A DNA stretch of 42,350 bases from Alphaproteobacteria bacterium (lineage in GTDB: Bacteria > Pseudomonadota > Alphaproteobacteria > Sphingomonadales > Kordiimonadaceae). Every line of letters starts with the position of its first letter. Position 1 is the stretch's first letter. Of the stretch, positions 1 through 42,350 are shown piece by piece. The stretch covers positions 1 to 42,350 of the forward strand of contig JABXIS010000018.1 in NCBI GenBank assembly GCA_013372975.1, written 5' to 3'. The notes under the pieces were generated by a model. The model was not told where the DNA came from and searched no databases. It was given only the letters and a program-made list of their open reading frames with translations. The translations under genes and the position numbers were made by a program.

Positions 1-72
1 CCTGAGCCGACGCCAGAACCGACACCTGAGCCGACGCCAGAACCAACACCTGCGCCGACGCCAGAACCCGAT
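1..72 (+). repeat. 24-bp tandem repeat encoding a PEPTPEPT linker
   Basis: Three copies of a 24-base unit starting CCTGAGCCGACGCCAGAACC are visible at 1-24, 25-48 and 49-72. The third copy has diverged at a few bases (GAG to GCG, and its end). The array continues out of the window. It encodes an extended Pro/Glu/Thr spacer typical of cell-surface proteins. Such arrays change copy number easily by slippage. Confidence 0.85.
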
Positions 73-486
73 CCGGAACTCGTGGCCGAAGCAGGAACAT
101 ATGATCCTGTTGCCTTGGGAGAAGACTTTACGCTTGATGGATGCGCTTCGACATTTGAAGCCGAAGTCTTGTGTAGCCTTACCGATACGTCAGATTTCAG
201 TGTTGAATGGCTGCTTGATGGACAGGTCATTGGAACAAACACCGGATTGTTGGTTCAAAGTGGCGGGGGAACACCGTTCGACACGGTCGGCAACTATTAT
301 GTGACATTACGCGTCACATATGATGGTCCGGGAATCATTCTGACCAGCCTGGATACGGCCATTATTCGGATATTCTCCGTACCTGAGCCAGCAGGTGCGC
401 TGCTTTTGGCACCCGGGTTAATCTATGTGGCCCGGCGCGAGCGTAAACGCCGCAAGAAAGCCAAAAGCAAGGCTGTAACGAACTGA
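1..486 (+). CDS. C-terminal part of PEP-CTERM-like repeat/PKD-like surface protein (partial)
   Basis: The reading frame is open from the first base, so this is the 3' end of a longer gene that begins outside the window. The visible part starts with a Pro-Glu-Pro-Thr linker (about 25 residues). A beta-rich domain of about 95 residues follows and resembles PKD/immunoglobulin-like folds (GEDFTLDGCAS, FSVEWLLDG, GNYYVTLRV). The C-terminus has the layout of a PEP-CTERM sorting signal: VPEP, then a hydrophobic stretch (AGALLLAPGLIYVA), then a basic cluster (RRERKRRKK). Known PEP-CTERM proteins are exported and processed by an exosortase. That role is inferred here because no exosortase gene is in the window. 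The basic tail is longer than usual, which lowers certainty. A GTG codon at position 82 is internal to the frame and is not the start. Confidence 0.7.
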   Translation, partial: PEPTPEPTPEPTPEPTPAPTPEPDPELVAEAGTYDPVALGEDFTLDGCASTFEAEVLCSLTDTSDFSVEWLLDGQVIGTNTGLLVQSGGGTPFDTVGNYYVTLRVTYDGPGIILTSLDTAIIRIFSVPEPAGALLLAPGLIYVARRERKRRKKAKSKAVTN

Positions 487-514
487 ACCGGCGAATTCAG
501 AAATCAGAAATGAA

Positions 515-545
515 AAAAGCGCGGTCCCCAAAAACCGCGCTTTTA
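515..545. terminator. Bidirectional Rho-independent terminator
   Basis: A perfect stem GCGCGGT (519-525) / ACCGCGC (534-540) is flanked by AAAA on the left and TTTT on the right. It can therefore terminate transcripts from either side. It lies between the convergent PEP-CTERM-like gene (plus strand, stop at 486) and the XRE regulator (minus strand, stop at 579). Confidence 0.85.
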
Positions 546-578
546 AAATAAGAGTCTCGAGCAGGTTAGTGAATGAAG

Positions 579-980
579 TTACATTCCATATTCGTCGACA
601 CCGCTGGCAAGAAGGCGAGCCAGCCCCAGAACTTTCTTCCGGATACGAGGATCTGCGATACGGTAATAGGCTTCCACAAGTTCTTGCGTTTCCTGACGCT
701 CAAAAGCGTCTTCATCAAGACCTTCAATGGCAGCGTTGTAGCCTGGCAATTTAGTTTCAGCCCCTTCAAAGAAGTATGAAACCGGCACATCCAGGGTTGT
801 AGACATTCTAAATAAACGGCTTGAACCGATACGGTTCGTGCCTCTCTCATATTTTTGAACTTGTTGGAACGTTACGCCCAGCTCAGTACCAAGTTGGGTT
901 TGTGAAAGACCCAACATTTTGCGCCTGGCGCGTACGCGCTGGCCTACATGTACGTCGATGGGATCAGGACTCTTATTCAT
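579..980 (-). CDS. XRE-family helix-turn-helix transcriptional regulator
   Basis: The product is about 133 residues with an N-terminal Cro/C1-type HTH at roughly residues 12-67 (VGQRVRARRKMLGLSQTQLG, FQQVQKYERGTNRIGSSRL). A helical C-terminal tail of unknown function follows. The wording of the HTH closely matches a family common in alphaproteobacteria (PraR-like regulators), which act as DNA-binding repressors or activators. Its targets are not visible here. The ATG at 980 was chosen because a purine-rich GAGAGAGAG tract lies just upstream. A further upstream codon at 1013 would add 11 residues and has no obvious ribosome-binding site. The gene is downstream of pepN on the same strand but separated by about 256 bases, so it is probably expressed separately. 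Confidence 0.85.
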   Translation of the reverse strand: MNKSPDPIDVHVGQRVRARRKMLGLSQTQLGTELGVTFQQVQKYERGTNRIGSSRLFRMSTTLDVPVSYFFEGAETKLPGYNAAIEGLDEDAFERQETQELVEAYYRIADPRIRKKVLGLARLLASGVDEYGM

Positions 981-1121
981 TGTACTCTCTCTCTGGTGAT
1001 TGGCTTTTTCCATTATAGAATGCAGCTAATACTATCACTAGCATATTGTAGAGGTACGCTAACAAAGTCAGAGCCAGTCATGGACGCCCAAAAACATCCG
1101 TGATTTTTCCCTATTTAAAAC

Positions 1122-1238
1122 AACGGGTAAAGCGCCCTTCGCCAGGGAGGGCAGCGGCATGAAGCAGACCGCGAGTGCAGTGCCGACGCTCATCGCTAGA
1201 ACGAAAAACTCGTATTTTACGCGAATCACCCGTTTTTT
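1122..1238 (+). ncRNA. Possible structured small RNA or 3' structured element
   Basis: The 256-base gap between the XRE gene and pepN has no convincing gene but does hold nested dyads. AACGGGT (1122-1128) pairs with ACCCGTT (1228-1234), followed on the plus strand by TTTT. GCG (1132-1134) pairs with CGC (1220-1222). CCCT (1135-1138) pairs with AGGG (1144-1147). CGGCA (1155-1159) pairs with TGCCG (1181-1185). ACGA (1201-1204) pairs with TCGT (1210-1213). A TATTTAAA sequence at 1112-1119 could serve as a -10 element for a plus-strand transcript starting near 1122. No known RNA family was recognised. The alternative is that it is the structured 3' end of the minus-strand pepN message. Confidence 0.3.
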
Positions 1239-3876
1239 AGGCTAGCGACTTTTCTACCAATTCACGAACATCATCAGACAGCCCTTTGCGCTCAAGAATG
1301 TATGCCAGCGATGCCTTCATTTCATCCCTGGCTGGCCCGTCCAAGCGCCGCCACCGTCCCAATGGTGCGACCAATCGTGCAGCCGTTTGAGGGTTGATCT
1401 CGTCTACCTTTACGATCATCTCAGCAAGGAAACGATATCCTGCCCCTCCAACACTGTGGAATGCAGTCTGGTTCAACATTGAAAAAGTCGAAACCAAAGA
1501 CCTAAGTCGATTTGGGTTTTTATATGAAAAAGCCTCATGATTCACGAGTTTCTGAATTCTGGAAACTGTGTCAGCCCTTTTGCTTTGTGCTTGAACTGCA
1601 AACCATTTATCAACCACCAGATCGTCGGATTTCCATGCCTCATAAAATTCTTGAAGAATTTCGTCCCTGCAGCCGAATTCGCTATGGGAAATCGCCGTCA
1701 ACGCCGCAATACGATCCGTCATATTGTTTGCTGTCATATAGTGGCGCTTAGCCAACTCTTCGCCCTCTGGCAGGCAAACAACAAAACCAAGCAATGTATT
1801 TCTAAGCCTGCGACGCGCCTTTGCTTCCTGTTCTTGCGAATATTCGGCCTCTTCCAAACCCTGATACTTGGCCAAAATAGCATCACGATGTCGCTCGGCC
1901 AAGGCAAGGACAGCCGCTTCTCTTGCAGAATGAATATCCTGCGGCGTAAGGATTTCCTGACGCAAACCAATTGCGATCTCATTGGGTACCGCCAATAGCT
2001 CAGCAGTCAACGCCGGGTCACTTTTCTCGTCTGCAACCAACTTTCCAAATGTATCGCTAATGTTTTTTGGCAACGGGAAAGGATCACCATGTTCCTCCCC
2101 TTCCACGTTATTCAAGATCATCTGGATATAGAGATCCTGCACAGCCTCCCAGCGGGAGAATGCATCCACGTCATGCGCAACGAGGAATGCCAATTCGTCC
2201 TCCGACAAATCATGAGCCATGGTTACCGGGGCGGAAAATCCTCGCAACAGGCTGGGTACACTGCCCTCAGGGACATTCTTAAAACGGAATGTTTGTGTTG
2301 CTTCCGTGAGCTCCAAAAGCGCTCCATCCGCAACCCAAATTGCTTTGCCCTCGACTGTGGGCTGAATTGGTTTACCCTTGGCATCCAGCCAACCTATAAT
2401 GATAGGCATGTGGTAAGGCAGCTTTATTGATTGTCCGGGGCTCGGTTTACACGACTGAGTTATGGAAACAGTGACATCATCCCCTTCACGCTCACGGCAA
2501 ATCGCCAAGTGTGGTGTGCCTGCCTGGCTATACCATCGCCTGAACTGATTGAGGTTCTTGCTGCTCGCATCTTCCATCGCAGCTACAAAGTCTTCACATG
2601 TAACGGCTTGACCATCGAACCGATCAAAATATAGATCCATCCCGGCCCTGAATGCTTCCGCACCGATTAAACGGTGCATCATTCTTATGACTTCGGCGCC
2701 CTTGTTATAGACAGTTGCAGTATAAAAATTGTTGATTTCAACATACTTCTCCGGCCGGATAGGATGTGCCAGTGGACCGGCGTCTTCTGGAAATTGCAGC
2801 ATCCGCAGCACACGAACATCATCCAGCCGCTTCACTGATCGAGATGTCATATCGGAAGAAAATTCCTGATCCCGAAAAACAGTAAGCCCTTCCTTCAGGC
2901 TTAGCTGAAACCAATCTCGGCACGTTACGCGATTACCTGTCCAATTATGGAAATATTCATGCCCAATAACGCCTTCAACATGATCAAAGTCAGCGTCTGT
3001 CGCTGTTTCTGGGCTGGCCAAAACATATTTGGTGTTAAAAATATTGAGGCCCTTATTTTCCATCGCGCCCATATTGAAATCGGATACCGCAACGATATTG
3101 TAGATATCCAAATCATACTCTAAACCAAAGACGTCTTCGTCCCACTTCATGGAGCGCTTAAGCGATTGCATGGCATAATCGCATTTACCCAAGTCTTTTT
3201 GGGCAGCATAGATGTTTAGAGTTACAGAACGGCCGGACAGCGTTACGAATTCGTCACTTACCAAGCCAAGATCACCAGCCACAAGAGCAAACAGGTAGGA
3301 TGGCTTTGGGTGCGGGTCGATCCATTCTGCAAAATGACGGCCGCTATCAAGCGTACCACTTTCCCCCGGGTTGCCATTTGACAGCAAAACCGGGCAGCTA
3401 CTTCTATCAGCCTCAATACGAACCTTGTAGGTTGTCAGCACATCTGGCCGGTCAGGAAAGTAGGTAATGTGCCTGAACCCTTCGGCCTCACACTGGGTAC
3501 AGAAATTGCCGCCTGAAAAGTAAAGGCCTTCCAGACGTGTATTTTCCTTAGGCCGGACCCATGTAACAACTTCCAATGTAAATTCTTGAGGTGTGTCTAT
3601 AAGTGTAAGCGTGTTCTCCGAGCGGCGAAACATGCCCTCTGCCAGAGGGCTGCCATCTACGCGAACAGCTTTCAGCTCCATGTAAGGGCCACCGTCCAGA
3701 ACAACATCTACCGAGCTGCCCGGACAACGAACTACAATAGAGGTCGCCTGCACTTCCGCGTATTCATCATAGAGCCGAAATACCAGATCAAGGCCCGAAA
3801 TATTGAAGCCCGGAGCCTTGTAATCTTCCAGCCGAATTTCCTGCTTTGGCGCGGAAGCCGCCACACTTGCATCCAC
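1237..3876 (-). CDS. pepN: Aminopeptidase N (M1 family metallopeptidase)
   Basis: The 879-residue product has the full length of bacterial PepN. It carries the substrate-binding GAMEN motif at residues 270-274 and the zinc site HEYFH at 306-310 with the third ligand E329 (HExxH-x18-E). The C-terminal half matches the Ig-like and helical superhelix domains of PepN. The family removes N-terminal amino acids from peptides in the cytoplasm during protein turnover. No signal peptide is seen. The ATG at 3876 lies 3 bases downstream of the stop codon of the Lrp/AsnC gene, so the two are probably co-transcribed. No truncation or missing catalytic residue was noted. Confidence 0.97.
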   Translation of the reverse strand: MDASVAASAPKQEIRLEDYKAPGFNISGLDLVFRLYDEYAEVQATSIVVRCPGSSVDVVLDGGPYMELKAVRVDGSPLAEGMFRRSENTLTLIDTPQEFTLEVVTWVRPKENTRLEGLYFSGGNFCTQCEAEGFRHITYFPDRPDVLTTYKVRIEADRSSCPVLLSNGNPGESGTLDSGRHFAEWIDPHPKPSYLFALVAGDLGLVSDEFVTLSGRSVTLNIYAAQKDLGKCDYAMQSLKRSMKWDEDVFGLEYDLDIYNIVAVSDFNMGAMENKGLNIFNTKYVLASPETATDADFDHVEGVIGHEYFHNWTGNRVTCRDWFQLSLKEGLTVFRDQEFSSDMTSRSVKRLDDVRVLRMLQFPEDAGPLAHPIRPEKYVEINNFYTATVYNKGAEVIRMMHRLIGAEAFRAGMDLYFDRFDGQAVTCEDFVAAMEDASSKNLNQFRRWYSQAGTPHLAICREREGDDVTVSITQSCKPSPGQSIKLPYHMPIIIGWLDAKGKPIQPTVEGKAIWVADGALLELTEATQTFRFKNVPEGSVPSLLRGFSAPVTMAHDLSEDELAFLVAHDVDAFSRWEAVQDLYIQMILNNVEGEEHGDPFPLPKNISDTFGKLVADEKSDPALTAELLAVPNEIAIGLRQEILTPQDIHSAREAAVLALAERHRDAILAKYQGLEEAEYSQEQEAKARRRLRNTLLGFVVCLPEGEELAKRHYMTANNMTDRIAALTAISHSEFGCRDEILQEFYEAWKSDDLVVDKWFAVQAQSKRADTVSRIQKLVNHEAFSYKNPNRLRSLVSTFSMLNQTAFHSVGGAGYRFLAEMIVKVDEINPQTAARLVAPLGRWRRLDGPARDEMKASLAYILERKGLSDDVRELVEKSLA

Positions 3877-3879
3877 GGC

Positions 3880-4371
3880 TTATCCCCGTTTTCTGCGGCC
3901 ACGACCACTTTCGATCGCATAATCAAGTGGCAGAGCAGTGGTATATTTGATGCGCTCCATCGCAAAGGAAGAGCTTACATCTGAAAGCTGAACCTTCTTG
4001 ATTAGCTTCTTATAGAATGTGTCATACGCAGCCATATCAGGAACTACCACGCGCATAAGGTAATCAATCTCACCGCTCATGCGGTATAGCTCGACAACTT
4101 CCGGGAATTCGCAAACCATTCGCGCAAATTCATCAAGCCAATCAAAGTTATGTTCGCTCGTCCGAATAGCTACAAATACATCAAGGGGAACATTTACTTT
4201 GTTTCTGTCCACCAGCGCGACGCGCCGCGTAATATAACCTTCTTGTTCAAGAATTTGGATGCGCCTCCAACAAGGCGTTGTCGACAGGCCTACGGCTTCT
4301 GCAATCTCCGCGGTGCTGAGTGTGGCATCTTTTTGCAACAAGTTAAGTATTTTGCGGTCGATTTCATCCAT
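3880..4371 (-). CDS. Lrp/AsnC family transcriptional regulator
   Basis: The 163-residue protein begins with an AsnC-type winged HTH (MDEIDRKILNLLQKDATLS, VGLSTTPCWRRIQILEQEG) at about residues 1-60. A RAM ligand-binding domain follows (VFVAIRTSEH to SSFAMERIKY, about residues 68-145). Members of this family sense amino acids and regulate amino-acid metabolism. The gene sits directly upstream of pepN with a 3-base gap, suggesting it may regulate or be co-expressed with peptide breakdown. The basic C-terminal tail (GRGRRKRG) is a small extension. The effector amino acid cannot be told from sequence. Confidence 0.92.
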   Translation of the reverse strand: MDEIDRKILNLLQKDATLSTAEIAEAVGLSTTPCWRRIQILEQEGYITRRVALVDRNKVNVPLDVFVAIRTSEHNFDWLDEFARMVCEFPEVVELYRMSGEIDYLMRVVVPDMAAYDTFYKKLIKKVQLSDVSSSFAMERIKYTTALPLDYAIESGRGRRKRG

Positions 4372-4502
4372 GATCGGTTCCTAAACAATCCGAGTAACAA
4401 TAATTCGCCACTCATACATGATTTTCATTCTAATTAAAAAGCAAAAGGCCGGAAAAAAATACAAAAAGCCCTCAAATATATAACCTTTGTTTTAAGCTGA
4501 GC

Positions 4503-4958
4503 TTAAGTACTGGTTATTTTCATCCGCAACGGATGATCCAGAGACACCTTCCCTGCCCCAAGCATTATGATCGGCAACAATGCAGCTACCCACGTGGCGT
4601 GTTCTGCAAATGATGCGGGGTATACAAATGTCTGAATAGTCAAAGCCATACCTACCAATCCTAGCGCCGCGACACGAGAACCGAGCCCGAACAGCAACAT
4701 CAATGGCAGGAAAGTTTCGGCGTTAAGTGCCATATGAGCCGCCAATGTTGGATCCAGAAATGGCAACGCATATTCTTCTTCAAACAAGAAGATAGTGGTG
4801 TCTGATGGCGTCAGAAATCCATCGGATACCTTTGTGCGGCCCGATAGATAGAATATCTTCGCAACCCAGGCCCGAAGGAAAAGCAGCACATAGTCCTGTA
4901 TCCCAAAAACGTAGCCTAGCCGATCAAACAGCCCTTGAATTTTCTGCGTTGCACTCAT
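4503..4958 (-). CDS. DoxX-family membrane protein of bufferin operon
   Basis: This is a small integral membrane protein of about 151 residues with four predicted membrane segments (around VLLFLRAWVAKIFYLSG, LPLMLLFGLGSR, ALGLVGMALTIQTF and WVAALLPIIMLGAG). It matches the DoxX/DoxD-like family. DoxX genes are regular last members of bufferin (gig) operons, where their role is not settled; they may serve redox balance or transport at the inner membrane. The ATG at 4958 is preferred over a TTG codon at 4961, and an AGAGG sequence lies about 9 bases upstream. It follows the DUF2063 gene by 16 bases on the same strand. Confidence 0.88.
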   Translation of the reverse strand: MSATQKIQGLFDRLGYVFGIQDYVLLFLRAWVAKIFYLSGRTKVSDGFLTPSDTTIFLFEEEYALPFLDPTLAAHMALNAETFLPLMLLFGLGSRVAALGLVGMALTIQTFVYPASFAEHATWVAALLPIIMLGAGKVSLDHPLRMKITST

Positions 4959-4974
4959 CAAGCTCTACCTCTCA

Positions 4975-5682
4975 TTATAACGCCCATCCAAGAAAAACAC
5001 CTCGATCTGTCAATTCCTGCAAAGCGCTTTCATCCAGTTCCGGCAAATCCTCCGAGCCCATTTGAAGTGCTCTCAGAAACTTTGATACATCACCGTCCGG
5101 AACCGGTTGATATAATATGTTGCCTTCATGAAGCAGAACCAAGATCGATTGTGCCTCACCATTGATATCAACTTCATCTGCATCAACCTGGCCCACAGCT
5201 GCCCGCCAAAGATCAAACAATGGAGCATCGCTTGCAACGAAACGGATATTCGGTGTTAGCCGGTATTGATTTGCAACTATACGATCCTGCACTTCATCAG
5301 CCACCTGCAAGAGTTCATGTGTGTACCAATCCAGTTCAGCAATATCGGCTATATATTGCATTGGCTTTACAGCCTCCAACCCGGCCAGAAAACGGGGAAA
5401 TTCGCTGCCATAGGTATATAGCATTGGCTCATAGGGAGGATGTTCAAGAACGTATCGCTTCAACACCTGACGTAAGAAATCACTGCCTACAAAAACAGTA
5501 ACGAGTGGATAAATTCCTTCCAAAGCCGAAACGAGACTTTCCCGGTAGGTATTGCGGTGAATTTGAAGCCGGTCTATCGCTGCCAAGCCATCATCGCATA
5601 CCTCCTCGCGCAGGGTGGTTTCTATGTCTTTCCCAAGGATATAGTCCCCAATATGTCCCTGCAGCTCTGCCAATTTAGTCAT
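4975..5682 (-). CDS. bufC: DUF2063 (HvfC/BufC-like) partner protein
   Basis: The 235-residue product matches the HvfC/DUF2063 family (often labelled putative DNA-binding domain). The N-terminal helical domain is at about residues 1-100 (LQGHIGDYILG, RLQIHRNTYRESLVSALEGIYP) and a second alpha/beta domain follows. In bufferin and related RiPP systems such proteins act with the DUF692 enzyme as a precursor-recognition or partner subunit. The DNA-binding label is historical. The gene overlaps the end of the DUF692 gene by 8 bases, which implies translational coupling and supports a shared complex. Confidence 0.85.
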   Translation of the reverse strand: MTKLAELQGHIGDYILGKDIETTLREEVCDDGLAAIDRLQIHRNTYRESLVSALEGIYPLVTVFVGSDFLRQVLKRYVLEHPPYEPMLYTYGSEFPRFLAGLEAVKPMQYIADIAELDWYTHELLQVADEVQDRIVANQYRLTPNIRFVASDAPLFDLWRAAVGQVDADEVDINGEAQSILVLLHEGNILYQPVPDGDVSKFLRALQMGSEDLPELDESALQELTDRGVFLGWAL

Positions 5683-6511
5683 GGCATGCGTCCGACTGCT
5701 TCATCATTTGCTTCGCCCTTTCCGCTTCAGCCATCAGGGTGGCAAAATCCGGGATATTATTGTCCCATTCAATCAAGGTCGGCACTGGCCGGGCGCGTTC
5801 CAGAATACACTGATACAAACCCCATACATTCTCGCAAACCGGGCTACCATGGTCGTCAACCCTGATCTCCTGCCCTTCGACCTCTCTTACAGAGTGTCCT
5901 GCCAGATGAATTTCTTTGATCAGTTGCGTGGGCATACTGTTGATGTAGGCGAGAGGGTCCCACCCCATATTTCTGCAGGAAACAAAAACATTGTTCACAT
6001 CAAGCAATAGCTCGCAGCCCGTCTTATCAGCCAACGCCACAAGAAATTCCTGTTCCGGAATAGTCGAGTTTTCAAAGCGTAGATACGTCGAGGGGTTTTC
6101 GACCAGAATATTCCTGCCAATCGCATCCTGCATTGCTGCGACATTGTCTGCAATCACTAAAAATGTCTCGGAATTAAGGGGGAGCGGCAACAAGTCGTTT
6201 AAATAAACATCCTCGGTCCTTGACCATGCTAGGTGCTCGGACACCAGTGCGGGATTGTATTCATCAACCAATTTAGCAAAGCGTTTCAGGTGTAGCGTAT
6301 CCAAACCGCCTGCCGACCCCAAGGACATACCAACACCGTGGATCGAAAGCTCGTAGAACTGACAGATGTCCTTGAGATACCTATGATGCGCACCACCAGG
6401 CATCATATAGTTCTCGGCATGTACCTCTAAGAAGGAAAGAGCCGGCCTTTCTGACAGAACATTATCATAATGTTGTGCCTTGAGGCCGACCCCTATGGGA
6501 AGCTGGTCCAT
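5675..6511 (-). CDS. bufB: DUF692 multinuclear non-heme iron oxidative enzyme (BufB-like)
   Basis: The 278-residue product is a full-length DUF692/MNIO TIM-barrel protein. Conserved metal-ligand stretches are visible: EVHAENY, HGVGMSLG, SEHLAW, VENPSTY, LLDVNNV, HLAGH, VDDHGSP and LIEWDNNIP. The family uses two or three iron ions to modify cysteine or other residues in ribosomal peptides. In bufferin systems it converts cysteines of the DUF2282 precursor into thiooxazole heterocycles. Its place between the precursor gene and the DUF2063 partner, with an 8-base overlap to the latter, makes the same role very likely here. The cytoplasmic location is inferred from the lack of a signal peptide. 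Confidence 0.92.
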   Translation of the reverse strand: MDQLPIGVGLKAQHYDNVLSERPALSFLEVHAENYMMPGGAHHRYLKDICQFYELSIHGVGMSLGSAGGLDTLHLKRFAKLVDEYNPALVSEHLAWSRTEDVYLNDLLPLPLNSETFLVIADNVAAMQDAIGRNILVENPSTYLRFENSTIPEQEFLVALADKTGCELLLDVNNVFVSCRNMGWDPLAYINSMPTQLIKEIHLAGHSVREVEGQEIRVDDHGSPVCENVWGLYQCILERARPVPTLIEWDNNIPDFATLMAEAERAKQMMKQSDACHD

Positions 6512-6565
6512 ATTCGAAAACCCTGTCAGATCATCAATTTCAACCTGATCTTCCCCGTCCCTGAC

Positions 6566-6844
6566 TTATGCTTTCTTGGGTTCTTTTGAGGCACCGGCGA
6601 TGCGGTCACAAAGACCAGCGGGCACGTATACCCATTCTTCAGGATGGTTGTCTGCCTTAGACTGACCTGCACAGCTGTGCATGGAAGTCGCGCAGTCATT
6701 CATGCCCTTTGCAACGATCCCGTAGCATTTCTCTTTTTTGCCTTTTTTGTCGTCTGCTACCACTGCGCCAGAAGCAGCAGCCAAAGCGAATGCGGCAACG
6801 CCAGTTGCTGCAACTGCAGACTTTGTAAAGCGAGTCATTTTCAT
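6566..6844 (-). CDS. bufA: DUF2282 bufferin precursor peptide
   Basis: The 92-residue precursor has a signal peptide (MKMTRFTKSA, then an Ala-rich hydrophobic run, with likely cleavage after AVVA near residue 30). A short lysine-rich segment and a core with exactly four cysteines at residues 40, 51, 58 and 79 follow (KCYGIVAKG, NDCATSMHSCAG, PAGLCDRIAG). This is the bufferin/GigP pattern, and the known relatives are modified and bind copper in the periplasm. The ATG at 6844 is chosen because GAGGA lies 7 bases upstream. The ATG at 6850 would leave only about 1 base. A long extension to 6976 has no signal-peptide logic and is rejected. It is the first gene of the buf operon. Confidence 0.92.
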   Translation of the reverse strand: MKMTRFTKSAVAATGVAAFALAAASGAVVADDKKGKKEKCYGIVAKGMNDCATSMHSCAGQSKADNHPEEWVYVPAGLCDRIAGASKEPKKA

Positions 6845-6874
6845 ATTCATTTCCTCATAGATAACAAAATTCAT

Positions 6875-6887
6875 GCGGCTCAGCCGC
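6875..6887. promoter_or_regulatory. Perfect palindrome upstream of bufA
   Basis: GCGGCT-C-AGCCGC is a perfect 6+1+6 inverted repeat about 30 bases upstream of the bufA start, inside the only 134-base non-coding stretch that can hold the operon promoter. It could be an operator or a 5' leader hairpin. No matching regulator was identified, and no clear promoter boxes were assigned. Confidence 0.35.
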
Positions 6888-6978
6888 CCTTGCCAAAACC
6901 ATATTGGCGCACCCCGGGACGAATTAGAAATAATATCAAATTCACGCTTTGGTGAGACGCTCGCGAGGAATTGCAATC

Positions 6979-9900
6979 CTAGCGTCCGGAGAAATCACTA
7001 CGATAATCTCGCATAAAGGATTGAAGCTTTTCGACGCTTGCGATCTGGCTTGCAATTACGCCTAACTCCCTACCGGAAAGCTCCTGATCATTGGTCAATA
7101 GCTCAAAAGCGTTAGCAAAATCACCCTGTCGCATCTGTAATCCATACCTTCGGCGCGCTTCAATAAGGCCCGCGCGGTCTTCAGTGAAGGTAAGCGCGAT
7201 TGTAAGCCGGATCAGGTTGAGGCGTTGCATATCATTCAGCGGTTCATTGCGCCTCCAGCCATCGCCAAGGACGCGCCTGACAACTGACGCAAGGCGCGTC
7301 CATTTCTTGTCCCCCCAATATATATCCGCACGCAGCATATCGGCTTCGGCGCTTCTATCGCCGTCCAACACCACTTCCGCCTCTTCAAAGCGTTTCATTT
7401 CGGTCAGCGCACGGCTTTCAACGTACCGGCGCGTTGCCTCAATATCGGCGGGCAAACGCGGTTCCCTTGTCGCCCTCAGGATTTGCAGCGCCTCTTCCGA
7501 CTTTTCATCCAGGATATAGATCTTGGCCAACTGGGCAGCGATTAGTGCACGCTGGGCCCCTTCCAGACGAGAACGCACCTGATATTCCAACAACTCCGCG
7601 GCGCGGCCAAGCAGGTCGACAGACACCAGACGTTGTGCAAGCCTTCTGATCATGAGATCGCCATCATTTCCAAGGGGCGTTAGTTCCCTGAAATCATAAT
7701 AAAGGCTAATCGCAGAGATTGGCGACATTCGGTCGGCATCACCATCAAGGAAAAGTTGCCGAAAAACTTGGGATTGGCGGGTCCGCATGCCCCGTTCTTG
7801 GGCTAGCTCTGGGAAATATCCAACTCCCTGGCGCAGGATCTCCAGACCGCTGGCATATTGGGCCGTCTGGAAATATAGCTTCGACAAGTCATCAATAAGA
7901 GCAACCTCGAACCTGTCACCGCGCCAAGCATATCGAAGACGCTCAAGTTCATCGATCGCCTGCTCGGGGGTAATATCTCCTGTACGCAAATTGTAACGGG
8001 CGCGGGCAAGCCGGGCACGCGCGGATATCCAGTGCTGGGGCGCATCCGCCAGATCATCATATTGGGCAAATGCCACATCCATCTGGCCCTGTATCTCGGC
8101 GATACGGGCACTCTGGAAAACGGACTCTGAAAGCTGCTCAGACGACAGTTTCAGCCCATTCAACAGATCAAGCTCCCTTTGAGCCTGTTCTATATTGCCG
8201 ACGTCAATAGAAGCTCGCACTACAGCTAGCTGTATTTCCGCTCGATCAAAATCGTCATATGTACCCATGACATCGCGCCCACGGCGATAATGTTCGAGTG
8301 CTTCATTATATTTGCCCCGCGCCTCGGCAACCAAGGCACGCCAAAGTTCAGCATCCTGCTCCGCTTCAAGCCCGCGCGCAGACAGATCAGCTGCTGCTTG
8401 ATCCAACCGCCCGGCTTTGAAATTGGAGACACCCCTGACAGCAAGATACTCGCTATTTTCTGCAAGGAGCGGATCTTCATCCATCATGCGGTTCATGACA
8501 CCAAGGGCTTCAGCCCCCCTGCCATGGGCAAGATAGTATCTTGCCAATTTCCAACGAACATCGTTGCGATCATCCGCAGGCTTCAACGATAACTCGTAAA
8601 GTAGCCTGGACTTGTTTTTCCGGTATTCCCATTCATTGCCAATTCGCCATGCCCGAAAATCAATCAGCCGGTTAAAATTGCCAGCCACCTGGCCACCAAT
8701 TCCAGTTCCCCGCGAAAGTTGGGACGCAGACAAAATGTTATTGCCGCCCGACATGATAGAGACACCGTCAGCGAAACGCTCAACATTGACAAAATCGGAC
8801 AAAGGAATCACCACAATGCCTTGTGCAGTTTCAAGAACTTCCGACGTTGCATAGGTATAGTCTTGCGAGAGCCCTCTACCCTCAAGAAGGGTCGGCACCA
8901 CAACAAGAAGATCCCCTACGGCAGGGTCTTCGACCTCTACTTTCCGGCCAAGGTCGGTAGCCGGAATGTGAATTTGCTGCCCTCTCGTTGCATCGGCCTT
9001 CCGTTCAGGCACCAATGGGAACCGGGGTTTCGCCGGCGTATCCTTGAGAGAAACAAGCCAGTCATTACGATCTTTCTCGACGACAGAGCTCTGGTTGGCA
9101 CGAATATCCAGGCGAACAACAAGTGCATCAGGATGAGGCAAAATCTCGAAATTACGAATTCGCGGTGCAACGATTGCATTCTGTGTCCGCAATCCATCCG
9201 GTTGCAACCCCAGCATCCTGTCAAAGACAAGCCAAAGAAAACCACCTCTTTCAAAGGCAGCTGCAGCCACACCTTCCGGCGTGGAGAACCGCATCTGGAT
9301 ACCATTCTCAATTGTAGAAACTGAAACAGGTACGGGCTCCCCTTCGGCTTTGGCTCCCGAAATCACAACGGAACCATTCCGTGGAGTATCATCTTGCTGA
9401 CCAGCCTGTTCGTTAACGTCCGTGACGTTTGAACCATTGGCAGGGCTTCCAGCTTCTTCATCTTGCACAGGCTGTCTATTCAGAGGCCCCGTTTCTGCAT
9501 CCGGCACGTCGCCGGAGGGCGCAGCAGCATCTGCTGTGGGCTGGACAACCCCAGCATCTTCTGCATTTCCTTCACCATCGCCCTGCTCGCTAGTGTCAGC
9601 ATTGGAGACCGTATCGTCGCCGGTCGGTGCTTCACTGGGTGGAATTGCTGCCGCACTGTCATTCACCGCGCCTTCTGCTTGCCCAGTCTCTGCGGTGCCT
9701 TGCTGTTGTGCGGGGATAGGCATATTGCCTGCTGCCGTGTCTGCTGATGAGGCAGCATTATCTGAATAGACATCAATGACCAAATACTGCCCAGAACGAA
9801 AGCCTCGCACTTCTGCATCCGCTGGTACATTGAAAGAAATCAGGGTTTGCCCTGCACTGCCTGAAACCCGGGGATTTGCCACCTGCCGCAGCTGTCCACC

Positions 9901-10146
9901 TGACACACCAGACAAGTCGAATTGCATATCCGCCTGAACAAGAAGCGTGAGGGATGTCCCCTGTTGCTCCAGATTATATCCAACTGCCTCTGGGATCGCG
10001 ATCGCAAGGCGTGAAAAATTCGCCTGTTGCGCCGCTTGAACAACAAGTGGCGCCTGGTTCTGTGACAGAACGCCTGGGGTAAGCCCCCCTAACCCCAGGG
10101 TTAAAGCTGCTACACTGGCCAACAATTTCACCTTAGAAGATGTCAT
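6979..10146 (-). CDS. Large periplasmic TPR protein of flagellar motor operon
   Basis: The roughly 1055-residue protein starts with a signal peptide (MTSSKVKLLASVAALTLGLG). An AMIN-like beta domain follows at about residues 35-135 (FSRLAIAIPEAVGYNLEQQG). Next comes an acidic Gly/Ala/Asp/Glu-rich spacer (about 140-265), a second beta region, and a long C-terminal array of tetratricopeptide-like helices from about residue 510. It is probably a periplasmic scaffold around the flagellar motor. That role is inferred from its position as the last gene after two MotB-like genes. The ATG at 10146 has GAGGA 4 bases upstream and overlaps the preceding gene by 14 bases. The longer start at 10170 lacks a signal-peptide start. 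No exact family name is offered. Confidence 0.8.
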   Translation of the reverse strand: MTSSKVKLLASVAALTLGLGGLTPGVLSQNQAPLVVQAAQQANFSRLAIAIPEAVGYNLEQQGTSLTLLVQADMQFDLSGVSGGQLRQVANPRVSGSAGQTLISFNVPADAEVRGFRSGQYLVIDVYSDNAASSADTAAGNMPIPAQQQGTAETGQAEGAVNDSAAAIPPSEAPTGDDTVSNADTSEQGDGEGNAEDAGVVQPTADAAAPSGDVPDAETGPLNRQPVQDEEAGSPANGSNVTDVNEQAGQQDDTPRNGSVVISGAKAEGEPVPVSVSTIENGIQMRFSTPEGVAAAAFERGGFLWLVFDRMLGLQPDGLRTQNAIVAPRIRNFEILPHPDALVVRLDIRANQSSVVEKDRNDWLVSLKDTPAKPRFPLVPERKADATRGQQIHIPATDLGRKVEVEDPAVGDLLVVVPTLLEGRGLSQDYTYATSEVLETAQGIVVIPLSDFVNVERFADGVSIMSGGNNILSASQLSRGTGIGGQVAGNFNRLIDFRAWRIGNEWEYRKNKSRLLYELSLKPADDRNDVRWKLARYYLAHGRGAEALGVMNRMMDEDPLLAENSEYLAVRGVSNFKAGRLDQAAADLSARGLEAEQDAELWRALVAEARGKYNEALEHYRRGRDVMGTYDDFDRAEIQLAVVRASIDVGNIEQAQRELDLLNGLKLSSEQLSESVFQSARIAEIQGQMDVAFAQYDDLADAPQHWISARARLARARYNLRTGDITPEQAIDELERLRYAWRGDRFEVALIDDLSKLYFQTAQYASGLEILRQGVGYFPELAQERGMRTRQSQVFRQLFLDGDADRMSPISAISLYYDFRELTPLGNDGDLMIRRLAQRLVSVDLLGRAAELLEYQVRSRLEGAQRALIAAQLAKIYILDEKSEEALQILRATREPRLPADIEATRRYVESRALTEMKRFEEAEVVLDGDRSAEADMLRADIYWGDKKWTRLASVVRRVLGDGWRRNEPLNDMQRLNLIRLTIALTFTEDRAGLIEARRRYGLQMRQGDFANAFELLTNDQELSGRELGVIASQIASVEKLQSFMRDYRSDFSGR

Positions 10147-10867
10147 ACAATCCTCTGTCACGTCCTTCATCCAGAATTACTATATCAATTCGCTCTGCCA
10201 AATCATACCGCCTCTCCGCAGTCAGGCTTCCTGGCAATTGATCAAATCTCGTATCGGCATAGCCAAGGACAGCTATCGGGTCCCGGTAGCCTGCATCTGC
10301 AAGGATGCCCGCCACAACTCTTGCCCTTGTCAGGGACAGCTCCCAATTGGACCTGAACAACCTGTTGGCCACTGGGGCCTTATCTGTGTGGGCCGTGACC
10401 TGTATCTTGTTTCGAACCTGCACAAGAACGCCCGCTAGCGCCCGTAGCCCTTCAACCGCCGATTCATTTGGCAAAGCTTCTTTTCGTTCAAACAGAACGG
10501 TCGCCGGAATGGAAATGAATATCCGGTCTTCAAATCGGTGCACCTGGCCCGTTTGAAACTGAGGTAACTTATTGAAATGGCGCTTAAAAACTGCCTCCAG
10601 ATAGTTCAGCCTCAACCCCGATTGCCTGGCCTGTAAAATTGAAGGTGGTGTTTCATGCTCCGTGACGCTGACTTGCGGCCTGTTTGGGTTGAACTCGTCG
10701 CTCATTGTCCGCACGACAGCTTTCCAGCTATCGAATTGTACCGAGTTCATGGAAAACACCAGAACAAAAAAGGTCAGAAGCAACGACAAGAGATCAGCAA
10801 AGGTTAGCATCCAAGAGTTGCCAGAAGTGTATTCGGTAGGTGCCCGACGGAGGGTTGTTTTGTTCAT
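10133..10867 (-). CDS. MotB/OmpA-family flagellar motor protein
   Basis: The 244-residue protein has one N-terminal membrane helix preceded by the MotB-plug signature WMLTFADLLSLLLTFF. The aspartate D25 aligns with the proton-channel Asp of MotB. A C-terminal OmpA-like peptidoglycan-binding domain follows (about 110-240; FISIPATVLFERKEALPNES, TAHTDKAPV, NWELSLTRARVVAGIL). MotB proteins normally pair with MotA to form the stator, but no motA is in this window. The start ATG overlaps the stop of the preceding MotB-like gene (ATGA), so the pair are translationally coupled. It could be the true stator subunit or a dedicated variant. Confidence 0.88.
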   Translation of the reverse strand: MNKTTLRRAPTEYTSGNSWMLTFADLLSLLLTFFVLVFSMNSVQFDSWKAVVRTMSDEFNPNRPQVSVTEHETPPSILQARQSGLRLNYLEAVFKRHFNKLPQFQTGQVHRFEDRIFISIPATVLFERKEALPNESAVEGLRALAGVLVQVRNKIQVTAHTDKAPVANRLFRSNWELSLTRARVVAGILADAGYRDPIAVLGYADTRFDQLPGSLTAERRYDLAERIDIVILDEGRDRGLYDIF

Positions 10868-11550
10868 TCAACACCTCCACGGCCTGTGCCCAGCTTATTT
10901 CGCCCCCCTTTTGGCAAATCACGATAGAAGATTGCGAGAATTTGCCCTTCGGGAATGCCTACAAATCCTGTTGTGTAGCGGTCCCGTTCTATTCCTGCCG
11001 TTTGCAAATAACGAGCAAGCGATCCTGCCCGTCGGATCGCTATTTCCTGAGACCGGGTTGTTTCACGATCTACACTTTTTTCGCCTACCCCAAACATGAA
11101 TGCGATTTCATGTCGAGCGACCGTATCAGTTTCCTTAACCGAACGTAGAAGCTGGTCGAGAAAGGGGACCATATTTTGACGTACACGAAGGGAACCCGGC
11201 TGAAAGAGCAAGCTTTCAGGAAACTGGACTTCAAAGGCGCCCCCACCTTTCTGAGAAAAACGGCCTTCCAGCTGAAGTTCTGAGATGAAACTGCGTTGAA
11301 GGGCACTAAGAACGGGGTCATTGGCAGCATCAGCCACAGCGTTGGGATCAATGTTTTCCTGCTGCGCACGCCCTTCTTTGAAAGTATCGTTCACACTATC
11401 CATCACAGCCGCCCCTCGTGAAGCAGCAGGGTTTGAGACCGACGTTAGGACAATAAAGAAAGCCAACAAGATCAAATACAGAGCGACAAACAACCCCATT
11501 GTGTTGTCAGCCCCAAAAATCCTCTTCCCTTCTTGCTCTTCCAAGATCAT
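10864..11550 (-). CDS. Second MotB/OmpA-like motor protein
   Basis: The 228-residue protein has a single N-terminal membrane segment (about 17-37, MGLFVALYLILLAFFIVL). An OmpA-like C-terminal part follows (VQFPESLLFQPGSLRVRQNM, ETTRSQEIAIRRAGSLARYL). The acidic residue nearest the membrane helix is D15 in GADNTMGL, slightly outside the helix. It is therefore unclear whether it forms part of an ion channel. It is coupled to the next MotB-like gene by a 4-base ATGA overlap and lies 22 bases after cheZ. Tandem divergent MotB-like genes suggest a heteromeric or specialised stator or scaffold. No good ribosome-binding site was seen before the ATG at 11550. Confidence 0.75.
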   Translation of the reverse strand: MILEEQEGKRIFGADNTMGLFVALYLILLAFFIVLTSVSNPAASRGAAVMDSVNDTFKEGRAQQENIDPNAVADAANDPVLSALQRSFISELQLEGRFSQKGGGAFEVQFPESLLFQPGSLRVRQNMVPFLDQLLRSVKETDTVARHEIAFMFGVGEKSVDRETTRSQEIAIRRAGSLARYLQTAGIERDRYTTGFVGIPEGQILAIFYRDLPKGGRNKLGTGRGGVE

Positions 11551-11572
11551 GTGGCGTCAAACCAATTGCATG

Positions 11573-12226
11573 TTAATCAAAGCTTGCGAGGATCGCATCA
11601 ATTTCGGCCTGACTGTTGCCTTCACCATCAAGCTGCGGACCATGGAGCAAATCAGTTTCATCCTGTACGATGCCTTCATCATCCCTTTGGATTTCCTCTT
11701 CCGGATCGGGGGCAACATATTCGTCGCCGATCGCATCCGCCAATGCATTCAAACGCTCTTCAAGGTGCGCCAAGGTCCTTGTAACCTTTGTAATTCGCTG
11801 CCCTGTAAGGTCCTGAAAGCTTGAAGCTTGAAAAAGATTGGTCGAAATTTGTGCCAGCCGGCCACCAATTTCATCATCTACTTCACCCGCGATCTCACCC
11901 ACCGCATCAGCGGCATCCATGATCGCTTCAGCTGCATCTTCTGTCGACTTTACAATAGCATCCAGCTGTTCACCTGCATCCGGGATATCGCGATTTGAAA
12001 GCGACTTGGGCTGCATGCCAATAAGTTCGCTTTTGGCCGCCCCTATATAGTCGAGAAGCTCTCGAAGTTCATTTGCCACCTTGTCGATATCATCATCATG
12101 GGTGGTTCCTTGAACCAAACTACCAACGACGTGTGTAATTTCGTCAATAGCAACATTATCGCCGCGATTTTCTCGCAGTGCTGCCGCCCGATCTTCCAAA
12201 CTAACAGGTATCGCCTGTTTTCCCAT
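11573..12226 (-). CDS. cheZ: CheZ-like CheY-phosphate phosphatase
   Basis: The 217-residue protein is strongly helical. It carries the CheZ catalytic motif QDLTGQ at residues 138-143 (SSFQDLTGQRI), where the known catalytic Asp and Gln correspond to D139 and Q143. An acidic linker follows, then a C-terminal helix ending in QAEIDAILASFD, the usual CheY-binding tail. The family speeds dephosphorylation of CheY-P and so sets motor switching. The ATG at 12226 has AGGAG 8 bases upstream; an earlier codon at 12280 would add 18 residues with no support. Its placement in the fliM-containing motor operon fits a switch-associated role. Confidence 0.9.
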   Translation of the reverse strand: MGKQAIPVSLEDRAAALRENRGDNVAIDEITHVVGSLVQGTTHDDDIDKVANELRELLDYIGAAKSELIGMQPKSLSNRDIPDAGEQLDAIVKSTEDAAEAIMDAADAVGEIAGEVDDEIGGRLAQISTNLFQASSFQDLTGQRITKVTRTLAHLEERLNALADAIGDEYVAPDPEEEIQRDDEGIVQDETDLLHGPQLDGEGNSQAEIDAILASFD

Positions 12227-12291
12227 TCCCGCTACTCCTAAGCCCCAATCAATTTCGTGCGCCTGACACGCTGGCAACAACCACTCCCCAG

Positions 12292-12960
12292 TTAGTTGTT
12301 ACCCTGAATTTCTTCAAATTTCGGAGGTTGCACCTGAGTAGCAAGCTCCGTCGTCAAAATTGACGCCTTTTGCGGCGACATTTGCTCCATGAGGGCTGCC
12401 ACCTTTGCTGGACGCATTTTGCTGACCAGATCAACTTGGGTTTGAAGCGCCAGCGCTTCAAATCTTGGCGCCGCGTCCTTGGGTTTCATTTTCTCGTAAA
12501 CCTCTACGATCGCGGCCAGCTGTTTCTCTTCAGCATCTTCAAACAAACGCAAGTGTTGCTTGATCCGAACTTCCAGTTCCTGAAGCTGAACGATTTTGTC
12601 ATTGATGCGTTTTTCAGTACTGGCAAGCAGTTGTTCCTGAATATCCAGCTGCTGAGCGCGCGCCTCAAGGTTTTCGCGGCGCTGGCGCAACTGCGAGATC
12701 AATTCCATCTCTGCCTGATTGCGAATTCCCAACACCGGTGGCGGAGATGCCGCCTCTGTAGCGGCACTTTCGTCTGCTTCCTGCTGATCGGTATTTTGAG
12801 CCTGATTGTTTGCCTGCTGGGATTCTTCCTGGGCAATTGCTGCCTGCCCTAGAACACGAAAGCCTGCATACAGCTCCATCCCTCTGATGCCCAGCGCAAT
12901 AGCCGAAAATAGAATGAGCAGCGGAAACAATCGAACCCGAGAAATAACCGTGTTGCTCAT
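12292..12960 (-). CDS. MotE-like flagellar protein (MgtE-N-like domain)
   Basis: The 222-residue protein has an N-terminal membrane anchor (VRLFPLLILFSAIALGIRG) and a Gln/Glu/Ala-rich linker. A long coiled coil follows (about 85-150; LRQRRENLEARAQQLDIQEQ), then a C-terminal MgtE-N-like module (MRPAKVAALMEQMSPQKASI). MotE proteins in alphaproteobacteria are periplasmic chaperones for flagellar motor components, and this assignment rests on domain layout and context. The ATG at 12960 has AAAGG about 7 bases upstream. It is between the DUF6468 gene and cheZ on the same strand. Confidence 0.8.
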   Translation of the reverse strand: MSNTVISRVRLFPLLILFSAIALGIRGMELYAGFRVLGQAAIAQEESQQANNQAQNTDQQEADESAATEAASPPPVLGIRNQAEMELISQLRQRRENLEARAQQLDIQEQLLASTEKRINDKIVQLQELEVRIKQHLRLFEDAEEKQLAAIVEVYEKMKPKDAAPRFEALALQTQVDLVSKMRPAKVAALMEQMSPQKASILTTELATQVQPPKFEEIQGNN

Positions 12961-12990
12961 ATTACTGCCTTTCACTCAATAACTTAGCTA

Positions 12991-13428
12991 TCAGCGCGCT
13001 TCTCTGAGCGCCGCCAATATTTCCTGCTGCTGTTTTTTCGTCGCGCGTGGCTCTTCCGTCTCCGTGACCCCCAAGTCTACGGGCGAAGACGATGGCTGCC
13101 GCGCGCCGGTCAAGCCACGTTCAATTCGGTCTGCAAGATTGTTGCCAGCTTCTGTAATCATGCCCAGCTCATCAGCAATGCTGTTGGCCTTCTTGATACG
13201 ACTGTCCAGTTTCTCTTCTGCGTCCAGTGCTGCCTGACGAATGTTACCGACACTTCTTTGCGCGTCGACAACAGCCACATTCAGACTGTCTACAAGTTGG
13301 CGCAATTCCTCCTGGCCCTCCCGAATAGTAGCGAGACGACGATACACAATTAGTGACACCACAATCGCCGCTATCAAAAGAGCAGCAAGCACAGCGTCAA
13401 CGATCATGCTTGGTACGATTTCCATCAA
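12991..13428 (-). CDS. DUF6468 membrane-anchored flagellar operon protein
   Basis: The 145-residue protein has an N-terminal membrane helix (IVDAVLAALLIAAIVVSLIV). A cytoplasmic-type coiled coil follows (about 35-100; GQEELRQLVDSLNVAVVDAQ), then a Pro/Ser/Glu-rich linker and a short helical tail (KKQQQEILAALREAR). It matches the DUF6468 family, which is found next to fliM in alphaproteobacteria and has no firm function. The start overlaps the fliM stop by 4 bases, so translation is probably coupled to FliM. A link to the motor switch is inferred from this. Confidence 0.8.
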   Translation of the reverse strand: MMEIVPSMIVDAVLAALLIAAIVVSLIVYRRLATIREGQEELRQLVDSLNVAVVDAQRSVGNIRQAALDAEEKLDSRIKKANSIADELGMITEAGNNLADRIERGLTGARQPSSSPVDLGVTETEEPRATKKQQQEILAALREAR

Positions 13429-14579
13429 TAATTTCCGTCTTCAGAACCGTCATCAACATGCAGCCGCTCTGCCGTCCGCCGGATCTGCACAGCTACATGC
13501 TGGCCAGCGCGGCCAATCGCGCCACTCACCATGGGTACATCTCCGCATTTTAACACAACTTCGTCGTTTGGGCTTTTGTTAAACACAATGGTTTGCCCCA
13601 CCTGAAGATTCATTACCTCGCCCAGGGACATCGTTGTCTCATCCATGATGGCATTAAGCTCAACATCTGCGCGCCACAGCTCGGTAGCAAGGTGGGTCTC
13701 CCAAATGGAATCCCGACCAAACTTCTCCCCCATGAAACGTTGCAAGAGCAGCTCACGCACTGGCTCAAGGGTCGCATACGGGAACAACACTTCAAGGCGG
13801 CCACCACGGTCTTCCATGTCCACGCGCAACTTGATAAGAATTGCAGCGTTAGGCGGCCGTGCGATTGTTGCAAAACGTGGATTTGTTTCCAGCCGATCGA
13901 AGGTGAAGTTGACCGGGCTCAATGGTTCAAAAGCACCACACATATCCTTCAAAACAACCGAAATCATTCGTTCCACGAGAGTTTGTTCGATTGTTGTATA
14001 GGGGCGCCCTTCAATCCGCATTGCCGCGGTACCACGGCGACCACCAAGCAGAACGTCTACAATTGAATAGATCAGGCTACTGTCAATGGTCATCAGGCCA
14101 TAGTTGTCCCATTCTTCTGCCCGAAAAACCGCAAGCATTGCTGGCAGAGGAATGGAGTTCAGATAATCACCGAACCTAACGGACGTGATGTTGTCCAAGG
14201 AAACCTCAATGTTATCTGACGTAAAGTTCCTAAGTGACGTGGACATCATCCGGACCATTCGGTCAAAGATAATGTCGAGCATCGGCAGGCGTTCGTATGA
14301 CACAAGCGCGCTATTGATCAGCGCATGAATGCCGGTCATCTCACCAGCATCGCCATCGCCATCAAAGCCTAGAAGGCTGTCAATCTCATCCTGGTCAAGC
14401 ACACGCCCCGGAGATGGGCCCGAGCCGTCGTCGTCGTCTTCGCCGGCGTCCCCAGCCATGGCTTCCCACTCGGCAGCCATCGCATCCTGATCGCCACCAT
14501 CGTCGTCATCGTCGCCGCCAGCCATTGCCGCCCACTCTGCTGCTACTGCTTCGTCGTCAATTTCTTCGTCGTCAGCCAT
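13425..14579 (-). CDS. fliM: Flagellar motor switch protein FliM with acidic N-terminal extension
   Basis: The 384-residue FliM forms the middle of the C-ring and binds CheY-P and FliG. The middle CheC-like domain is at about residues 100-290 and a SpoA/FliN-like domain sits at the C-terminus (VGQTIVFNKSPNDEVVLKCG). The conserved CheY-binding motif LDQDEIDSLL is at residues 61-70 instead of the extreme N-terminus. It is preceded by about 60 extra residues rich in Asp/Glu with a duplicated motif (AAEWAAMAGG at 13-22, AAEWEAMAGD at 35-44). The ATG at 14579 is chosen; the upstream codon at 14585 is TTG. It is coupled to the DUF6468 gene by overlap. Confidence 0.96.
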   Translation of the reverse strand: MADDEEIDDEAVAAEWAAMAGGDDDDDGGDQDAMAAEWEAMAGDAGEDDDDGSGPSPGRVLDQDEIDSLLGFDGDGDAGEMTGIHALINSALVSYERLPMLDIIFDRMVRMMSTSLRNFTSDNIEVSLDNITSVRFGDYLNSIPLPAMLAVFRAEEWDNYGLMTIDSSLIYSIVDVLLGGRRGTAAMRIEGRPYTTIEQTLVERMISVVLKDMCGAFEPLSPVNFTFDRLETNPRFATIARPPNAAILIKLRVDMEDRGGRLEVLFPYATLEPVRELLLQRFMGEKFGRDSIWETHLATELWRADVELNAIMDETTMSLGEVMNLQVGQTIVFNKSPNDEVVLKCGDVPMVSGAIGRAGQHVAVQIRRTAERLHVDDGSEDGNY

Positions 14580-14615
14580 AATCAACTTTCACCCAAGCAC
14601 GTTTCTTTCAAGAGC

Positions 14616-15185
14616 TTAGCCCTGAACAAGGAATTCCTGGAACAGCACGTCTTTAACACGTGTTGGTGCTACTGCCTGATTGATCCGCATCAGCAATTCT
14701 TCTTTCAACCGGAAGATGCCCGCTGCACCATCCAGATCTTCAGGGCGCAACTCACGCATATATACGTTGAATTCATCGAGGACACGCGGGAGCTTGGCGT
14801 CCAGGTCAGCTCGGTAGCTCTCTCGATCAACCTCGAGGGCAATCCGAACGCGCAGGAAGCTGGTGCCCTGCCCGCCTGTATTCAAATTATATAGTTGCTC
14901 TGGAACCTCATAGAATAAAAGAGCGAGCCTCTCGTTCGGCTGATCTTCCTCAAGTTGCGCAGCATCTCGGTCCCTTGCGGCCTGTTCCGCCATCTCATCC
15001 AGAGCTTCATCGGCTGGATCAGCACCATCTTCCCCGCCAAACAGCGTTAGGGCGCCAACTGTTGTAAGGGCGGCAACAACCAGCCCACCAATCAGCAACA
15101 CCATCTTCTTGCCGCTTACCTTTTTGCGCTCTAGGCCCTCTACGAGTTCCGCTTCGCCCAGCGCTTCGTCCATATCATCGGACAT
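14616..15185 (-). CDS. fliL: Flagellar basal body-associated protein FliL
   Basis: The 189-residue protein has a short acidic cytoplasmic N-terminus, one membrane helix at about residues 28-48 (MVLLIGGLVVAALTTVGALT) and an acidic linker. The periplasmic FliL domain follows (LNTGGQGTSFLRVRIALEVD, LMRINQAVAP to VLFQEFLVQG). FliL surrounds or supports the stator and aids torque and swarming in known systems. It is the first gene of the motor operon running to 6979 and is followed by fliM after 36 bases. No convincing promoter was identified upstream. Confidence 0.95.
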   Translation of the reverse strand: MSDDMDEALGEAELVEGLERKKVSGKKMVLLIGGLVVAALTTVGALTLFGGEDGADPADEALDEMAEQAARDRDAAQLEEDQPNERLALLFYEVPEQLYNLNTGGQGTSFLRVRIALEVDRESYRADLDAKLPRVLDEFNVYMRELRPEDLDGAAGIFRLKEELLMRINQAVAPTRVKDVLFQEFLVQG

Positions 15186-15438
15186 ATGCTCTACTAACCC
15201 TCTTATGTGCCTGATGGGTTATACCCACAATCGTTTCAACTTTATCTTTATTTATACATAGTTAACAAGCCGTGAAACGATCGTAAAGAAATGCGGTGCG
15301 CTGTACAGCCATTTTGTCCGTCTTCACCTGAACTTTCTTGCCCGGGACAGCATATTTTTGCCGGAATTTTTTTCTCCCGCCACCTCCTGCCTGCACAAAA
15401 AAATCGATAACAAACTGAAATATATAGATAAATTTTTT

Positions 15439-15454
15439 TGGCACGCTTCATGCT
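15439..15454 (+). promoter_or_regulatory. Sigma-54 promoter of flgF operon
   Basis: TGGCACGCTTCATGCT has the -24 GG (15440-15441) and -12 GC (15452-15453) exactly 12 bases apart, as sigma-54 promoters require. The predicted transcript start is near 15465, which excludes the longer flgF start at 15461 and supports the ATG at 15515. Confidence 0.88.
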
Positions 15455-15474
15455 TATATCTTGGCAAACGATAA

Positions 15475-15504
15475 CTGCGCAAAGCAGCAACTGCGAGAAA
15501 GCAG
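15475..15504 (+). promoter_or_regulatory. Tandem hairpin repeats in flgF leader
   Basis: Two adjacent near-copies, ACTGCGCAAAGCAG and ACTGCGAGAAAGCAG, each fold into a CTGC/GCAG hairpin (15475-15487 and 15491-15504). The 3' arm of the second directly abuts the GGAG ribosome-binding site, so folding could control flgF translation. Confidence 0.5.
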
Positions 15505-15514
15505 GAGAAAAGTA

Positions 15515-16261
15515 ATGGATACCGCACTGATGGTAGGGTTGGCTCATAGAAGCGCGCTGAAGAGGCGCATGGATGTTGTCGCACATAATATTGCAAACAT
15601 GTCGACAGCAGCCTTCAACAAAGAAAGATCTGTATTCCGTCAGCATTTGATGGATGCACCAGGCGCCGCCGGTACAGTCGGAGGCAAGATCGCTACGGTT
15701 ATGGACCATGGCGTTCTGAGAAATCTGGAACCAGGTACAATGATACCGACAAGCAACCCTTTAGATGTTTTCATCAATGGGCGTGCCTATCTAACCGTGC
15801 AGGGCAAGGACGGCCAAACTGTCTATACCCGCAACGGTCGCATGACAATGGACGCTGATCGCAACCTGACGCTTCTGTCGGGTGAGAAGGTCCTTGATGA
15901 AAACGGCCAACCCATCCAGTTCGATGAGGATGATATCGATATCCACATCGCGATTGACGGTTCTATTTCCACAAACAACGGTGAACGCGGCAAACTCGGC
16001 ATCGCATCCTTTGCCAACGAGCAGAGCATGAAGCGGAGAGGTTCGTCCCTGTACGAAACAGACCAGGCGCCACAACCACCTGAAAACATGACCGAATTCT
16101 CCATTCGCCAGAAGGCGTATGAAGGATCGAATGTGAATGCCATCGAATCCATGGTCGAGATGATTGACGTGATGCGAGCTTACGAGCGCGCAAGCAAGCA
16201 ATCTTCAGGCTACGAAGACATGCGCAAAAATTCCCTCGATAAGCTGTCCAAGGTTCAATAA
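15515..16261 (+). CDS. flgF: Flagellar basal-body rod protein FlgF
   Basis: The 248-residue rod protein has the conserved N-terminal rod/hook signature (RRMDVVAHNIANMSTAAFNK), a central beta domain and the C-terminal helix with NVNAIESMVEMIDVMRAYE. FlgF is exported by the flagellar type III system and forms part of the proximal rod. The ATG at 15515 is preceded by AGGAG at 15503-15507. It is the first gene of flgF-flgG-flgA-flgH and lies immediately behind a sigma-54 promoter. Length and motifs are typical. Confidence 0.95.
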   Translation: MDTALMVGLAHRSALKRRMDVVAHNIANMSTAAFNKERSVFRQHLMDAPGAAGTVGGKIATVMDHGVLRNLEPGTMIPTSNPLDVFINGRAYLTVQGKDGQTVYTRNGRMTMDADRNLTLLSGEKVLDENGQPIQFDEDDIDIHIAIDGSISTNNGERGKLGIASFANEQSMKRRGSSLYETDQAPQPPENMTEFSIRQKAYEGSNVNAIESMVEMIDVMRAYERASKQSSGYEDMRKNSLDKLSKVQ

Positions 16262-16292
16262 CCCGGCTTGAGATTGAGGAAAGGATAGAACG

Positions 16293-17078
16293 ATGAAAGC
16301 ACTAAGCACAGCAGCAACTGGAATGTTGGCCCAGCAACTGAATATCGATGTTATTTCAAACAACATCGCCAACATGAACACAACAGGCTTCAAACGCGGC
16401 CGCGCCGAATTTCAGGATCTTTTGTATCAGAATATCGAGCGTGTGGGCGCCAACTCCTCTGATGCCGGCACCGTGGTACCAAGTGGTATTCAGGTTGGTG
16501 TGGGTGTGCGCACCGCAGGCGTTTACCGGATCACGGATCAGGGCAGCCTTCAGAACACAGGCAACATGTTTGACCTGGCAATCAATGGCCGTGGTTTCTT
16601 CCACATCCAGCTGCCTGACGGACAAGACGCCTATACCCGCGCCGGCTCCTTCCAGATCGACCAAAACGGGTCGCTGGTAACACCGGAAGGCTATACAGTT
16701 CAGCCACAGATCACCATTCCGCAGGACGCCGTTGATGTTTCCATCAACGAGCAAGGCGAGGTGTTCTACAAGCAGGATGGCCAGACGAACCCGGCAAACG
16801 CAGGTAAATTGACTGTTGCAATCTTCCCGAACGAAGTGGGCCTTGAGGCCATCGGCGGTAATATGTTCCTAGAAAGCCAGGCCTCTGGCGCGGCGGTTCA
16901 AGGTGCAGCAGGAGATCCTGGCTACGGTACTGTTTTCCAAGGCTTCCTTGAGCAATCAAATGTGAATGCTGTTGGCGAGATCACCTCCATGATCACCGCC
17001 CAACGCGCCTACGAGCTCAACTCCAAGGTAATCTCTACCGCGGACGAGATGCTCCAGGCAGCCAATAACCTGCGCTAG
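16293..17078 (+). CDS. flgG: Flagellar distal rod protein FlgG
   Basis: The 261-residue product matches the usual FlgG length of about 260. The N-terminus is MKALSTAATGMLAQQLNIDV followed by SNNIANMNTTGFKRGRAEF. The conserved GRGFFHIQLPDG lies in the core, and the C-terminal ITAQRAYELNSKVISTADEM lies in the export/assembly helix. It builds the distal rod that crosses the periplasm. AAAGGA lies about 8 bases before the ATG. It follows flgF after a 31-base gap and precedes flgA after a few bases, so it is part of the same operon. Confidence 0.97.
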   Translation: MKALSTAATGMLAQQLNIDVISNNIANMNTTGFKRGRAEFQDLLYQNIERVGANSSDAGTVVPSGIQVGVGVRTAGVYRITDQGSLQNTGNMFDLAINGRGFFHIQLPDGQDAYTRAGSFQIDQNGSLVTPEGYTVQPQITIPQDAVDVSINEQGEVFYKQDGQTNPANAGKLTVAIFPNEVGLEAIGGNMFLESQASGAAVQGAAGDPGYGTVFQGFLEQSNVNAVGEITSMITAQRAYELNSKVISTADEMLQAANNLR

Positions 17079-17090
17079 TAGGAGGTTATG

Positions 17091-18053
17091 ATGCGGACAA
17101 GCTCTAAACTATTTCTCGCAGGGTTGGCGATCAGCACCGTCTTGACGGTAGCCACCCCTACAGATGCGGCAGACCTCAACCCGGCGCCTGTGATCAATGA
17201 TGCTGTGATCCGCCTTGGCGACCTTTTCGAAGGTACGGGCGACAAGGCAGGCAAGATCATCATGCAAGCCCCTGCCCCTGGCGAAACTGATACGCTGAAT
17301 TCCTATGAGCTTGACCGTATCGCCAAAGAATATGAACTGGATTGGGTTCGTCCTGATTACCTCAAAACGGTAACGGTACAACGCGAAGGTATGCCCTTCT
17401 CCCTCGACGACCTGCATAATCTGGTTCTTGAGACTGCACAACAACAGGGCCTGAATGTTGATGTGGAAATCAAGGTATACGGCAGCCGGCGTGGCCTCTA
17501 TCTGCCAACAACCGCGGGGATTGAAGATATAGAGTTTGAGCGGTTTGACCTGAACGAACGGCAGGACCGTTTCACCGCAACAATCTTGATCCCGACGGGC
17601 GGCCCGGTACCCCGGAAACTGAATGTCACCGGCAGCCTGGAAGAAGTGCGGCACGTACCAATGCTAACCCGCATTGTGGCACCAGGTGACGTGATTACAG
17701 AGAATGACATCGTATGGCAGCCATTTCCTGCCAAACGGCTGAACCGCAACTCGGTAATCGACCAAAGCGTTCTGGTTGGCCAAACCGTACGCCGCCCAAT
17801 CCGGCCTGGCAGTCCGGTACGCGTGAATGACCTGAAGGCCCCTGTTGTGGTGGCAAAAGGTTCGGTTGTCAAAATGACCATCACCGCAGGCGCGCTAACG
17901 CTTACAGCCAATGGCCGTGCACTCGAGGATGGCGGTGACGGGGACACGATCCGCGTCATGAACACCAAATCCAAACAAAGCGTAGAGGCGCAAGTTATCC
18001 GCCCCGGCCTTGTGAAAGTAACCAGCAACGCGCTTGCGCTTGCAGCCCTTTGA
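17091..18053 (+). CDS. flgA: Flagellar P-ring assembly chaperone FlgA
   Basis: The 320-residue periplasmic protein has a signal peptide (MRTSSKLFLAGLAISTVLTV, cleaved after about TDA). An N-terminal variable part is followed by the SAF domain and chaperone C-terminus (PMLTRIVAPGDVITENDIVW, VGQTVRRPIRPGSPVRVNDL). FlgA assists FlgI polymerisation into the P ring. The second of two adjacent ATG codons (17091) is preferred because AGGAGG ends 5 bases upstream; the first (17088) is only 2 bases away. The gene ends just before flgH. Its client flgI is about 3 kb downstream in another operon. Confidence 0.94.
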   Translation: MRTSSKLFLAGLAISTVLTVATPTDAADLNPAPVINDAVIRLGDLFEGTGDKAGKIIMQAPAPGETDTLNSYELDRIAKEYELDWVRPDYLKTVTVQREGMPFSLDDLHNLVLETAQQQGLNVDVEIKVYGSRRGLYLPTTAGIEDIEFERFDLNERQDRFTATILIPTGGPVPRKLNVTGSLEEVRHVPMLTRIVAPGDVITENDIVWQPFPAKRLNRNSVIDQSVLVGQTVRRPIRPGSPVRVNDLKAPVVVAKGSVVKMTITAGALTLTANGRALEDGGDGDTIRVMNTKSKQSVEAQVIRPGLVKVTSNALALAAL

Positions 18054-18066
18054 TCGGAGACATGTG

Positions 18067-18834
18067 ATGTTTAAGAATGTACTACGCAAAACAGCCCTTG
18101 CTGTAACTTTGGCCTCGCTGGCCGCGTGTGGCGCTGCAGACCGTATCTCCAACATTGGCAAGGCACCAGACCTGACCCCCATCAAGGATGTCAAAGCACC
18201 CGTTGCCCAGCGGTCCATTAGCTTGCCAATGCCCGATAATCAGCCTAGTAAATTTCAGGCAAATTCCCTGTGGCGCACAGGTGCCCGCGCCTTCTTTAAA
18301 GATCAGCGCGCTGGTAATATCGGTGATATCCTTACCGTGAACATCGATATCTCCGACAGTGCCCAGATTGGCAACTCTACAGCTCGGTCGCGTTCCACAG
18401 CCGAAGATGCGGGCCTGTCCGCCTTCCTCGGCTTTGAACAGAAGATTGCTGGCGCCCTGCATGGCAGCGGCGATACGGCACCCACTGTAACGCCTAGTAG
18501 CCTTGTGAACGCTGACTCTACAACTTCCTACGAAGGCACTGGCTCGGTAAACCGGTCAGAAGCCATCAGCATGACGGTAGCAGCTATCGTTACAGAAGTT
18601 CTTCCAAACGGAAATCTTGTTATTCAAGGCCGCCAGGAAGTTCGTGTGAATTTCGAGAAGCGTGAACTGCTTCTCGCCGGGATTGTGCGTCCTGAGGATA
18701 TCTCCAGTTCGAACACCATTTCGCACACCCAAATCGCCGAAGCCCGCATTAGCTACGGGGGCAAAGGCCAACTTACTGATGTCCAACAGCCACGTTACGG
18801 GACCCAACTGTACGACATCATCTTCCCATTCTAA
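18067..18834 (+). CDS. flgH: Flagellar L-ring lipoprotein FlgH
   Basis: The 255-residue outer-membrane lipoprotein has a signal peptide ending in the lipobox LAAC (Cys21). The FlgH core contains SLWRTGARAFFKDQRAGNIG, GDILTVNIDIS, TVAAIVTEVLPNGNLVIQG and VRPEDISSSNTI. It forms the L ring around the distal rod. The ATG at 18067 has GGAGA about 8 bases upstream and follows the flgA stop by 13 bases; the longer frame from 18034 would lack a signal peptide. It is the last gene of the operon and is followed by a terminator. Confidence 0.96.
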   Translation: MFKNVLRKTALAVTLASLAACGAADRISNIGKAPDLTPIKDVKAPVAQRSISLPMPDNQPSKFQANSLWRTGARAFFKDQRAGNIGDILTVNIDISDSAQIGNSTARSRSTAEDAGLSAFLGFEQKIAGALHGSGDTAPTVTPSSLVNADSTTSYEGTGSVNRSEAISMTVAAIVTEVLPNGNLVIQGRQEVRVNFEKRELLLAGIVRPEDISSSNTISHTQIAEARISYGGKGQLTDVQQPRYGTQLYDIIFPF

Positions 18835-18913
18835 TCAAGTCAACCAAGGAGGTGCTTAAAGAATATTAGGAACACTTACCGAAATAAAGCCAACTTAATT
18901 CTGCCAATGTGCA

Positions 18914-18952
18914 GTGGCCGGAAGCCCCAAGAGGTTACCGGCCTCTTTTTTT
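18914..18952 (+). terminator. Rho-independent terminator after flgH
   Basis: GGCCGG (18916-18921) pairs with CCGGCC (18938-18943), followed by a TCTTTTTTT tract. A nested GAGG/CCTC pairing (18931-18934 with 18942-18945) is an alternative fold. It ends the flgFGAH transcript before the convergent methyltransferase gene. Confidence 0.8.
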
Positions 18953-18965
18953 GCCAAGGCTAAAT

Positions 18966-19703
18966 TTAAGTCAAATCCGCCACTACCAAACGATAGCCGA
19001 TATCCAGTTGTTCCAGCATTTGAATATCTGCGTAGCGCTTTGCCCAAACGCCTGTTTGAAGGTCTTTCTCAAGCCGCTCAAGGGCGGGGCTTATGTCATC
19101 AAGTTTGGCAAAGGTCGAAATCGCTGCCCGCACAGATGAATCAAGGTAAGCTTCTGGCCGCCGCCAATAGGCACCCAAAAACCCATCCGTGCAATCATGA
19201 GGCACAGGAACGACTTGAACCTCAGTTCGCTGGAAAAATCGCTCGAACGTCCCGATTGCCGGCATGATTGGTTGGTCCAAATCAATAATCTCAGGAATAT
19301 AGTCAGCAAGCCAGAAATAGGGCGCCGCTGGGTCAAAGGTCAGGATCACAACCCTGTGCGTCGCAACGCGCCTCATTTCTTCCAGCCCTTTGGGCACATC
19401 ACTCCAATGGTGCACTGTAAGAACCGCCATTGCCGTATCGAAAGAGTTATTGGAAAAGGGCAAATCTTCTGCCACACCCTGGTAAACTTTTCCCGCATTG
19501 CCTGGGCGCTGGCTGATCATCTCTGTCGAAGGCTCAACCGCAGTTACAATTCTGTCACTAGGTTCGTAGGCCCCAGTGCCAGCCCCAACATTCAACACGG
19601 TCTCTGCATCACCCAAGGCCGCATGAATTTGGGCAGCAATGCGATCATCCGGCCTCCTATGGCTGGAATAATTCACGCCAATTTTGTCGTATAACGGTTT
19701 CAT
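18966..19703 (-). CDS. Class I SAM-dependent methyltransferase
   Basis: The 245-residue protein has a Rossmann-type SAM-binding motif I (VLNVGAGTGAYEP, residues 36-48) and a motif II acidic residue in AVEPSTEM. A UbiE/Methyltransf_11-like layout follows (GVAEDLPFSNNSFDTAMAV, HHWSDVPKGLEEMRRV). The substrate cannot be read from the sequence. It lies between the flgH terminator and the dksA terminator, with GAGGGG 5 bases before its ATG, so it may be a single-gene unit. No link to flagella is apparent beyond position. Confidence 0.85.
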   Translation of the reverse strand: MKPLYDKIGVNYSSHRRPDDRIAAQIHAALGDAETVLNVGAGTGAYEPSDRIVTAVEPSTEMISQRPGNAGKVYQGVAEDLPFSNNSFDTAMAVLTVHHWSDVPKGLEEMRRVATHRVVILTFDPAAPYFWLADYIPEIIDLDQPIMPAIGTFERFFQRTEVQVVPVPHDCTDGFLGAYWRRPEAYLDSSVRAAISTFAKLDDISPALERLEKDLQTGVWAKRYADIQMLEQLDIGYRLVVADLT

Positions 19704-19738
19704 CTCTGCCCCTCAGACACACCACTTCACCTTGAATC

Positions 19739-19761
19739 AAAAAAGGGAGCCGATGGCTCCC
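19739..19761 (-). terminator. Rho-independent terminator after dksA
   Basis: On the minus strand a perfect GGGAGCC/GGCTCCC stem (19755-19761 and 19745-19751 in plus coordinates) with a 3-base loop is followed by six T residues. It lies just after the dksA stop and before the methyltransferase start. Confidence 0.88.
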
Positions 19762-19790
19762 TCTTGCGCATATCTCCGCAGAAGACCGAC

Positions 19791-20228
19791 TTAGTCGTCG
19801 CGATGGACCTTTTCCGCCCGCTCATGTGCTTCCTGAGCTTCGATTGTCATGGTCGCGATCGGACGCGCATCCAGACGACGCAGACTGATCGGCTCACCGG
19901 TTACTTCACAATAACCATATTCGCCTTCCTTGATGCGGCGAAGAGCGGAGTCAATCTTGGAAACCAGCTTGCGCTGACGGTCGCGCGTACGCAGTTCAAC
20001 CGACCAATCTGTCTCTGAGGATGCACGATCGGCAATATCTGGCTCACGCAAGTTATCTTGCTGAAGGTTTTGCAGCGTTTCAGCAGATTCACGAAGGATG
20101 TCATCCTTCCAGGCTTCAAGCTTCTGACGAAAATATTCGAGCTGAAGCGGGTTCATGAATTCTTCGTCCGGAGACGGCATATAACCGTCAGGCAACTTGA
20201 TCTCGTTTACCGTCATAGTTTCAGTCAT
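19791..20228 (-). CDS. dksA: DksA-family RNA polymerase-binding regulator
   Basis: The 145-residue protein has the DksA N-terminal region, a coiled coil with the acidic tip region (about 40-110), and the zinc-finger-like end (YGYCEVTGEPISLRRLDARP, then IATMTIEAQE). Only one of the four usual zinc cysteines remains, as is common for DksA of alphaproteobacteria. Zinc may therefore not be bound. DksA works with ppGpp in the secondary channel of RNA polymerase to tune stress and growth genes. The ATG at 20228 has AGGGAG 5 bases upstream; the GTG codon at 20234 is less likely. A strong terminator follows it. Confidence 0.95.
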   Translation of the reverse strand: MTETMTVNEIKLPDGYMPSPDEEFMNPLQLEYFRQKLEAWKDDILRESAETLQNLQQDNLREPDIADRASSETDWSVELRTRDRQRKLVSKIDSALRRIKEGEYGYCEVTGEPISLRRLDARPIATMTIEAQEAHERAEKVHRDD

Positions 20229-20255
20229 TGTCACTCCCTAACAACCAAATCCAGA

Positions 20256-20279
20256 CCTTCGCCTCAATTCCCCCGAAGG
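20256..20279 (-). other. Hairpin in dksA leader
   Basis: CCTTCG (20256-20261) and CGAAGG (20274-20279) form a 6-bp stem in the predicted 5' untranslated region, about 28 bases before the dksA start. It is of unknown meaning; it could be a weak regulatory hairpin. Confidence 0.35.
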
Positions 20280-20301
20280 CCGAGAGCACTACTTTCGGAG
20301 G

Positions 20302-20333
20302 GTTATATAATGATTTCCTACGCGCAGCACAAG
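20302..20333 (-). promoter_or_regulatory. Possible housekeeping promoter of dksA
   Basis: On the minus strand a TTATATAAC -10-like element (20310-20302) lies about 17 bases downstream of TTGTGC (near 20333). The -35 match is only partial (TTG), so the call is tentative. Position and spacing fit transcription of dksA. Confidence 0.35.
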
Positions 20334-20399
20334 GCGTAATAAAAATGCGTGCGTAAAGACATTGTGATAAGAATAAAAATGTCGGCTAAGCGTCTGAAA

Positions 20400-20828
20400 T
20401 CAAAGGCCAAGCTTGGCCAATTCCACTTCTGCCCTTAATTCGATATCAGAAAGAATATCATCCAGATGCTTATCCCCGGTTTGGCCTCGCTGATTCCTTG
20501 CCATGTCAGCCAGGTTCCTGAGGTTGGGTGCCGGGATCGCACCAAGCAATATCCCCTTCCGTACCTCTTCCAGCATATCGAGCATCTCTTCAGCCCGCTT
20601 CAAACCTTTGGATCGACCAGTGGTCGCGTCAGGCACACCCTGCAGCGCCAACAAGGCATCAACAGACGTAATCGGCCCCGCACCAGAAGCGCCGCTTGTA
20701 CCGCTGGTGGCGGATGTGCCCTGTGTGCCAGACAGCTCACTGGCAAAACCAGCGCCTCCGCTCGAACCTTTTCGAGCAGTCTTTTTAACTGTCTTGGATT
20801 GGACTTGGCCTGGACCGGTAATCTTCAT
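20400..20828 (-). CDS. fliX: Flagellar assembly regulator FliX
   Basis: The 142-residue protein begins MKITGPGQVQSK with a flexible Gly/Ser/Thr/Ala-rich segment to about residue 53. The FliX core follows (VDALLALQGVPDATTGRSKG, LDMLEEVRKGILLGAIP). In Caulobacter, FliX couples basal-body assembly to the sigma-54 activator FlbD. No flbD is in this window. The gene diverges from flgI, the same arrangement as in Caulobacter, which supports the assignment. It may be transcribed alone toward dksA. Confidence 0.92.
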   Translation of the reverse strand: MKITGPGQVQSKTVKKTARKGSSGGAGFASELSGTQGTSATSGTSGASGAGPITSVDALLALQGVPDATTGRSKGLKRAEEMLDMLEEVRKGILLGAIPAPNLRNLADMARNQRGQTGDKHLDDILSDIELRAEVELAKLGL

Positions 20829-20895
20829 AGACCTAATTTATTCCTTGCTGGCACCATGAGCAAGCTTTGCTACACCGAACCGGCATTTTATTCCA

Positions 20896-20913
20896 CGGGA
20901 TATTTTTCGGCGA
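20896..20913. promoter_or_regulatory. Possible activator site upstream of flgI/fliX
   Basis: CGGGATATTTTTCGGCGA resembles a stretch upstream of the flgF promoter (15341-15367, CGGGA then ATATTTTT then GCCGG). It lies about 44 bases upstream of the -24 box of flgI. An enhancer site for a FlbD-type activator is a reasonable but unproven reading. Confidence 0.3.
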
Positions 20914-20956
20914 AACAAAATCCTTTAATTTCAACACCTTAAAATCAAACAAGATT

Positions 20957-20972
20957 TGGCACGATCCTCGCA
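20957..20972 (+). promoter_or_regulatory. Sigma-54 promoter of flgI operon
   Basis: TGGCACGATCCTCGCA has GG at 20958-20959 and GC at 20970-20971 with 12-base spacing. The predicted start is near 20983, so a flgI start at 20867 is impossible from this promoter and the ATG at 21038 is supported. A CCGGC/GCCGG hairpin (20997-21013) lies in the leader. Confidence 0.82.
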
Positions 20973-21037
20973 TATATAAGGCTGAAATCTTGATAACCGG
21001 CAAAAGACGCCGGGTTGAATCAGTAAGGGTGCCAAGC

Positions 21038-22165
21038 ATGTTGAGCCAATATCGTATCAAAACTATCTTCGCGATCGCGGTTTCATTGATCACTGTTCTC
21101 GGTGGTACACACGCCACTGCTTCCTCACGGATCAAGGATATCGTCTCAATCGAAGGTATCCGGGACAACCAATTGATTGGTTATGGCCTGGTGGTTGGTT
21201 TGAATGGCACTGGCGATACGCTGAGAAACACACCTTACACAGAACAAAGCCTGACAGCGATGCTGGAACGCCTTGGTGTTAATGCCAAGGGTGAGACCAT
21301 GCGGCCGGAAAATGTTGCCGCAGTTATGGTTACGGCAAATCTTCCCGCCTTTGCTCGTCAGGGCAATCGTATCGATGTGAATGTTAGCTCAATGGGCGAC
21401 GCCGATGACCTTAAAGGCGGCACGTTGATTGCTACCCCTCTTTTGGGCGCTGATGGTGAAGTATATGCAGTAGCACAAGGCGCCATTGCTGTGGCTGGTT
21501 TCAGCGCACAAGGTGAAGCAGCATCTGTTGTACAAGGCGTACCAACAAACGGACGCATTGCAAACGGCGGTATTGTCGAGCGCGAAATCCCGTTTGAGCT
21601 GAGCGACCTGACATCTGTTAAGCTGTCGCTTCACAACCCTGACCTTACAACGGCGCAGCGCATCACAGCGGCAATCAATAGCCATCTGAAAAAGAACATG
21701 GCGCGCCCACTTGATCCATCAACCATTCAGCTGGACCGTCCCATCGGTTATGAACTGGCTTTGGTTGATATTCTGACCGAAATCGAACAATTGAGCGTTC
21801 AACCGGACCAAAAAGCACGCGTTATTATCGACGAGCGCACAGGCATCATCGTAATGGGCTCTGAAGTTCGCATCAATTCTGTAGCAATTGCACAGGGCAA
21901 CCTGACAATCAGCATTTCCGAACAGCCACAAGTTTCGCAACCTGGCGCATTTGCGCAAGGTGGCCAAACTCAGGTGGTTCCACGTTCCAGCGTTACTGTT
22001 GAAGAAACAGGCACAGAAAAACTTACAATTCTTGAGAACGCCGTAACGTTGCAGGATCTGGTTGATGGCCTCAACGCCCTTGGTGTCGGTCCTCGTGACA
22101 TGATTTCGATCCTGCAAGCCGTGAAGGCGGCAGGCGCCATGCAAGCTGAAATCCAGGTGATGTAA
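21038..22165 (+). CDS. flgI: Flagellar P-ring protein FlgI
   Basis: The 375-residue periplasmic protein begins with a signal peptide (MLSQYRIKTIFAIAVSLITV, cleaved after about HATA). The family-typical start of the mature protein follows (RIKDIVSIEGIRDNQLIGYG). The C-terminus LQDLVDGLNALGVGPRDMIS and AAGAMQAEIQVM is intact. FlgI forms the P ring in the peptidoglycan layer. The start at 21038 is set by the sigma-54 promoter, the AAGGG sequence upstream and the signal peptide. It leads an operon with the FlgJ-like rod-binding gene 1 base downstream. Confidence 0.97.
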   Translation: MLSQYRIKTIFAIAVSLITVLGGTHATASSRIKDIVSIEGIRDNQLIGYGLVVGLNGTGDTLRNTPYTEQSLTAMLERLGVNAKGETMRPENVAAVMVTANLPAFARQGNRIDVNVSSMGDADDLKGGTLIATPLLGADGEVYAVAQGAIAVAGFSAQGEAASVVQGVPTNGRIANGGIVEREIPFELSDLTSVKLSLHNPDLTTAQRITAAINSHLKKNMARPLDPSTIQLDRPIGYELALVDILTEIEQLSVQPDQKARVIIDERTGIIVMGSEVRINSVAIAQGNLTISISEQPQVSQPGAFAQGGQTQVVPRSSVTVEETGTEKLTILENAVTLQDLVDGLNALGVGPRDMISILQAVKAAGAMQAEIQVM

Positions 22166-22166
22166 T

Positions 22167-22499
22167 ATGCAGGTTATCTCCATAGATACAGCACAAAGCC
22201 AGGCAGTTGATGCACAAATTGCGGCCGCCAGAGATGGCCTGAACAAGGCCGGCATGTCAGATGCAGACAAGCGCGCAGCCCGCGATGCAGCCGAGCAATT
22301 TGAAGCTGTTTTCATAGCACAGATGCTTCAGCCAATGTTTGAGTCCGTGCCTACGGACGGCCCGATGGGTGGTGGCCATGCAGAAGGCCTGTATCGGTCC
22401 ATGTTCGTGAACGAAGCCAGCCGGGAAATCGCCCGCAACGGTGGCGTGGGAATCGCCGACAGCGTTTACCGCGAACTTCTAAAACTGCAGGAGGGCTGA
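22167..22499 (+). CDS. flgJ: FlgJ-like rod-binding protein (CheL type)
   Basis: The 110-residue protein corresponds to the N-terminal rod-cap domain of FlgJ alone (AAEQFEAVFIAQMLQPMFES, GGGHAEGLYRSMFVNEASRE). It lacks the muramidase domain found in gammaproteobacteria. This short form is normal in alphaproteobacteria, where it is also called CheL. It is exported to the periplasm to cap or scaffold the rod. It follows flgI with a 1-base gap and is followed by the FlgN-like gene with a 1-base gap, so the three are almost certainly co-translated. Confidence 0.9.
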   Translation: MQVISIDTAQSQAVDAQIAAARDGLNKAGMSDADKRAARDAAEQFEAVFIAQMLQPMFESVPTDGPMGGGHAEGLYRSMFVNEASREIARNGGVGIADSVYRELLKLQEG

Positions 22500-22500
22500 A

Positions 22501-22980
22501 ATGCCCCTGGATCAGGCACCAAAGCAGATCTCTATTCCGGGTAAATCCCCGCTCACCAGCCACGGTGCCACTGTGGCACGCCTGACCACAGAGTTATCCG
22601 AATTGATCGAGAGGGAGACCAATCTTCTTCAAGCCCGTCGCCCACAGGAAGCCAAACAGCTTCACGGCGAAAAAAGCCGTCTGATGGCTGAATATAAGGC
22701 TGCTCTTGGCAAGCTGAAGTTAAGCGAACATCTGCTTGGGCCCAAAGGGTCCAAAGAACGGCAATATCTTCGTGGTCTAACCGATCAGCTTCGCGACAAC
22801 ATCAGGGAACATGCCCGCGTCGTATTGCGCCTAAAATCTGTGACCGAGGGGCTGATCCGCAGTGTTGGTGAAGAAGTACAGAAGAAGACCAACCCTGTCC
22901 TGGGTTATGGCAAAAACGCGGCCGTAAATTACGCCCGCAATGTTAGGCCCACGTCTCTTAGTCTGAACCAGACTATCTAA
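22501..22980 (+). CDS. FlgN-like flagellar export chaperone
   Basis: The 159-residue protein is almost entirely helical, with long coiled-coil stretches (VARLTTELSELIERETNLLQ, RQYLRGLTDQLRDNIREHAR). This pattern fits the FlgN/FlbY family, whose known members keep hook-associated proteins soluble before export. Detailed sequence similarity is weak by eye, so the name rests on helical layout and position after the rod-binding gene. A GGAGGGCTGA stretch before the ATG provides the ribosome-binding site. Confidence 0.7.
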   Translation: MPLDQAPKQISIPGKSPLTSHGATVARLTTELSELIERETNLLQARRPQEAKQLHGEKSRLMAEYKAALGKLKLSEHLLGPKGSKERQYLRGLTDQLRDNIREHARVVLRLKSVTEGLIRSVGEEVQKKTNPVLGYGKNAAVNYARNVRPTSLSLNQTI

Positions 22981-22990
22981 GGAGGCCCCA

Positions 22991-23308
22991 ATGCCTGTAC
23001 ATCCTGTGATGACAGCGCCTCCCCCTACTCTTCCACCAGTATTTCATACTGTTTCAACTTCCGGGCAACTAACAATCCCCCTCAGAACCGCCTTTTTCCT
23101 GGAATTGGCCACGATTGCCGCACGGGAAAAACAAGCTGTGCCGACGTCTAAAAGTGCGGCACCCGCCAACCGGCTTCCAGCCTATATTCCCAACAGCATT
23201 CTTGCATCCGCCTCCGCCGGCGCACCGCAGGCAAAATCACCTGGTTCAAATCATAAAAAGAAAAAGAAGCAAGATCCGGAAAAGCTGCTCGGCATGCTCC
23301 TGCGCTGA
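22991..23308 (+). CDS. Small proline- and lysine-rich protein of flgI operon
   Basis: The product is 105 residues and I do not recognise a family. It has a Pro-rich start (MTAPPPTLPPVFHT), a short amphipathic stretch in the middle (LRTAFFLELATIAAREKQ), an Ala/Ser-rich part, and a basic end (HKKKKKQDPEKLLGMLLR). AAGGAGG 6 bases before the ATG and close packing behind the FlgN-like gene argue that it is a real gene. It is the last gene of the operon and could be a flagellar accessory or chaperone. No function is claimed. Confidence 0.65.
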   Translation: MPVHPVMTAPPPTLPPVFHTVSTSGQLTIPLRTAFFLELATIAAREKQAVPTSKSAAPANRLPAYIPNSILASASAGAPQAKSPGSNHKKKKKQDPEKLLGMLLR

Positions 23309-23438
23309 CACCATTTGCCGCACAGGTAGGAATCCCAGGTCGGCAGAATGTGCACCTCCCTCTCCTCCATGGAAAAAAATATATAGCTGCACTTTTTTCC
23401 GCTCTACGCCAGGACATCCCATAAATCAATAAAACTTA

Positions 23439-23466
23439 TATATTTCAATATGTTAAGTGAAATATA
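23439..23466. promoter_or_regulatory. Inverted repeat abutting flagellin-1 promoter
   Basis: TATATTTCA (23439-23447) and TGAAATATA (23458-23466) form a perfect 9-bp inverted repeat with a 10-base spacer, ending 4 bases before the -24 box. TGAAATATA also occurs upstream of the flgF promoter at 15416-15424. It may bind a regulator or architectural protein, or be an AT-rich chance match. Confidence 0.35.
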
Positions 23467-23470
23467 AAAC

Positions 23471-23486
23471 TGGCACACCCATTGCA
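23471..23486 (+). promoter_or_regulatory. Sigma-54 promoter of flagellin 1
   Basis: TGGCACACCCATTGCA is a near-consensus -24/-12 element, with GG at 23472-23473 and GC at 23484-23485. Predicted transcription starts near 23497, leaving a leader of about 49 bases before the ATG. Confidence 0.9.
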
Positions 23487-23496
23487 TAATAGTGAG

Positions 23497-23515
23497 CAAG
23501 CCGAGTGATCGGTTG
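23497..23515 (+). promoter_or_regulatory. 5' hairpin of flagellin-1 leader
   Basis: CAAGCCGA (23497-23504) pairs with TCGGTTG (23509-23515) around a GTGA loop, with one bulged G. It begins at the predicted transcript start and could be a target of FlbT, which controls flagellin mRNA in Caulobacter. Confidence 0.45.
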
Positions 23516-23545
23516 GGTAACAACGTCATGAAAAGGAGAGGTTAA

Positions 23546-24376
23546 ATGACCTTTTCAATTAATGTAAACGCCAGCGCTCTTGATGCGCTTCGCAACCTGA
23601 ACCAAACCAGCAAGGATCTGGAAACTACCCAGACCCATATTAACACTGGTCTGAAAATTTCTTCCGCTAAAGATAATGCTGCGGTCTTCTCAATTGCGCA
23701 AAAGCTGCGCGGCGACCTGAAAGGCTTGAACGCAGTAAAACAGTCCCTTGACCGTGGTATCTCTACTGTGGATATCGCGCTCGCAGCCGCAAATGCTATC
23801 TCTGACCTCCTCCTGGAGATGAAAGAGAAAGCCGTGGCCGCAGCAGACCAAGGTCTGGACACTACAAGCCGTACAGCTCTGTCAGAAGACTTTGCGGCAC
23901 TCAGAGATCAGATCACCACGATCGTCAACAACGCTGAATTCAACGGGTCTAACCTCATTGACAGCGGCACAGATGCCATCGTTGCGATCACAAACGCCGA
24001 TGCAACTCAAACCCTGACAGTTTCGCACCAGGACATCACGCTCGGCAGCACTAATATTCCGATTACCGCCGGTCAGGTTATTGACTCGCAAACTGCAGCC
24101 GCGACTGCAGTGACTGATCTGGGCGACGCCATCAGCAATCTGAACTCGGTACTTACCAAGCTTGGCGCAGGTTCTACCTCGCTCGAACAAAACCGTTCTT
24201 TCGCGGGCAAGCTTGCCGATGTGATTGAAGTGGGTGTTGGCAACCTCGTAGATGCCGACATGGCAAAGGAAAGTGCAAATCTTCAGGCACTGCAGGTGAA
24301 ACAGCAACTGGGTATCCAGGCTCTGTCGATTGCCAACCAGTCGCCACAGTCCATCCTCTCCCTCTTCCAGGGCTAA
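23546..24376 (+). CDS. Flagellin (first copy)
   Basis: The 276-residue flagellin is of the short alphaproteobacterial kind. The N-terminal D0/D1 region includes TQTHINTGLKISSAKDNAAV and SIAQKLRGDLKGLNAVKQSL. A short central part rich in Thr/Ser/Ala/Asn offers possible O-glycosylation sites. The C-terminal D0 region ends QALSIANQSPQSILSLFQG. It forms the filament after export. GGAGAGG precedes the ATG. It has its own sigma-54 promoter and lies beside the sugar island and 17.7 kb from a second flagellin, consistent with a multi-flagellin filament. Confidence 0.96.
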   Translation: MTFSINVNASALDALRNLNQTSKDLETTQTHINTGLKISSAKDNAAVFSIAQKLRGDLKGLNAVKQSLDRGISTVDIALAAANAISDLLLEMKEKAVAAADQGLDTTSRTALSEDFAALRDQITTIVNNAEFNGSNLIDSGTDAIVAITNADATQTLTVSHQDITLGSTNIPITAGQVIDSQTAAATAVTDLGDAISNLNSVLTKLGAGSTSLEQNRSFAGKLADVIEVGVGNLVDADMAKESANLQALQVKQQLGIQALSIANQSPQSILSLFQG

Positions 24377-24415
24377 TGATGGCAAAAGTTCATGACGTAT
24401 TGACCCACCTTGTTT

Positions 24416-24440
24416 CCGGGCTCCTGATATTGGAGCCCGG
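24416..24440. terminator. Strong hairpin after flagellin 1 (no T tract)
   Basis: CCGGGCTCC (24416-24424) and GGAGCCCGG (24432-24440) form a perfect 9-bp GC-rich stem with a 7-base loop, 40 bases after the flagellin stop and before the convergent pseC stop. It lacks a T run, so it may act as a 3' stabilising structure instead of a classical terminator. Confidence 0.5.
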
Positions 24441-24498
24441 GACAGGCTCGGGCCAGGCGCAGAACACACTTCAATCCGTTTTCGCTGGTTGAATAGAC

Positions 24499-25692
24499 CT
24501 ACCGCAAGACCTTGACCAAGGCATCCACCACTTTGTGGACATCTTCATCAGACATCGCAGGGAATATTGGCAAACTCAAGACTTTGCCATAGTAGTCGCT
24601 GGCGCCAGGCAGATCCTGCTTACCGTACAAATTCCGGTAATAGGGCTGGTCTGACACCGGGATATAATGCACCTGTGTCCCTACACCGATTTCCGCCAAA
24701 GCTTTCATTACAGCCGCCCGGCTTTTACCAACCCGCGCAAAATCAATCAGTACCGGATATAGATGCCAGGCAGAGCTGGCCAGATTTGTTCGCTCAATGG
24801 GCACAACCATATTGGAATGTGTGCCCAAAAGTTTGTCATAGAGGCCTGCTATTTCTCTTCTGCGGGCAATGAAACGATCAAGTTTCCTGAGCTGGCTTAG
24901 CCCCAGCGCACACTGCATATCAGTTGCCCGGTAATTATAGCCTAGTGCTTGCATTTCATAATACCAGGGATTGGCATCCCCATTATCAGCGTCGAAACCT
25001 GCGGCACTATCCGCCCATTCCTCAGGCTCCCGCACCATGCCATGGCCGCGCAGAAGCCTCAATTCACGGGCAAACGTGTCGTTGTTAGTGGTAACGACTC
25101 CCCCTTCACCCATGGCAATAGACTTCACGGGATGAAGCGAAAAACAGCCGATATCTTCATATTGGCCGTCGCCGGGTCGGCCGCCAGTTTCGCCCGTATA
25201 TTCCGCGCCAAGGGCATGGCAACAATCGGTGATAACGGCGGCTCCCGCAGCTTTCGCAATTGCCGCAATCTCTTTCATTTCGGCGCATTGGCCATTCAGA
25301 TGCACTGGCATAACAGCACTGACGTTGCCGTCACTTTTCGCCAGTGCCGCTTTCAGGCTGGCAGCTGTCATCAAACCTGTAGCCGGGCAAACGTCCGCGA
25401 ACACCACATCTGCGCCGGCCATACGCACAACATTGGCAGTGGAAAGAAAGGTCACACTGGGCACAACCACCTTGCCCGCCACCCCCGCCACCAAAACGGC
25501 GAGGTGAAGGGCTGTTGTGCCATTTGAACAAACAACAGCATGTTTGGCGCCAATCTTCTCCGCAAAAGCCTGTTCAAAGGCGTCTACTTTTGGGCCACAT
25601 GTCAGGGCCCCGTTTTTCAACACATCGACAACGGCCTCAATATCGTCATCGTCAATCTGGTGGCGACCGTATGGTAGAAAGCTGTTCGACAT
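24499..25692 (-). CDS. pseC: PseC-type UDP-sugar aminotransferase
   Basis: The 397-residue protein is a DegT/DnrJ/EryC1-family PLP aminotransferase with the features of PseC. It has an N-terminal YGRHQIDDDDI, SNGTTALHLAV for phosphate binding, and the PLP lysine K190 in SLHPVKSIAMGEGG. The C-terminal FPAMSDEDVHKVVDALVKVL is also present. PseC aminates C4 of the UDP-4-keto-hexose made by PseB in CMP-pseudaminic acid synthesis. It follows pseB after 6 bases on the same strand and is the last gene of the operon, ending convergently with flagellin 1. Substrate stereochemistry is inferred from its pairing with pseB. Confidence 0.92.
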   Translation of the reverse strand: MSNSFLPYGRHQIDDDDIEAVVDVLKNGALTCGPKVDAFEQAFAEKIGAKHAVVCSNGTTALHLAVLVAGVAGKVVVPSVTFLSTANVVRMAGADVVFADVCPATGLMTAASLKAALAKSDGNVSAVMPVHLNGQCAEMKEIAAIAKAAGAAVITDCCHALGAEYTGETGGRPGDGQYEDIGCFSLHPVKSIAMGEGGVVTTNNDTFARELRLLRGHGMVREPEEWADSAAGFDADNGDANPWYYEMQALGYNYRATDMQCALGLSQLRKLDRFIARRREIAGLYDKLLGTHSNMVVPIERTNLASSAWHLYPVLIDFARVGKSRAAVMKALAEIGVGTQVHYIPVSDQPYYRNLYGKQDLPGASDYYGKVLSLPIFPAMSDEDVHKVVDALVKVLR

Positions 25693-25698
25693 CAGGGT

Positions 25699-26736
25699 CT
25701 ATTGCCCACCTTCCGGTATTGTTTTGAGAACTTCCCTGAGCTCTTCAACCGACATCCAGCTATCGTTTTTATCACTTACATATTCAAAGCCTTCGGGCAT
25801 CGTCGGGTGGCCCGTATCAGCCAAAGATTCCCGGCCCCAGAAGCTCCATTCCGGCTCAATGATGTATCTGTCGCCCAAATCAACCGTGCTACGTGCATTG
25901 TGCTCAGTAATCATGATTTCATGAAGCTTCTCACCAGGGCGTATCCCGACAATTTCTTGCTCAAGATCAGGCGCCAAAGCTGTAATAAGGTCTGTAATGC
26001 GCATGGACGGAATCTTGGGTACAAAAATTTCGCCGCCCCTCATTTTGGGGAGACAGGATAATGTGAAGGCTACTGCGTCCTCCAATGTTATCCAGAAACG
26101 TGTCATCCGCTCATCAGTTACCGGCAAAGCCTTTGCCCCATTCCTCATAAGCTCGCGGAAGAATGGAATCACACTTCCCTTGGAGCCCAAAACGTTGCCA
26201 TATCTAACGACCGAGAAGCGTGTTTCTGTACGTGAAGCCAGTGAATTTGCTGCAACAAATATTTTGTCCGAAGCCAGCTTGCTGGCACCATAAAGGTTGA
26301 TCGGATTTACCGCCTTGTCGGTTGAAAGAGCCAGTACATGCTTAACCCCCGCCCTGATTGAGGCTTGCACGACGTTTTCTGCACCAATCACGTTGGTTTT
26401 AATACATTCAAATGGATTATATTCAGCTAACGGAACCTGTTTTTGAGCAGCGGCATGAATGACCACTTCAACGTCACGCATCGCCATGATCAATCGTTCG
26501 CGATCCCTTACATCGCCAATAAAGAAACGGACTTTTCGCTGCTCTTCAGGTGTAAGTGAATGCTGTACCTGAAAGTGATTGAATTCGCCTCTTGCGAACA
26601 ATATCACGCGGCGTGGTTCATGAACTTTCAAAAGATGCTTAAGTAAGGTCCGACCAAAGGACCCGGTACCGCCAGTAATCAATACCGACTTTCCTTTTAG
26701 GTCACAGGCCTGATCATCAAACTTTGCGTTTCCCAT
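25699..26736 (-). CDS. pseB: PseB-type UDP-GlcNAc 4,6-dehydratase
   Basis: The product is about 345 residues with an extended-SDR Rossmann fold (SVLITGGTGSFGRTLLKHLL), the catalytic YGASK region (AVNPINLYGASKLASDKIF) and the PseB-type C-terminus (GEKLHEIMITEHNARSTVDL). It performs inverting 4,6-dehydration of UDP-GlcNAc, the first step of pseudaminic acid synthesis. The ATG at 26736 has GGAG 6 bases upstream; ATGs at 26748 and 26778 are possible and would add residues not typical of the family. It lies between the GH57-like gene and pseC on the same strand. Confidence 0.93.
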   Translation of the reverse strand: MGNAKFDDQACDLKGKSVLITGGTGSFGRTLLKHLLKVHEPRRVILFARGEFNHFQVQHSLTPEEQRKVRFFIGDVRDRERLIMAMRDVEVVIHAAAQKQVPLAEYNPFECIKTNVIGAENVVQASIRAGVKHVLALSTDKAVNPINLYGASKLASDKIFVAANSLASRTETRFSVVRYGNVLGSKGSVIPFFRELMRNGAKALPVTDERMTRFWITLEDAVAFTLSCLPKMRGGEIFVPKIPSMRITDLITALAPDLEQEIVGIRPGEKLHEIMITEHNARSTVDLGDRYIIEPEWSFWGRESLADTGHPTMPEGFEYVSDKNDSWMSVEELREVLKTIPEGGQ

Positions 26737-26801
26737 CGTCCTCTCCATATTGCGCCTTGCAGACACACTATCACCCAACGGCTTTGGCAGAAAGAATTCT
26801 T

Positions 26802-28814
26802 TTATTCTAATAAGTTAGGTGTCTTGCCAAGAAATATCCTTAATACAGGGTCCACGCCACCAGCTATCACGGCAGATTTGACCTCCGCGGGCTTTCGGGT
26901 TTCATCCTGTTCGCCTACACTCACACAGGCCCTAACAAACATCTTGTCGTCAGCCTTCGTGCATTTGACCATGCCCAACCCCGCACAATCCGTCCGCTTC
27001 ATCTCAATTCCAACAAGATTTTTACGGTCACCAAGAACCAGTATACCTTGGGTCATTCCTACAGCGGTACTGGCAGTTACCAACCGGGAGACAGGCTTAC
27101 CGTGGTCTATCTCGGCAATGGCACCGCCACCAAATAATTGAAAGACTTCAAGATCATGGCCACCATTGTGTGACCCGTAATAAAGTGACTCTTCATCAAA
27201 AAAACCAGGATTCAAGGTAATGTAGCCGAGCCGCGAACTACCCTCTGCATGCCCGCACAATAAACCAGTATTGCCCTTGTATGATATTGAAACTGAAGAC
27301 CTTTCTGGACAGAATCCTATTTCCTTGATCACTTCACCATGCCCAATTTGCAGCGCGGCAGAGATAACAATTTCCGACTTTTTCCCGCACCAGCGAACAG
27401 TGGGCTCACAGGAAACCAAATCTGTTACCTTATGAGAAGATGACGGTTCATAAACCCAATGACCGCTGAAAAAATCAGCGCCAAATTCAATGTCTTCAAA
27501 ATATCCATGACCCAAAGTACCGATCACCGATCCAGGATCAAGCTTGCCGGACATCGCCAGTTCGCACGTTCCATAGCCGAATGATTGGATGCAAAGCCCC
27601 TTGCGAGCATTTAAAACAAGGTGAACGCCCTTTGCCTCAATGGACAAAAAACGCCCGTCCCTTGCAACTTTCACATCGTCGGGTAAAGCCTCGTCGGTTT
27701 CACGGGGGGACACATCGCTAAAAGGCGCCAAACCAACCTTGTCCGTTAAAAGGTTCCAGCGTTTCTCCGTTAGGTGTGTCCTAAAATCGCTTGACCAAAG
27801 ATAACAAAGGTCCCGCCAATCCTCATCACCCTGGTTTGGGTCGTGCATAAGGTGGTCAAACTGCCGCCAACAGTGGGTATTGAGTGCCAGGTCATGTCGG
27901 CCAGTCAGACCCCACCTGGTTACATTATATTTTCTCTGCTTCTTAACAGGAACAGGCACTTGGCTGGTTTCCATATGTAATGGAGGGGAAGAGCGGTCAA
28001 CAAGGCGAAGCGCCTCCGACGGAAGTCCAAGTTGTACTTCATCACTGTTCTGCAAACTGGAAAGCAACAAGCCTATACGATCGAACTCGAAATGGCTGCC
28101 AAGAACCGCCTCTGCCTGGAATCTGCCGGGTCGAAAATCAAAAACCTCTGCGTCACTGGTATAAATTGGAATTGCTTCTGCGCCGCGTGCCATCTGCTCG
28201 GAAAGAAAGTCAAAATATTCCGCGGCAGAAAGTTCGCCGTGAGCATATCGCTGAAATTTTTGAAAGGTAATAGCGTCGGACCAAAGAACCGGAAGTGTCA
28301 CCCCTCCCTGCCCTTCTACAATCTGGGGCCTATCAATATAAGCCTTTTTCCAGGACTTGTTATGACTGGCAGGCTCGGCCCAATCCATAATTACTGCGCC
28401 GAAACCGGCTTCTTTATACAGACCCAGTATCCCGCGCGAATATGCCTGTTCATTAATCAGCGCGATGTTTGGGCGAACGCCCAATATCGACTGATAGTCT
28501 TCAAGTCCTAGACGCAAATTCTTCTCGGTTACCTGCGGGGGAGTAAGGGGCGCAATAATTTGGCAAAACCCGCTGGCAACAAATTCAACGAGGCCCTCAC
28601 TAAGCAGTTCCTTTATTTCAGATATCCATTTCGGCGAATATTTTTCGATTTCCCTTAGAGTATAGCTTGTGGCTTCAATCCCGACAGGAATGCCATCTCT
28701 AGCCAACCGCAAAAGGGGCCAATAGCAGTTTTCGATGACTGCAAGTCGATCCTCTTCCTCAATAGAGGAAAAAGCCAAATTCAAATGGAAAACAGTATAA
28801 AGTACCGGCTGCAT
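26802..28814 (-). CDS. GH57-like glycoside hydrolase/transferase
   Basis: The 670-residue protein has the layout of glycoside hydrolase family 57. An N-terminal beta/alpha barrel begins VLYTVFHLNLAFS. The candidate nucleophile is E122 in INEQAYS (family pattern E-x-A-Y). The candidate acid is D221 in YTSDAEVFDFRPGRF (family pattern D-x-E-x-F). A helical middle and a beta-rich C-terminal domain from about residue 390 follow. GH57 enzymes act on alpha-glucans or related sugars by a retaining mechanism. Finding one inside a nonulosonic-acid/flagellin cluster is unusual, and its substrate is unknown. It lies 24 bases after the ATP-grasp gene. GAGGGG is 11 bases from the ATG, which is weak. Confidence 0.72.
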   Translation of the reverse strand: MQPVLYTVFHLNLAFSSIEEEDRLAVIENCYWPLLRLARDGIPVGIEATSYTLREIEKYSPKWISEIKELLSEGLVEFVASGFCQIIAPLTPPQVTEKNLRLGLEDYQSILGVRPNIALINEQAYSRGILGLYKEAGFGAVIMDWAEPASHNKSWKKAYIDRPQIVEGQGGVTLPVLWSDAITFQKFQRYAHGELSAAEYFDFLSEQMARGAEAIPIYTSDAEVFDFRPGRFQAEAVLGSHFEFDRIGLLLSSLQNSDEVQLGLPSEALRLVDRSSPPLHMETSQVPVPVKKQRKYNVTRWGLTGRHDLALNTHCWRQFDHLMHDPNQGDEDWRDLCYLWSSDFRTHLTEKRWNLLTDKVGLAPFSDVSPRETDEALPDDVKVARDGRFLSIEAKGVHLVLNARKGLCIQSFGYGTCELAMSGKLDPGSVIGTLGHGYFEDIEFGADFFSGHWVYEPSSSHKVTDLVSCEPTVRWCGKKSEIVISAALQIGHGEVIKEIGFCPERSSVSISYKGNTGLLCGHAEGSSRLGYITLNPGFFDEESLYYGSHNGGHDLEVFQLFGGGAIAEIDHGKPVSRLVTASTAVGMTQGILVLGDRKNLVGIEMKRTDCAGLGMVKCTKADDKMFVRACVSVGEQDETRKPAEVKSAVIAGGVDPVLRIFLGKTPNLLE

Positions 28815-28838
28815 AAAGCTGTTTACCCCTCGCCGACA

Positions 28839-30053
28839 CTAAGACTTTACACTTATAGTAAAGGCGTCAAGTGCATTTTGCGCCGCAGCGATCGCTTCCG
28901 CTCGCGTATTTCCTGTAGCTTGCACCATGGCAACAGATGCAGCAGCATTCTCGGCTCCCCCCACGACATCTCCTGCCGATACCCAGCTATCAAATGCCAG
29001 AACTCCCTTAAGCCCACAAATTTCTGATGCAGCAGGAACACTTTCAATCACCCCAGGCGATGGAATAAGCCATCGTGTGCTGACAAATCTTTCATATTTT
29101 CCATGCCAATCAGATGCCTCCAGCCGCTCCCCTAGCGCCTGTCGCGCACATGCTTCAACAAGCTTCACACCGGTTGAATACGGGATCTGGTGGGTGCAAA
29201 AATATCCACCTGACAACCTGGCCGCCAGCTCGATGACATACGGGCGCCCTTCATGAACAACAATGTCACCTTTGACAATGCCGCGGGAAACCCCCAAAGC
29301 TTTCGATGCTGAGGATATAAGTGCTCGAACTGCATCAAGTATTTCGTCAGAAAGGCGGCTTGGCATATCACCGCCGTTTTCCACAATGAAAGGTTTGTAT
29401 TTCTCGAGGTATTCGTAACAACGATCCGAAAGCGCAGGCGTCACGGCCTGCCCGTCACACAGAATACTTTCGGTACTAAGCTGGGGACCAGAAAGAAATT
29501 TTTCAGCCATTACCCTGCCCGACGGTGACATTTCTTTGGCGTGCCGAAATGCCCATTCGGCTTGCCCCCGGTCGTCGAGAATGCTGACTCCTTTTGACCC
29601 TCTGCTATCAACAGGTTTCACTACCAACATTTGCCATTTTTCCAGCAGCTCGTCCAGGTCCTGAGCGGCTGTAACAATTGCATAAGGAGGCACAGAAATT
29701 CCGGAGGCGACCAATCGTTCTTTCATCGCAAATTTGTCGACGAACAGGTCCGCAACATCAACAGGAATCCCTGGCAAATTAAGGGATTGGGCAATTCTTG
29801 CGACCACATGAGGCACATCGCAGGCAAGGCACATTACGCCATCCAGCGGAAGCTTCTGGTGGAATTCCTGGATTGCTGGCAAACATTGGTCCAAATGGTA
29901 AACACTTGCCAGAATTGTGTGATGTGCAAGATCAAACCCTGGTGCGCTGGGGTCATAATCGCAGACCACAAGCTCCAAACCGAGATCAAGAATCTGCTCT
30001 AATCCTCGCAGCGCCTGCCTGCTGCCGCCCAGAACCAGCAGCCGCTTAGTCAA
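28839..30053 (-). CDS. ATP-grasp family ligase
   Basis: The roughly 404-residue protein has a PreATP-grasp N-terminal domain (KRLLVLGGSRQALRGLEQIL), then an ATP-grasp fold (MLVVKPVDSRGSKGVSILDD, GRVMAEKFLSGPQLSTESIL, PYVIELAARLSGGYFCTHQI). The ELAARLSGG stretch carries the metal-binding residues. Such enzymes join a carboxylate to an amine or other nucleophile using ATP. In this setting it might attach an amino-acid-type acyl group to an amino sugar, but no substrate is shown. A TTG start at 30053 is preferred because GCGGGA lies 6 bases upstream. The ATG at 30068 has no ribosome-binding site. The start overlaps the SDR gene. Confidence 0.85.
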   Translation of the reverse strand: MTKRLLVLGGSRQALRGLEQILDLGLELVVCDYDPSAPGFDLAHHTILASVYHLDQCLPAIQEFHQKLPLDGVMCLACDVPHVVARIAQSLNLPGIPVDVADLFVDKFAMKERLVASGISVPPYAIVTAAQDLDELLEKWQMLVVKPVDSRGSKGVSILDDRGQAEWAFRHAKEMSPSGRVMAEKFLSGPQLSTESILCDGQAVTPALSDRCYEYLEKYKPFIVENGGDMPSRLSDEILDAVRALISSASKALGVSRGIVKGDIVVHEGRPYVIELAARLSGGYFCTHQIPYSTGVKLVEACARQALGERLEASDWHGKYERFVSTRWLIPSPGVIESVPAASEICGLKGVLAFDSWVSAGDVVGGAENAAASVAMVQATGNTRAEAIAAAQNALDAFTISVKS

Positions 30054-30774
30054 AATACATCCCGCCATTCAAGTTAATAGTTTGCCCCGTAATATAACCA
30101 GCTTCGTCGGAGATTAGAAAATTTACTGCGGCGGCGATCTCAGAGACGTTAGCCAACCGACCAACCGGGATTCCCGCCACTTTCTTGATACCGTCATCAC
30201 GTGACAGCTCCGCCGCCGACATATCTGTCTGCGCAAGGCCGATTGCGATTGCGTTGGCAGTCACGCCTTTTTCCGAAAACAGCTTGGCGAGAGACCGGGT
30301 AAAGTTCAGCTGGGCCGCCTTAGCCGCAGCATAATGTACCTGATTGAGCCCACCCCACTGGCCACCAATCGAGGAAATATTCACTATACGCCCCCAACCT
30401 TGATCCAACATATGTGGAAGTGTTTCCTGTGCCAGCATAAAATTGGAACGAAGGTTGACAACCAACATATTGTCCCAGTCGTCATCGGTTATATCAAAAA
30501 AGGGCTTTTCCTGAGCAATGCCCGCATTATTTACCAATATGTCGACGGGCCCGAGGTCACGCTCAATGCATGATATGGCGCCTTTTATGGAACTTCTGGA
30601 CCCTACATCCAATTGAACACTGATACCTTGATCGGCTTCTTGGGCGATTGCGTCAGCACTATCTTTGTTTGATTGGTACCCGACGGCAACTTTGAAGCCT
30701 TCGGCAACCAGTCGCTTTGCGATGCCGGCGCCAATTCCCCTGCTTGCGCCAGTTATAAAAGCCACTTTTGTCAT
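30046..30774 (-). CDS. Short-chain dehydrogenase/reductase (FabG-like)
   Basis: The 242-residue classical SDR has the cofactor motif TGASRGIG (8-15), NNAG (82-85), catalytic Ser in NISS (132-135) and Y148-x3-K152. It ends with the usual ITGQTINLNGG. NADP is the likely cofactor because of the basic residue in the Gly motif. It resembles FabG/PtmA-like reductases. PtmA is known from legionaminic acid clusters, which is suggestive in this sugar island. It is 15 bases downstream of the transketolase C-terminal subunit and overlaps the ATP-grasp gene, so all are likely made together. The sugar or ketone substrate is unknown. Confidence 0.9.
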   Translation of the reverse strand: MTKVAFITGASRGIGAGIAKRLVAEGFKVAVGYQSNKDSADAIAQEADQGISVQLDVGSRSSIKGAISCIERDLGPVDILVNNAGIAQEKPFFDITDDDWDNMLVVNLRSNFMLAQETLPHMLDQGWGRIVNISSIGGQWGGLNQVHYAAAKAAQLNFTRSLAKLFSEKGVTANAIAIGLAQTDMSAAELSRDDGIKKVAGIPVGRLANVSEIAAAVNFLISDEAGYITGQTINLNGGMYFD

Positions 30775-30789
30775 CTAGATACCCTGCCC

Positions 30790-31755
30790 TTATTTCATCA
30801 AGCGCCGACACGCTGCGGCAATACTTGCGGCGTCTATACCAAACATCGCTGGTAGTTCGTCATGTTCGCCAGATTTACCAAATTTATCGTTCACACCAAC
30901 GAACTGCATGGGGGCCGGCTTGTGCTGAGCAAGGCATTCGGCAACTGCGCCACCGAGGCCGCCAATGATATTATGGTCCTCTGCAGTCACGATACCACGG
31001 GTCTCCGAGGCCGCCGCAATCACCTCATCGCTATCAAGAGGCTTGATTGTTGCCATATTGACAACTCGTACAGATACGCCTTCTTTTTCCAGCGAGGCGG
31101 CCGCTTCAAGCGCACGAGGCACCATAACGCCCGTCGCGATCACCGTAACATCGCTCCCGTCACGCAACCGATGTGCTTTTCCGATCTCGAAGCTGTGATC
31201 GTGGCCATACACAACCGGCGTCGCACTGCGGCCAATCCGCATATAAACAGGCCCGTCGTGATCCAGAATAGCCTTAAAAGCCATCATAAATTCATTGGCG
31301 TCGGCAGGGCTGATAACCGTTACACCGGGAATGGCGCGCATGGTTGCCAAATCTTCCAACATTTGCGCTGTTGCACCATCTGGTCCAACATCCAATCCGT
31401 GGTGGGAGCAACATAGCTTAACATTGCGCCCGGCATAGGCTATTGCCGTCCTAAATTGCTCGTGTGCCCGCATGCAACCGAACGCAGCAAAGGTGGAAAC
31501 TACAGGGATAAGGCCAGTATCGGCCACACCTGCAGCAGCAGCCATCATATTTTGCTCGGCAATACCAAATTGCATTACCCGATCGGGACGTTGTTGCACC
31601 AACGGCTTTGCCCCAGTTCCACCAGCGACATCTGCATCCAGGAAAACCCAATCATCGCGCTGATCTGCCATATGTACGAGAATACGGCCAAAGGCATCGC
31701 GCACGGAAACCTGCGCGCCCAGTTCCCAGAACATTAGACCTGCTTGATCATTCAT
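30790..31755 (-). CDS. Transketolase C-terminal subunit
   Basis: The 321-residue protein contains the pyrimidine-binding domain of transketolase (GIAEQNMMAAAAG with catalytic E67; DVGPDGATAQMLEDLATMRA) and the C-terminal transketolase domain (TVIATGVMVPRALEAA, IKPLDSDEVI). It must pair with the upstream N-terminal subunit to form an active TPP enzyme. The ATG at 31755 has AAGGAG 7 bases upstream; the GTG at 31758 is less likely. It overlaps the N-terminal subunit gene by 8 bases. Split transketolases occur in specialised sugar pathways, but the acceptor here is unknown. Confidence 0.92.
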   Translation of the reverse strand: MNDQAGLMFWELGAQVSVRDAFGRILVHMADQRDDWVFLDADVAGGTGAKPLVQQRPDRVMQFGIAEQNMMAAAAGVADTGLIPVVSTFAAFGCMRAHEQFRTAIAYAGRNVKLCCSHHGLDVGPDGATAQMLEDLATMRAIPGVTVISPADANEFMMAFKAILDHDGPVYMRIGRSATPVVYGHDHSFEIGKAHRLRDGSDVTVIATGVMVPRALEAAASLEKEGVSVRVVNMATIKPLDSDEVIAAASETRGIVTAEDHNIIGGLGGAVAECLAQHKPAPMQFVGVNDKFGKSGEHDELPAMFGIDAASIAAACRRLMK

Positions 31756-32560
31756 CACCGAGCTCCTTCAGCGCACTGGCAAGTTCGTCGTCAGACATAG
31801 TCACACTGCCATGCCAATATAGAACGCCCTCCATAAAGGATACCCCCTTACCTTTGACAGTGTCGGCGACAATGAAGGTGGGCTTGCCTTTGGTTTCTCG
31901 GGCTTCCTTGAAAGCACCCTGCAGAGCAGCGATATCGTGTCCATCTACAGAAATGATATGCCAGCCAAACTGGGCAAGCTTTGCCGCGACATCACCCAAG
32001 TCCAATTGTTCTGCGACCGGAGCGTCTCCTTGCAGCTTGTTGGCGTCATAAATAGCGACCAGATTATCAACTTTCTGGTGCCCGGCCGCCATGATGGCTT
32101 CCCAGGTATTTCCTTCCTGCATATCACCATCTCCCAGGATGACATGGGTCCGGAAGTCTTTGTTCTGATAGCGCGCGCCAAGTGCCATACCCAAACCTTG
32201 ACTTAGCCCCATGCCCAATGATCCTGAGGGGGCGTCTACGCCGGGTATCCTGAAATCAGGATGCCCTTCCATGAAACTATCGATGCTGCGAAGGCCCATG
32301 GCATCAGATTCAGGGAAGTACCCTTTCAACGCCAACGCGGCATATAGAGCCGGACAGGCATGACCTTTGGACAATATAATCCGATCCCTGTCCAACCAGT
32401 CAGGGCGTGCAGGGTTGATATTCATTTCATCAAAATAGAGCACGGCCAACATGTCGGCTACTGACAGGCTTCCCCCAGGATGCCCTGATCGCGCTGAATG
32501 AATTGCTCGTAAAGCAAGCCGCCGAATTCCTGTCGCCTCAGACACCAATGTACCTGCCAT
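31748..32560 (-). CDS. Transketolase N-terminal (TPP-binding) subunit
   Basis: The 270-residue protein matches the N-terminal half of transketolase: SARSGHPGGSLSVADMLAVL (26-30 GHPGG), SKGHACPALYAALALKG, and the TPP motif GDGDMQEGN (143-151). It carries the diphosphate-binding site and needs the C-terminal subunit from the next gene. The complex would move two-carbon units between sugar phosphates, or act in a related TPP reaction. AGGGG lies 6 bases before the ATG. It heads the operon running to pseC and has a sigma-54-like promoter upstream. Confidence 0.92.
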   Translation of the reverse strand: MAGTLVSEATGIRRLALRAIHSARSGHPGGSLSVADMLAVLYFDEMNINPARPDWLDRDRIILSKGHACPALYAALALKGYFPESDAMGLRSIDSFMEGHPDFRIPGVDAPSGSLGMGLSQGLGMALGARYQNKDFRTHVILGDGDMQEGNTWEAIMAAGHQKVDNLVAIYDANKLQGDAPVAEQLDLGDVAAKLAQFGWHIISVDGHDIAALQGAFKEARETKGKPTFIVADTVKGKGVSFMEGVLYWHGSVTMSDDELASALKELGDE

Positions 32561-32585
32561 GTATCACCCCTGTTAACCAAAAATA

Positions 32586-32628
32586 TGTTGGCAGCGCAAA
32601 CGCATAGGTCCGGCCTGCGCGCCCAACA
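32586..32628. promoter_or_regulatory. Long dyad in leader of transketolase operon
   Basis: TGTTGG (32586-32591) and CCAACA (32623-32628), plus inner GCGCA (32594-32598) and TGCGC (32616-32620), form a symmetrical stem with a 2x2 internal mismatch. It overlaps the predicted transcript start and lies about 26 bases upstream of the ATG. It could be an operator or a leader hairpin. Confidence 0.45.
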
Positions 32629-32634
32629 CAGCCT

Positions 32635-32650
32635 AGCATTAACCATGCCA
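32635..32650 (-). promoter_or_regulatory. Sigma-54-like promoter of transketolase/pse operon
   Basis: On the minus strand TGGCATGGTTAATGCT has GG and GC exactly 12 bases apart. It differs from the flgF and flagellin-2 boxes mainly at one -24 base (T for C). Transcription would start near 32624 and run through transketolase, SDR, ATP-grasp, GH57-like, pseB and pseC. Confidence 0.65.
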
Positions 32651-32694
32651 ATTCGTTAATTTTTTATCACACAGACCAATATGCGCGGTGTGCG

Positions 32695-33687
32695 CTAGAG
32701 GTCATATCCATATTTCTGGAGATCCAGCCCATAAGTAGCTGCCAATCGCTGGTTCACACTTTTCACAAATGTCATGAACATGTCTTCTGTTTGTGCGTCC
32801 AATGTATAGTCAAGCTGAACATCAGGTTGCGCTTGCGCCAACCTTACAGAGGCGTTTCGCAACGTGTTCATCGCACTCAATCTCATCTGTTCGCGCAAAA
32901 ACAGGCTCTCAAACATCGGAGAATTATCTTCCATGGTATAGATATCACATGGCTCGTAACTGATGAAGCTGTTGCCGTTGATGGCATTGCCCTGCTCACG
33001 CAACAAATTCAGCATGTGATATGATGCCGCTTCAGAGAGGCCAGCATTCTCTTTTCCGAGCGATTCTGTGATATAGATACCAGATGCGGCCAGTGCTTCA
33101 TGCAGCGCCATCTGATTTTCCACAAGCTCTTCAAAACAAATGATTTTTACATCTGAAAAATGCTTGCTGGCGACATTGGCAATGCCGCAATAGTCAGTAG
33201 TGCCCAAAAAGGACCGCCCACCTTTGAGAAGTTCATATTTAACAAAATCCGCGTAATCTATCGGCAACCCACGATAGGCCATCCGGTAGCGATAATAAGA
33301 CCGCAGATACTTCACTGGATTTCGGACAACCATAAGCACTGTGGTGTCCTCAGGCATAACCTTTTTCAGGCGAACCATCCGTTCTTCGTAAGAGACACCT
33401 CCCAGTGCATAGGTCGCAGGGATACGTTCTTCGCTAAGGATAAGCGCCTGCTGTTTGTTTTTGACCATATTCTCGCGCGCAATGTCAAAAACGTTTTGCA
33501 CCAGTTCTTCGTTATAATGGTGGGTGGGCGTTTGCAGCAATTCAGTTTCCACTGCATACAAAACCGCCTTTGACAGGCGTTTCGAGGGCCCCATACCTAG
33601 CATTAGGTTATTTTTATCGCGGAAAAATAGGTCCTGAATCGACGTTGACATCGATTTTGGCATTCCAATGTGCAGAAGCCCCTTCAT
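32695..33687 (-). CDS. Sulfotransferase-like protein
   Basis: The 330-residue protein has the two PAPS-binding marks of sulfotransferases. The 5' phosphosulfate loop is near the N-terminus (HIGMPKSMSTSIQDLFF, about 6-22) and the 3' phosphate-binding segment is VVRNPVKYLRSYYRYRM. The family moves sulfate from PAPS to hydroxyl groups of sugars or lipids. In this island a sugar or glycan acceptor is likely but unproven. GAGGGA lies 6 bases before the ATG. Its stop lies upstream of the transketolase promoter, so it is probably a separate unit. Confidence 0.8.
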   Translation of the reverse strand: MKGLLHIGMPKSMSTSIQDLFFRDKNNLMLGMGPSKRLSKAVLYAVETELLQTPTHHYNEELVQNVFDIARENMVKNKQQALILSEERIPATYALGGVSYEERMVRLKKVMPEDTTVLMVVRNPVKYLRSYYRYRMAYRGLPIDYADFVKYELLKGGRSFLGTTDYCGIANVASKHFSDVKIICFEELVENQMALHEALAASGIYITESLGKENAGLSEAASYHMLNLLREQGNAINGNSFISYEPCDIYTMEDNSPMFESLFLREQMRLSAMNTLRNASVRLAQAQPDVQLDYTLDAQTEDMFMTFVKSVNQRLAATYGLDLQKYGYDL

Positions 33688-33859
33688 TGATCATCCCTCA
33701 TATTTCAGAAACTGGCCCTTCGAAAGTCCGAAGCCGAGAGAAAAAAGTCAAGAAAAATAATGAATTACCGTCAACACCCCGAAATCTGATCTTGGCTCGA
33801 CATAATTTCATCAGTAGACTTGCCAACATTGAAAACCATCGAAACCGGGAGAGGACCAA

Positions 33860-35062
33860 ATGCAAGAGCCAGAAACCAATAATGGCATGCGTCGCCCCTG
33901 TTTCGTTTGCGGCTCACTTGAAGGGCCCACCCACATCGACCGCACAGTCGATGTTCTGGGCGTTGGAAAGCAACGTATGGCCTACCGCGCATGCGGCAGC
34001 TGCGGCCTGGTCCTTCAGGACCCGGCTGTACCGGTAGAAATGATGCTTCGCTACTACCGTAATTTTTCCAATTACACCAATGCGGGCCGCGGTGGTGAAC
34101 CAACTGACCGGAAAAAGCTGATCGTTGAGGACCAAATCAAATTTGTGGCTTCCCATTCCTTGAAACCAGGTTCTGCCTTTCAGGTTGGCTGTTCGGATGG
34201 GTATACACTTAGCAGGTTTGCAGCAGCGGGATGGCGCGTTGCCGGCTGTGATCCATCACCAGCCACAATTGCCCTGGCTGAGGAAAAGTGGAATGTGAAG
34301 GCAACAGTTGGCGATTTTGAAAGCTATGAAGCAAGCGTTGGCGAAGTCTATGACCTCTTTATCCTGACGCACGTTCTGGAACATATATATGATCCCGTAG
34401 CTGCACTTCAAAAAGCCGAAGGCATGCTGGCTGATAACGGTGCCCTGCTTGTCGAGGTTCCCTTGCTTACAGAGGTTGAGCATCTGATTGAAGGCTATTT
34501 CACCTTCGAACATATCAACTATTTTTCACACAATTCGCTGGTCAATACATTGGAAAAGGCCGGATTTGAATTGGTTGGCTCCATTCACGATGACTATGAG
34601 GCGGACCAGTACCCTATCCAACGTCTGGTCGCAAAAAAGAAGAAGGACCCGAAGGCAAACCTGGTTCGGGAAGAAGTGTGGGCGGCGAACATCCTGGCCA
34701 ATTTTGAGGATTGGGAATTAAATCAATGGCAAAGCCGGACAGCCGCCGCAGTTGCCAAGGTTGGCAAAGGGAAACCGGCAATCATCTGGGCAGCCGGGCT
34801 TCATACCTCTCAATTGTTTTTTTATACCAATATCAGGAATGATTTGGATATCGTTGCGATTGTGGACAACGATTCACAGAAATGGGGCAGTCAACTGCAT
34901 GACATCGACGTCATTTCACCTGAAGACTTTTGGCAAAATCACGCAGATACGCCCCTGGTAATTTCTTCTCGTGCCAGTGAGAAAGAGATCGCAGCCAGCC
35001 TTGCAAGCAAAGGCAAGGCGCGCGACGAGATCATTCTATTATATCAGGACATCATTCATTAA
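33860..35062 (+). CDS. C-methyltransferase-like SAM enzyme with zinc-binding N-terminus
   Basis: The 400-residue protein has three parts. The N-terminal zinc-type domain contains CFVC (14-17) and CGSC (45-48). The class I SAM domain has motif I QVGCSDGYTLSRF and the post-motif ILTHVLEHIYDP. The C-terminal Rossmann-like domain (IIWAAGLHTSQLFFYTNI, VAIVDNDSQKWGSQLHDIDV) is typical of NDP-sugar C-methyltransferases. These add a methyl carbon to keto-sugars or act on related nucleotide sugars. GGGAGAGGA precedes the ATG. It ends 2 bases before the convergent pyruvyl-transferase-like gene. Confidence 0.82.
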   Translation: MQEPETNNGMRRPCFVCGSLEGPTHIDRTVDVLGVGKQRMAYRACGSCGLVLQDPAVPVEMMLRYYRNFSNYTNAGRGGEPTDRKKLIVEDQIKFVASHSLKPGSAFQVGCSDGYTLSRFAAAGWRVAGCDPSPATIALAEEKWNVKATVGDFESYEASVGEVYDLFILTHVLEHIYDPVAALQKAEGMLADNGALLVEVPLLTEVEHLIEGYFTFEHINYFSHNSLVNTLEKAGFELVGSIHDDYEADQYPIQRLVAKKKKDPKANLVREEVWAANILANFEDWELNQWQSRTAAAVAKVGKGKPAIIWAAGLHTSQLFFYTNIRNDLDIVAIVDNDSQKWGSQLHDIDVISPEDFWQNHADTPLVISSRASEKEIAASLASKGKARDEIILLYQDIIH

Positions 35063-35064
35063 TG

Positions 35065-36228
35065 CTACGGCCAGAAAGGCGCCTGCTCGTATAGCTCTTT
35101 CAGCCCACTTGCCCTATCTTGAAAAGCATTTTTCTGGCGCTCTCGAAGGGACACGTGTTCAGCTAGAAATTGGCTAATTCTGCTGCAGACCACGTCTTTG
35201 CTGTCGGTTAGGGCAATAGGGGCATCTGCATCAATGTCAGCACAGGCGTTCGCCGCATTATCGTTTTCGCTAATGCCAAAGACAGGCACCCCAGAAGCCG
35301 CTGCAAACAACATTGAATGCCTGCGGATACCGATCAAAGCGCAAGTGGTTCTATAAAAGTCATTGTACTGCGCAATATCCAGCCATTCCTCCTGCACAAA
35401 ATCAGCACCAAACTTCTGTTTGATATCCGCCAAGATGGTACGGTCGTCTACATATGGGTCATCAAGCCCATAGTAGCAGTGCGGGATTCCAACCGGTTCA
35501 AAACCGTTTTGCTTGATAGCGTCGACAACCCAGCCCATCATGGTCAGATAGCGTTCGTACGGCATACCGCTATAATCATCGTTGATATATCTCACCGAAA
35601 CGGCCACACGCTTGCTTCGCAGGTCAGACGGCTGCCAGTCCAGCGCAAAAGCCGGATCTGCCGCCACATACACATTTGGGTTTTTGCACCCTAAATCCCG
35701 AAGCACTTTCTCAGATTTTACATCTCTGACGCCCACGCTATCGCAATTTTCCACGATGAAACGAACAAATTCCTTGCCGCGATCAGTCCTTAGACCGATG
35801 AAGGTCATGGCATATATGTGAACGGGCACGCCGAGGAACTTACATATGGTTACAAGCGTTGACCAATAGGATAGTGGCCCTCGCATTACTCCGTCTACAA
35901 AATCCACCAGCAGACGGCCTCCACCGATTACCAGCCCCTCCGATTTCAGAAGATGCTGTACGAGCGAACCAAGGTGGTCTGTATTCTCACCAACATTGAA
36001 GCCACGGAAAAAGCGCCCCCGGCTGGCTTCCTTGTTTTCGAATTCAAAATTTTCGATGATCTCATCGGCCTGGTAAACCTTGGTGAGGACCTCATGGTCA
36101 TGACGAGACAGAAGCTTAACCCCCAAGCCTTTTTCTGAAGCCAATTCCGTGAAAAGCTTTAGCATGGCGTAGTCACCAACGTTTTTGGTGTCGTAACCTC
36201 CTGCCAAGACAAGATATCTATCCGCCAT
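35065..36228 (-). CDS. Polysaccharide pyruvyl transferase family protein
   Basis: The 387-residue protein starts MADRYLVLAGGYDTKNVGDY and matches the WcaK/AmsJ/CsaB-like pyruvyl transferase fold. Visible parts are EGLVIGGGRLLVDF, DSVGVRDVKSEKVLRDLG, VAVSVRYINDD and IGIRRHSMLFAAASGVPVFG. Relatives move pyruvate from PEP onto sugar hydroxyls as a ketal, or act in related sugar modifications. The ATG at 36228 has AAGGGG about 9 bases upstream; an ATG at 36258 would add 10 residues. It converges on the methyltransferase gene and diverges from the pseF-pseG fusion. Confidence 0.8.
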   Translation of the reverse strand: MADRYLVLAGGYDTKNVGDYAMLKLFTELASEKGLGVKLLSRHDHEVLTKVYQADEIIENFEFENKEASRGRFFRGFNVGENTDHLGSLVQHLLKSEGLVIGGGRLLVDFVDGVMRGPLSYWSTLVTICKFLGVPVHIYAMTFIGLRTDRGKEFVRFIVENCDSVGVRDVKSEKVLRDLGCKNPNVYVAADPAFALDWQPSDLRSKRVAVSVRYINDDYSGMPYERYLTMMGWVVDAIKQNGFEPVGIPHCYYGLDDPYVDDRTILADIKQKFGADFVQEEWLDIAQYNDFYRTTCALIGIRRHSMLFAAASGVPVFGISENDNAANACADIDADAPIALTDSKDVVCSRISQFLAEHVSLRERQKNAFQDRASGLKELYEQAPFWP

Positions 36229-36346
36229 GTCTGTCTGCCCCTTGTGAACCAATACCATATTGTTACCAGCTACTTACTGTGCCACATTGGCATAAATGTC
36301 CAAGAACTGAAACAACTTCAACCGTCATTTTCTGCATCGAAAAAAG

Positions 36347-38101
36347 TTGAAAACAACTGCAATCATACAAGCTCGAATGAGCTCAACGCGCCTACCAGCA
36401 AAGGTTTTGCAACCTCTGTGTGGCAAACCACTAATATGGCATATCATTCATCGTCTTAAAAAAAGCCGCCATATTGAAACAGTTGTTGTTGCTACCTCTT
36501 CTAAACCCAGTGACAATCCGTTGGAAGATTTTTGCAAGAATGAGGCCATCCCTATTGTAAGAGGATCCCTGAAAAATGTTCTTGCGCGTGTTGCCCTTGC
36601 TGCCGAAAAATTTCCGTCAGAATATATAGTCAGGGTGGCAGGCGACGCGCCCCTGATTGAAGCCGAGACAATTGACAAAATGATCGAGCTGCTTGAATTC
36701 GAGGATGCTGACCGCATTTTCGGCGATGGGCGGCCAACAATCCATTGCGGCTTCGAGGTTGTCAGCAGCAGGCTGTTCGCTACGATCCTGAAAGACTTTG
36801 GTGATGATCCAGTGGCAAAAGAGCATGTAACAGGCATGCTGGGTTTTAACCCGAACCTGGGCAAAGGGGCTAATTTTACCTTCGAAGACAGCCATGTAAT
36901 TGAAGGAGTGAATGCCTCTGTTGATACGCCTGCTGACCAGAGTTTTATCACCGCTCTATATCGGGAGACGGGTGCGACTGTGGGCGACCTATCGCTATCA
37001 GAAGCAGTGGCAGCCCTAAAAGCAAATCCCGCACTTTTGAATATAAACGCCGACGTGAAGCGAAAATCAGCCCTCGCCAAGTCTCAGATGATGCTATTTG
37101 TGGTCCAGGGCGGCAGTGAATATGGGTTGGGGCACCTCAAACGTTGCCTCAAGTTGGCCAACACGGCCAGGTCCCATTTTGCCTATGGCATTCATTTTCT
37201 ATATATCGGTGAAACGGGCCTTGAACTGATCGCTGCCGACGGCTTCCAGTGTACCGCGACCACAAAAGGGAAAGCTGCAGAGACATTAAAGAACCTGTCC
37301 GAAACGCTTGAGGCCAATCTTCTCGTTATTGATATAAAAGACGCCTTGTCCAAATCCGATTTGTGTTCGACAGAATTGCTCATGTCATTACCCATTTGCC
37401 TTATCGACGACGCTTCCGAACGGCTGGATGTTGCCACTGTTACTTTTGTGCCGCCAACGCCCGAAGTGACCGCCATCGACTGGAGCCAATTGAGCTGTAT
37501 ACCTTATATCGGCTGGAAATGGTCAATCGTTCCGAATGGCCCGGCTTTGCAATGCCCTACCCGGAAAGTTGATGATAAATCTCGTATTCTCCTAACGATG
37601 GGGGGAAGCGATCCCTATCGCTTAACAGAACGCTTCGCCGCCATTTTGGCAAAGACAGGCTGTGCAAACCCTGTATCGGTGTTGATCGGGCCTGACTTCC
37701 GGGAACCAAAGGAAACAATAAGCGAAGTAAAGACCTTCCTGCCCCATGCTGAAATGCTCGAGAATGTCACGGAAATGGGCAGCTTATTCCAGACACATGA
37801 CATTGTCTTGACGGCCTATGGTATGACAGTCCTGGAAGCACTGGCTTATGGATGTGCCACTGCATTCACGCCCCATTCGGAAAATGACAGCGAAGCGGCG
37901 ACAATGTTGGTAGAGGATGGGGCCGCGATCAATCTTGGACCACATGCCAGTACACCAGACGCCGTCATTGCAGGTCGGCTGAAATTGATGCTTTCCTCGC
38001 ACGAAAAATTAAATGCCATGGGGCAACGCGGCGCGGAAAAATTCTCACACGAAACATGCGAGAATATAATGCAGGTGCTCGCTTCACTTGAAGCGCGCTA
38101 G
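36347..38101 (+). CDS. Fused SpsF-type cytidylyltransferase and PseG-type UDP-sugar hydrolase
   Basis: The 584-residue protein joins two pathway steps. Residues 1 to about 245 are an SpsF/COG1861 nucleotidyltransferase (IIQARMSSTRLPAKVLQPL, RVAGDAPLIEAETIDKMIEL), which would activate a nonulosonic acid as CMP-sugar. Residues from about 250 to 584 are PseG-like (GGSEYGLGHLKRCLKLA with H263; ILLTMGGSDPYRLTERFAAI; LTAYGMTVLEALAYG), which removes UDP from the diamino sugar. The start is TTG at 36347, since the first residues already match the family and no ATG lies in frame before it. The ribosome-binding site is poor. It overlaps the PseI-like gene by 4 bases at the 3' end. Confidence 0.87.
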   Translation: MKTTAIIQARMSSTRLPAKVLQPLCGKPLIWHIIHRLKKSRHIETVVVATSSKPSDNPLEDFCKNEAIPIVRGSLKNVLARVALAAEKFPSEYIVRVAGDAPLIEAETIDKMIELLEFEDADRIFGDGRPTIHCGFEVVSSRLFATILKDFGDDPVAKEHVTGMLGFNPNLGKGANFTFEDSHVIEGVNASVDTPADQSFITALYRETGATVGDLSLSEAVAALKANPALLNINADVKRKSALAKSQMMLFVVQGGSEYGLGHLKRCLKLANTARSHFAYGIHFLYIGETGLELIAADGFQCTATTKGKAAETLKNLSETLEANLLVIDIKDALSKSDLCSTELLMSLPICLIDDASERLDVATVTFVPPTPEVTAIDWSQLSCIPYIGWKWSIVPNGPALQCPTRKVDDKSRILLTMGGSDPYRLTERFAAILAKTGCANPVSVLIGPDFREPKETISEVKTFLPHAEMLENVTEMGSLFQTHDIVLTAYGMTVLEALAYGCATAFTPHSENDSEAATMLVEDGAAINLGPHASTPDAVIAGRLKLMLSSHEKLNAMGQRGAEKFSHETCENIMQVLASLEAR

Positions 38102-38958
38102 GGCCGCCACCCTTCACGAATGGTCCGTAATGGCCGCAATCCATCTGTTGGATCCGCACGCCAATCCCGGTCAGGCGCTTCAGCGTCCGTGGCCACCTTT
38201 ACACCGGTGCCATCGGCAGAGAAGCCTTCCCTGACATTTGCGATAACAGGTGCGATTTCCTCAGGCAACCAGCAGTGCCCGGTTGCATATTCAGCGCCCC
38301 TTTCATCCAGATCCAGGTGGAATTCAATGATCGAGGCCTGATAAGCATGTATCGCGCGGTATAGAACGGCCGGGCTTCGAGAATGGTCCGACCACCCAAC
38401 CCGAACACCAAACCGGTTACGTATGGTATCAATGGCGGATAAATTGCACTGCTCTGCGGGTACAGGATAACCAGAGACACAATGCAGCAAAGTCAGGTCT
38501 TCTCCTCCCGCATCATGAAAACACTTAACTGCGTGCCCAATTTCATCCAAAGTTGCCATTCCCGTCGACAAAATTGTCGGCACACCTGTTTTCGCACACG
38601 CTGCGATCAGGTCATCCCACAAAAGTTCGTATGATGCGATTTTGAAGAAATCGACCATTGGCGCCAGAATTTCGACGGCCTCAAGGAAAAAAGGCGTGCA
38701 GGAAAACTGCACTCCCTTTTCCACACACCTTTGTTTTATGTGCGGCAGAAATTCCTCTGGCAATTCCCACTGTTTGCGACGGCTATGTTCCTTACTTTGA
38801 CTCAGGATTTCTGGCGCAAACAATTCATCAATTCGGAACAGCTGAAACTTAACCGCATCAACACCGCTTGCTGCACTTGCATCCACAAACTCAAGGCAAC
38901 GGTCCAAATCCCGCGCGTGGTTGCTGGATACTTCAGAAATAAACAAAGGGGCCGTCAT
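38098..38958 (-). CDS. NeuB/PseI-family nonulosonic acid synthase lacking SAF domain
   Basis: The 286-residue protein has the NeuB-family TIM barrel: FISEVSSNHARDLDRCLEFV, GVDAVKFQLFRIDELFAPE, KIASYELLWDDLIAAC, ILSTGMATLDEIGHAV, LLHCVSGYPVP and GWSDHS. The family condenses PEP with an amino hexose to make sialic, legionaminic or pseudaminic acids. Usual members are about 340-350 residues and end in an SAF (antifreeze-like) domain. Here the protein stops after about 285 residues with a short tail (ADPTDGLRPLRTIREGWRP). Either the SAF role is lost or supplied by another protein, or this is a variant synthase. It lies 17 bases after the flmG-like gene on the same strand. Confidence 0.85.
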   Translation of the reverse strand: MTAPLFISEVSSNHARDLDRCLEFVDASAASGVDAVKFQLFRIDELFAPEILSQSKEHSRRKQWELPEEFLPHIKQRCVEKGVQFSCTPFFLEAVEILAPMVDFFKIASYELLWDDLIAACAKTGVPTILSTGMATLDEIGHAVKCFHDAGGEDLTLLHCVSGYPVPAEQCNLSAIDTIRNRFGVRVGWSDHSRSPAVLYRAIHAYQASIIEFHLDLDERGAEYATGHCWLPEEIAPVIANVREGFSADGTGVKVATDAEAPDRDWRADPTDGLRPLRTIREGWRP

Positions 38959-38975
38959 AGGGCTTTAATTCCTGC

Positions 38976-40712
38976 TCAATGAGTGGCAACAAAATCAGCC
39001 AAAGCCAGCCGAACATCATCCACAGGTCCATCCCAACTGCCCAAACGCCCTTCCTGCGTGAAAAAACGACCTTGTGGCAAAAACTTCGGACGACCTTCCT
39101 CGCAGCCAAACCGCCACCAAGGTTGAAGTTCTGTCATCCACCATGTGGGGGTGCCGACGCTCGCCGCGAATGTCAGTGGGGAAACCCCAGCCCCCAGAAC
39201 CAGATCCAAATTCTCAGCGATCGCCAGATTTGCCTCAATATTTTTCTTCATATCGATATCGTCAAACCGATGAATCTTGATGCCATGGGCTTTTTCAAAG
39301 GCCTCTACTTCCTCGCGCACGTCGGTATATTGCAAGCTGAAAAAGTGCACCCCTTTTTGTTGGAGTACAGGAAGAAGTTTTTCCAATGACAAGTAGGCGC
39401 GGGAACGCTCAATTGTCATATGACCACTTCGCCAGGCGATTCCCACTTTCAACCCTTCACCCACGCTTGAAATTCTCTCCGCCAGAGCCTTCTTCAAGCC
39501 CTTGTCTGCGTGAAGAAATCCTTCAGGGAATTCCGGAATATCTTCAATCGATTTCCAGTAATACCTAGGCAAACTTGCGATTGGGACAGCCCAATCTATC
39601 TCAAGCCCCTCATCGCGAATTGCGTATTCAATATCGGGATAAGAACGATAGATATAGCCATAGGCGCTTTTTGTGGCTCCAGGTACCACCGTTGCATTCG
39701 GGAACCGTCGTTCGAAAATCGTCACCAGACGTTTCTCACAACCAATGTATAGCTTCTCAGCCTCTTCATATACGCGCTCAAGCATGATGCTGAACAGAAT
39801 CTCGTCCCCAATGCCCTGCTCACCTGTTACAAACAGGGACTTTCCCTTGAGACTGCTTCCGTCCCAGACAGGAACCTTGTGCGTGTAAATCAGTGTCTGC
39901 CCAAGCTTGCGGCGCGGATCAAGCCGCCACTCATATTCCTCGAAGCCATTTACCAGATCACCGTCATGCATCAAACAGAAGGCCTTGGATATATGCAGTT
40001 CCGGGGTATCAGGGTGAACTTTCAGCCCGCGCTCTGCCAGCGCCAGACGCTTCTTCGTGTCCATCTCCACGAAGGCCAAGTTGTTCATTGCCTTGAAACT
40101 TTTCGGGTTCAGCCGCAGTGCTTCCTCGAAAAATACCTTGGATGCTTCCCGGCCATCGCGCTTCTGGACCGTATGCCCCAGAACGTTCCATAGTCCTGAA
40201 TGCTCAGGAAAGATCGGAATTACATTCTTAAGCATATCAATACCGGCATCCAGCTGGTCTGCGCCCGCAAGCGCTGATCCCAGGTTCACATAATGTGAGG
40301 CTGTATTGGGGTCCAGTTCGATAAGGGCACGGCCGATTTTCACTGCCGTATCATACATGGACATCTCGAGCGCCATCTGCAGCATAATTGCGCAGATATC
40401 CGGGGTTGGCTCGTGCCGCGACAAAGTTTTTTCCAAAACTTCGATCGCTTTCTCTCGCACCCCCAATTGCACAAGGGCATGAGACAGAATGGTCAACAGG
40501 GCCAGATCATCTGAATAGTATTCCCAGGCCCGAAGCAAATGCTTAACGGCTACAGGCCAGTCTCTTTTCTGGGAAGCCTTCTTGCCAAGCGCAATTTCCT
40601 TGTCGGCTTGCGACTTTGAAATCTTCGGCTTGCTTTTCGCAGCAGCCTGGTCAATTGAAGTAATGGGGCGCAAGGGCTTCAAGGCCATCTCAGCTTTTTC
40701 CTTGTCCGCCAT
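38976..40712 (-). CDS. flmG: FlmG-like flagellin glycosyltransferase with TPR domain
   Basis: The 578-residue protein combines a basic N-terminus, a tetratricopeptide region at about residues 35-260 (VKHLLRAWEYYSDDLALLTI, ASHYVNLGSALAGADQLDAG) and a GT-B-like C-terminal region. The latter shows SLFVTGEQGIGDEILFSIML, LKVGIAWRSGH and DLVLGAGVSPLTFAASVGTP. This is the domain order of Caulobacter FlmG, which binds flagellin through its TPRs and adds nonulosonic acid. The ATG at 40712 has AGGAG 7 bases upstream. A sigma-54 promoter lies 104 bases upstream, and it is followed by the PseI-like gene in the same transcript. Confidence 0.87.
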   Translation of the reverse strand: MADKEKAEMALKPLRPITSIDQAAAKSKPKISKSQADKEIALGKKASQKRDWPVAVKHLLRAWEYYSDDLALLTILSHALVQLGVREKAIEVLEKTLSRHEPTPDICAIMLQMALEMSMYDTAVKIGRALIELDPNTASHYVNLGSALAGADQLDAGIDMLKNVIPIFPEHSGLWNVLGHTVQKRDGREASKVFFEEALRLNPKSFKAMNNLAFVEMDTKKRLALAERGLKVHPDTPELHISKAFCLMHDGDLVNGFEEYEWRLDPRRKLGQTLIYTHKVPVWDGSSLKGKSLFVTGEQGIGDEILFSIMLERVYEEAEKLYIGCEKRLVTIFERRFPNATVVPGATKSAYGYIYRSYPDIEYAIRDEGLEIDWAVPIASLPRYYWKSIEDIPEFPEGFLHADKGLKKALAERISSVGEGLKVGIAWRSGHMTIERSRAYLSLEKLLPVLQQKGVHFFSLQYTDVREEVEAFEKAHGIKIHRFDDIDMKKNIEANLAIAENLDLVLGAGVSPLTFAASVGTPTWWMTELQPWWRFGCEEGRPKFLPQGRFFTQEGRLGSWDGPVDDVRLALADFVATH

Positions 40713-40815
40713 ACATCTGCTCCTGCTCAATAAATTTATGTCATAAAAAAACTGACTCGCGACTTTCCCTAAGGTTCGGCCCGCAATGCCAAATCATAAC
40801 TTCCTGACAACCAAA

Positions 40816-40831
40816 TGCAATCAAAGTGCCA
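40816..40831 (-). promoter_or_regulatory. Sigma-54 promoter of flmG-like/pseI-like operon
   Basis: On the minus strand TGGCACTTTGATTGCA has GG and GC 12 bases apart and a full TTGCA -12 box. The predicted start is near 40805, giving a leader of about 93 bases before the ATG at 40712. Confidence 0.85.
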
Positions 40832-40965
40832 ATTGAAACAACTGGCTATCAAATTTATTTTTCTTACTATATCATGAGTTAGGCAGAAACTATCTGTTAA
40901 TATAATGACATCAAGATCGAAAATATGTCTGCATTCAAGGGGTGTAGCGCCAAGGGGAGGCCTGA

Positions 40966-41355
40966 ATGGCATTAAAGCTTTCTTTAAAACCTGATGAGAA
41001 ACTAGTGATAAATGGCGCAGTAATTGCAAATGCCGACAGAAGGGCAACTTTGATTGTCCATAACAAGGCGTCAATCCTTAGAGAAAAGGACATACTGCAA
41101 GAAGAAGATATCGACACCCCGGCGAAGCGTATCTATTTCCCGATCATGCTGATGTATATGGATCAGGGTCAGGTGAATAAATACTACGAAGAGTTCGTTG
41201 TGCGCATGACAGAATTTATGAATGCCATCAGCACGCCAAGCGCCGTGGAGTTATGTGTTTCGATCAGCAGAGATGTAATGGACAAAAACTATTACAGAGC
41301 TCTCATGAACTGCAAAAAGCTGATGAACTTTGAAGCATCAAGGCTTGGAGGATAG
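40966..41355 (+). CDS. flbT: Flagellin mRNA regulator FlbT
   Basis: The 129-residue protein matches FlbT: MALKLSLKPDEKLVINGAVI, NADRRATLIVHNKASILREK, RIYFPIMLMYMD, and MDKNYYRALMNCKKLMNFEA. In Caulobacter FlbT binds the 5' leader of flagellin mRNA and lowers its translation or stability until the hook is complete. AAGGGGAGG precedes the ATG. It is followed by flaF after 25 bases and diverges from the flmG-like gene. No distinct promoter was identified in the 253-base gap. Confidence 0.95.
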   Translation: MALKLSLKPDEKLVINGAVIANADRRATLIVHNKASILREKDILQEEDIDTPAKRIYFPIMLMYMDQGQVNKYYEEFVVRMTEFMNAISTPSAVELCVSISRDVMDKNYYRALMNCKKLMNFEASRLGG

Positions 41356-41380
41356 TGAGAGAGAAGTAACGGGAATTTAG

Positions 41381-41800
41381 ATGTCATACCAAGCGTACCA
41401 AAAAGCTCAGCAATCTTCAGAGAACCCAAGCCAGGTGGAATATCGCCTGTTTGCGCAGGTTACCAATGCTCTGATTAAGGCCAAGGACTGCCCTACCTTT
41501 GACAAGGAACTGATTGCTGCCCTTGATTGGAACAGAAGAATGTGGTCGGTATTGTCGTCTGATTGCGGCGCCGAAGGAAATGCCCTGCCCCCACAACTGC
41601 GCGCCGGAATTATTTCACTTTCCATATGGGTTTCAAAACATTCTTCAGCCGTGATGCGCGGCGAGGAAGGTGTGGATGACCTGATCAATGTCAATCGCAC
41701 CATCATGGAAGGCCTTGCAGATCAGGCCAAGCTGCAACAGCAAGCGGCACAAGAAGAGAACTCCGCGGAAGGCACTCAGCCAGTAAACTCCGTTCTCTAG
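41381..41800 (+). CDS. flaF: Flagellar regulator FlaF
   Basis: The 139-residue protein matches FlaF: MSYQAYQKAQQSSENPSQVE, RLFAQVTNALIKAK, LIAALDWNRRMWSVLSSDCG and LRAGIISLSIWVSKHSSAVM. FlaF is needed for flagellin synthesis or secretion and works with FlbT in known systems. Here the order is flbT then flaF. A Gln/Glu/Ala-rich tail follows the core. It lies 264 bases upstream of the second flagellin, which has a separate promoter. Confidence 0.95.
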   Translation: MSYQAYQKAQQSSENPSQVEYRLFAQVTNALIKAKDCPTFDKELIAALDWNRRMWSVLSSDCGAEGNALPPQLRAGIISLSIWVSKHSSAVMRGEEGVDDLINVNRTIMEGLADQAKLQQQAAQEENSAEGTQPVNSVL

Positions 41801-41820
41801 GCAATAAGTGCCGAGGGCGG

Positions 41821-41875
41821 CAAATTTTTCCTAAAATTTGAGAAATTTCTTCCCAGTGGGCATATTTTACCCACT
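41821..41875. repeat. Cluster of short inverted repeats downstream of flaF
   Basis: CAAATTTT-TCCT-AAAATTTG (41821-41840) is a perfect 8-bp dyad. AGAAATTTCT (41841-41850) is self-complementary. AGTGGG (41855-41860) pairs with CCCACT (41870-41875). The first two could end flaF transcription or form a 3' structure; none has a T tract. Confidence 0.5.
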
Positions 41876-41952
41876 TCCATCTACACCACCCCCTACCTTC
41901 AACAGCTCCTATTGAGGAGAAAAACCCGTTTAATTTCAAGTTGATAGGAAAT

Positions 41953-41974
41953 TTTTTCCGGACACCCGGAAAAA
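41953..41974. promoter_or_regulatory. Inverted repeat abutting flagellin-2 promoter
   Basis: TTTTTCCGG (41953-41961) and CCGGAAAAA (41966-41974) form a perfect 9-bp dyad with a 4-base spacer, ending 1 base before the sigma-54 box. It may be a regulator site, or a weak terminator for upstream transcripts. Confidence 0.45.
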
Positions 41975-41975
41975 T

Positions 41976-41991
41976 TGGCACGGCTCATGCT
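41976..41991 (+). promoter_or_regulatory. Sigma-54 promoter of flagellin 2
   Basis: TGGCACGGCTCATGCT has GG at 41977-41978 and GC at 41989-41990, and is nearly identical to the flgF box. The predicted start is near 42002. Confidence 0.9.
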
Positions 41992-42002
41992 ACTGGTTTT
42001 GG

Positions 42003-42036
42003 CGAAGGCAAAAGGCTTTCGTGAGCAAAAAGCTCA
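42003..42036 (+). promoter_or_regulatory. Tandem 5' hairpins of flagellin-2 leader
   Basis: CGAAGGC/GCTTTCG (42003-42009 with 42015-42021, one G-U pair) and TGAGC/GCTCA (42022-42026 with 42032-42036, AAAAA loop) lie back to back at the predicted transcript start. This is a plausible site for FlbT-type control of flagellin mRNA. Confidence 0.5.
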
Positions 42037-42063
42037 ACTGTAATCTCAGAATGGAGAAACAAT

Positions 42064-42350
42064 ATGTCGTTTTCTGTAAACACCAATGCTGGTGCGTTTG
42101 CTGCTCTGCAAAACCTCAATTCCACCACAAACATGCTCAATAAAACTCAGACCCAGATTAACACGGGTTTGAAAGTTGCGTCTGCCAAAGACAACGCTGC
42201 GGTATTCTCTATCGCGCAAAAACTTCGTGGCGACGTTTCTGGCTTGAACGCTGTTAAGTCCTCTCTTGACCGTGCTCTTTCCACTATTGACGTTGCAGTG
42301 GCTGCTGGTGAAGCAGTGTCTGACCTTCTTATTGAAATGAAGGAAAAGGC
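42064..42350 (+). CDS. Flagellin (second copy, N-terminal part, cut by window end)
   Basis: The first 95 residues of a second flagellin are present (MSFSVNTNAGAFAALQNLNS, TQTQINTGLKVASAKDNAAV, SIAQKLRGDVSGLNAVKSSL). They match the D0/D1 N-terminal region of the first flagellin closely but not identically. The gene runs off the window. GGAG about 7 bases upstream is the ribosome-binding site. It has its own sigma-54 promoter and structured leader. The proximity of flbT and flaF suggests local control. Confidence 0.95.
   Translation, partial: MSFSVNTNAGAFAALQNLNSTTNMLNKTQTQINTGLKVASAKDNAAVFSIAQKLRGDVSGLNAVKSSLDRALSTIDVAVAAGEAVSDLLIEMKEK

Follow-up and report, generated by a model that had tools for sequence, protein, structure and literature searches.

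The window, a stretch of 42,350 nucleotides, corresponds to positions 1–42,350 of the forward strand of contig JABXIS010000018.1 (assembly GCA_013372975.1) from an Alphaproteobacteria bacterium of the Kordiimonadaceae (Sphingomonadales, GTDB). In this marine-type bacterium, a sugar-making island is enclosed by flagellum genes. A flagellin gene (23546–24376, + strand; Pfam Flagellin_N and Flagellin_C) forms one border, and the right border of the slot consists of FlbT (40966–41355, + strand; PF07378, NF001995 over the cut-off) and FlaF (41381–41800, + strand; PF07309). The strict sigma-54 pattern TGGCAC-N5-TTGCW was detected twice in the window against 0.10 occurrences expected, and at least two were obtained in 0 of 100 shuffles. 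One of these -24/-12 sites, TGGCACACCCATTGCA (23471–23486, + strand), lies 60 bases upstream of the flagellin start, and the other, TGGCACTTTGATTGCA (40816–40831, - strand), precedes flmG by 86 bases, counted from its first possible start. The same strict pattern occurs twice in Kordiimonas gwangyangensis. The genes listed by the initial annotation between 24499 and 40712 are present at those limits, and the sigma-54 link that it proposed is borne out by the two sites. The island is real and flagellar.

Two classical members of the pseudaminic acid pathway pass their curated cut-offs: PseC, the UDP-4-amino-4,6-dideoxy-AltNAc transaminase (24499–25692, - strand; TIGR03588, 460.2 bits, cut-off 423.5), and PseB, the inverting UDP-GlcNAc 4,6-dehydratase (25699–26778, - strand; TIGR03589, 487.7 bits, cut-off 407.75). 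The PseB profile score was obtained with a query starting at 26745, and PseB was the sole match in the genome at E ≤ 1e-100. The PseI- and PseF-type proteins of the initial annotation do not correspond to standard members. The NeuB/PseI-type synthase (38098–38958, - strand; PF03102 only) scored 165.6 bits with the PseI model, for which the cut-off is 340.25, and is the only match to that model in the genome; no SAF domain was found by Pfam in this 286-aa protein, which stops before the SAF region. The gene at 36347–38101 (+ strand; PF02348) encodes a fusion whose halves we take to be SpsF-like (cytidylyltransferase) and PseG/SpsG-like (hydrolase). Its PseG half reached 79.9 bits against a cut-off of 153.55 (TIGR03590), and its N-terminal half is matched better by KdsB-type cytidylyltransferases than by PseF. 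An identity as PseF was rejected for this half (partial match, 29.9 bits, cut-off 205.7). PseH, whose absence the initial annotation passed over, was not found in the island by profile search, and its best score in the genome was 44.4 bits against a cut-off of 93.1; among the weak GNAT matches in the genome, only one exceeds 40 bits, in a stretch without island-like genes.

Compared with the classical route to CMP-Pse5Ac7Ac (PseB, C, H, G, I and F), the window shares PseB, PseC, a PseG-like half and a NeuB-type synthase, but differs in lacking PseH, in a NeuB without SAF and in a cytidylyltransferase of non-PseF type, and it adds a GH57 protein, an ATP-grasp ligase and an acid-building cassette. 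Since no PseH in the genome reaches its cut-off, NeuB lacks SAF, and PseF and PseG are represented by an SpsF-SpsG fusion, the island cannot be classed as the standard route to pseudaminic acid. The initial description of an atypical set of enzymes for a nonulosonic acid linked to flagellin is supported. In the available text on Caulobacter crescentus, which also has a flagellin-linked nonulosonic acid pathway, pseudaminic acid is made with the PseH-like FlmH and a NeuB whose antifreeze-like (SAF) domain arginine is essential, unlike the situation in the window (PMC7591256). Given this essential arginine, the loss of SAF in the island NeuB fits an altered substrate. The FlmG-like flagellin glycosyltransferase of the window (38976–40730, - strand) combines an N-terminal TPR part, matching TPR proteins including the TPRs of O-GlcNAc transferase and modelled with confident helices at about residues 31–240, with a C-terminal half, where FlmG would carry its GT-B domain, that had no match in a Pfam search and a predicted model of low confidence. 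By size and TPR content, it resembles the TPR-containing FlmG (596 residues) of Caulobacter O-glycosylation (PMC7591256).

Between PseB and the fusion lie the additional enzymes. The GH57 family protein (26802–28814, - strand; PF03065, 49.1 bits, cut-off 21.2), partner of the ATP-grasp enzyme, has E122 and D221 aligned with E123 and D214 of 1k1w; both residues, which form the catalytic pair, are invariant in 20 of 20 rows. For the ATP-grasp carboxylate-amine ligase (28839–30068, - strand; LAL_C2, PF18603, PF02655), the nearest solved structure by sequence is the L-amino acid ligase BL00235 (3vot). By position, it is followed by a FabG-like SDR reductase (30046–30774, - strand; profile matches) and a split transketolase, consisting of a C-terminal half (30790–31758, - strand; PF02779/PF02780) and an N-terminal ThDP half (31748–32560, - strand; PF00456), the latter closest among solved structures to the split-chain transketolase 6yak. 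In the C-terminal half, all 13 rows retain the residues at the columns matching human E366, R318, H416, D424, Q428 and R474, and the S345 column is Gly in all 13. The conserved residues include the catalytic Glu and three of the four that bind phosphate. An acetolactate-synthase-like TPP enzyme was not found by profile search of the window. Potential decorating enzymes are a SAM-dependent methyltransferase of 400 aa (33860–35062, + strand; PF13489), with similar proteins in several related loci, and a CsaB-like, polysaccharide pyruvyl transferase-like protein (35065–36258, - strand; PF04230; TIGR03609, 96.2 bits, below the cut-off of 213.1). The sulfotransferase named by the initial annotation exists as a gene (32695–33687, - strand), and motifs in its product, read by eye, are presumably sulfotransferase-like, although Pfam support is absent (best E 0.014). 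Pfam Sulfotransfer_3 genes are present in four other loci, and the sulfotransferase-like gene is outside the recurring core.

Among 99 genomes of the order, the ATP-grasp and GH57 genes each occur in 20: 19 genomes have both, one has each alone and 78 have neither (Fisher 4e-18, kinship ignored). PseH at E ≤ 1e-20, a threshold that omits weaker PseH-like genes such as that of G794, is present in 10 of the 99, with no overlap with either set. Within the 49 PseB genomes, 19 carry the ATP-grasp gene, 9 carry PseH and none carries both (hypergeometric 0.007, kinship ignored). PseH was likewise found in 0 of 39 ligase-bearing stretches, although only 24 of these have PseB in view. All 22 stretches with a SAF-less (short) NeuB contain both ATP-grasp and GH57, and the 17 short NeuB rows form one group in the tree (support 100/100). 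Some loci depart from this pattern. Four ligase loci have a full-length NeuB: in L072 and L128 it is a second copy, and in L085 and L133 it stands alone, with the ligase distant. ATP-grasp relatives without pse genes in view are L132 and L086, together with L036 and L037, which lie at contig ends. In G809 (same genus, L105), an SDR and a split transketolase have genes of PseH-like and PseF-like type as neighbours. At E ≤ 1e-60, the G809 genome gave no match for either ATP-grasp or GH57, and this case fits poorly with a ligase replacing PseH.

A related gene set is known from Shewanella oneidensis, where the available text describes sfmABCDE as encoding a 290-aa NeuB, a TPP enzyme, an SDR, a 395-aa SAM methyltransferase and a 412-aa ATP-grasp protein (PMC3765264). 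The two systems are alike in type and length for the short NeuB (290/286 aa), the FabG-like SDR, the methyltransferase (395/400 aa) and the ATP-grasp protein (412/409 aa), and both have a TPP enzyme, a link to flagellin and PseB and PseC homologues; in Shewanella, PseH, G, I and F orthologues were not clearly found (PMC3765264). They differ in the TPP enzyme, which is acetolactate-synthase-like in Shewanella (SfmB, with the annotation ilvB) and a split transketolase in the window, and in the candidate transferases, which are Maf-type in Shewanella and FlmG in the window; the available text names no GH57 protein for Shewanella (PMC3765264). The Shewanella flagellin glycan consists of mono-N-acetyl pseudaminic acid and a nitrogen-free C9H16O7 unit with 0–2 extra CH2; with its two nitrogens and one N-acetyl, the inner unit, C11H18N2O6, has the composition of normal mono-N-acetyl Pse (PMC3765264). 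According to our calculation, C9H16O7 is equally compatible with a polyol acid and with a deoxy sugar. The FlaB glycan of Treponema denticola reportedly carries a 2-methoxy-4,5,6-trihydroxyhexanoyl group on N7 and one N-acetyl, with a mass of 450.2, in agreement with the 450.18 Da computed for such a sugar. This acyl pattern is the one expected from ketol transfer to a C4 aldehyde followed by reduction, although the likeness, a pseudaminic-type sugar with an extended polyhydroxyacyl on N7, concerns the glycan alone.

Judging from gene content, the island probably makes a pseudaminic-acid-type flagellin sugar whose PseC-derived amine is acylated with a polyhydroxy acid by the ATP-grasp enzyme and not acetylated by PseH, a reading we prefer with modest confidence. 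Among the modifications envisaged by the initial annotation, the comparative evidence favours acylation; sulfation or pyruvylation of the sugar is conceivable. PseB and PseC, assigned by curated models, would provide UDP-4-amino-4,6-dideoxy-AltNAc. With a sugar phosphate as donor and an acid bearing an aldehyde as acceptor, the split transketolase may transfer a two-carbon ketol unit, the SDR may reduce the new ketone to give a polyol acid, and the methyltransferase, perhaps with the sulfotransferase and the CsaB-like protein, may decorate it. The family of the ATP-grasp enzyme and its standing in for PseH suggest that it joins this acid to the PseC-installed amine (the future N7). By family, the SpsG half would then remove UDP, the SAF-less NeuB would catalyse the condensation of PEP with the bulky sugar, the SpsF half would add CMP and FlmG would transfer the sugar to flagellin. 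GH57 would take part in some recurring step.

One competing explanation is that the nonulosonic acid is ordinary or mono-acetylated, with PseH replaced by an unrecognised acetyltransferase. The ATP-grasp enzyme, the transketolase and the SDR would then serve a second unit, attached glycosidically or in some other way, or the ligase would place an amino acid at another site of the sugar. The Shewanella outer unit of 236–264 Da is easily lost in source, which could reflect a glycosidic bond, and the ATP-grasp deletion retains the filament and part of the modification with a slightly smaller mass shift, while sfmA–D mutants have flagellin of about unmodified mass (PMC3765264). This mild mutant counts against acylation by the ligase, since loss of an early-acting enzyme should be at least as severe. 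The nearness of L-amino acid ligases among solved structures and the weak GNAT matches in the genome also point in this direction. However, no glycosyltransferase family scored above cut-off in profile searches of the island, the sole GNAT above 40 bits lies in a stretch lacking island-like genes, PseH and ATP-grasp never occur together in the sampled order, and the Shewanella inner unit contains one N-acetyl for two nitrogens. We consider a second unit unlikely.

The transketolase and SDR might instead branch or lengthen the backbone on the PseB 4-keto nucleotide sugar, with the ligase decorating the product. Two-carbon branching TPP enzymes act in some antibiotic sugars, a TPP enzyme with a reductase being a known tool for such chemistry, and an altered backbone would suit a SAF-less NeuB. 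Nevertheless, this appears quite improbable: PseC, the consumer of the 4-keto sugar, adjoins PseB in the window and in related loci with PseB and its far side in view, the Shewanella inner unit has the composition of normal mono-N-acetyl Pse, and MocA-type cassettes without a TPP enzyme occupy this position too, accompanied by the same GH57, short NeuB and SpsFG. Finally, PseB and PseC are standard and several island genes are glycan enzymes of general type, as would be seen if a standard pathway had acquired unrelated passenger genes for capsule or LPS. The extra genes recur in comparable loci across several families and classes, as well as on a plasmid from a different phylum; together with their tight co-occurrence and the non-standard PseH, PseI and PseF, this makes the passenger reading highly improbable.

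Returning to acylation by the ligase, comparison of related loci revealed a recurring core of GH57, ATP-grasp, SAF-less NeuB and SpsF-SpsG, with the exchanged genes located between the ligase and SpsF-SpsG. These comprise split transketolase plus SDR, acetolactate-synthase-like enzymes, PEP synthase with a (2-oxoacid) decarboxylase and Fe-ADH, a fructose-6-phosphate-aldolase-like aldolase, KDO8P-synthase-like enzymes, the MocA-type cassettes and others, mostly with SDR or Fe-ADH reductases. The sulfotransferase, methyltransferase and CsaB-like (pyruvyl-transferase-like) genes vary between loci, so that the extra genes do not form the single decoration set initially proposed. In sister species, the flagellar slot holds the island set, the classical Pse set or others: in G794 (same genus, L109), PseF and PseG are accompanied by a PseH-like gene and a PseI of full length (357 aa), and G815, with a flagellin 93% identical to that of the window, carries a PseF-like gene together with a NeuB of 355 aa. 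The sisters G756 and G658 match with 87% identity at the DNA level up to the ATP-grasp gene start and then carry different cassettes. The ATP-grasp tree clusters by cassette type, except that L087, a transketolase-like case, falls among the MocA type, L074 among the double-transketolase type, and L033 beside L043. Tentatively, these data suggest a modular flagellar glycan, in which a constant ligase frame (PseB/PseC, GH57, ATP-grasp, SAF-less NeuB, SpsF-SpsG and FlmG) takes interchangeable chain-building cassettes making different polyhydroxy acids, and species change the N-acyl of the flagellar sugar by recombinational swap. Relatives would thereby exchange the acid-building cassette and keep the ligase, GH57 and the sigma-54-controlled flagellar frame.

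If this is true, flagellar surface chemistry can change by whole-cassette swap, which could bear on phage adsorption and the recognition of flagella. The outer unit and the roles of the TPP enzyme, SDR and ATP-grasp protein in Shewanella were left open in 2013 (PMC3765264), and the pattern offers a testable answer for that unit: an amide-linked acid from TPP or aldolase chemistry. A SAF-less NeuB with ATP-grasp and GH57, in the absence of PseH, may serve as a signature to predict extended N-acyl pseudaminic acids from sequence. The pattern extends to several families of Pseudomonadota and one Thermodesulfobacteriota plasmid, that of Solidesulfovibrio carbinolicus, where flagellin was neither annotated nor matched in the 29 kb viewed. 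The initial annotation would have been contradicted by extra genes located away from flagellin genes; the plasmid copy is in part such a case, so the module cannot be regarded as confined to flagellin loci. An ATP-grasp carboxylate-amine ligase gene, as in the window, is also found among the type B flagellin modification genes of Clostridium difficile, whose product differs in being, in the available text, a sulfonated peptidylamido-glycan instead of a nonulosonic acid; the partner genes are different as well (PMC5207246).

The window is a complete contig (C20) of a 3.63-Mb genome in 96 contigs, and the island is bounded by a flagellin gene (23546-24376) on one side and by flbT/flaF (40966-41800) on the other. 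In the model search, PseC and PseB, the latter single-copy in the genome, scored over their curated cut-offs, while the counterparts of PseI, PseF and PseG remained below theirs. No PseH was found in the island, and the best PseH-model match of the genome (44.4 bits vs a cut-off of 93.1) is located in a stretch without island-like genes. The NeuB protein, of 286 aa, has the NeuB domain as its sole domain match and stops where full-length relatives run on into the SAF region; it is also the only PseI-model match of the genome at E <= 1e-10. The flagellin-linked sugar island with an atypical enzyme set that the initial annotation had described is confirmed. Strict sigma-54 sites were observed upstream of flagellin and of flmG, and a looser pattern was present upstream of one or both genes in 13 of the 15 other loci scanned. 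Additionally, a second flagellin gene begins at the contig end (42076-42350, +), preceded at 41976 by a sigma-54-like site with one mismatch to the search pattern, and the genome holds 10 Flagellin_N matches. Neither Rfam, at its gathering thresholds, nor a tRNA scan gave any match in the window.

The ATP-grasp ligase (28839-30068, -) was searched as a single sequence in 385 genomes of the class, where it was identified in 14 at E <= 1e-20 and in 10 of these at E <= 1e-60. A ten-row profile at E <= 1e-60 matched 4 of 398 genomes of the phylum, 20 of 99 of the order and 8 of 369 of another class, all these samples, including that of the class, overlapping one another; within the genus, 14 of 17 genomes were matched, the window's own included. 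The GH57 profile was likewise found in 20 of the 99 genomes of the order, 19 of which also encode the ligase. The exceptions to this pairing are G767, with the ATP-grasp gene only, and G804, in which GH57 is cut by a contig end (L115).

Neighborhoods were compared by BLAST and by profiles, and 39 stretches, representing 37 genomes (G116 on two contigs) and one plasmid, gave an ATP-grasp match of at least 150 bits. Locus L042 was left out because L068 is apparently the same genome, as were four genomes with weaker matches (G320, G331, G306 and G346; L038-L041), whose loci showed no such module on reading, L041 having only a PseC-like neighbor (25%). With author-set thresholds, models built partly from the same loci and many stretches reaching contig ends, PseH was matched in none of the 39 stretches, GH57 was present in 31 and PseB was in view in 24, while all 22 stretches with a NeuB lacking the SAF domain also carried both ATP-grasp and GH57. 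Among 15 genomes without ATP-grasp whose loci were chosen for viewing, 8 had a PseH match; 5 of those loci were used to build the PseH model. In the NeuB tree, 17 short rows from several Pseudomonadota families and Solidesulfovibrio formed one group (support 100/100), with the long branch of L116 falling beside it.

Other genomes present different pathways in the same flagellin-FlmG slot. In G794, of the same genus, this slot contains PseF, PseG and a 357-aa PseI, all over cut-off, and a PseH-like gene below it (71.4 bits). G812 combines a PseH over cut-off with a 382-aa NeuB and with genes resembling PseF and PseG. G815 (flagellin 93% and FlgI 88% identical to those of the window) has a NeuB of 355 aa together with a PseF-like gene, and its 13.5-kb contig contains no gene resembling GH57, ATP-grasp, SDR or transketolase. 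Further gene sets occupy the slot in other genomes of the family (L111, L113 and L114). Taken together, these contents indicate that ATP-grasp, GH57, the SAF-less NeuB and the SpsF-SpsG fusion (SpsFG) alternate as a set with PseH, PseF and a full-length NeuB.

Within this recurring core, the cassette between ATP-grasp and SpsFG is exchanged. An SDR with a split transketolase near the ligase was found in the window, Kordiimonas gwangyangensis, L069-L071, L074, L028-L032, L034, L127 and Solidesulfovibrio (L043), and a second transketolase pair and Fe-ADHs are added in L075, L077-L079 and, rearranged, L076, with a KDO8P-synthase-like protein further included in L075. L033, L035 and L128-L131 encode an acetolactate-synthase-like TPP enzyme with an SDR and/or methyltransferase. 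L072 features a SAF-containing NeuB-like synthase with sulfopyruvate/phosphonopyruvate-decarboxylase-like subunits and an Fe-ADH, a related set being present in L128, while L073 combines a fructose-6-phosphate-aldolase-like protein (below cut-off) with an SDR. A Gfo/Idh/MocA oxidoreductase with an FkbM-like methyltransferase was assigned by Pfam in L082, and by similarity in L083 and L084, and L080 has it at the same position. In G941 (L128, 9422-19998), the acetolactate-synthase-like enzyme and SDR occur near a flagellin-like gene together with the NeuB-like synthase, decarboxylase-like and Fe-ADH genes, and the two chain-building sets may act together. In G784 (L069, 3555-5884), two more ATP-grasp proteins adjoin the transketolase cassette, one of them with LAL_C2 and PylC-like N-terminal domains.

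The cassette type largely follows the ligase, with exceptions. Where the ATP-grasp score reached 396 or more, 26 of 30 stretches had a TPP-enzyme marker over an author-set threshold, those that did not being G671, with a weaker marker and transketolase Pfam domains, and G744, G116 and G1041, without the marker; below 396 it was present in none of nine stretches, two of whose ligases are truncated. On the ATP-grasp tree, the TPP label required 3 changes vs 8.1 in shuffles. Supported groups comprised the MocA type, five of the six acetolactate-synthase-type ligases, and the double-transketolase type together with L074, a single-pair locus; exceptions were L087 in the MocA group, L033 with L043, and L073 and L132 among the transketolase types. 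Three deep ligase groups were present inside one genus. The sister genomes G756 and G658 are identical in FlgI (100%) and closely similar in flagellin (99%), PseB (96%), GH57 (92%), PseC (82%) and ATP-grasp (81%), and their DNA match (86.6%) extends as far as the ATP-grasp gene start. Beyond this point they carry different cassettes with only weak family-level similarity (NeuB 32%, methyltransferase 28%), while SpsFG, NeuB and FlmG show identities of 49%, 72% and 67%. This pattern is as expected after a recombinational cassette swap. No earlier description of such an exchange was found among the open-access papers covered by the literature searches.

Regarding the mechanism, the ligase is present where PseH is missing, and its nearest solved structure by sequence is the L-amino acid ligase BL00235, a type that couples a carboxylate to an amine. 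The gene families, their co-occurrence, the lack of PseH beside the ligase in the sample and the exchange of cassettes are established by the comparisons, whereas we infer the amide bond, its position and all substrates. All 13 transketolase rows conserve the catalytic Glu and, of the four residues that bind phosphate, three; at the fourth position every row has Gly in place of Ser. This pattern points to a sugar phosphate as donor and to a changed pocket. If a ketol unit were transferred onto a four-carbon aldehyde acid and the product then reduced, the result would be the triol end of the 2-methoxy-4,5,6-trihydroxyhexanoyl group reportedly borne at N7 in Treponema denticola flagellin. For GH57, a deacetylase role was rejected, as both glycosidase catalytic residues are conserved. 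Two-row structure predictions reached a mean pLDDT of 41 for GH57 and 52 for FlmG, and use of the latter was limited to its confident TPR part. Caulobacter NeuB depends on an essential arginine in its antifreeze-like domain (PMC7591256), so a SAF-less NeuB would fit a bulkier substrate.

The closest precedent is the sfmABCDE operon of Shewanella oneidensis (PMC3765264), which codes for a 290-aa NeuB, a TPP enzyme (ilvB), a FabG-like SDR, a SAM methyltransferase and an ATP-grasp protein. There the flagellin sugar is a 274-Da, mono-N-acetyl pseudaminic-type residue with two nitrogens, together with an outer, nitrogen-free C9H16O7 unit with 0-2 extra CH2, at least one as O-methyl, which the study left unsolved (PMC3765264). 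By formula computation, an amide-linked unit would correspond to a polyol acid of formula C9H18O8 with a single unsaturation, and a deoxy sugar fits equally well. Loss of the ATP-grasp gene there did not abolish the filament, and the mass shift of this mutant was slightly below that of the sfmA-D mutants (PMC3765264), which counts against a simple ligase model. We regard the island as an Sfm-like flagellin modification that varies by cassette exchange. Another route is perhaps represented by G809 of the same genus (L105/L106), where an SDR and split transketolase lie near PseB beside PseH-like, PseF-like, FabZ-like, aminoglycoside-acetyltransferase-like and radical-SAM/B12 genes; neither ATP-grasp nor GH57 was found in this genome at E <= 1e-60, and a similar acyl group might be built through an acyl carrier. 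Other poor fits to the ligase-containing module are L132, with the ligase and no pse genes in 13.8 kb, and the full-length NeuB of four ligase loci, as second copies in L072 and L128 and alone in L085 and L133.

The initial annotation had further proposed that the extra enzymes produce a sulfated, acylated or pyruvylated nonulosonic acid. This interpretation is partly supported: the atypical flagellin-linked core recurs, but the sulfotransferase, CsaB-like and methyltransferase genes vary between loci. The window's sulfotransferase-like gene is without Pfam support; sulfation may nevertheless recur, since Pfam sulfotransferases were identified in four other loci. The initial annotation had named extra genes away from flagellin genes as a refuting observation, and this applies in part to the Solidesulfovibrio carbinolicus plasmid pDCAR1 (L043). 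It encodes a PseB/PseC-GH57-ATP-grasp-transketolase-SDR-NeuB module, and neither its annotation, in an incomplete gene table, nor matching revealed a flagellin within the 29 kb viewed. Many genes for radical SAM proteins, methyltransferases and additional transketolases are also present on this plasmid. Across plasmids, ATP-grasp matched 12 records, and of the four opened, including Acetoanaerobium, which came without a gene table, only Solidesulfovibrio carries the module; it is also the single GH57 record. The acetolactate-synthase-like enzyme matched 99 records, mostly annotated as acetolactate synthase among the 20 listed. A Brachyspira hyodysenteriae plasmid (L044) has an ATP-grasp relative in the vicinity of rhamnose genes and of three "ATP-grasp fold amidoligase" genes, which may serve amide-decorated sugars.

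Among the matches listed in the single-sequence ATP-grasp scan, the nearest named relative found was K. gwangyangensis DSM 19435 (L042), which keeps most of the window's gene order between flagellin and flbT/flaF and differs by the presence of a radical SAM gene and the lack of the sulfotransferase and CsaB-like genes. Elsewhere in the window (4503-6976, -), a small DUF2282 precursor (6566-6871), an MbnB/TglH/ChrH-type enzyme and a DUF2063 partner were identified, with a DoxX-like gene, recognized by eye, next to them, in what we take to be a bufferin-type metal-binding RiPP operon.
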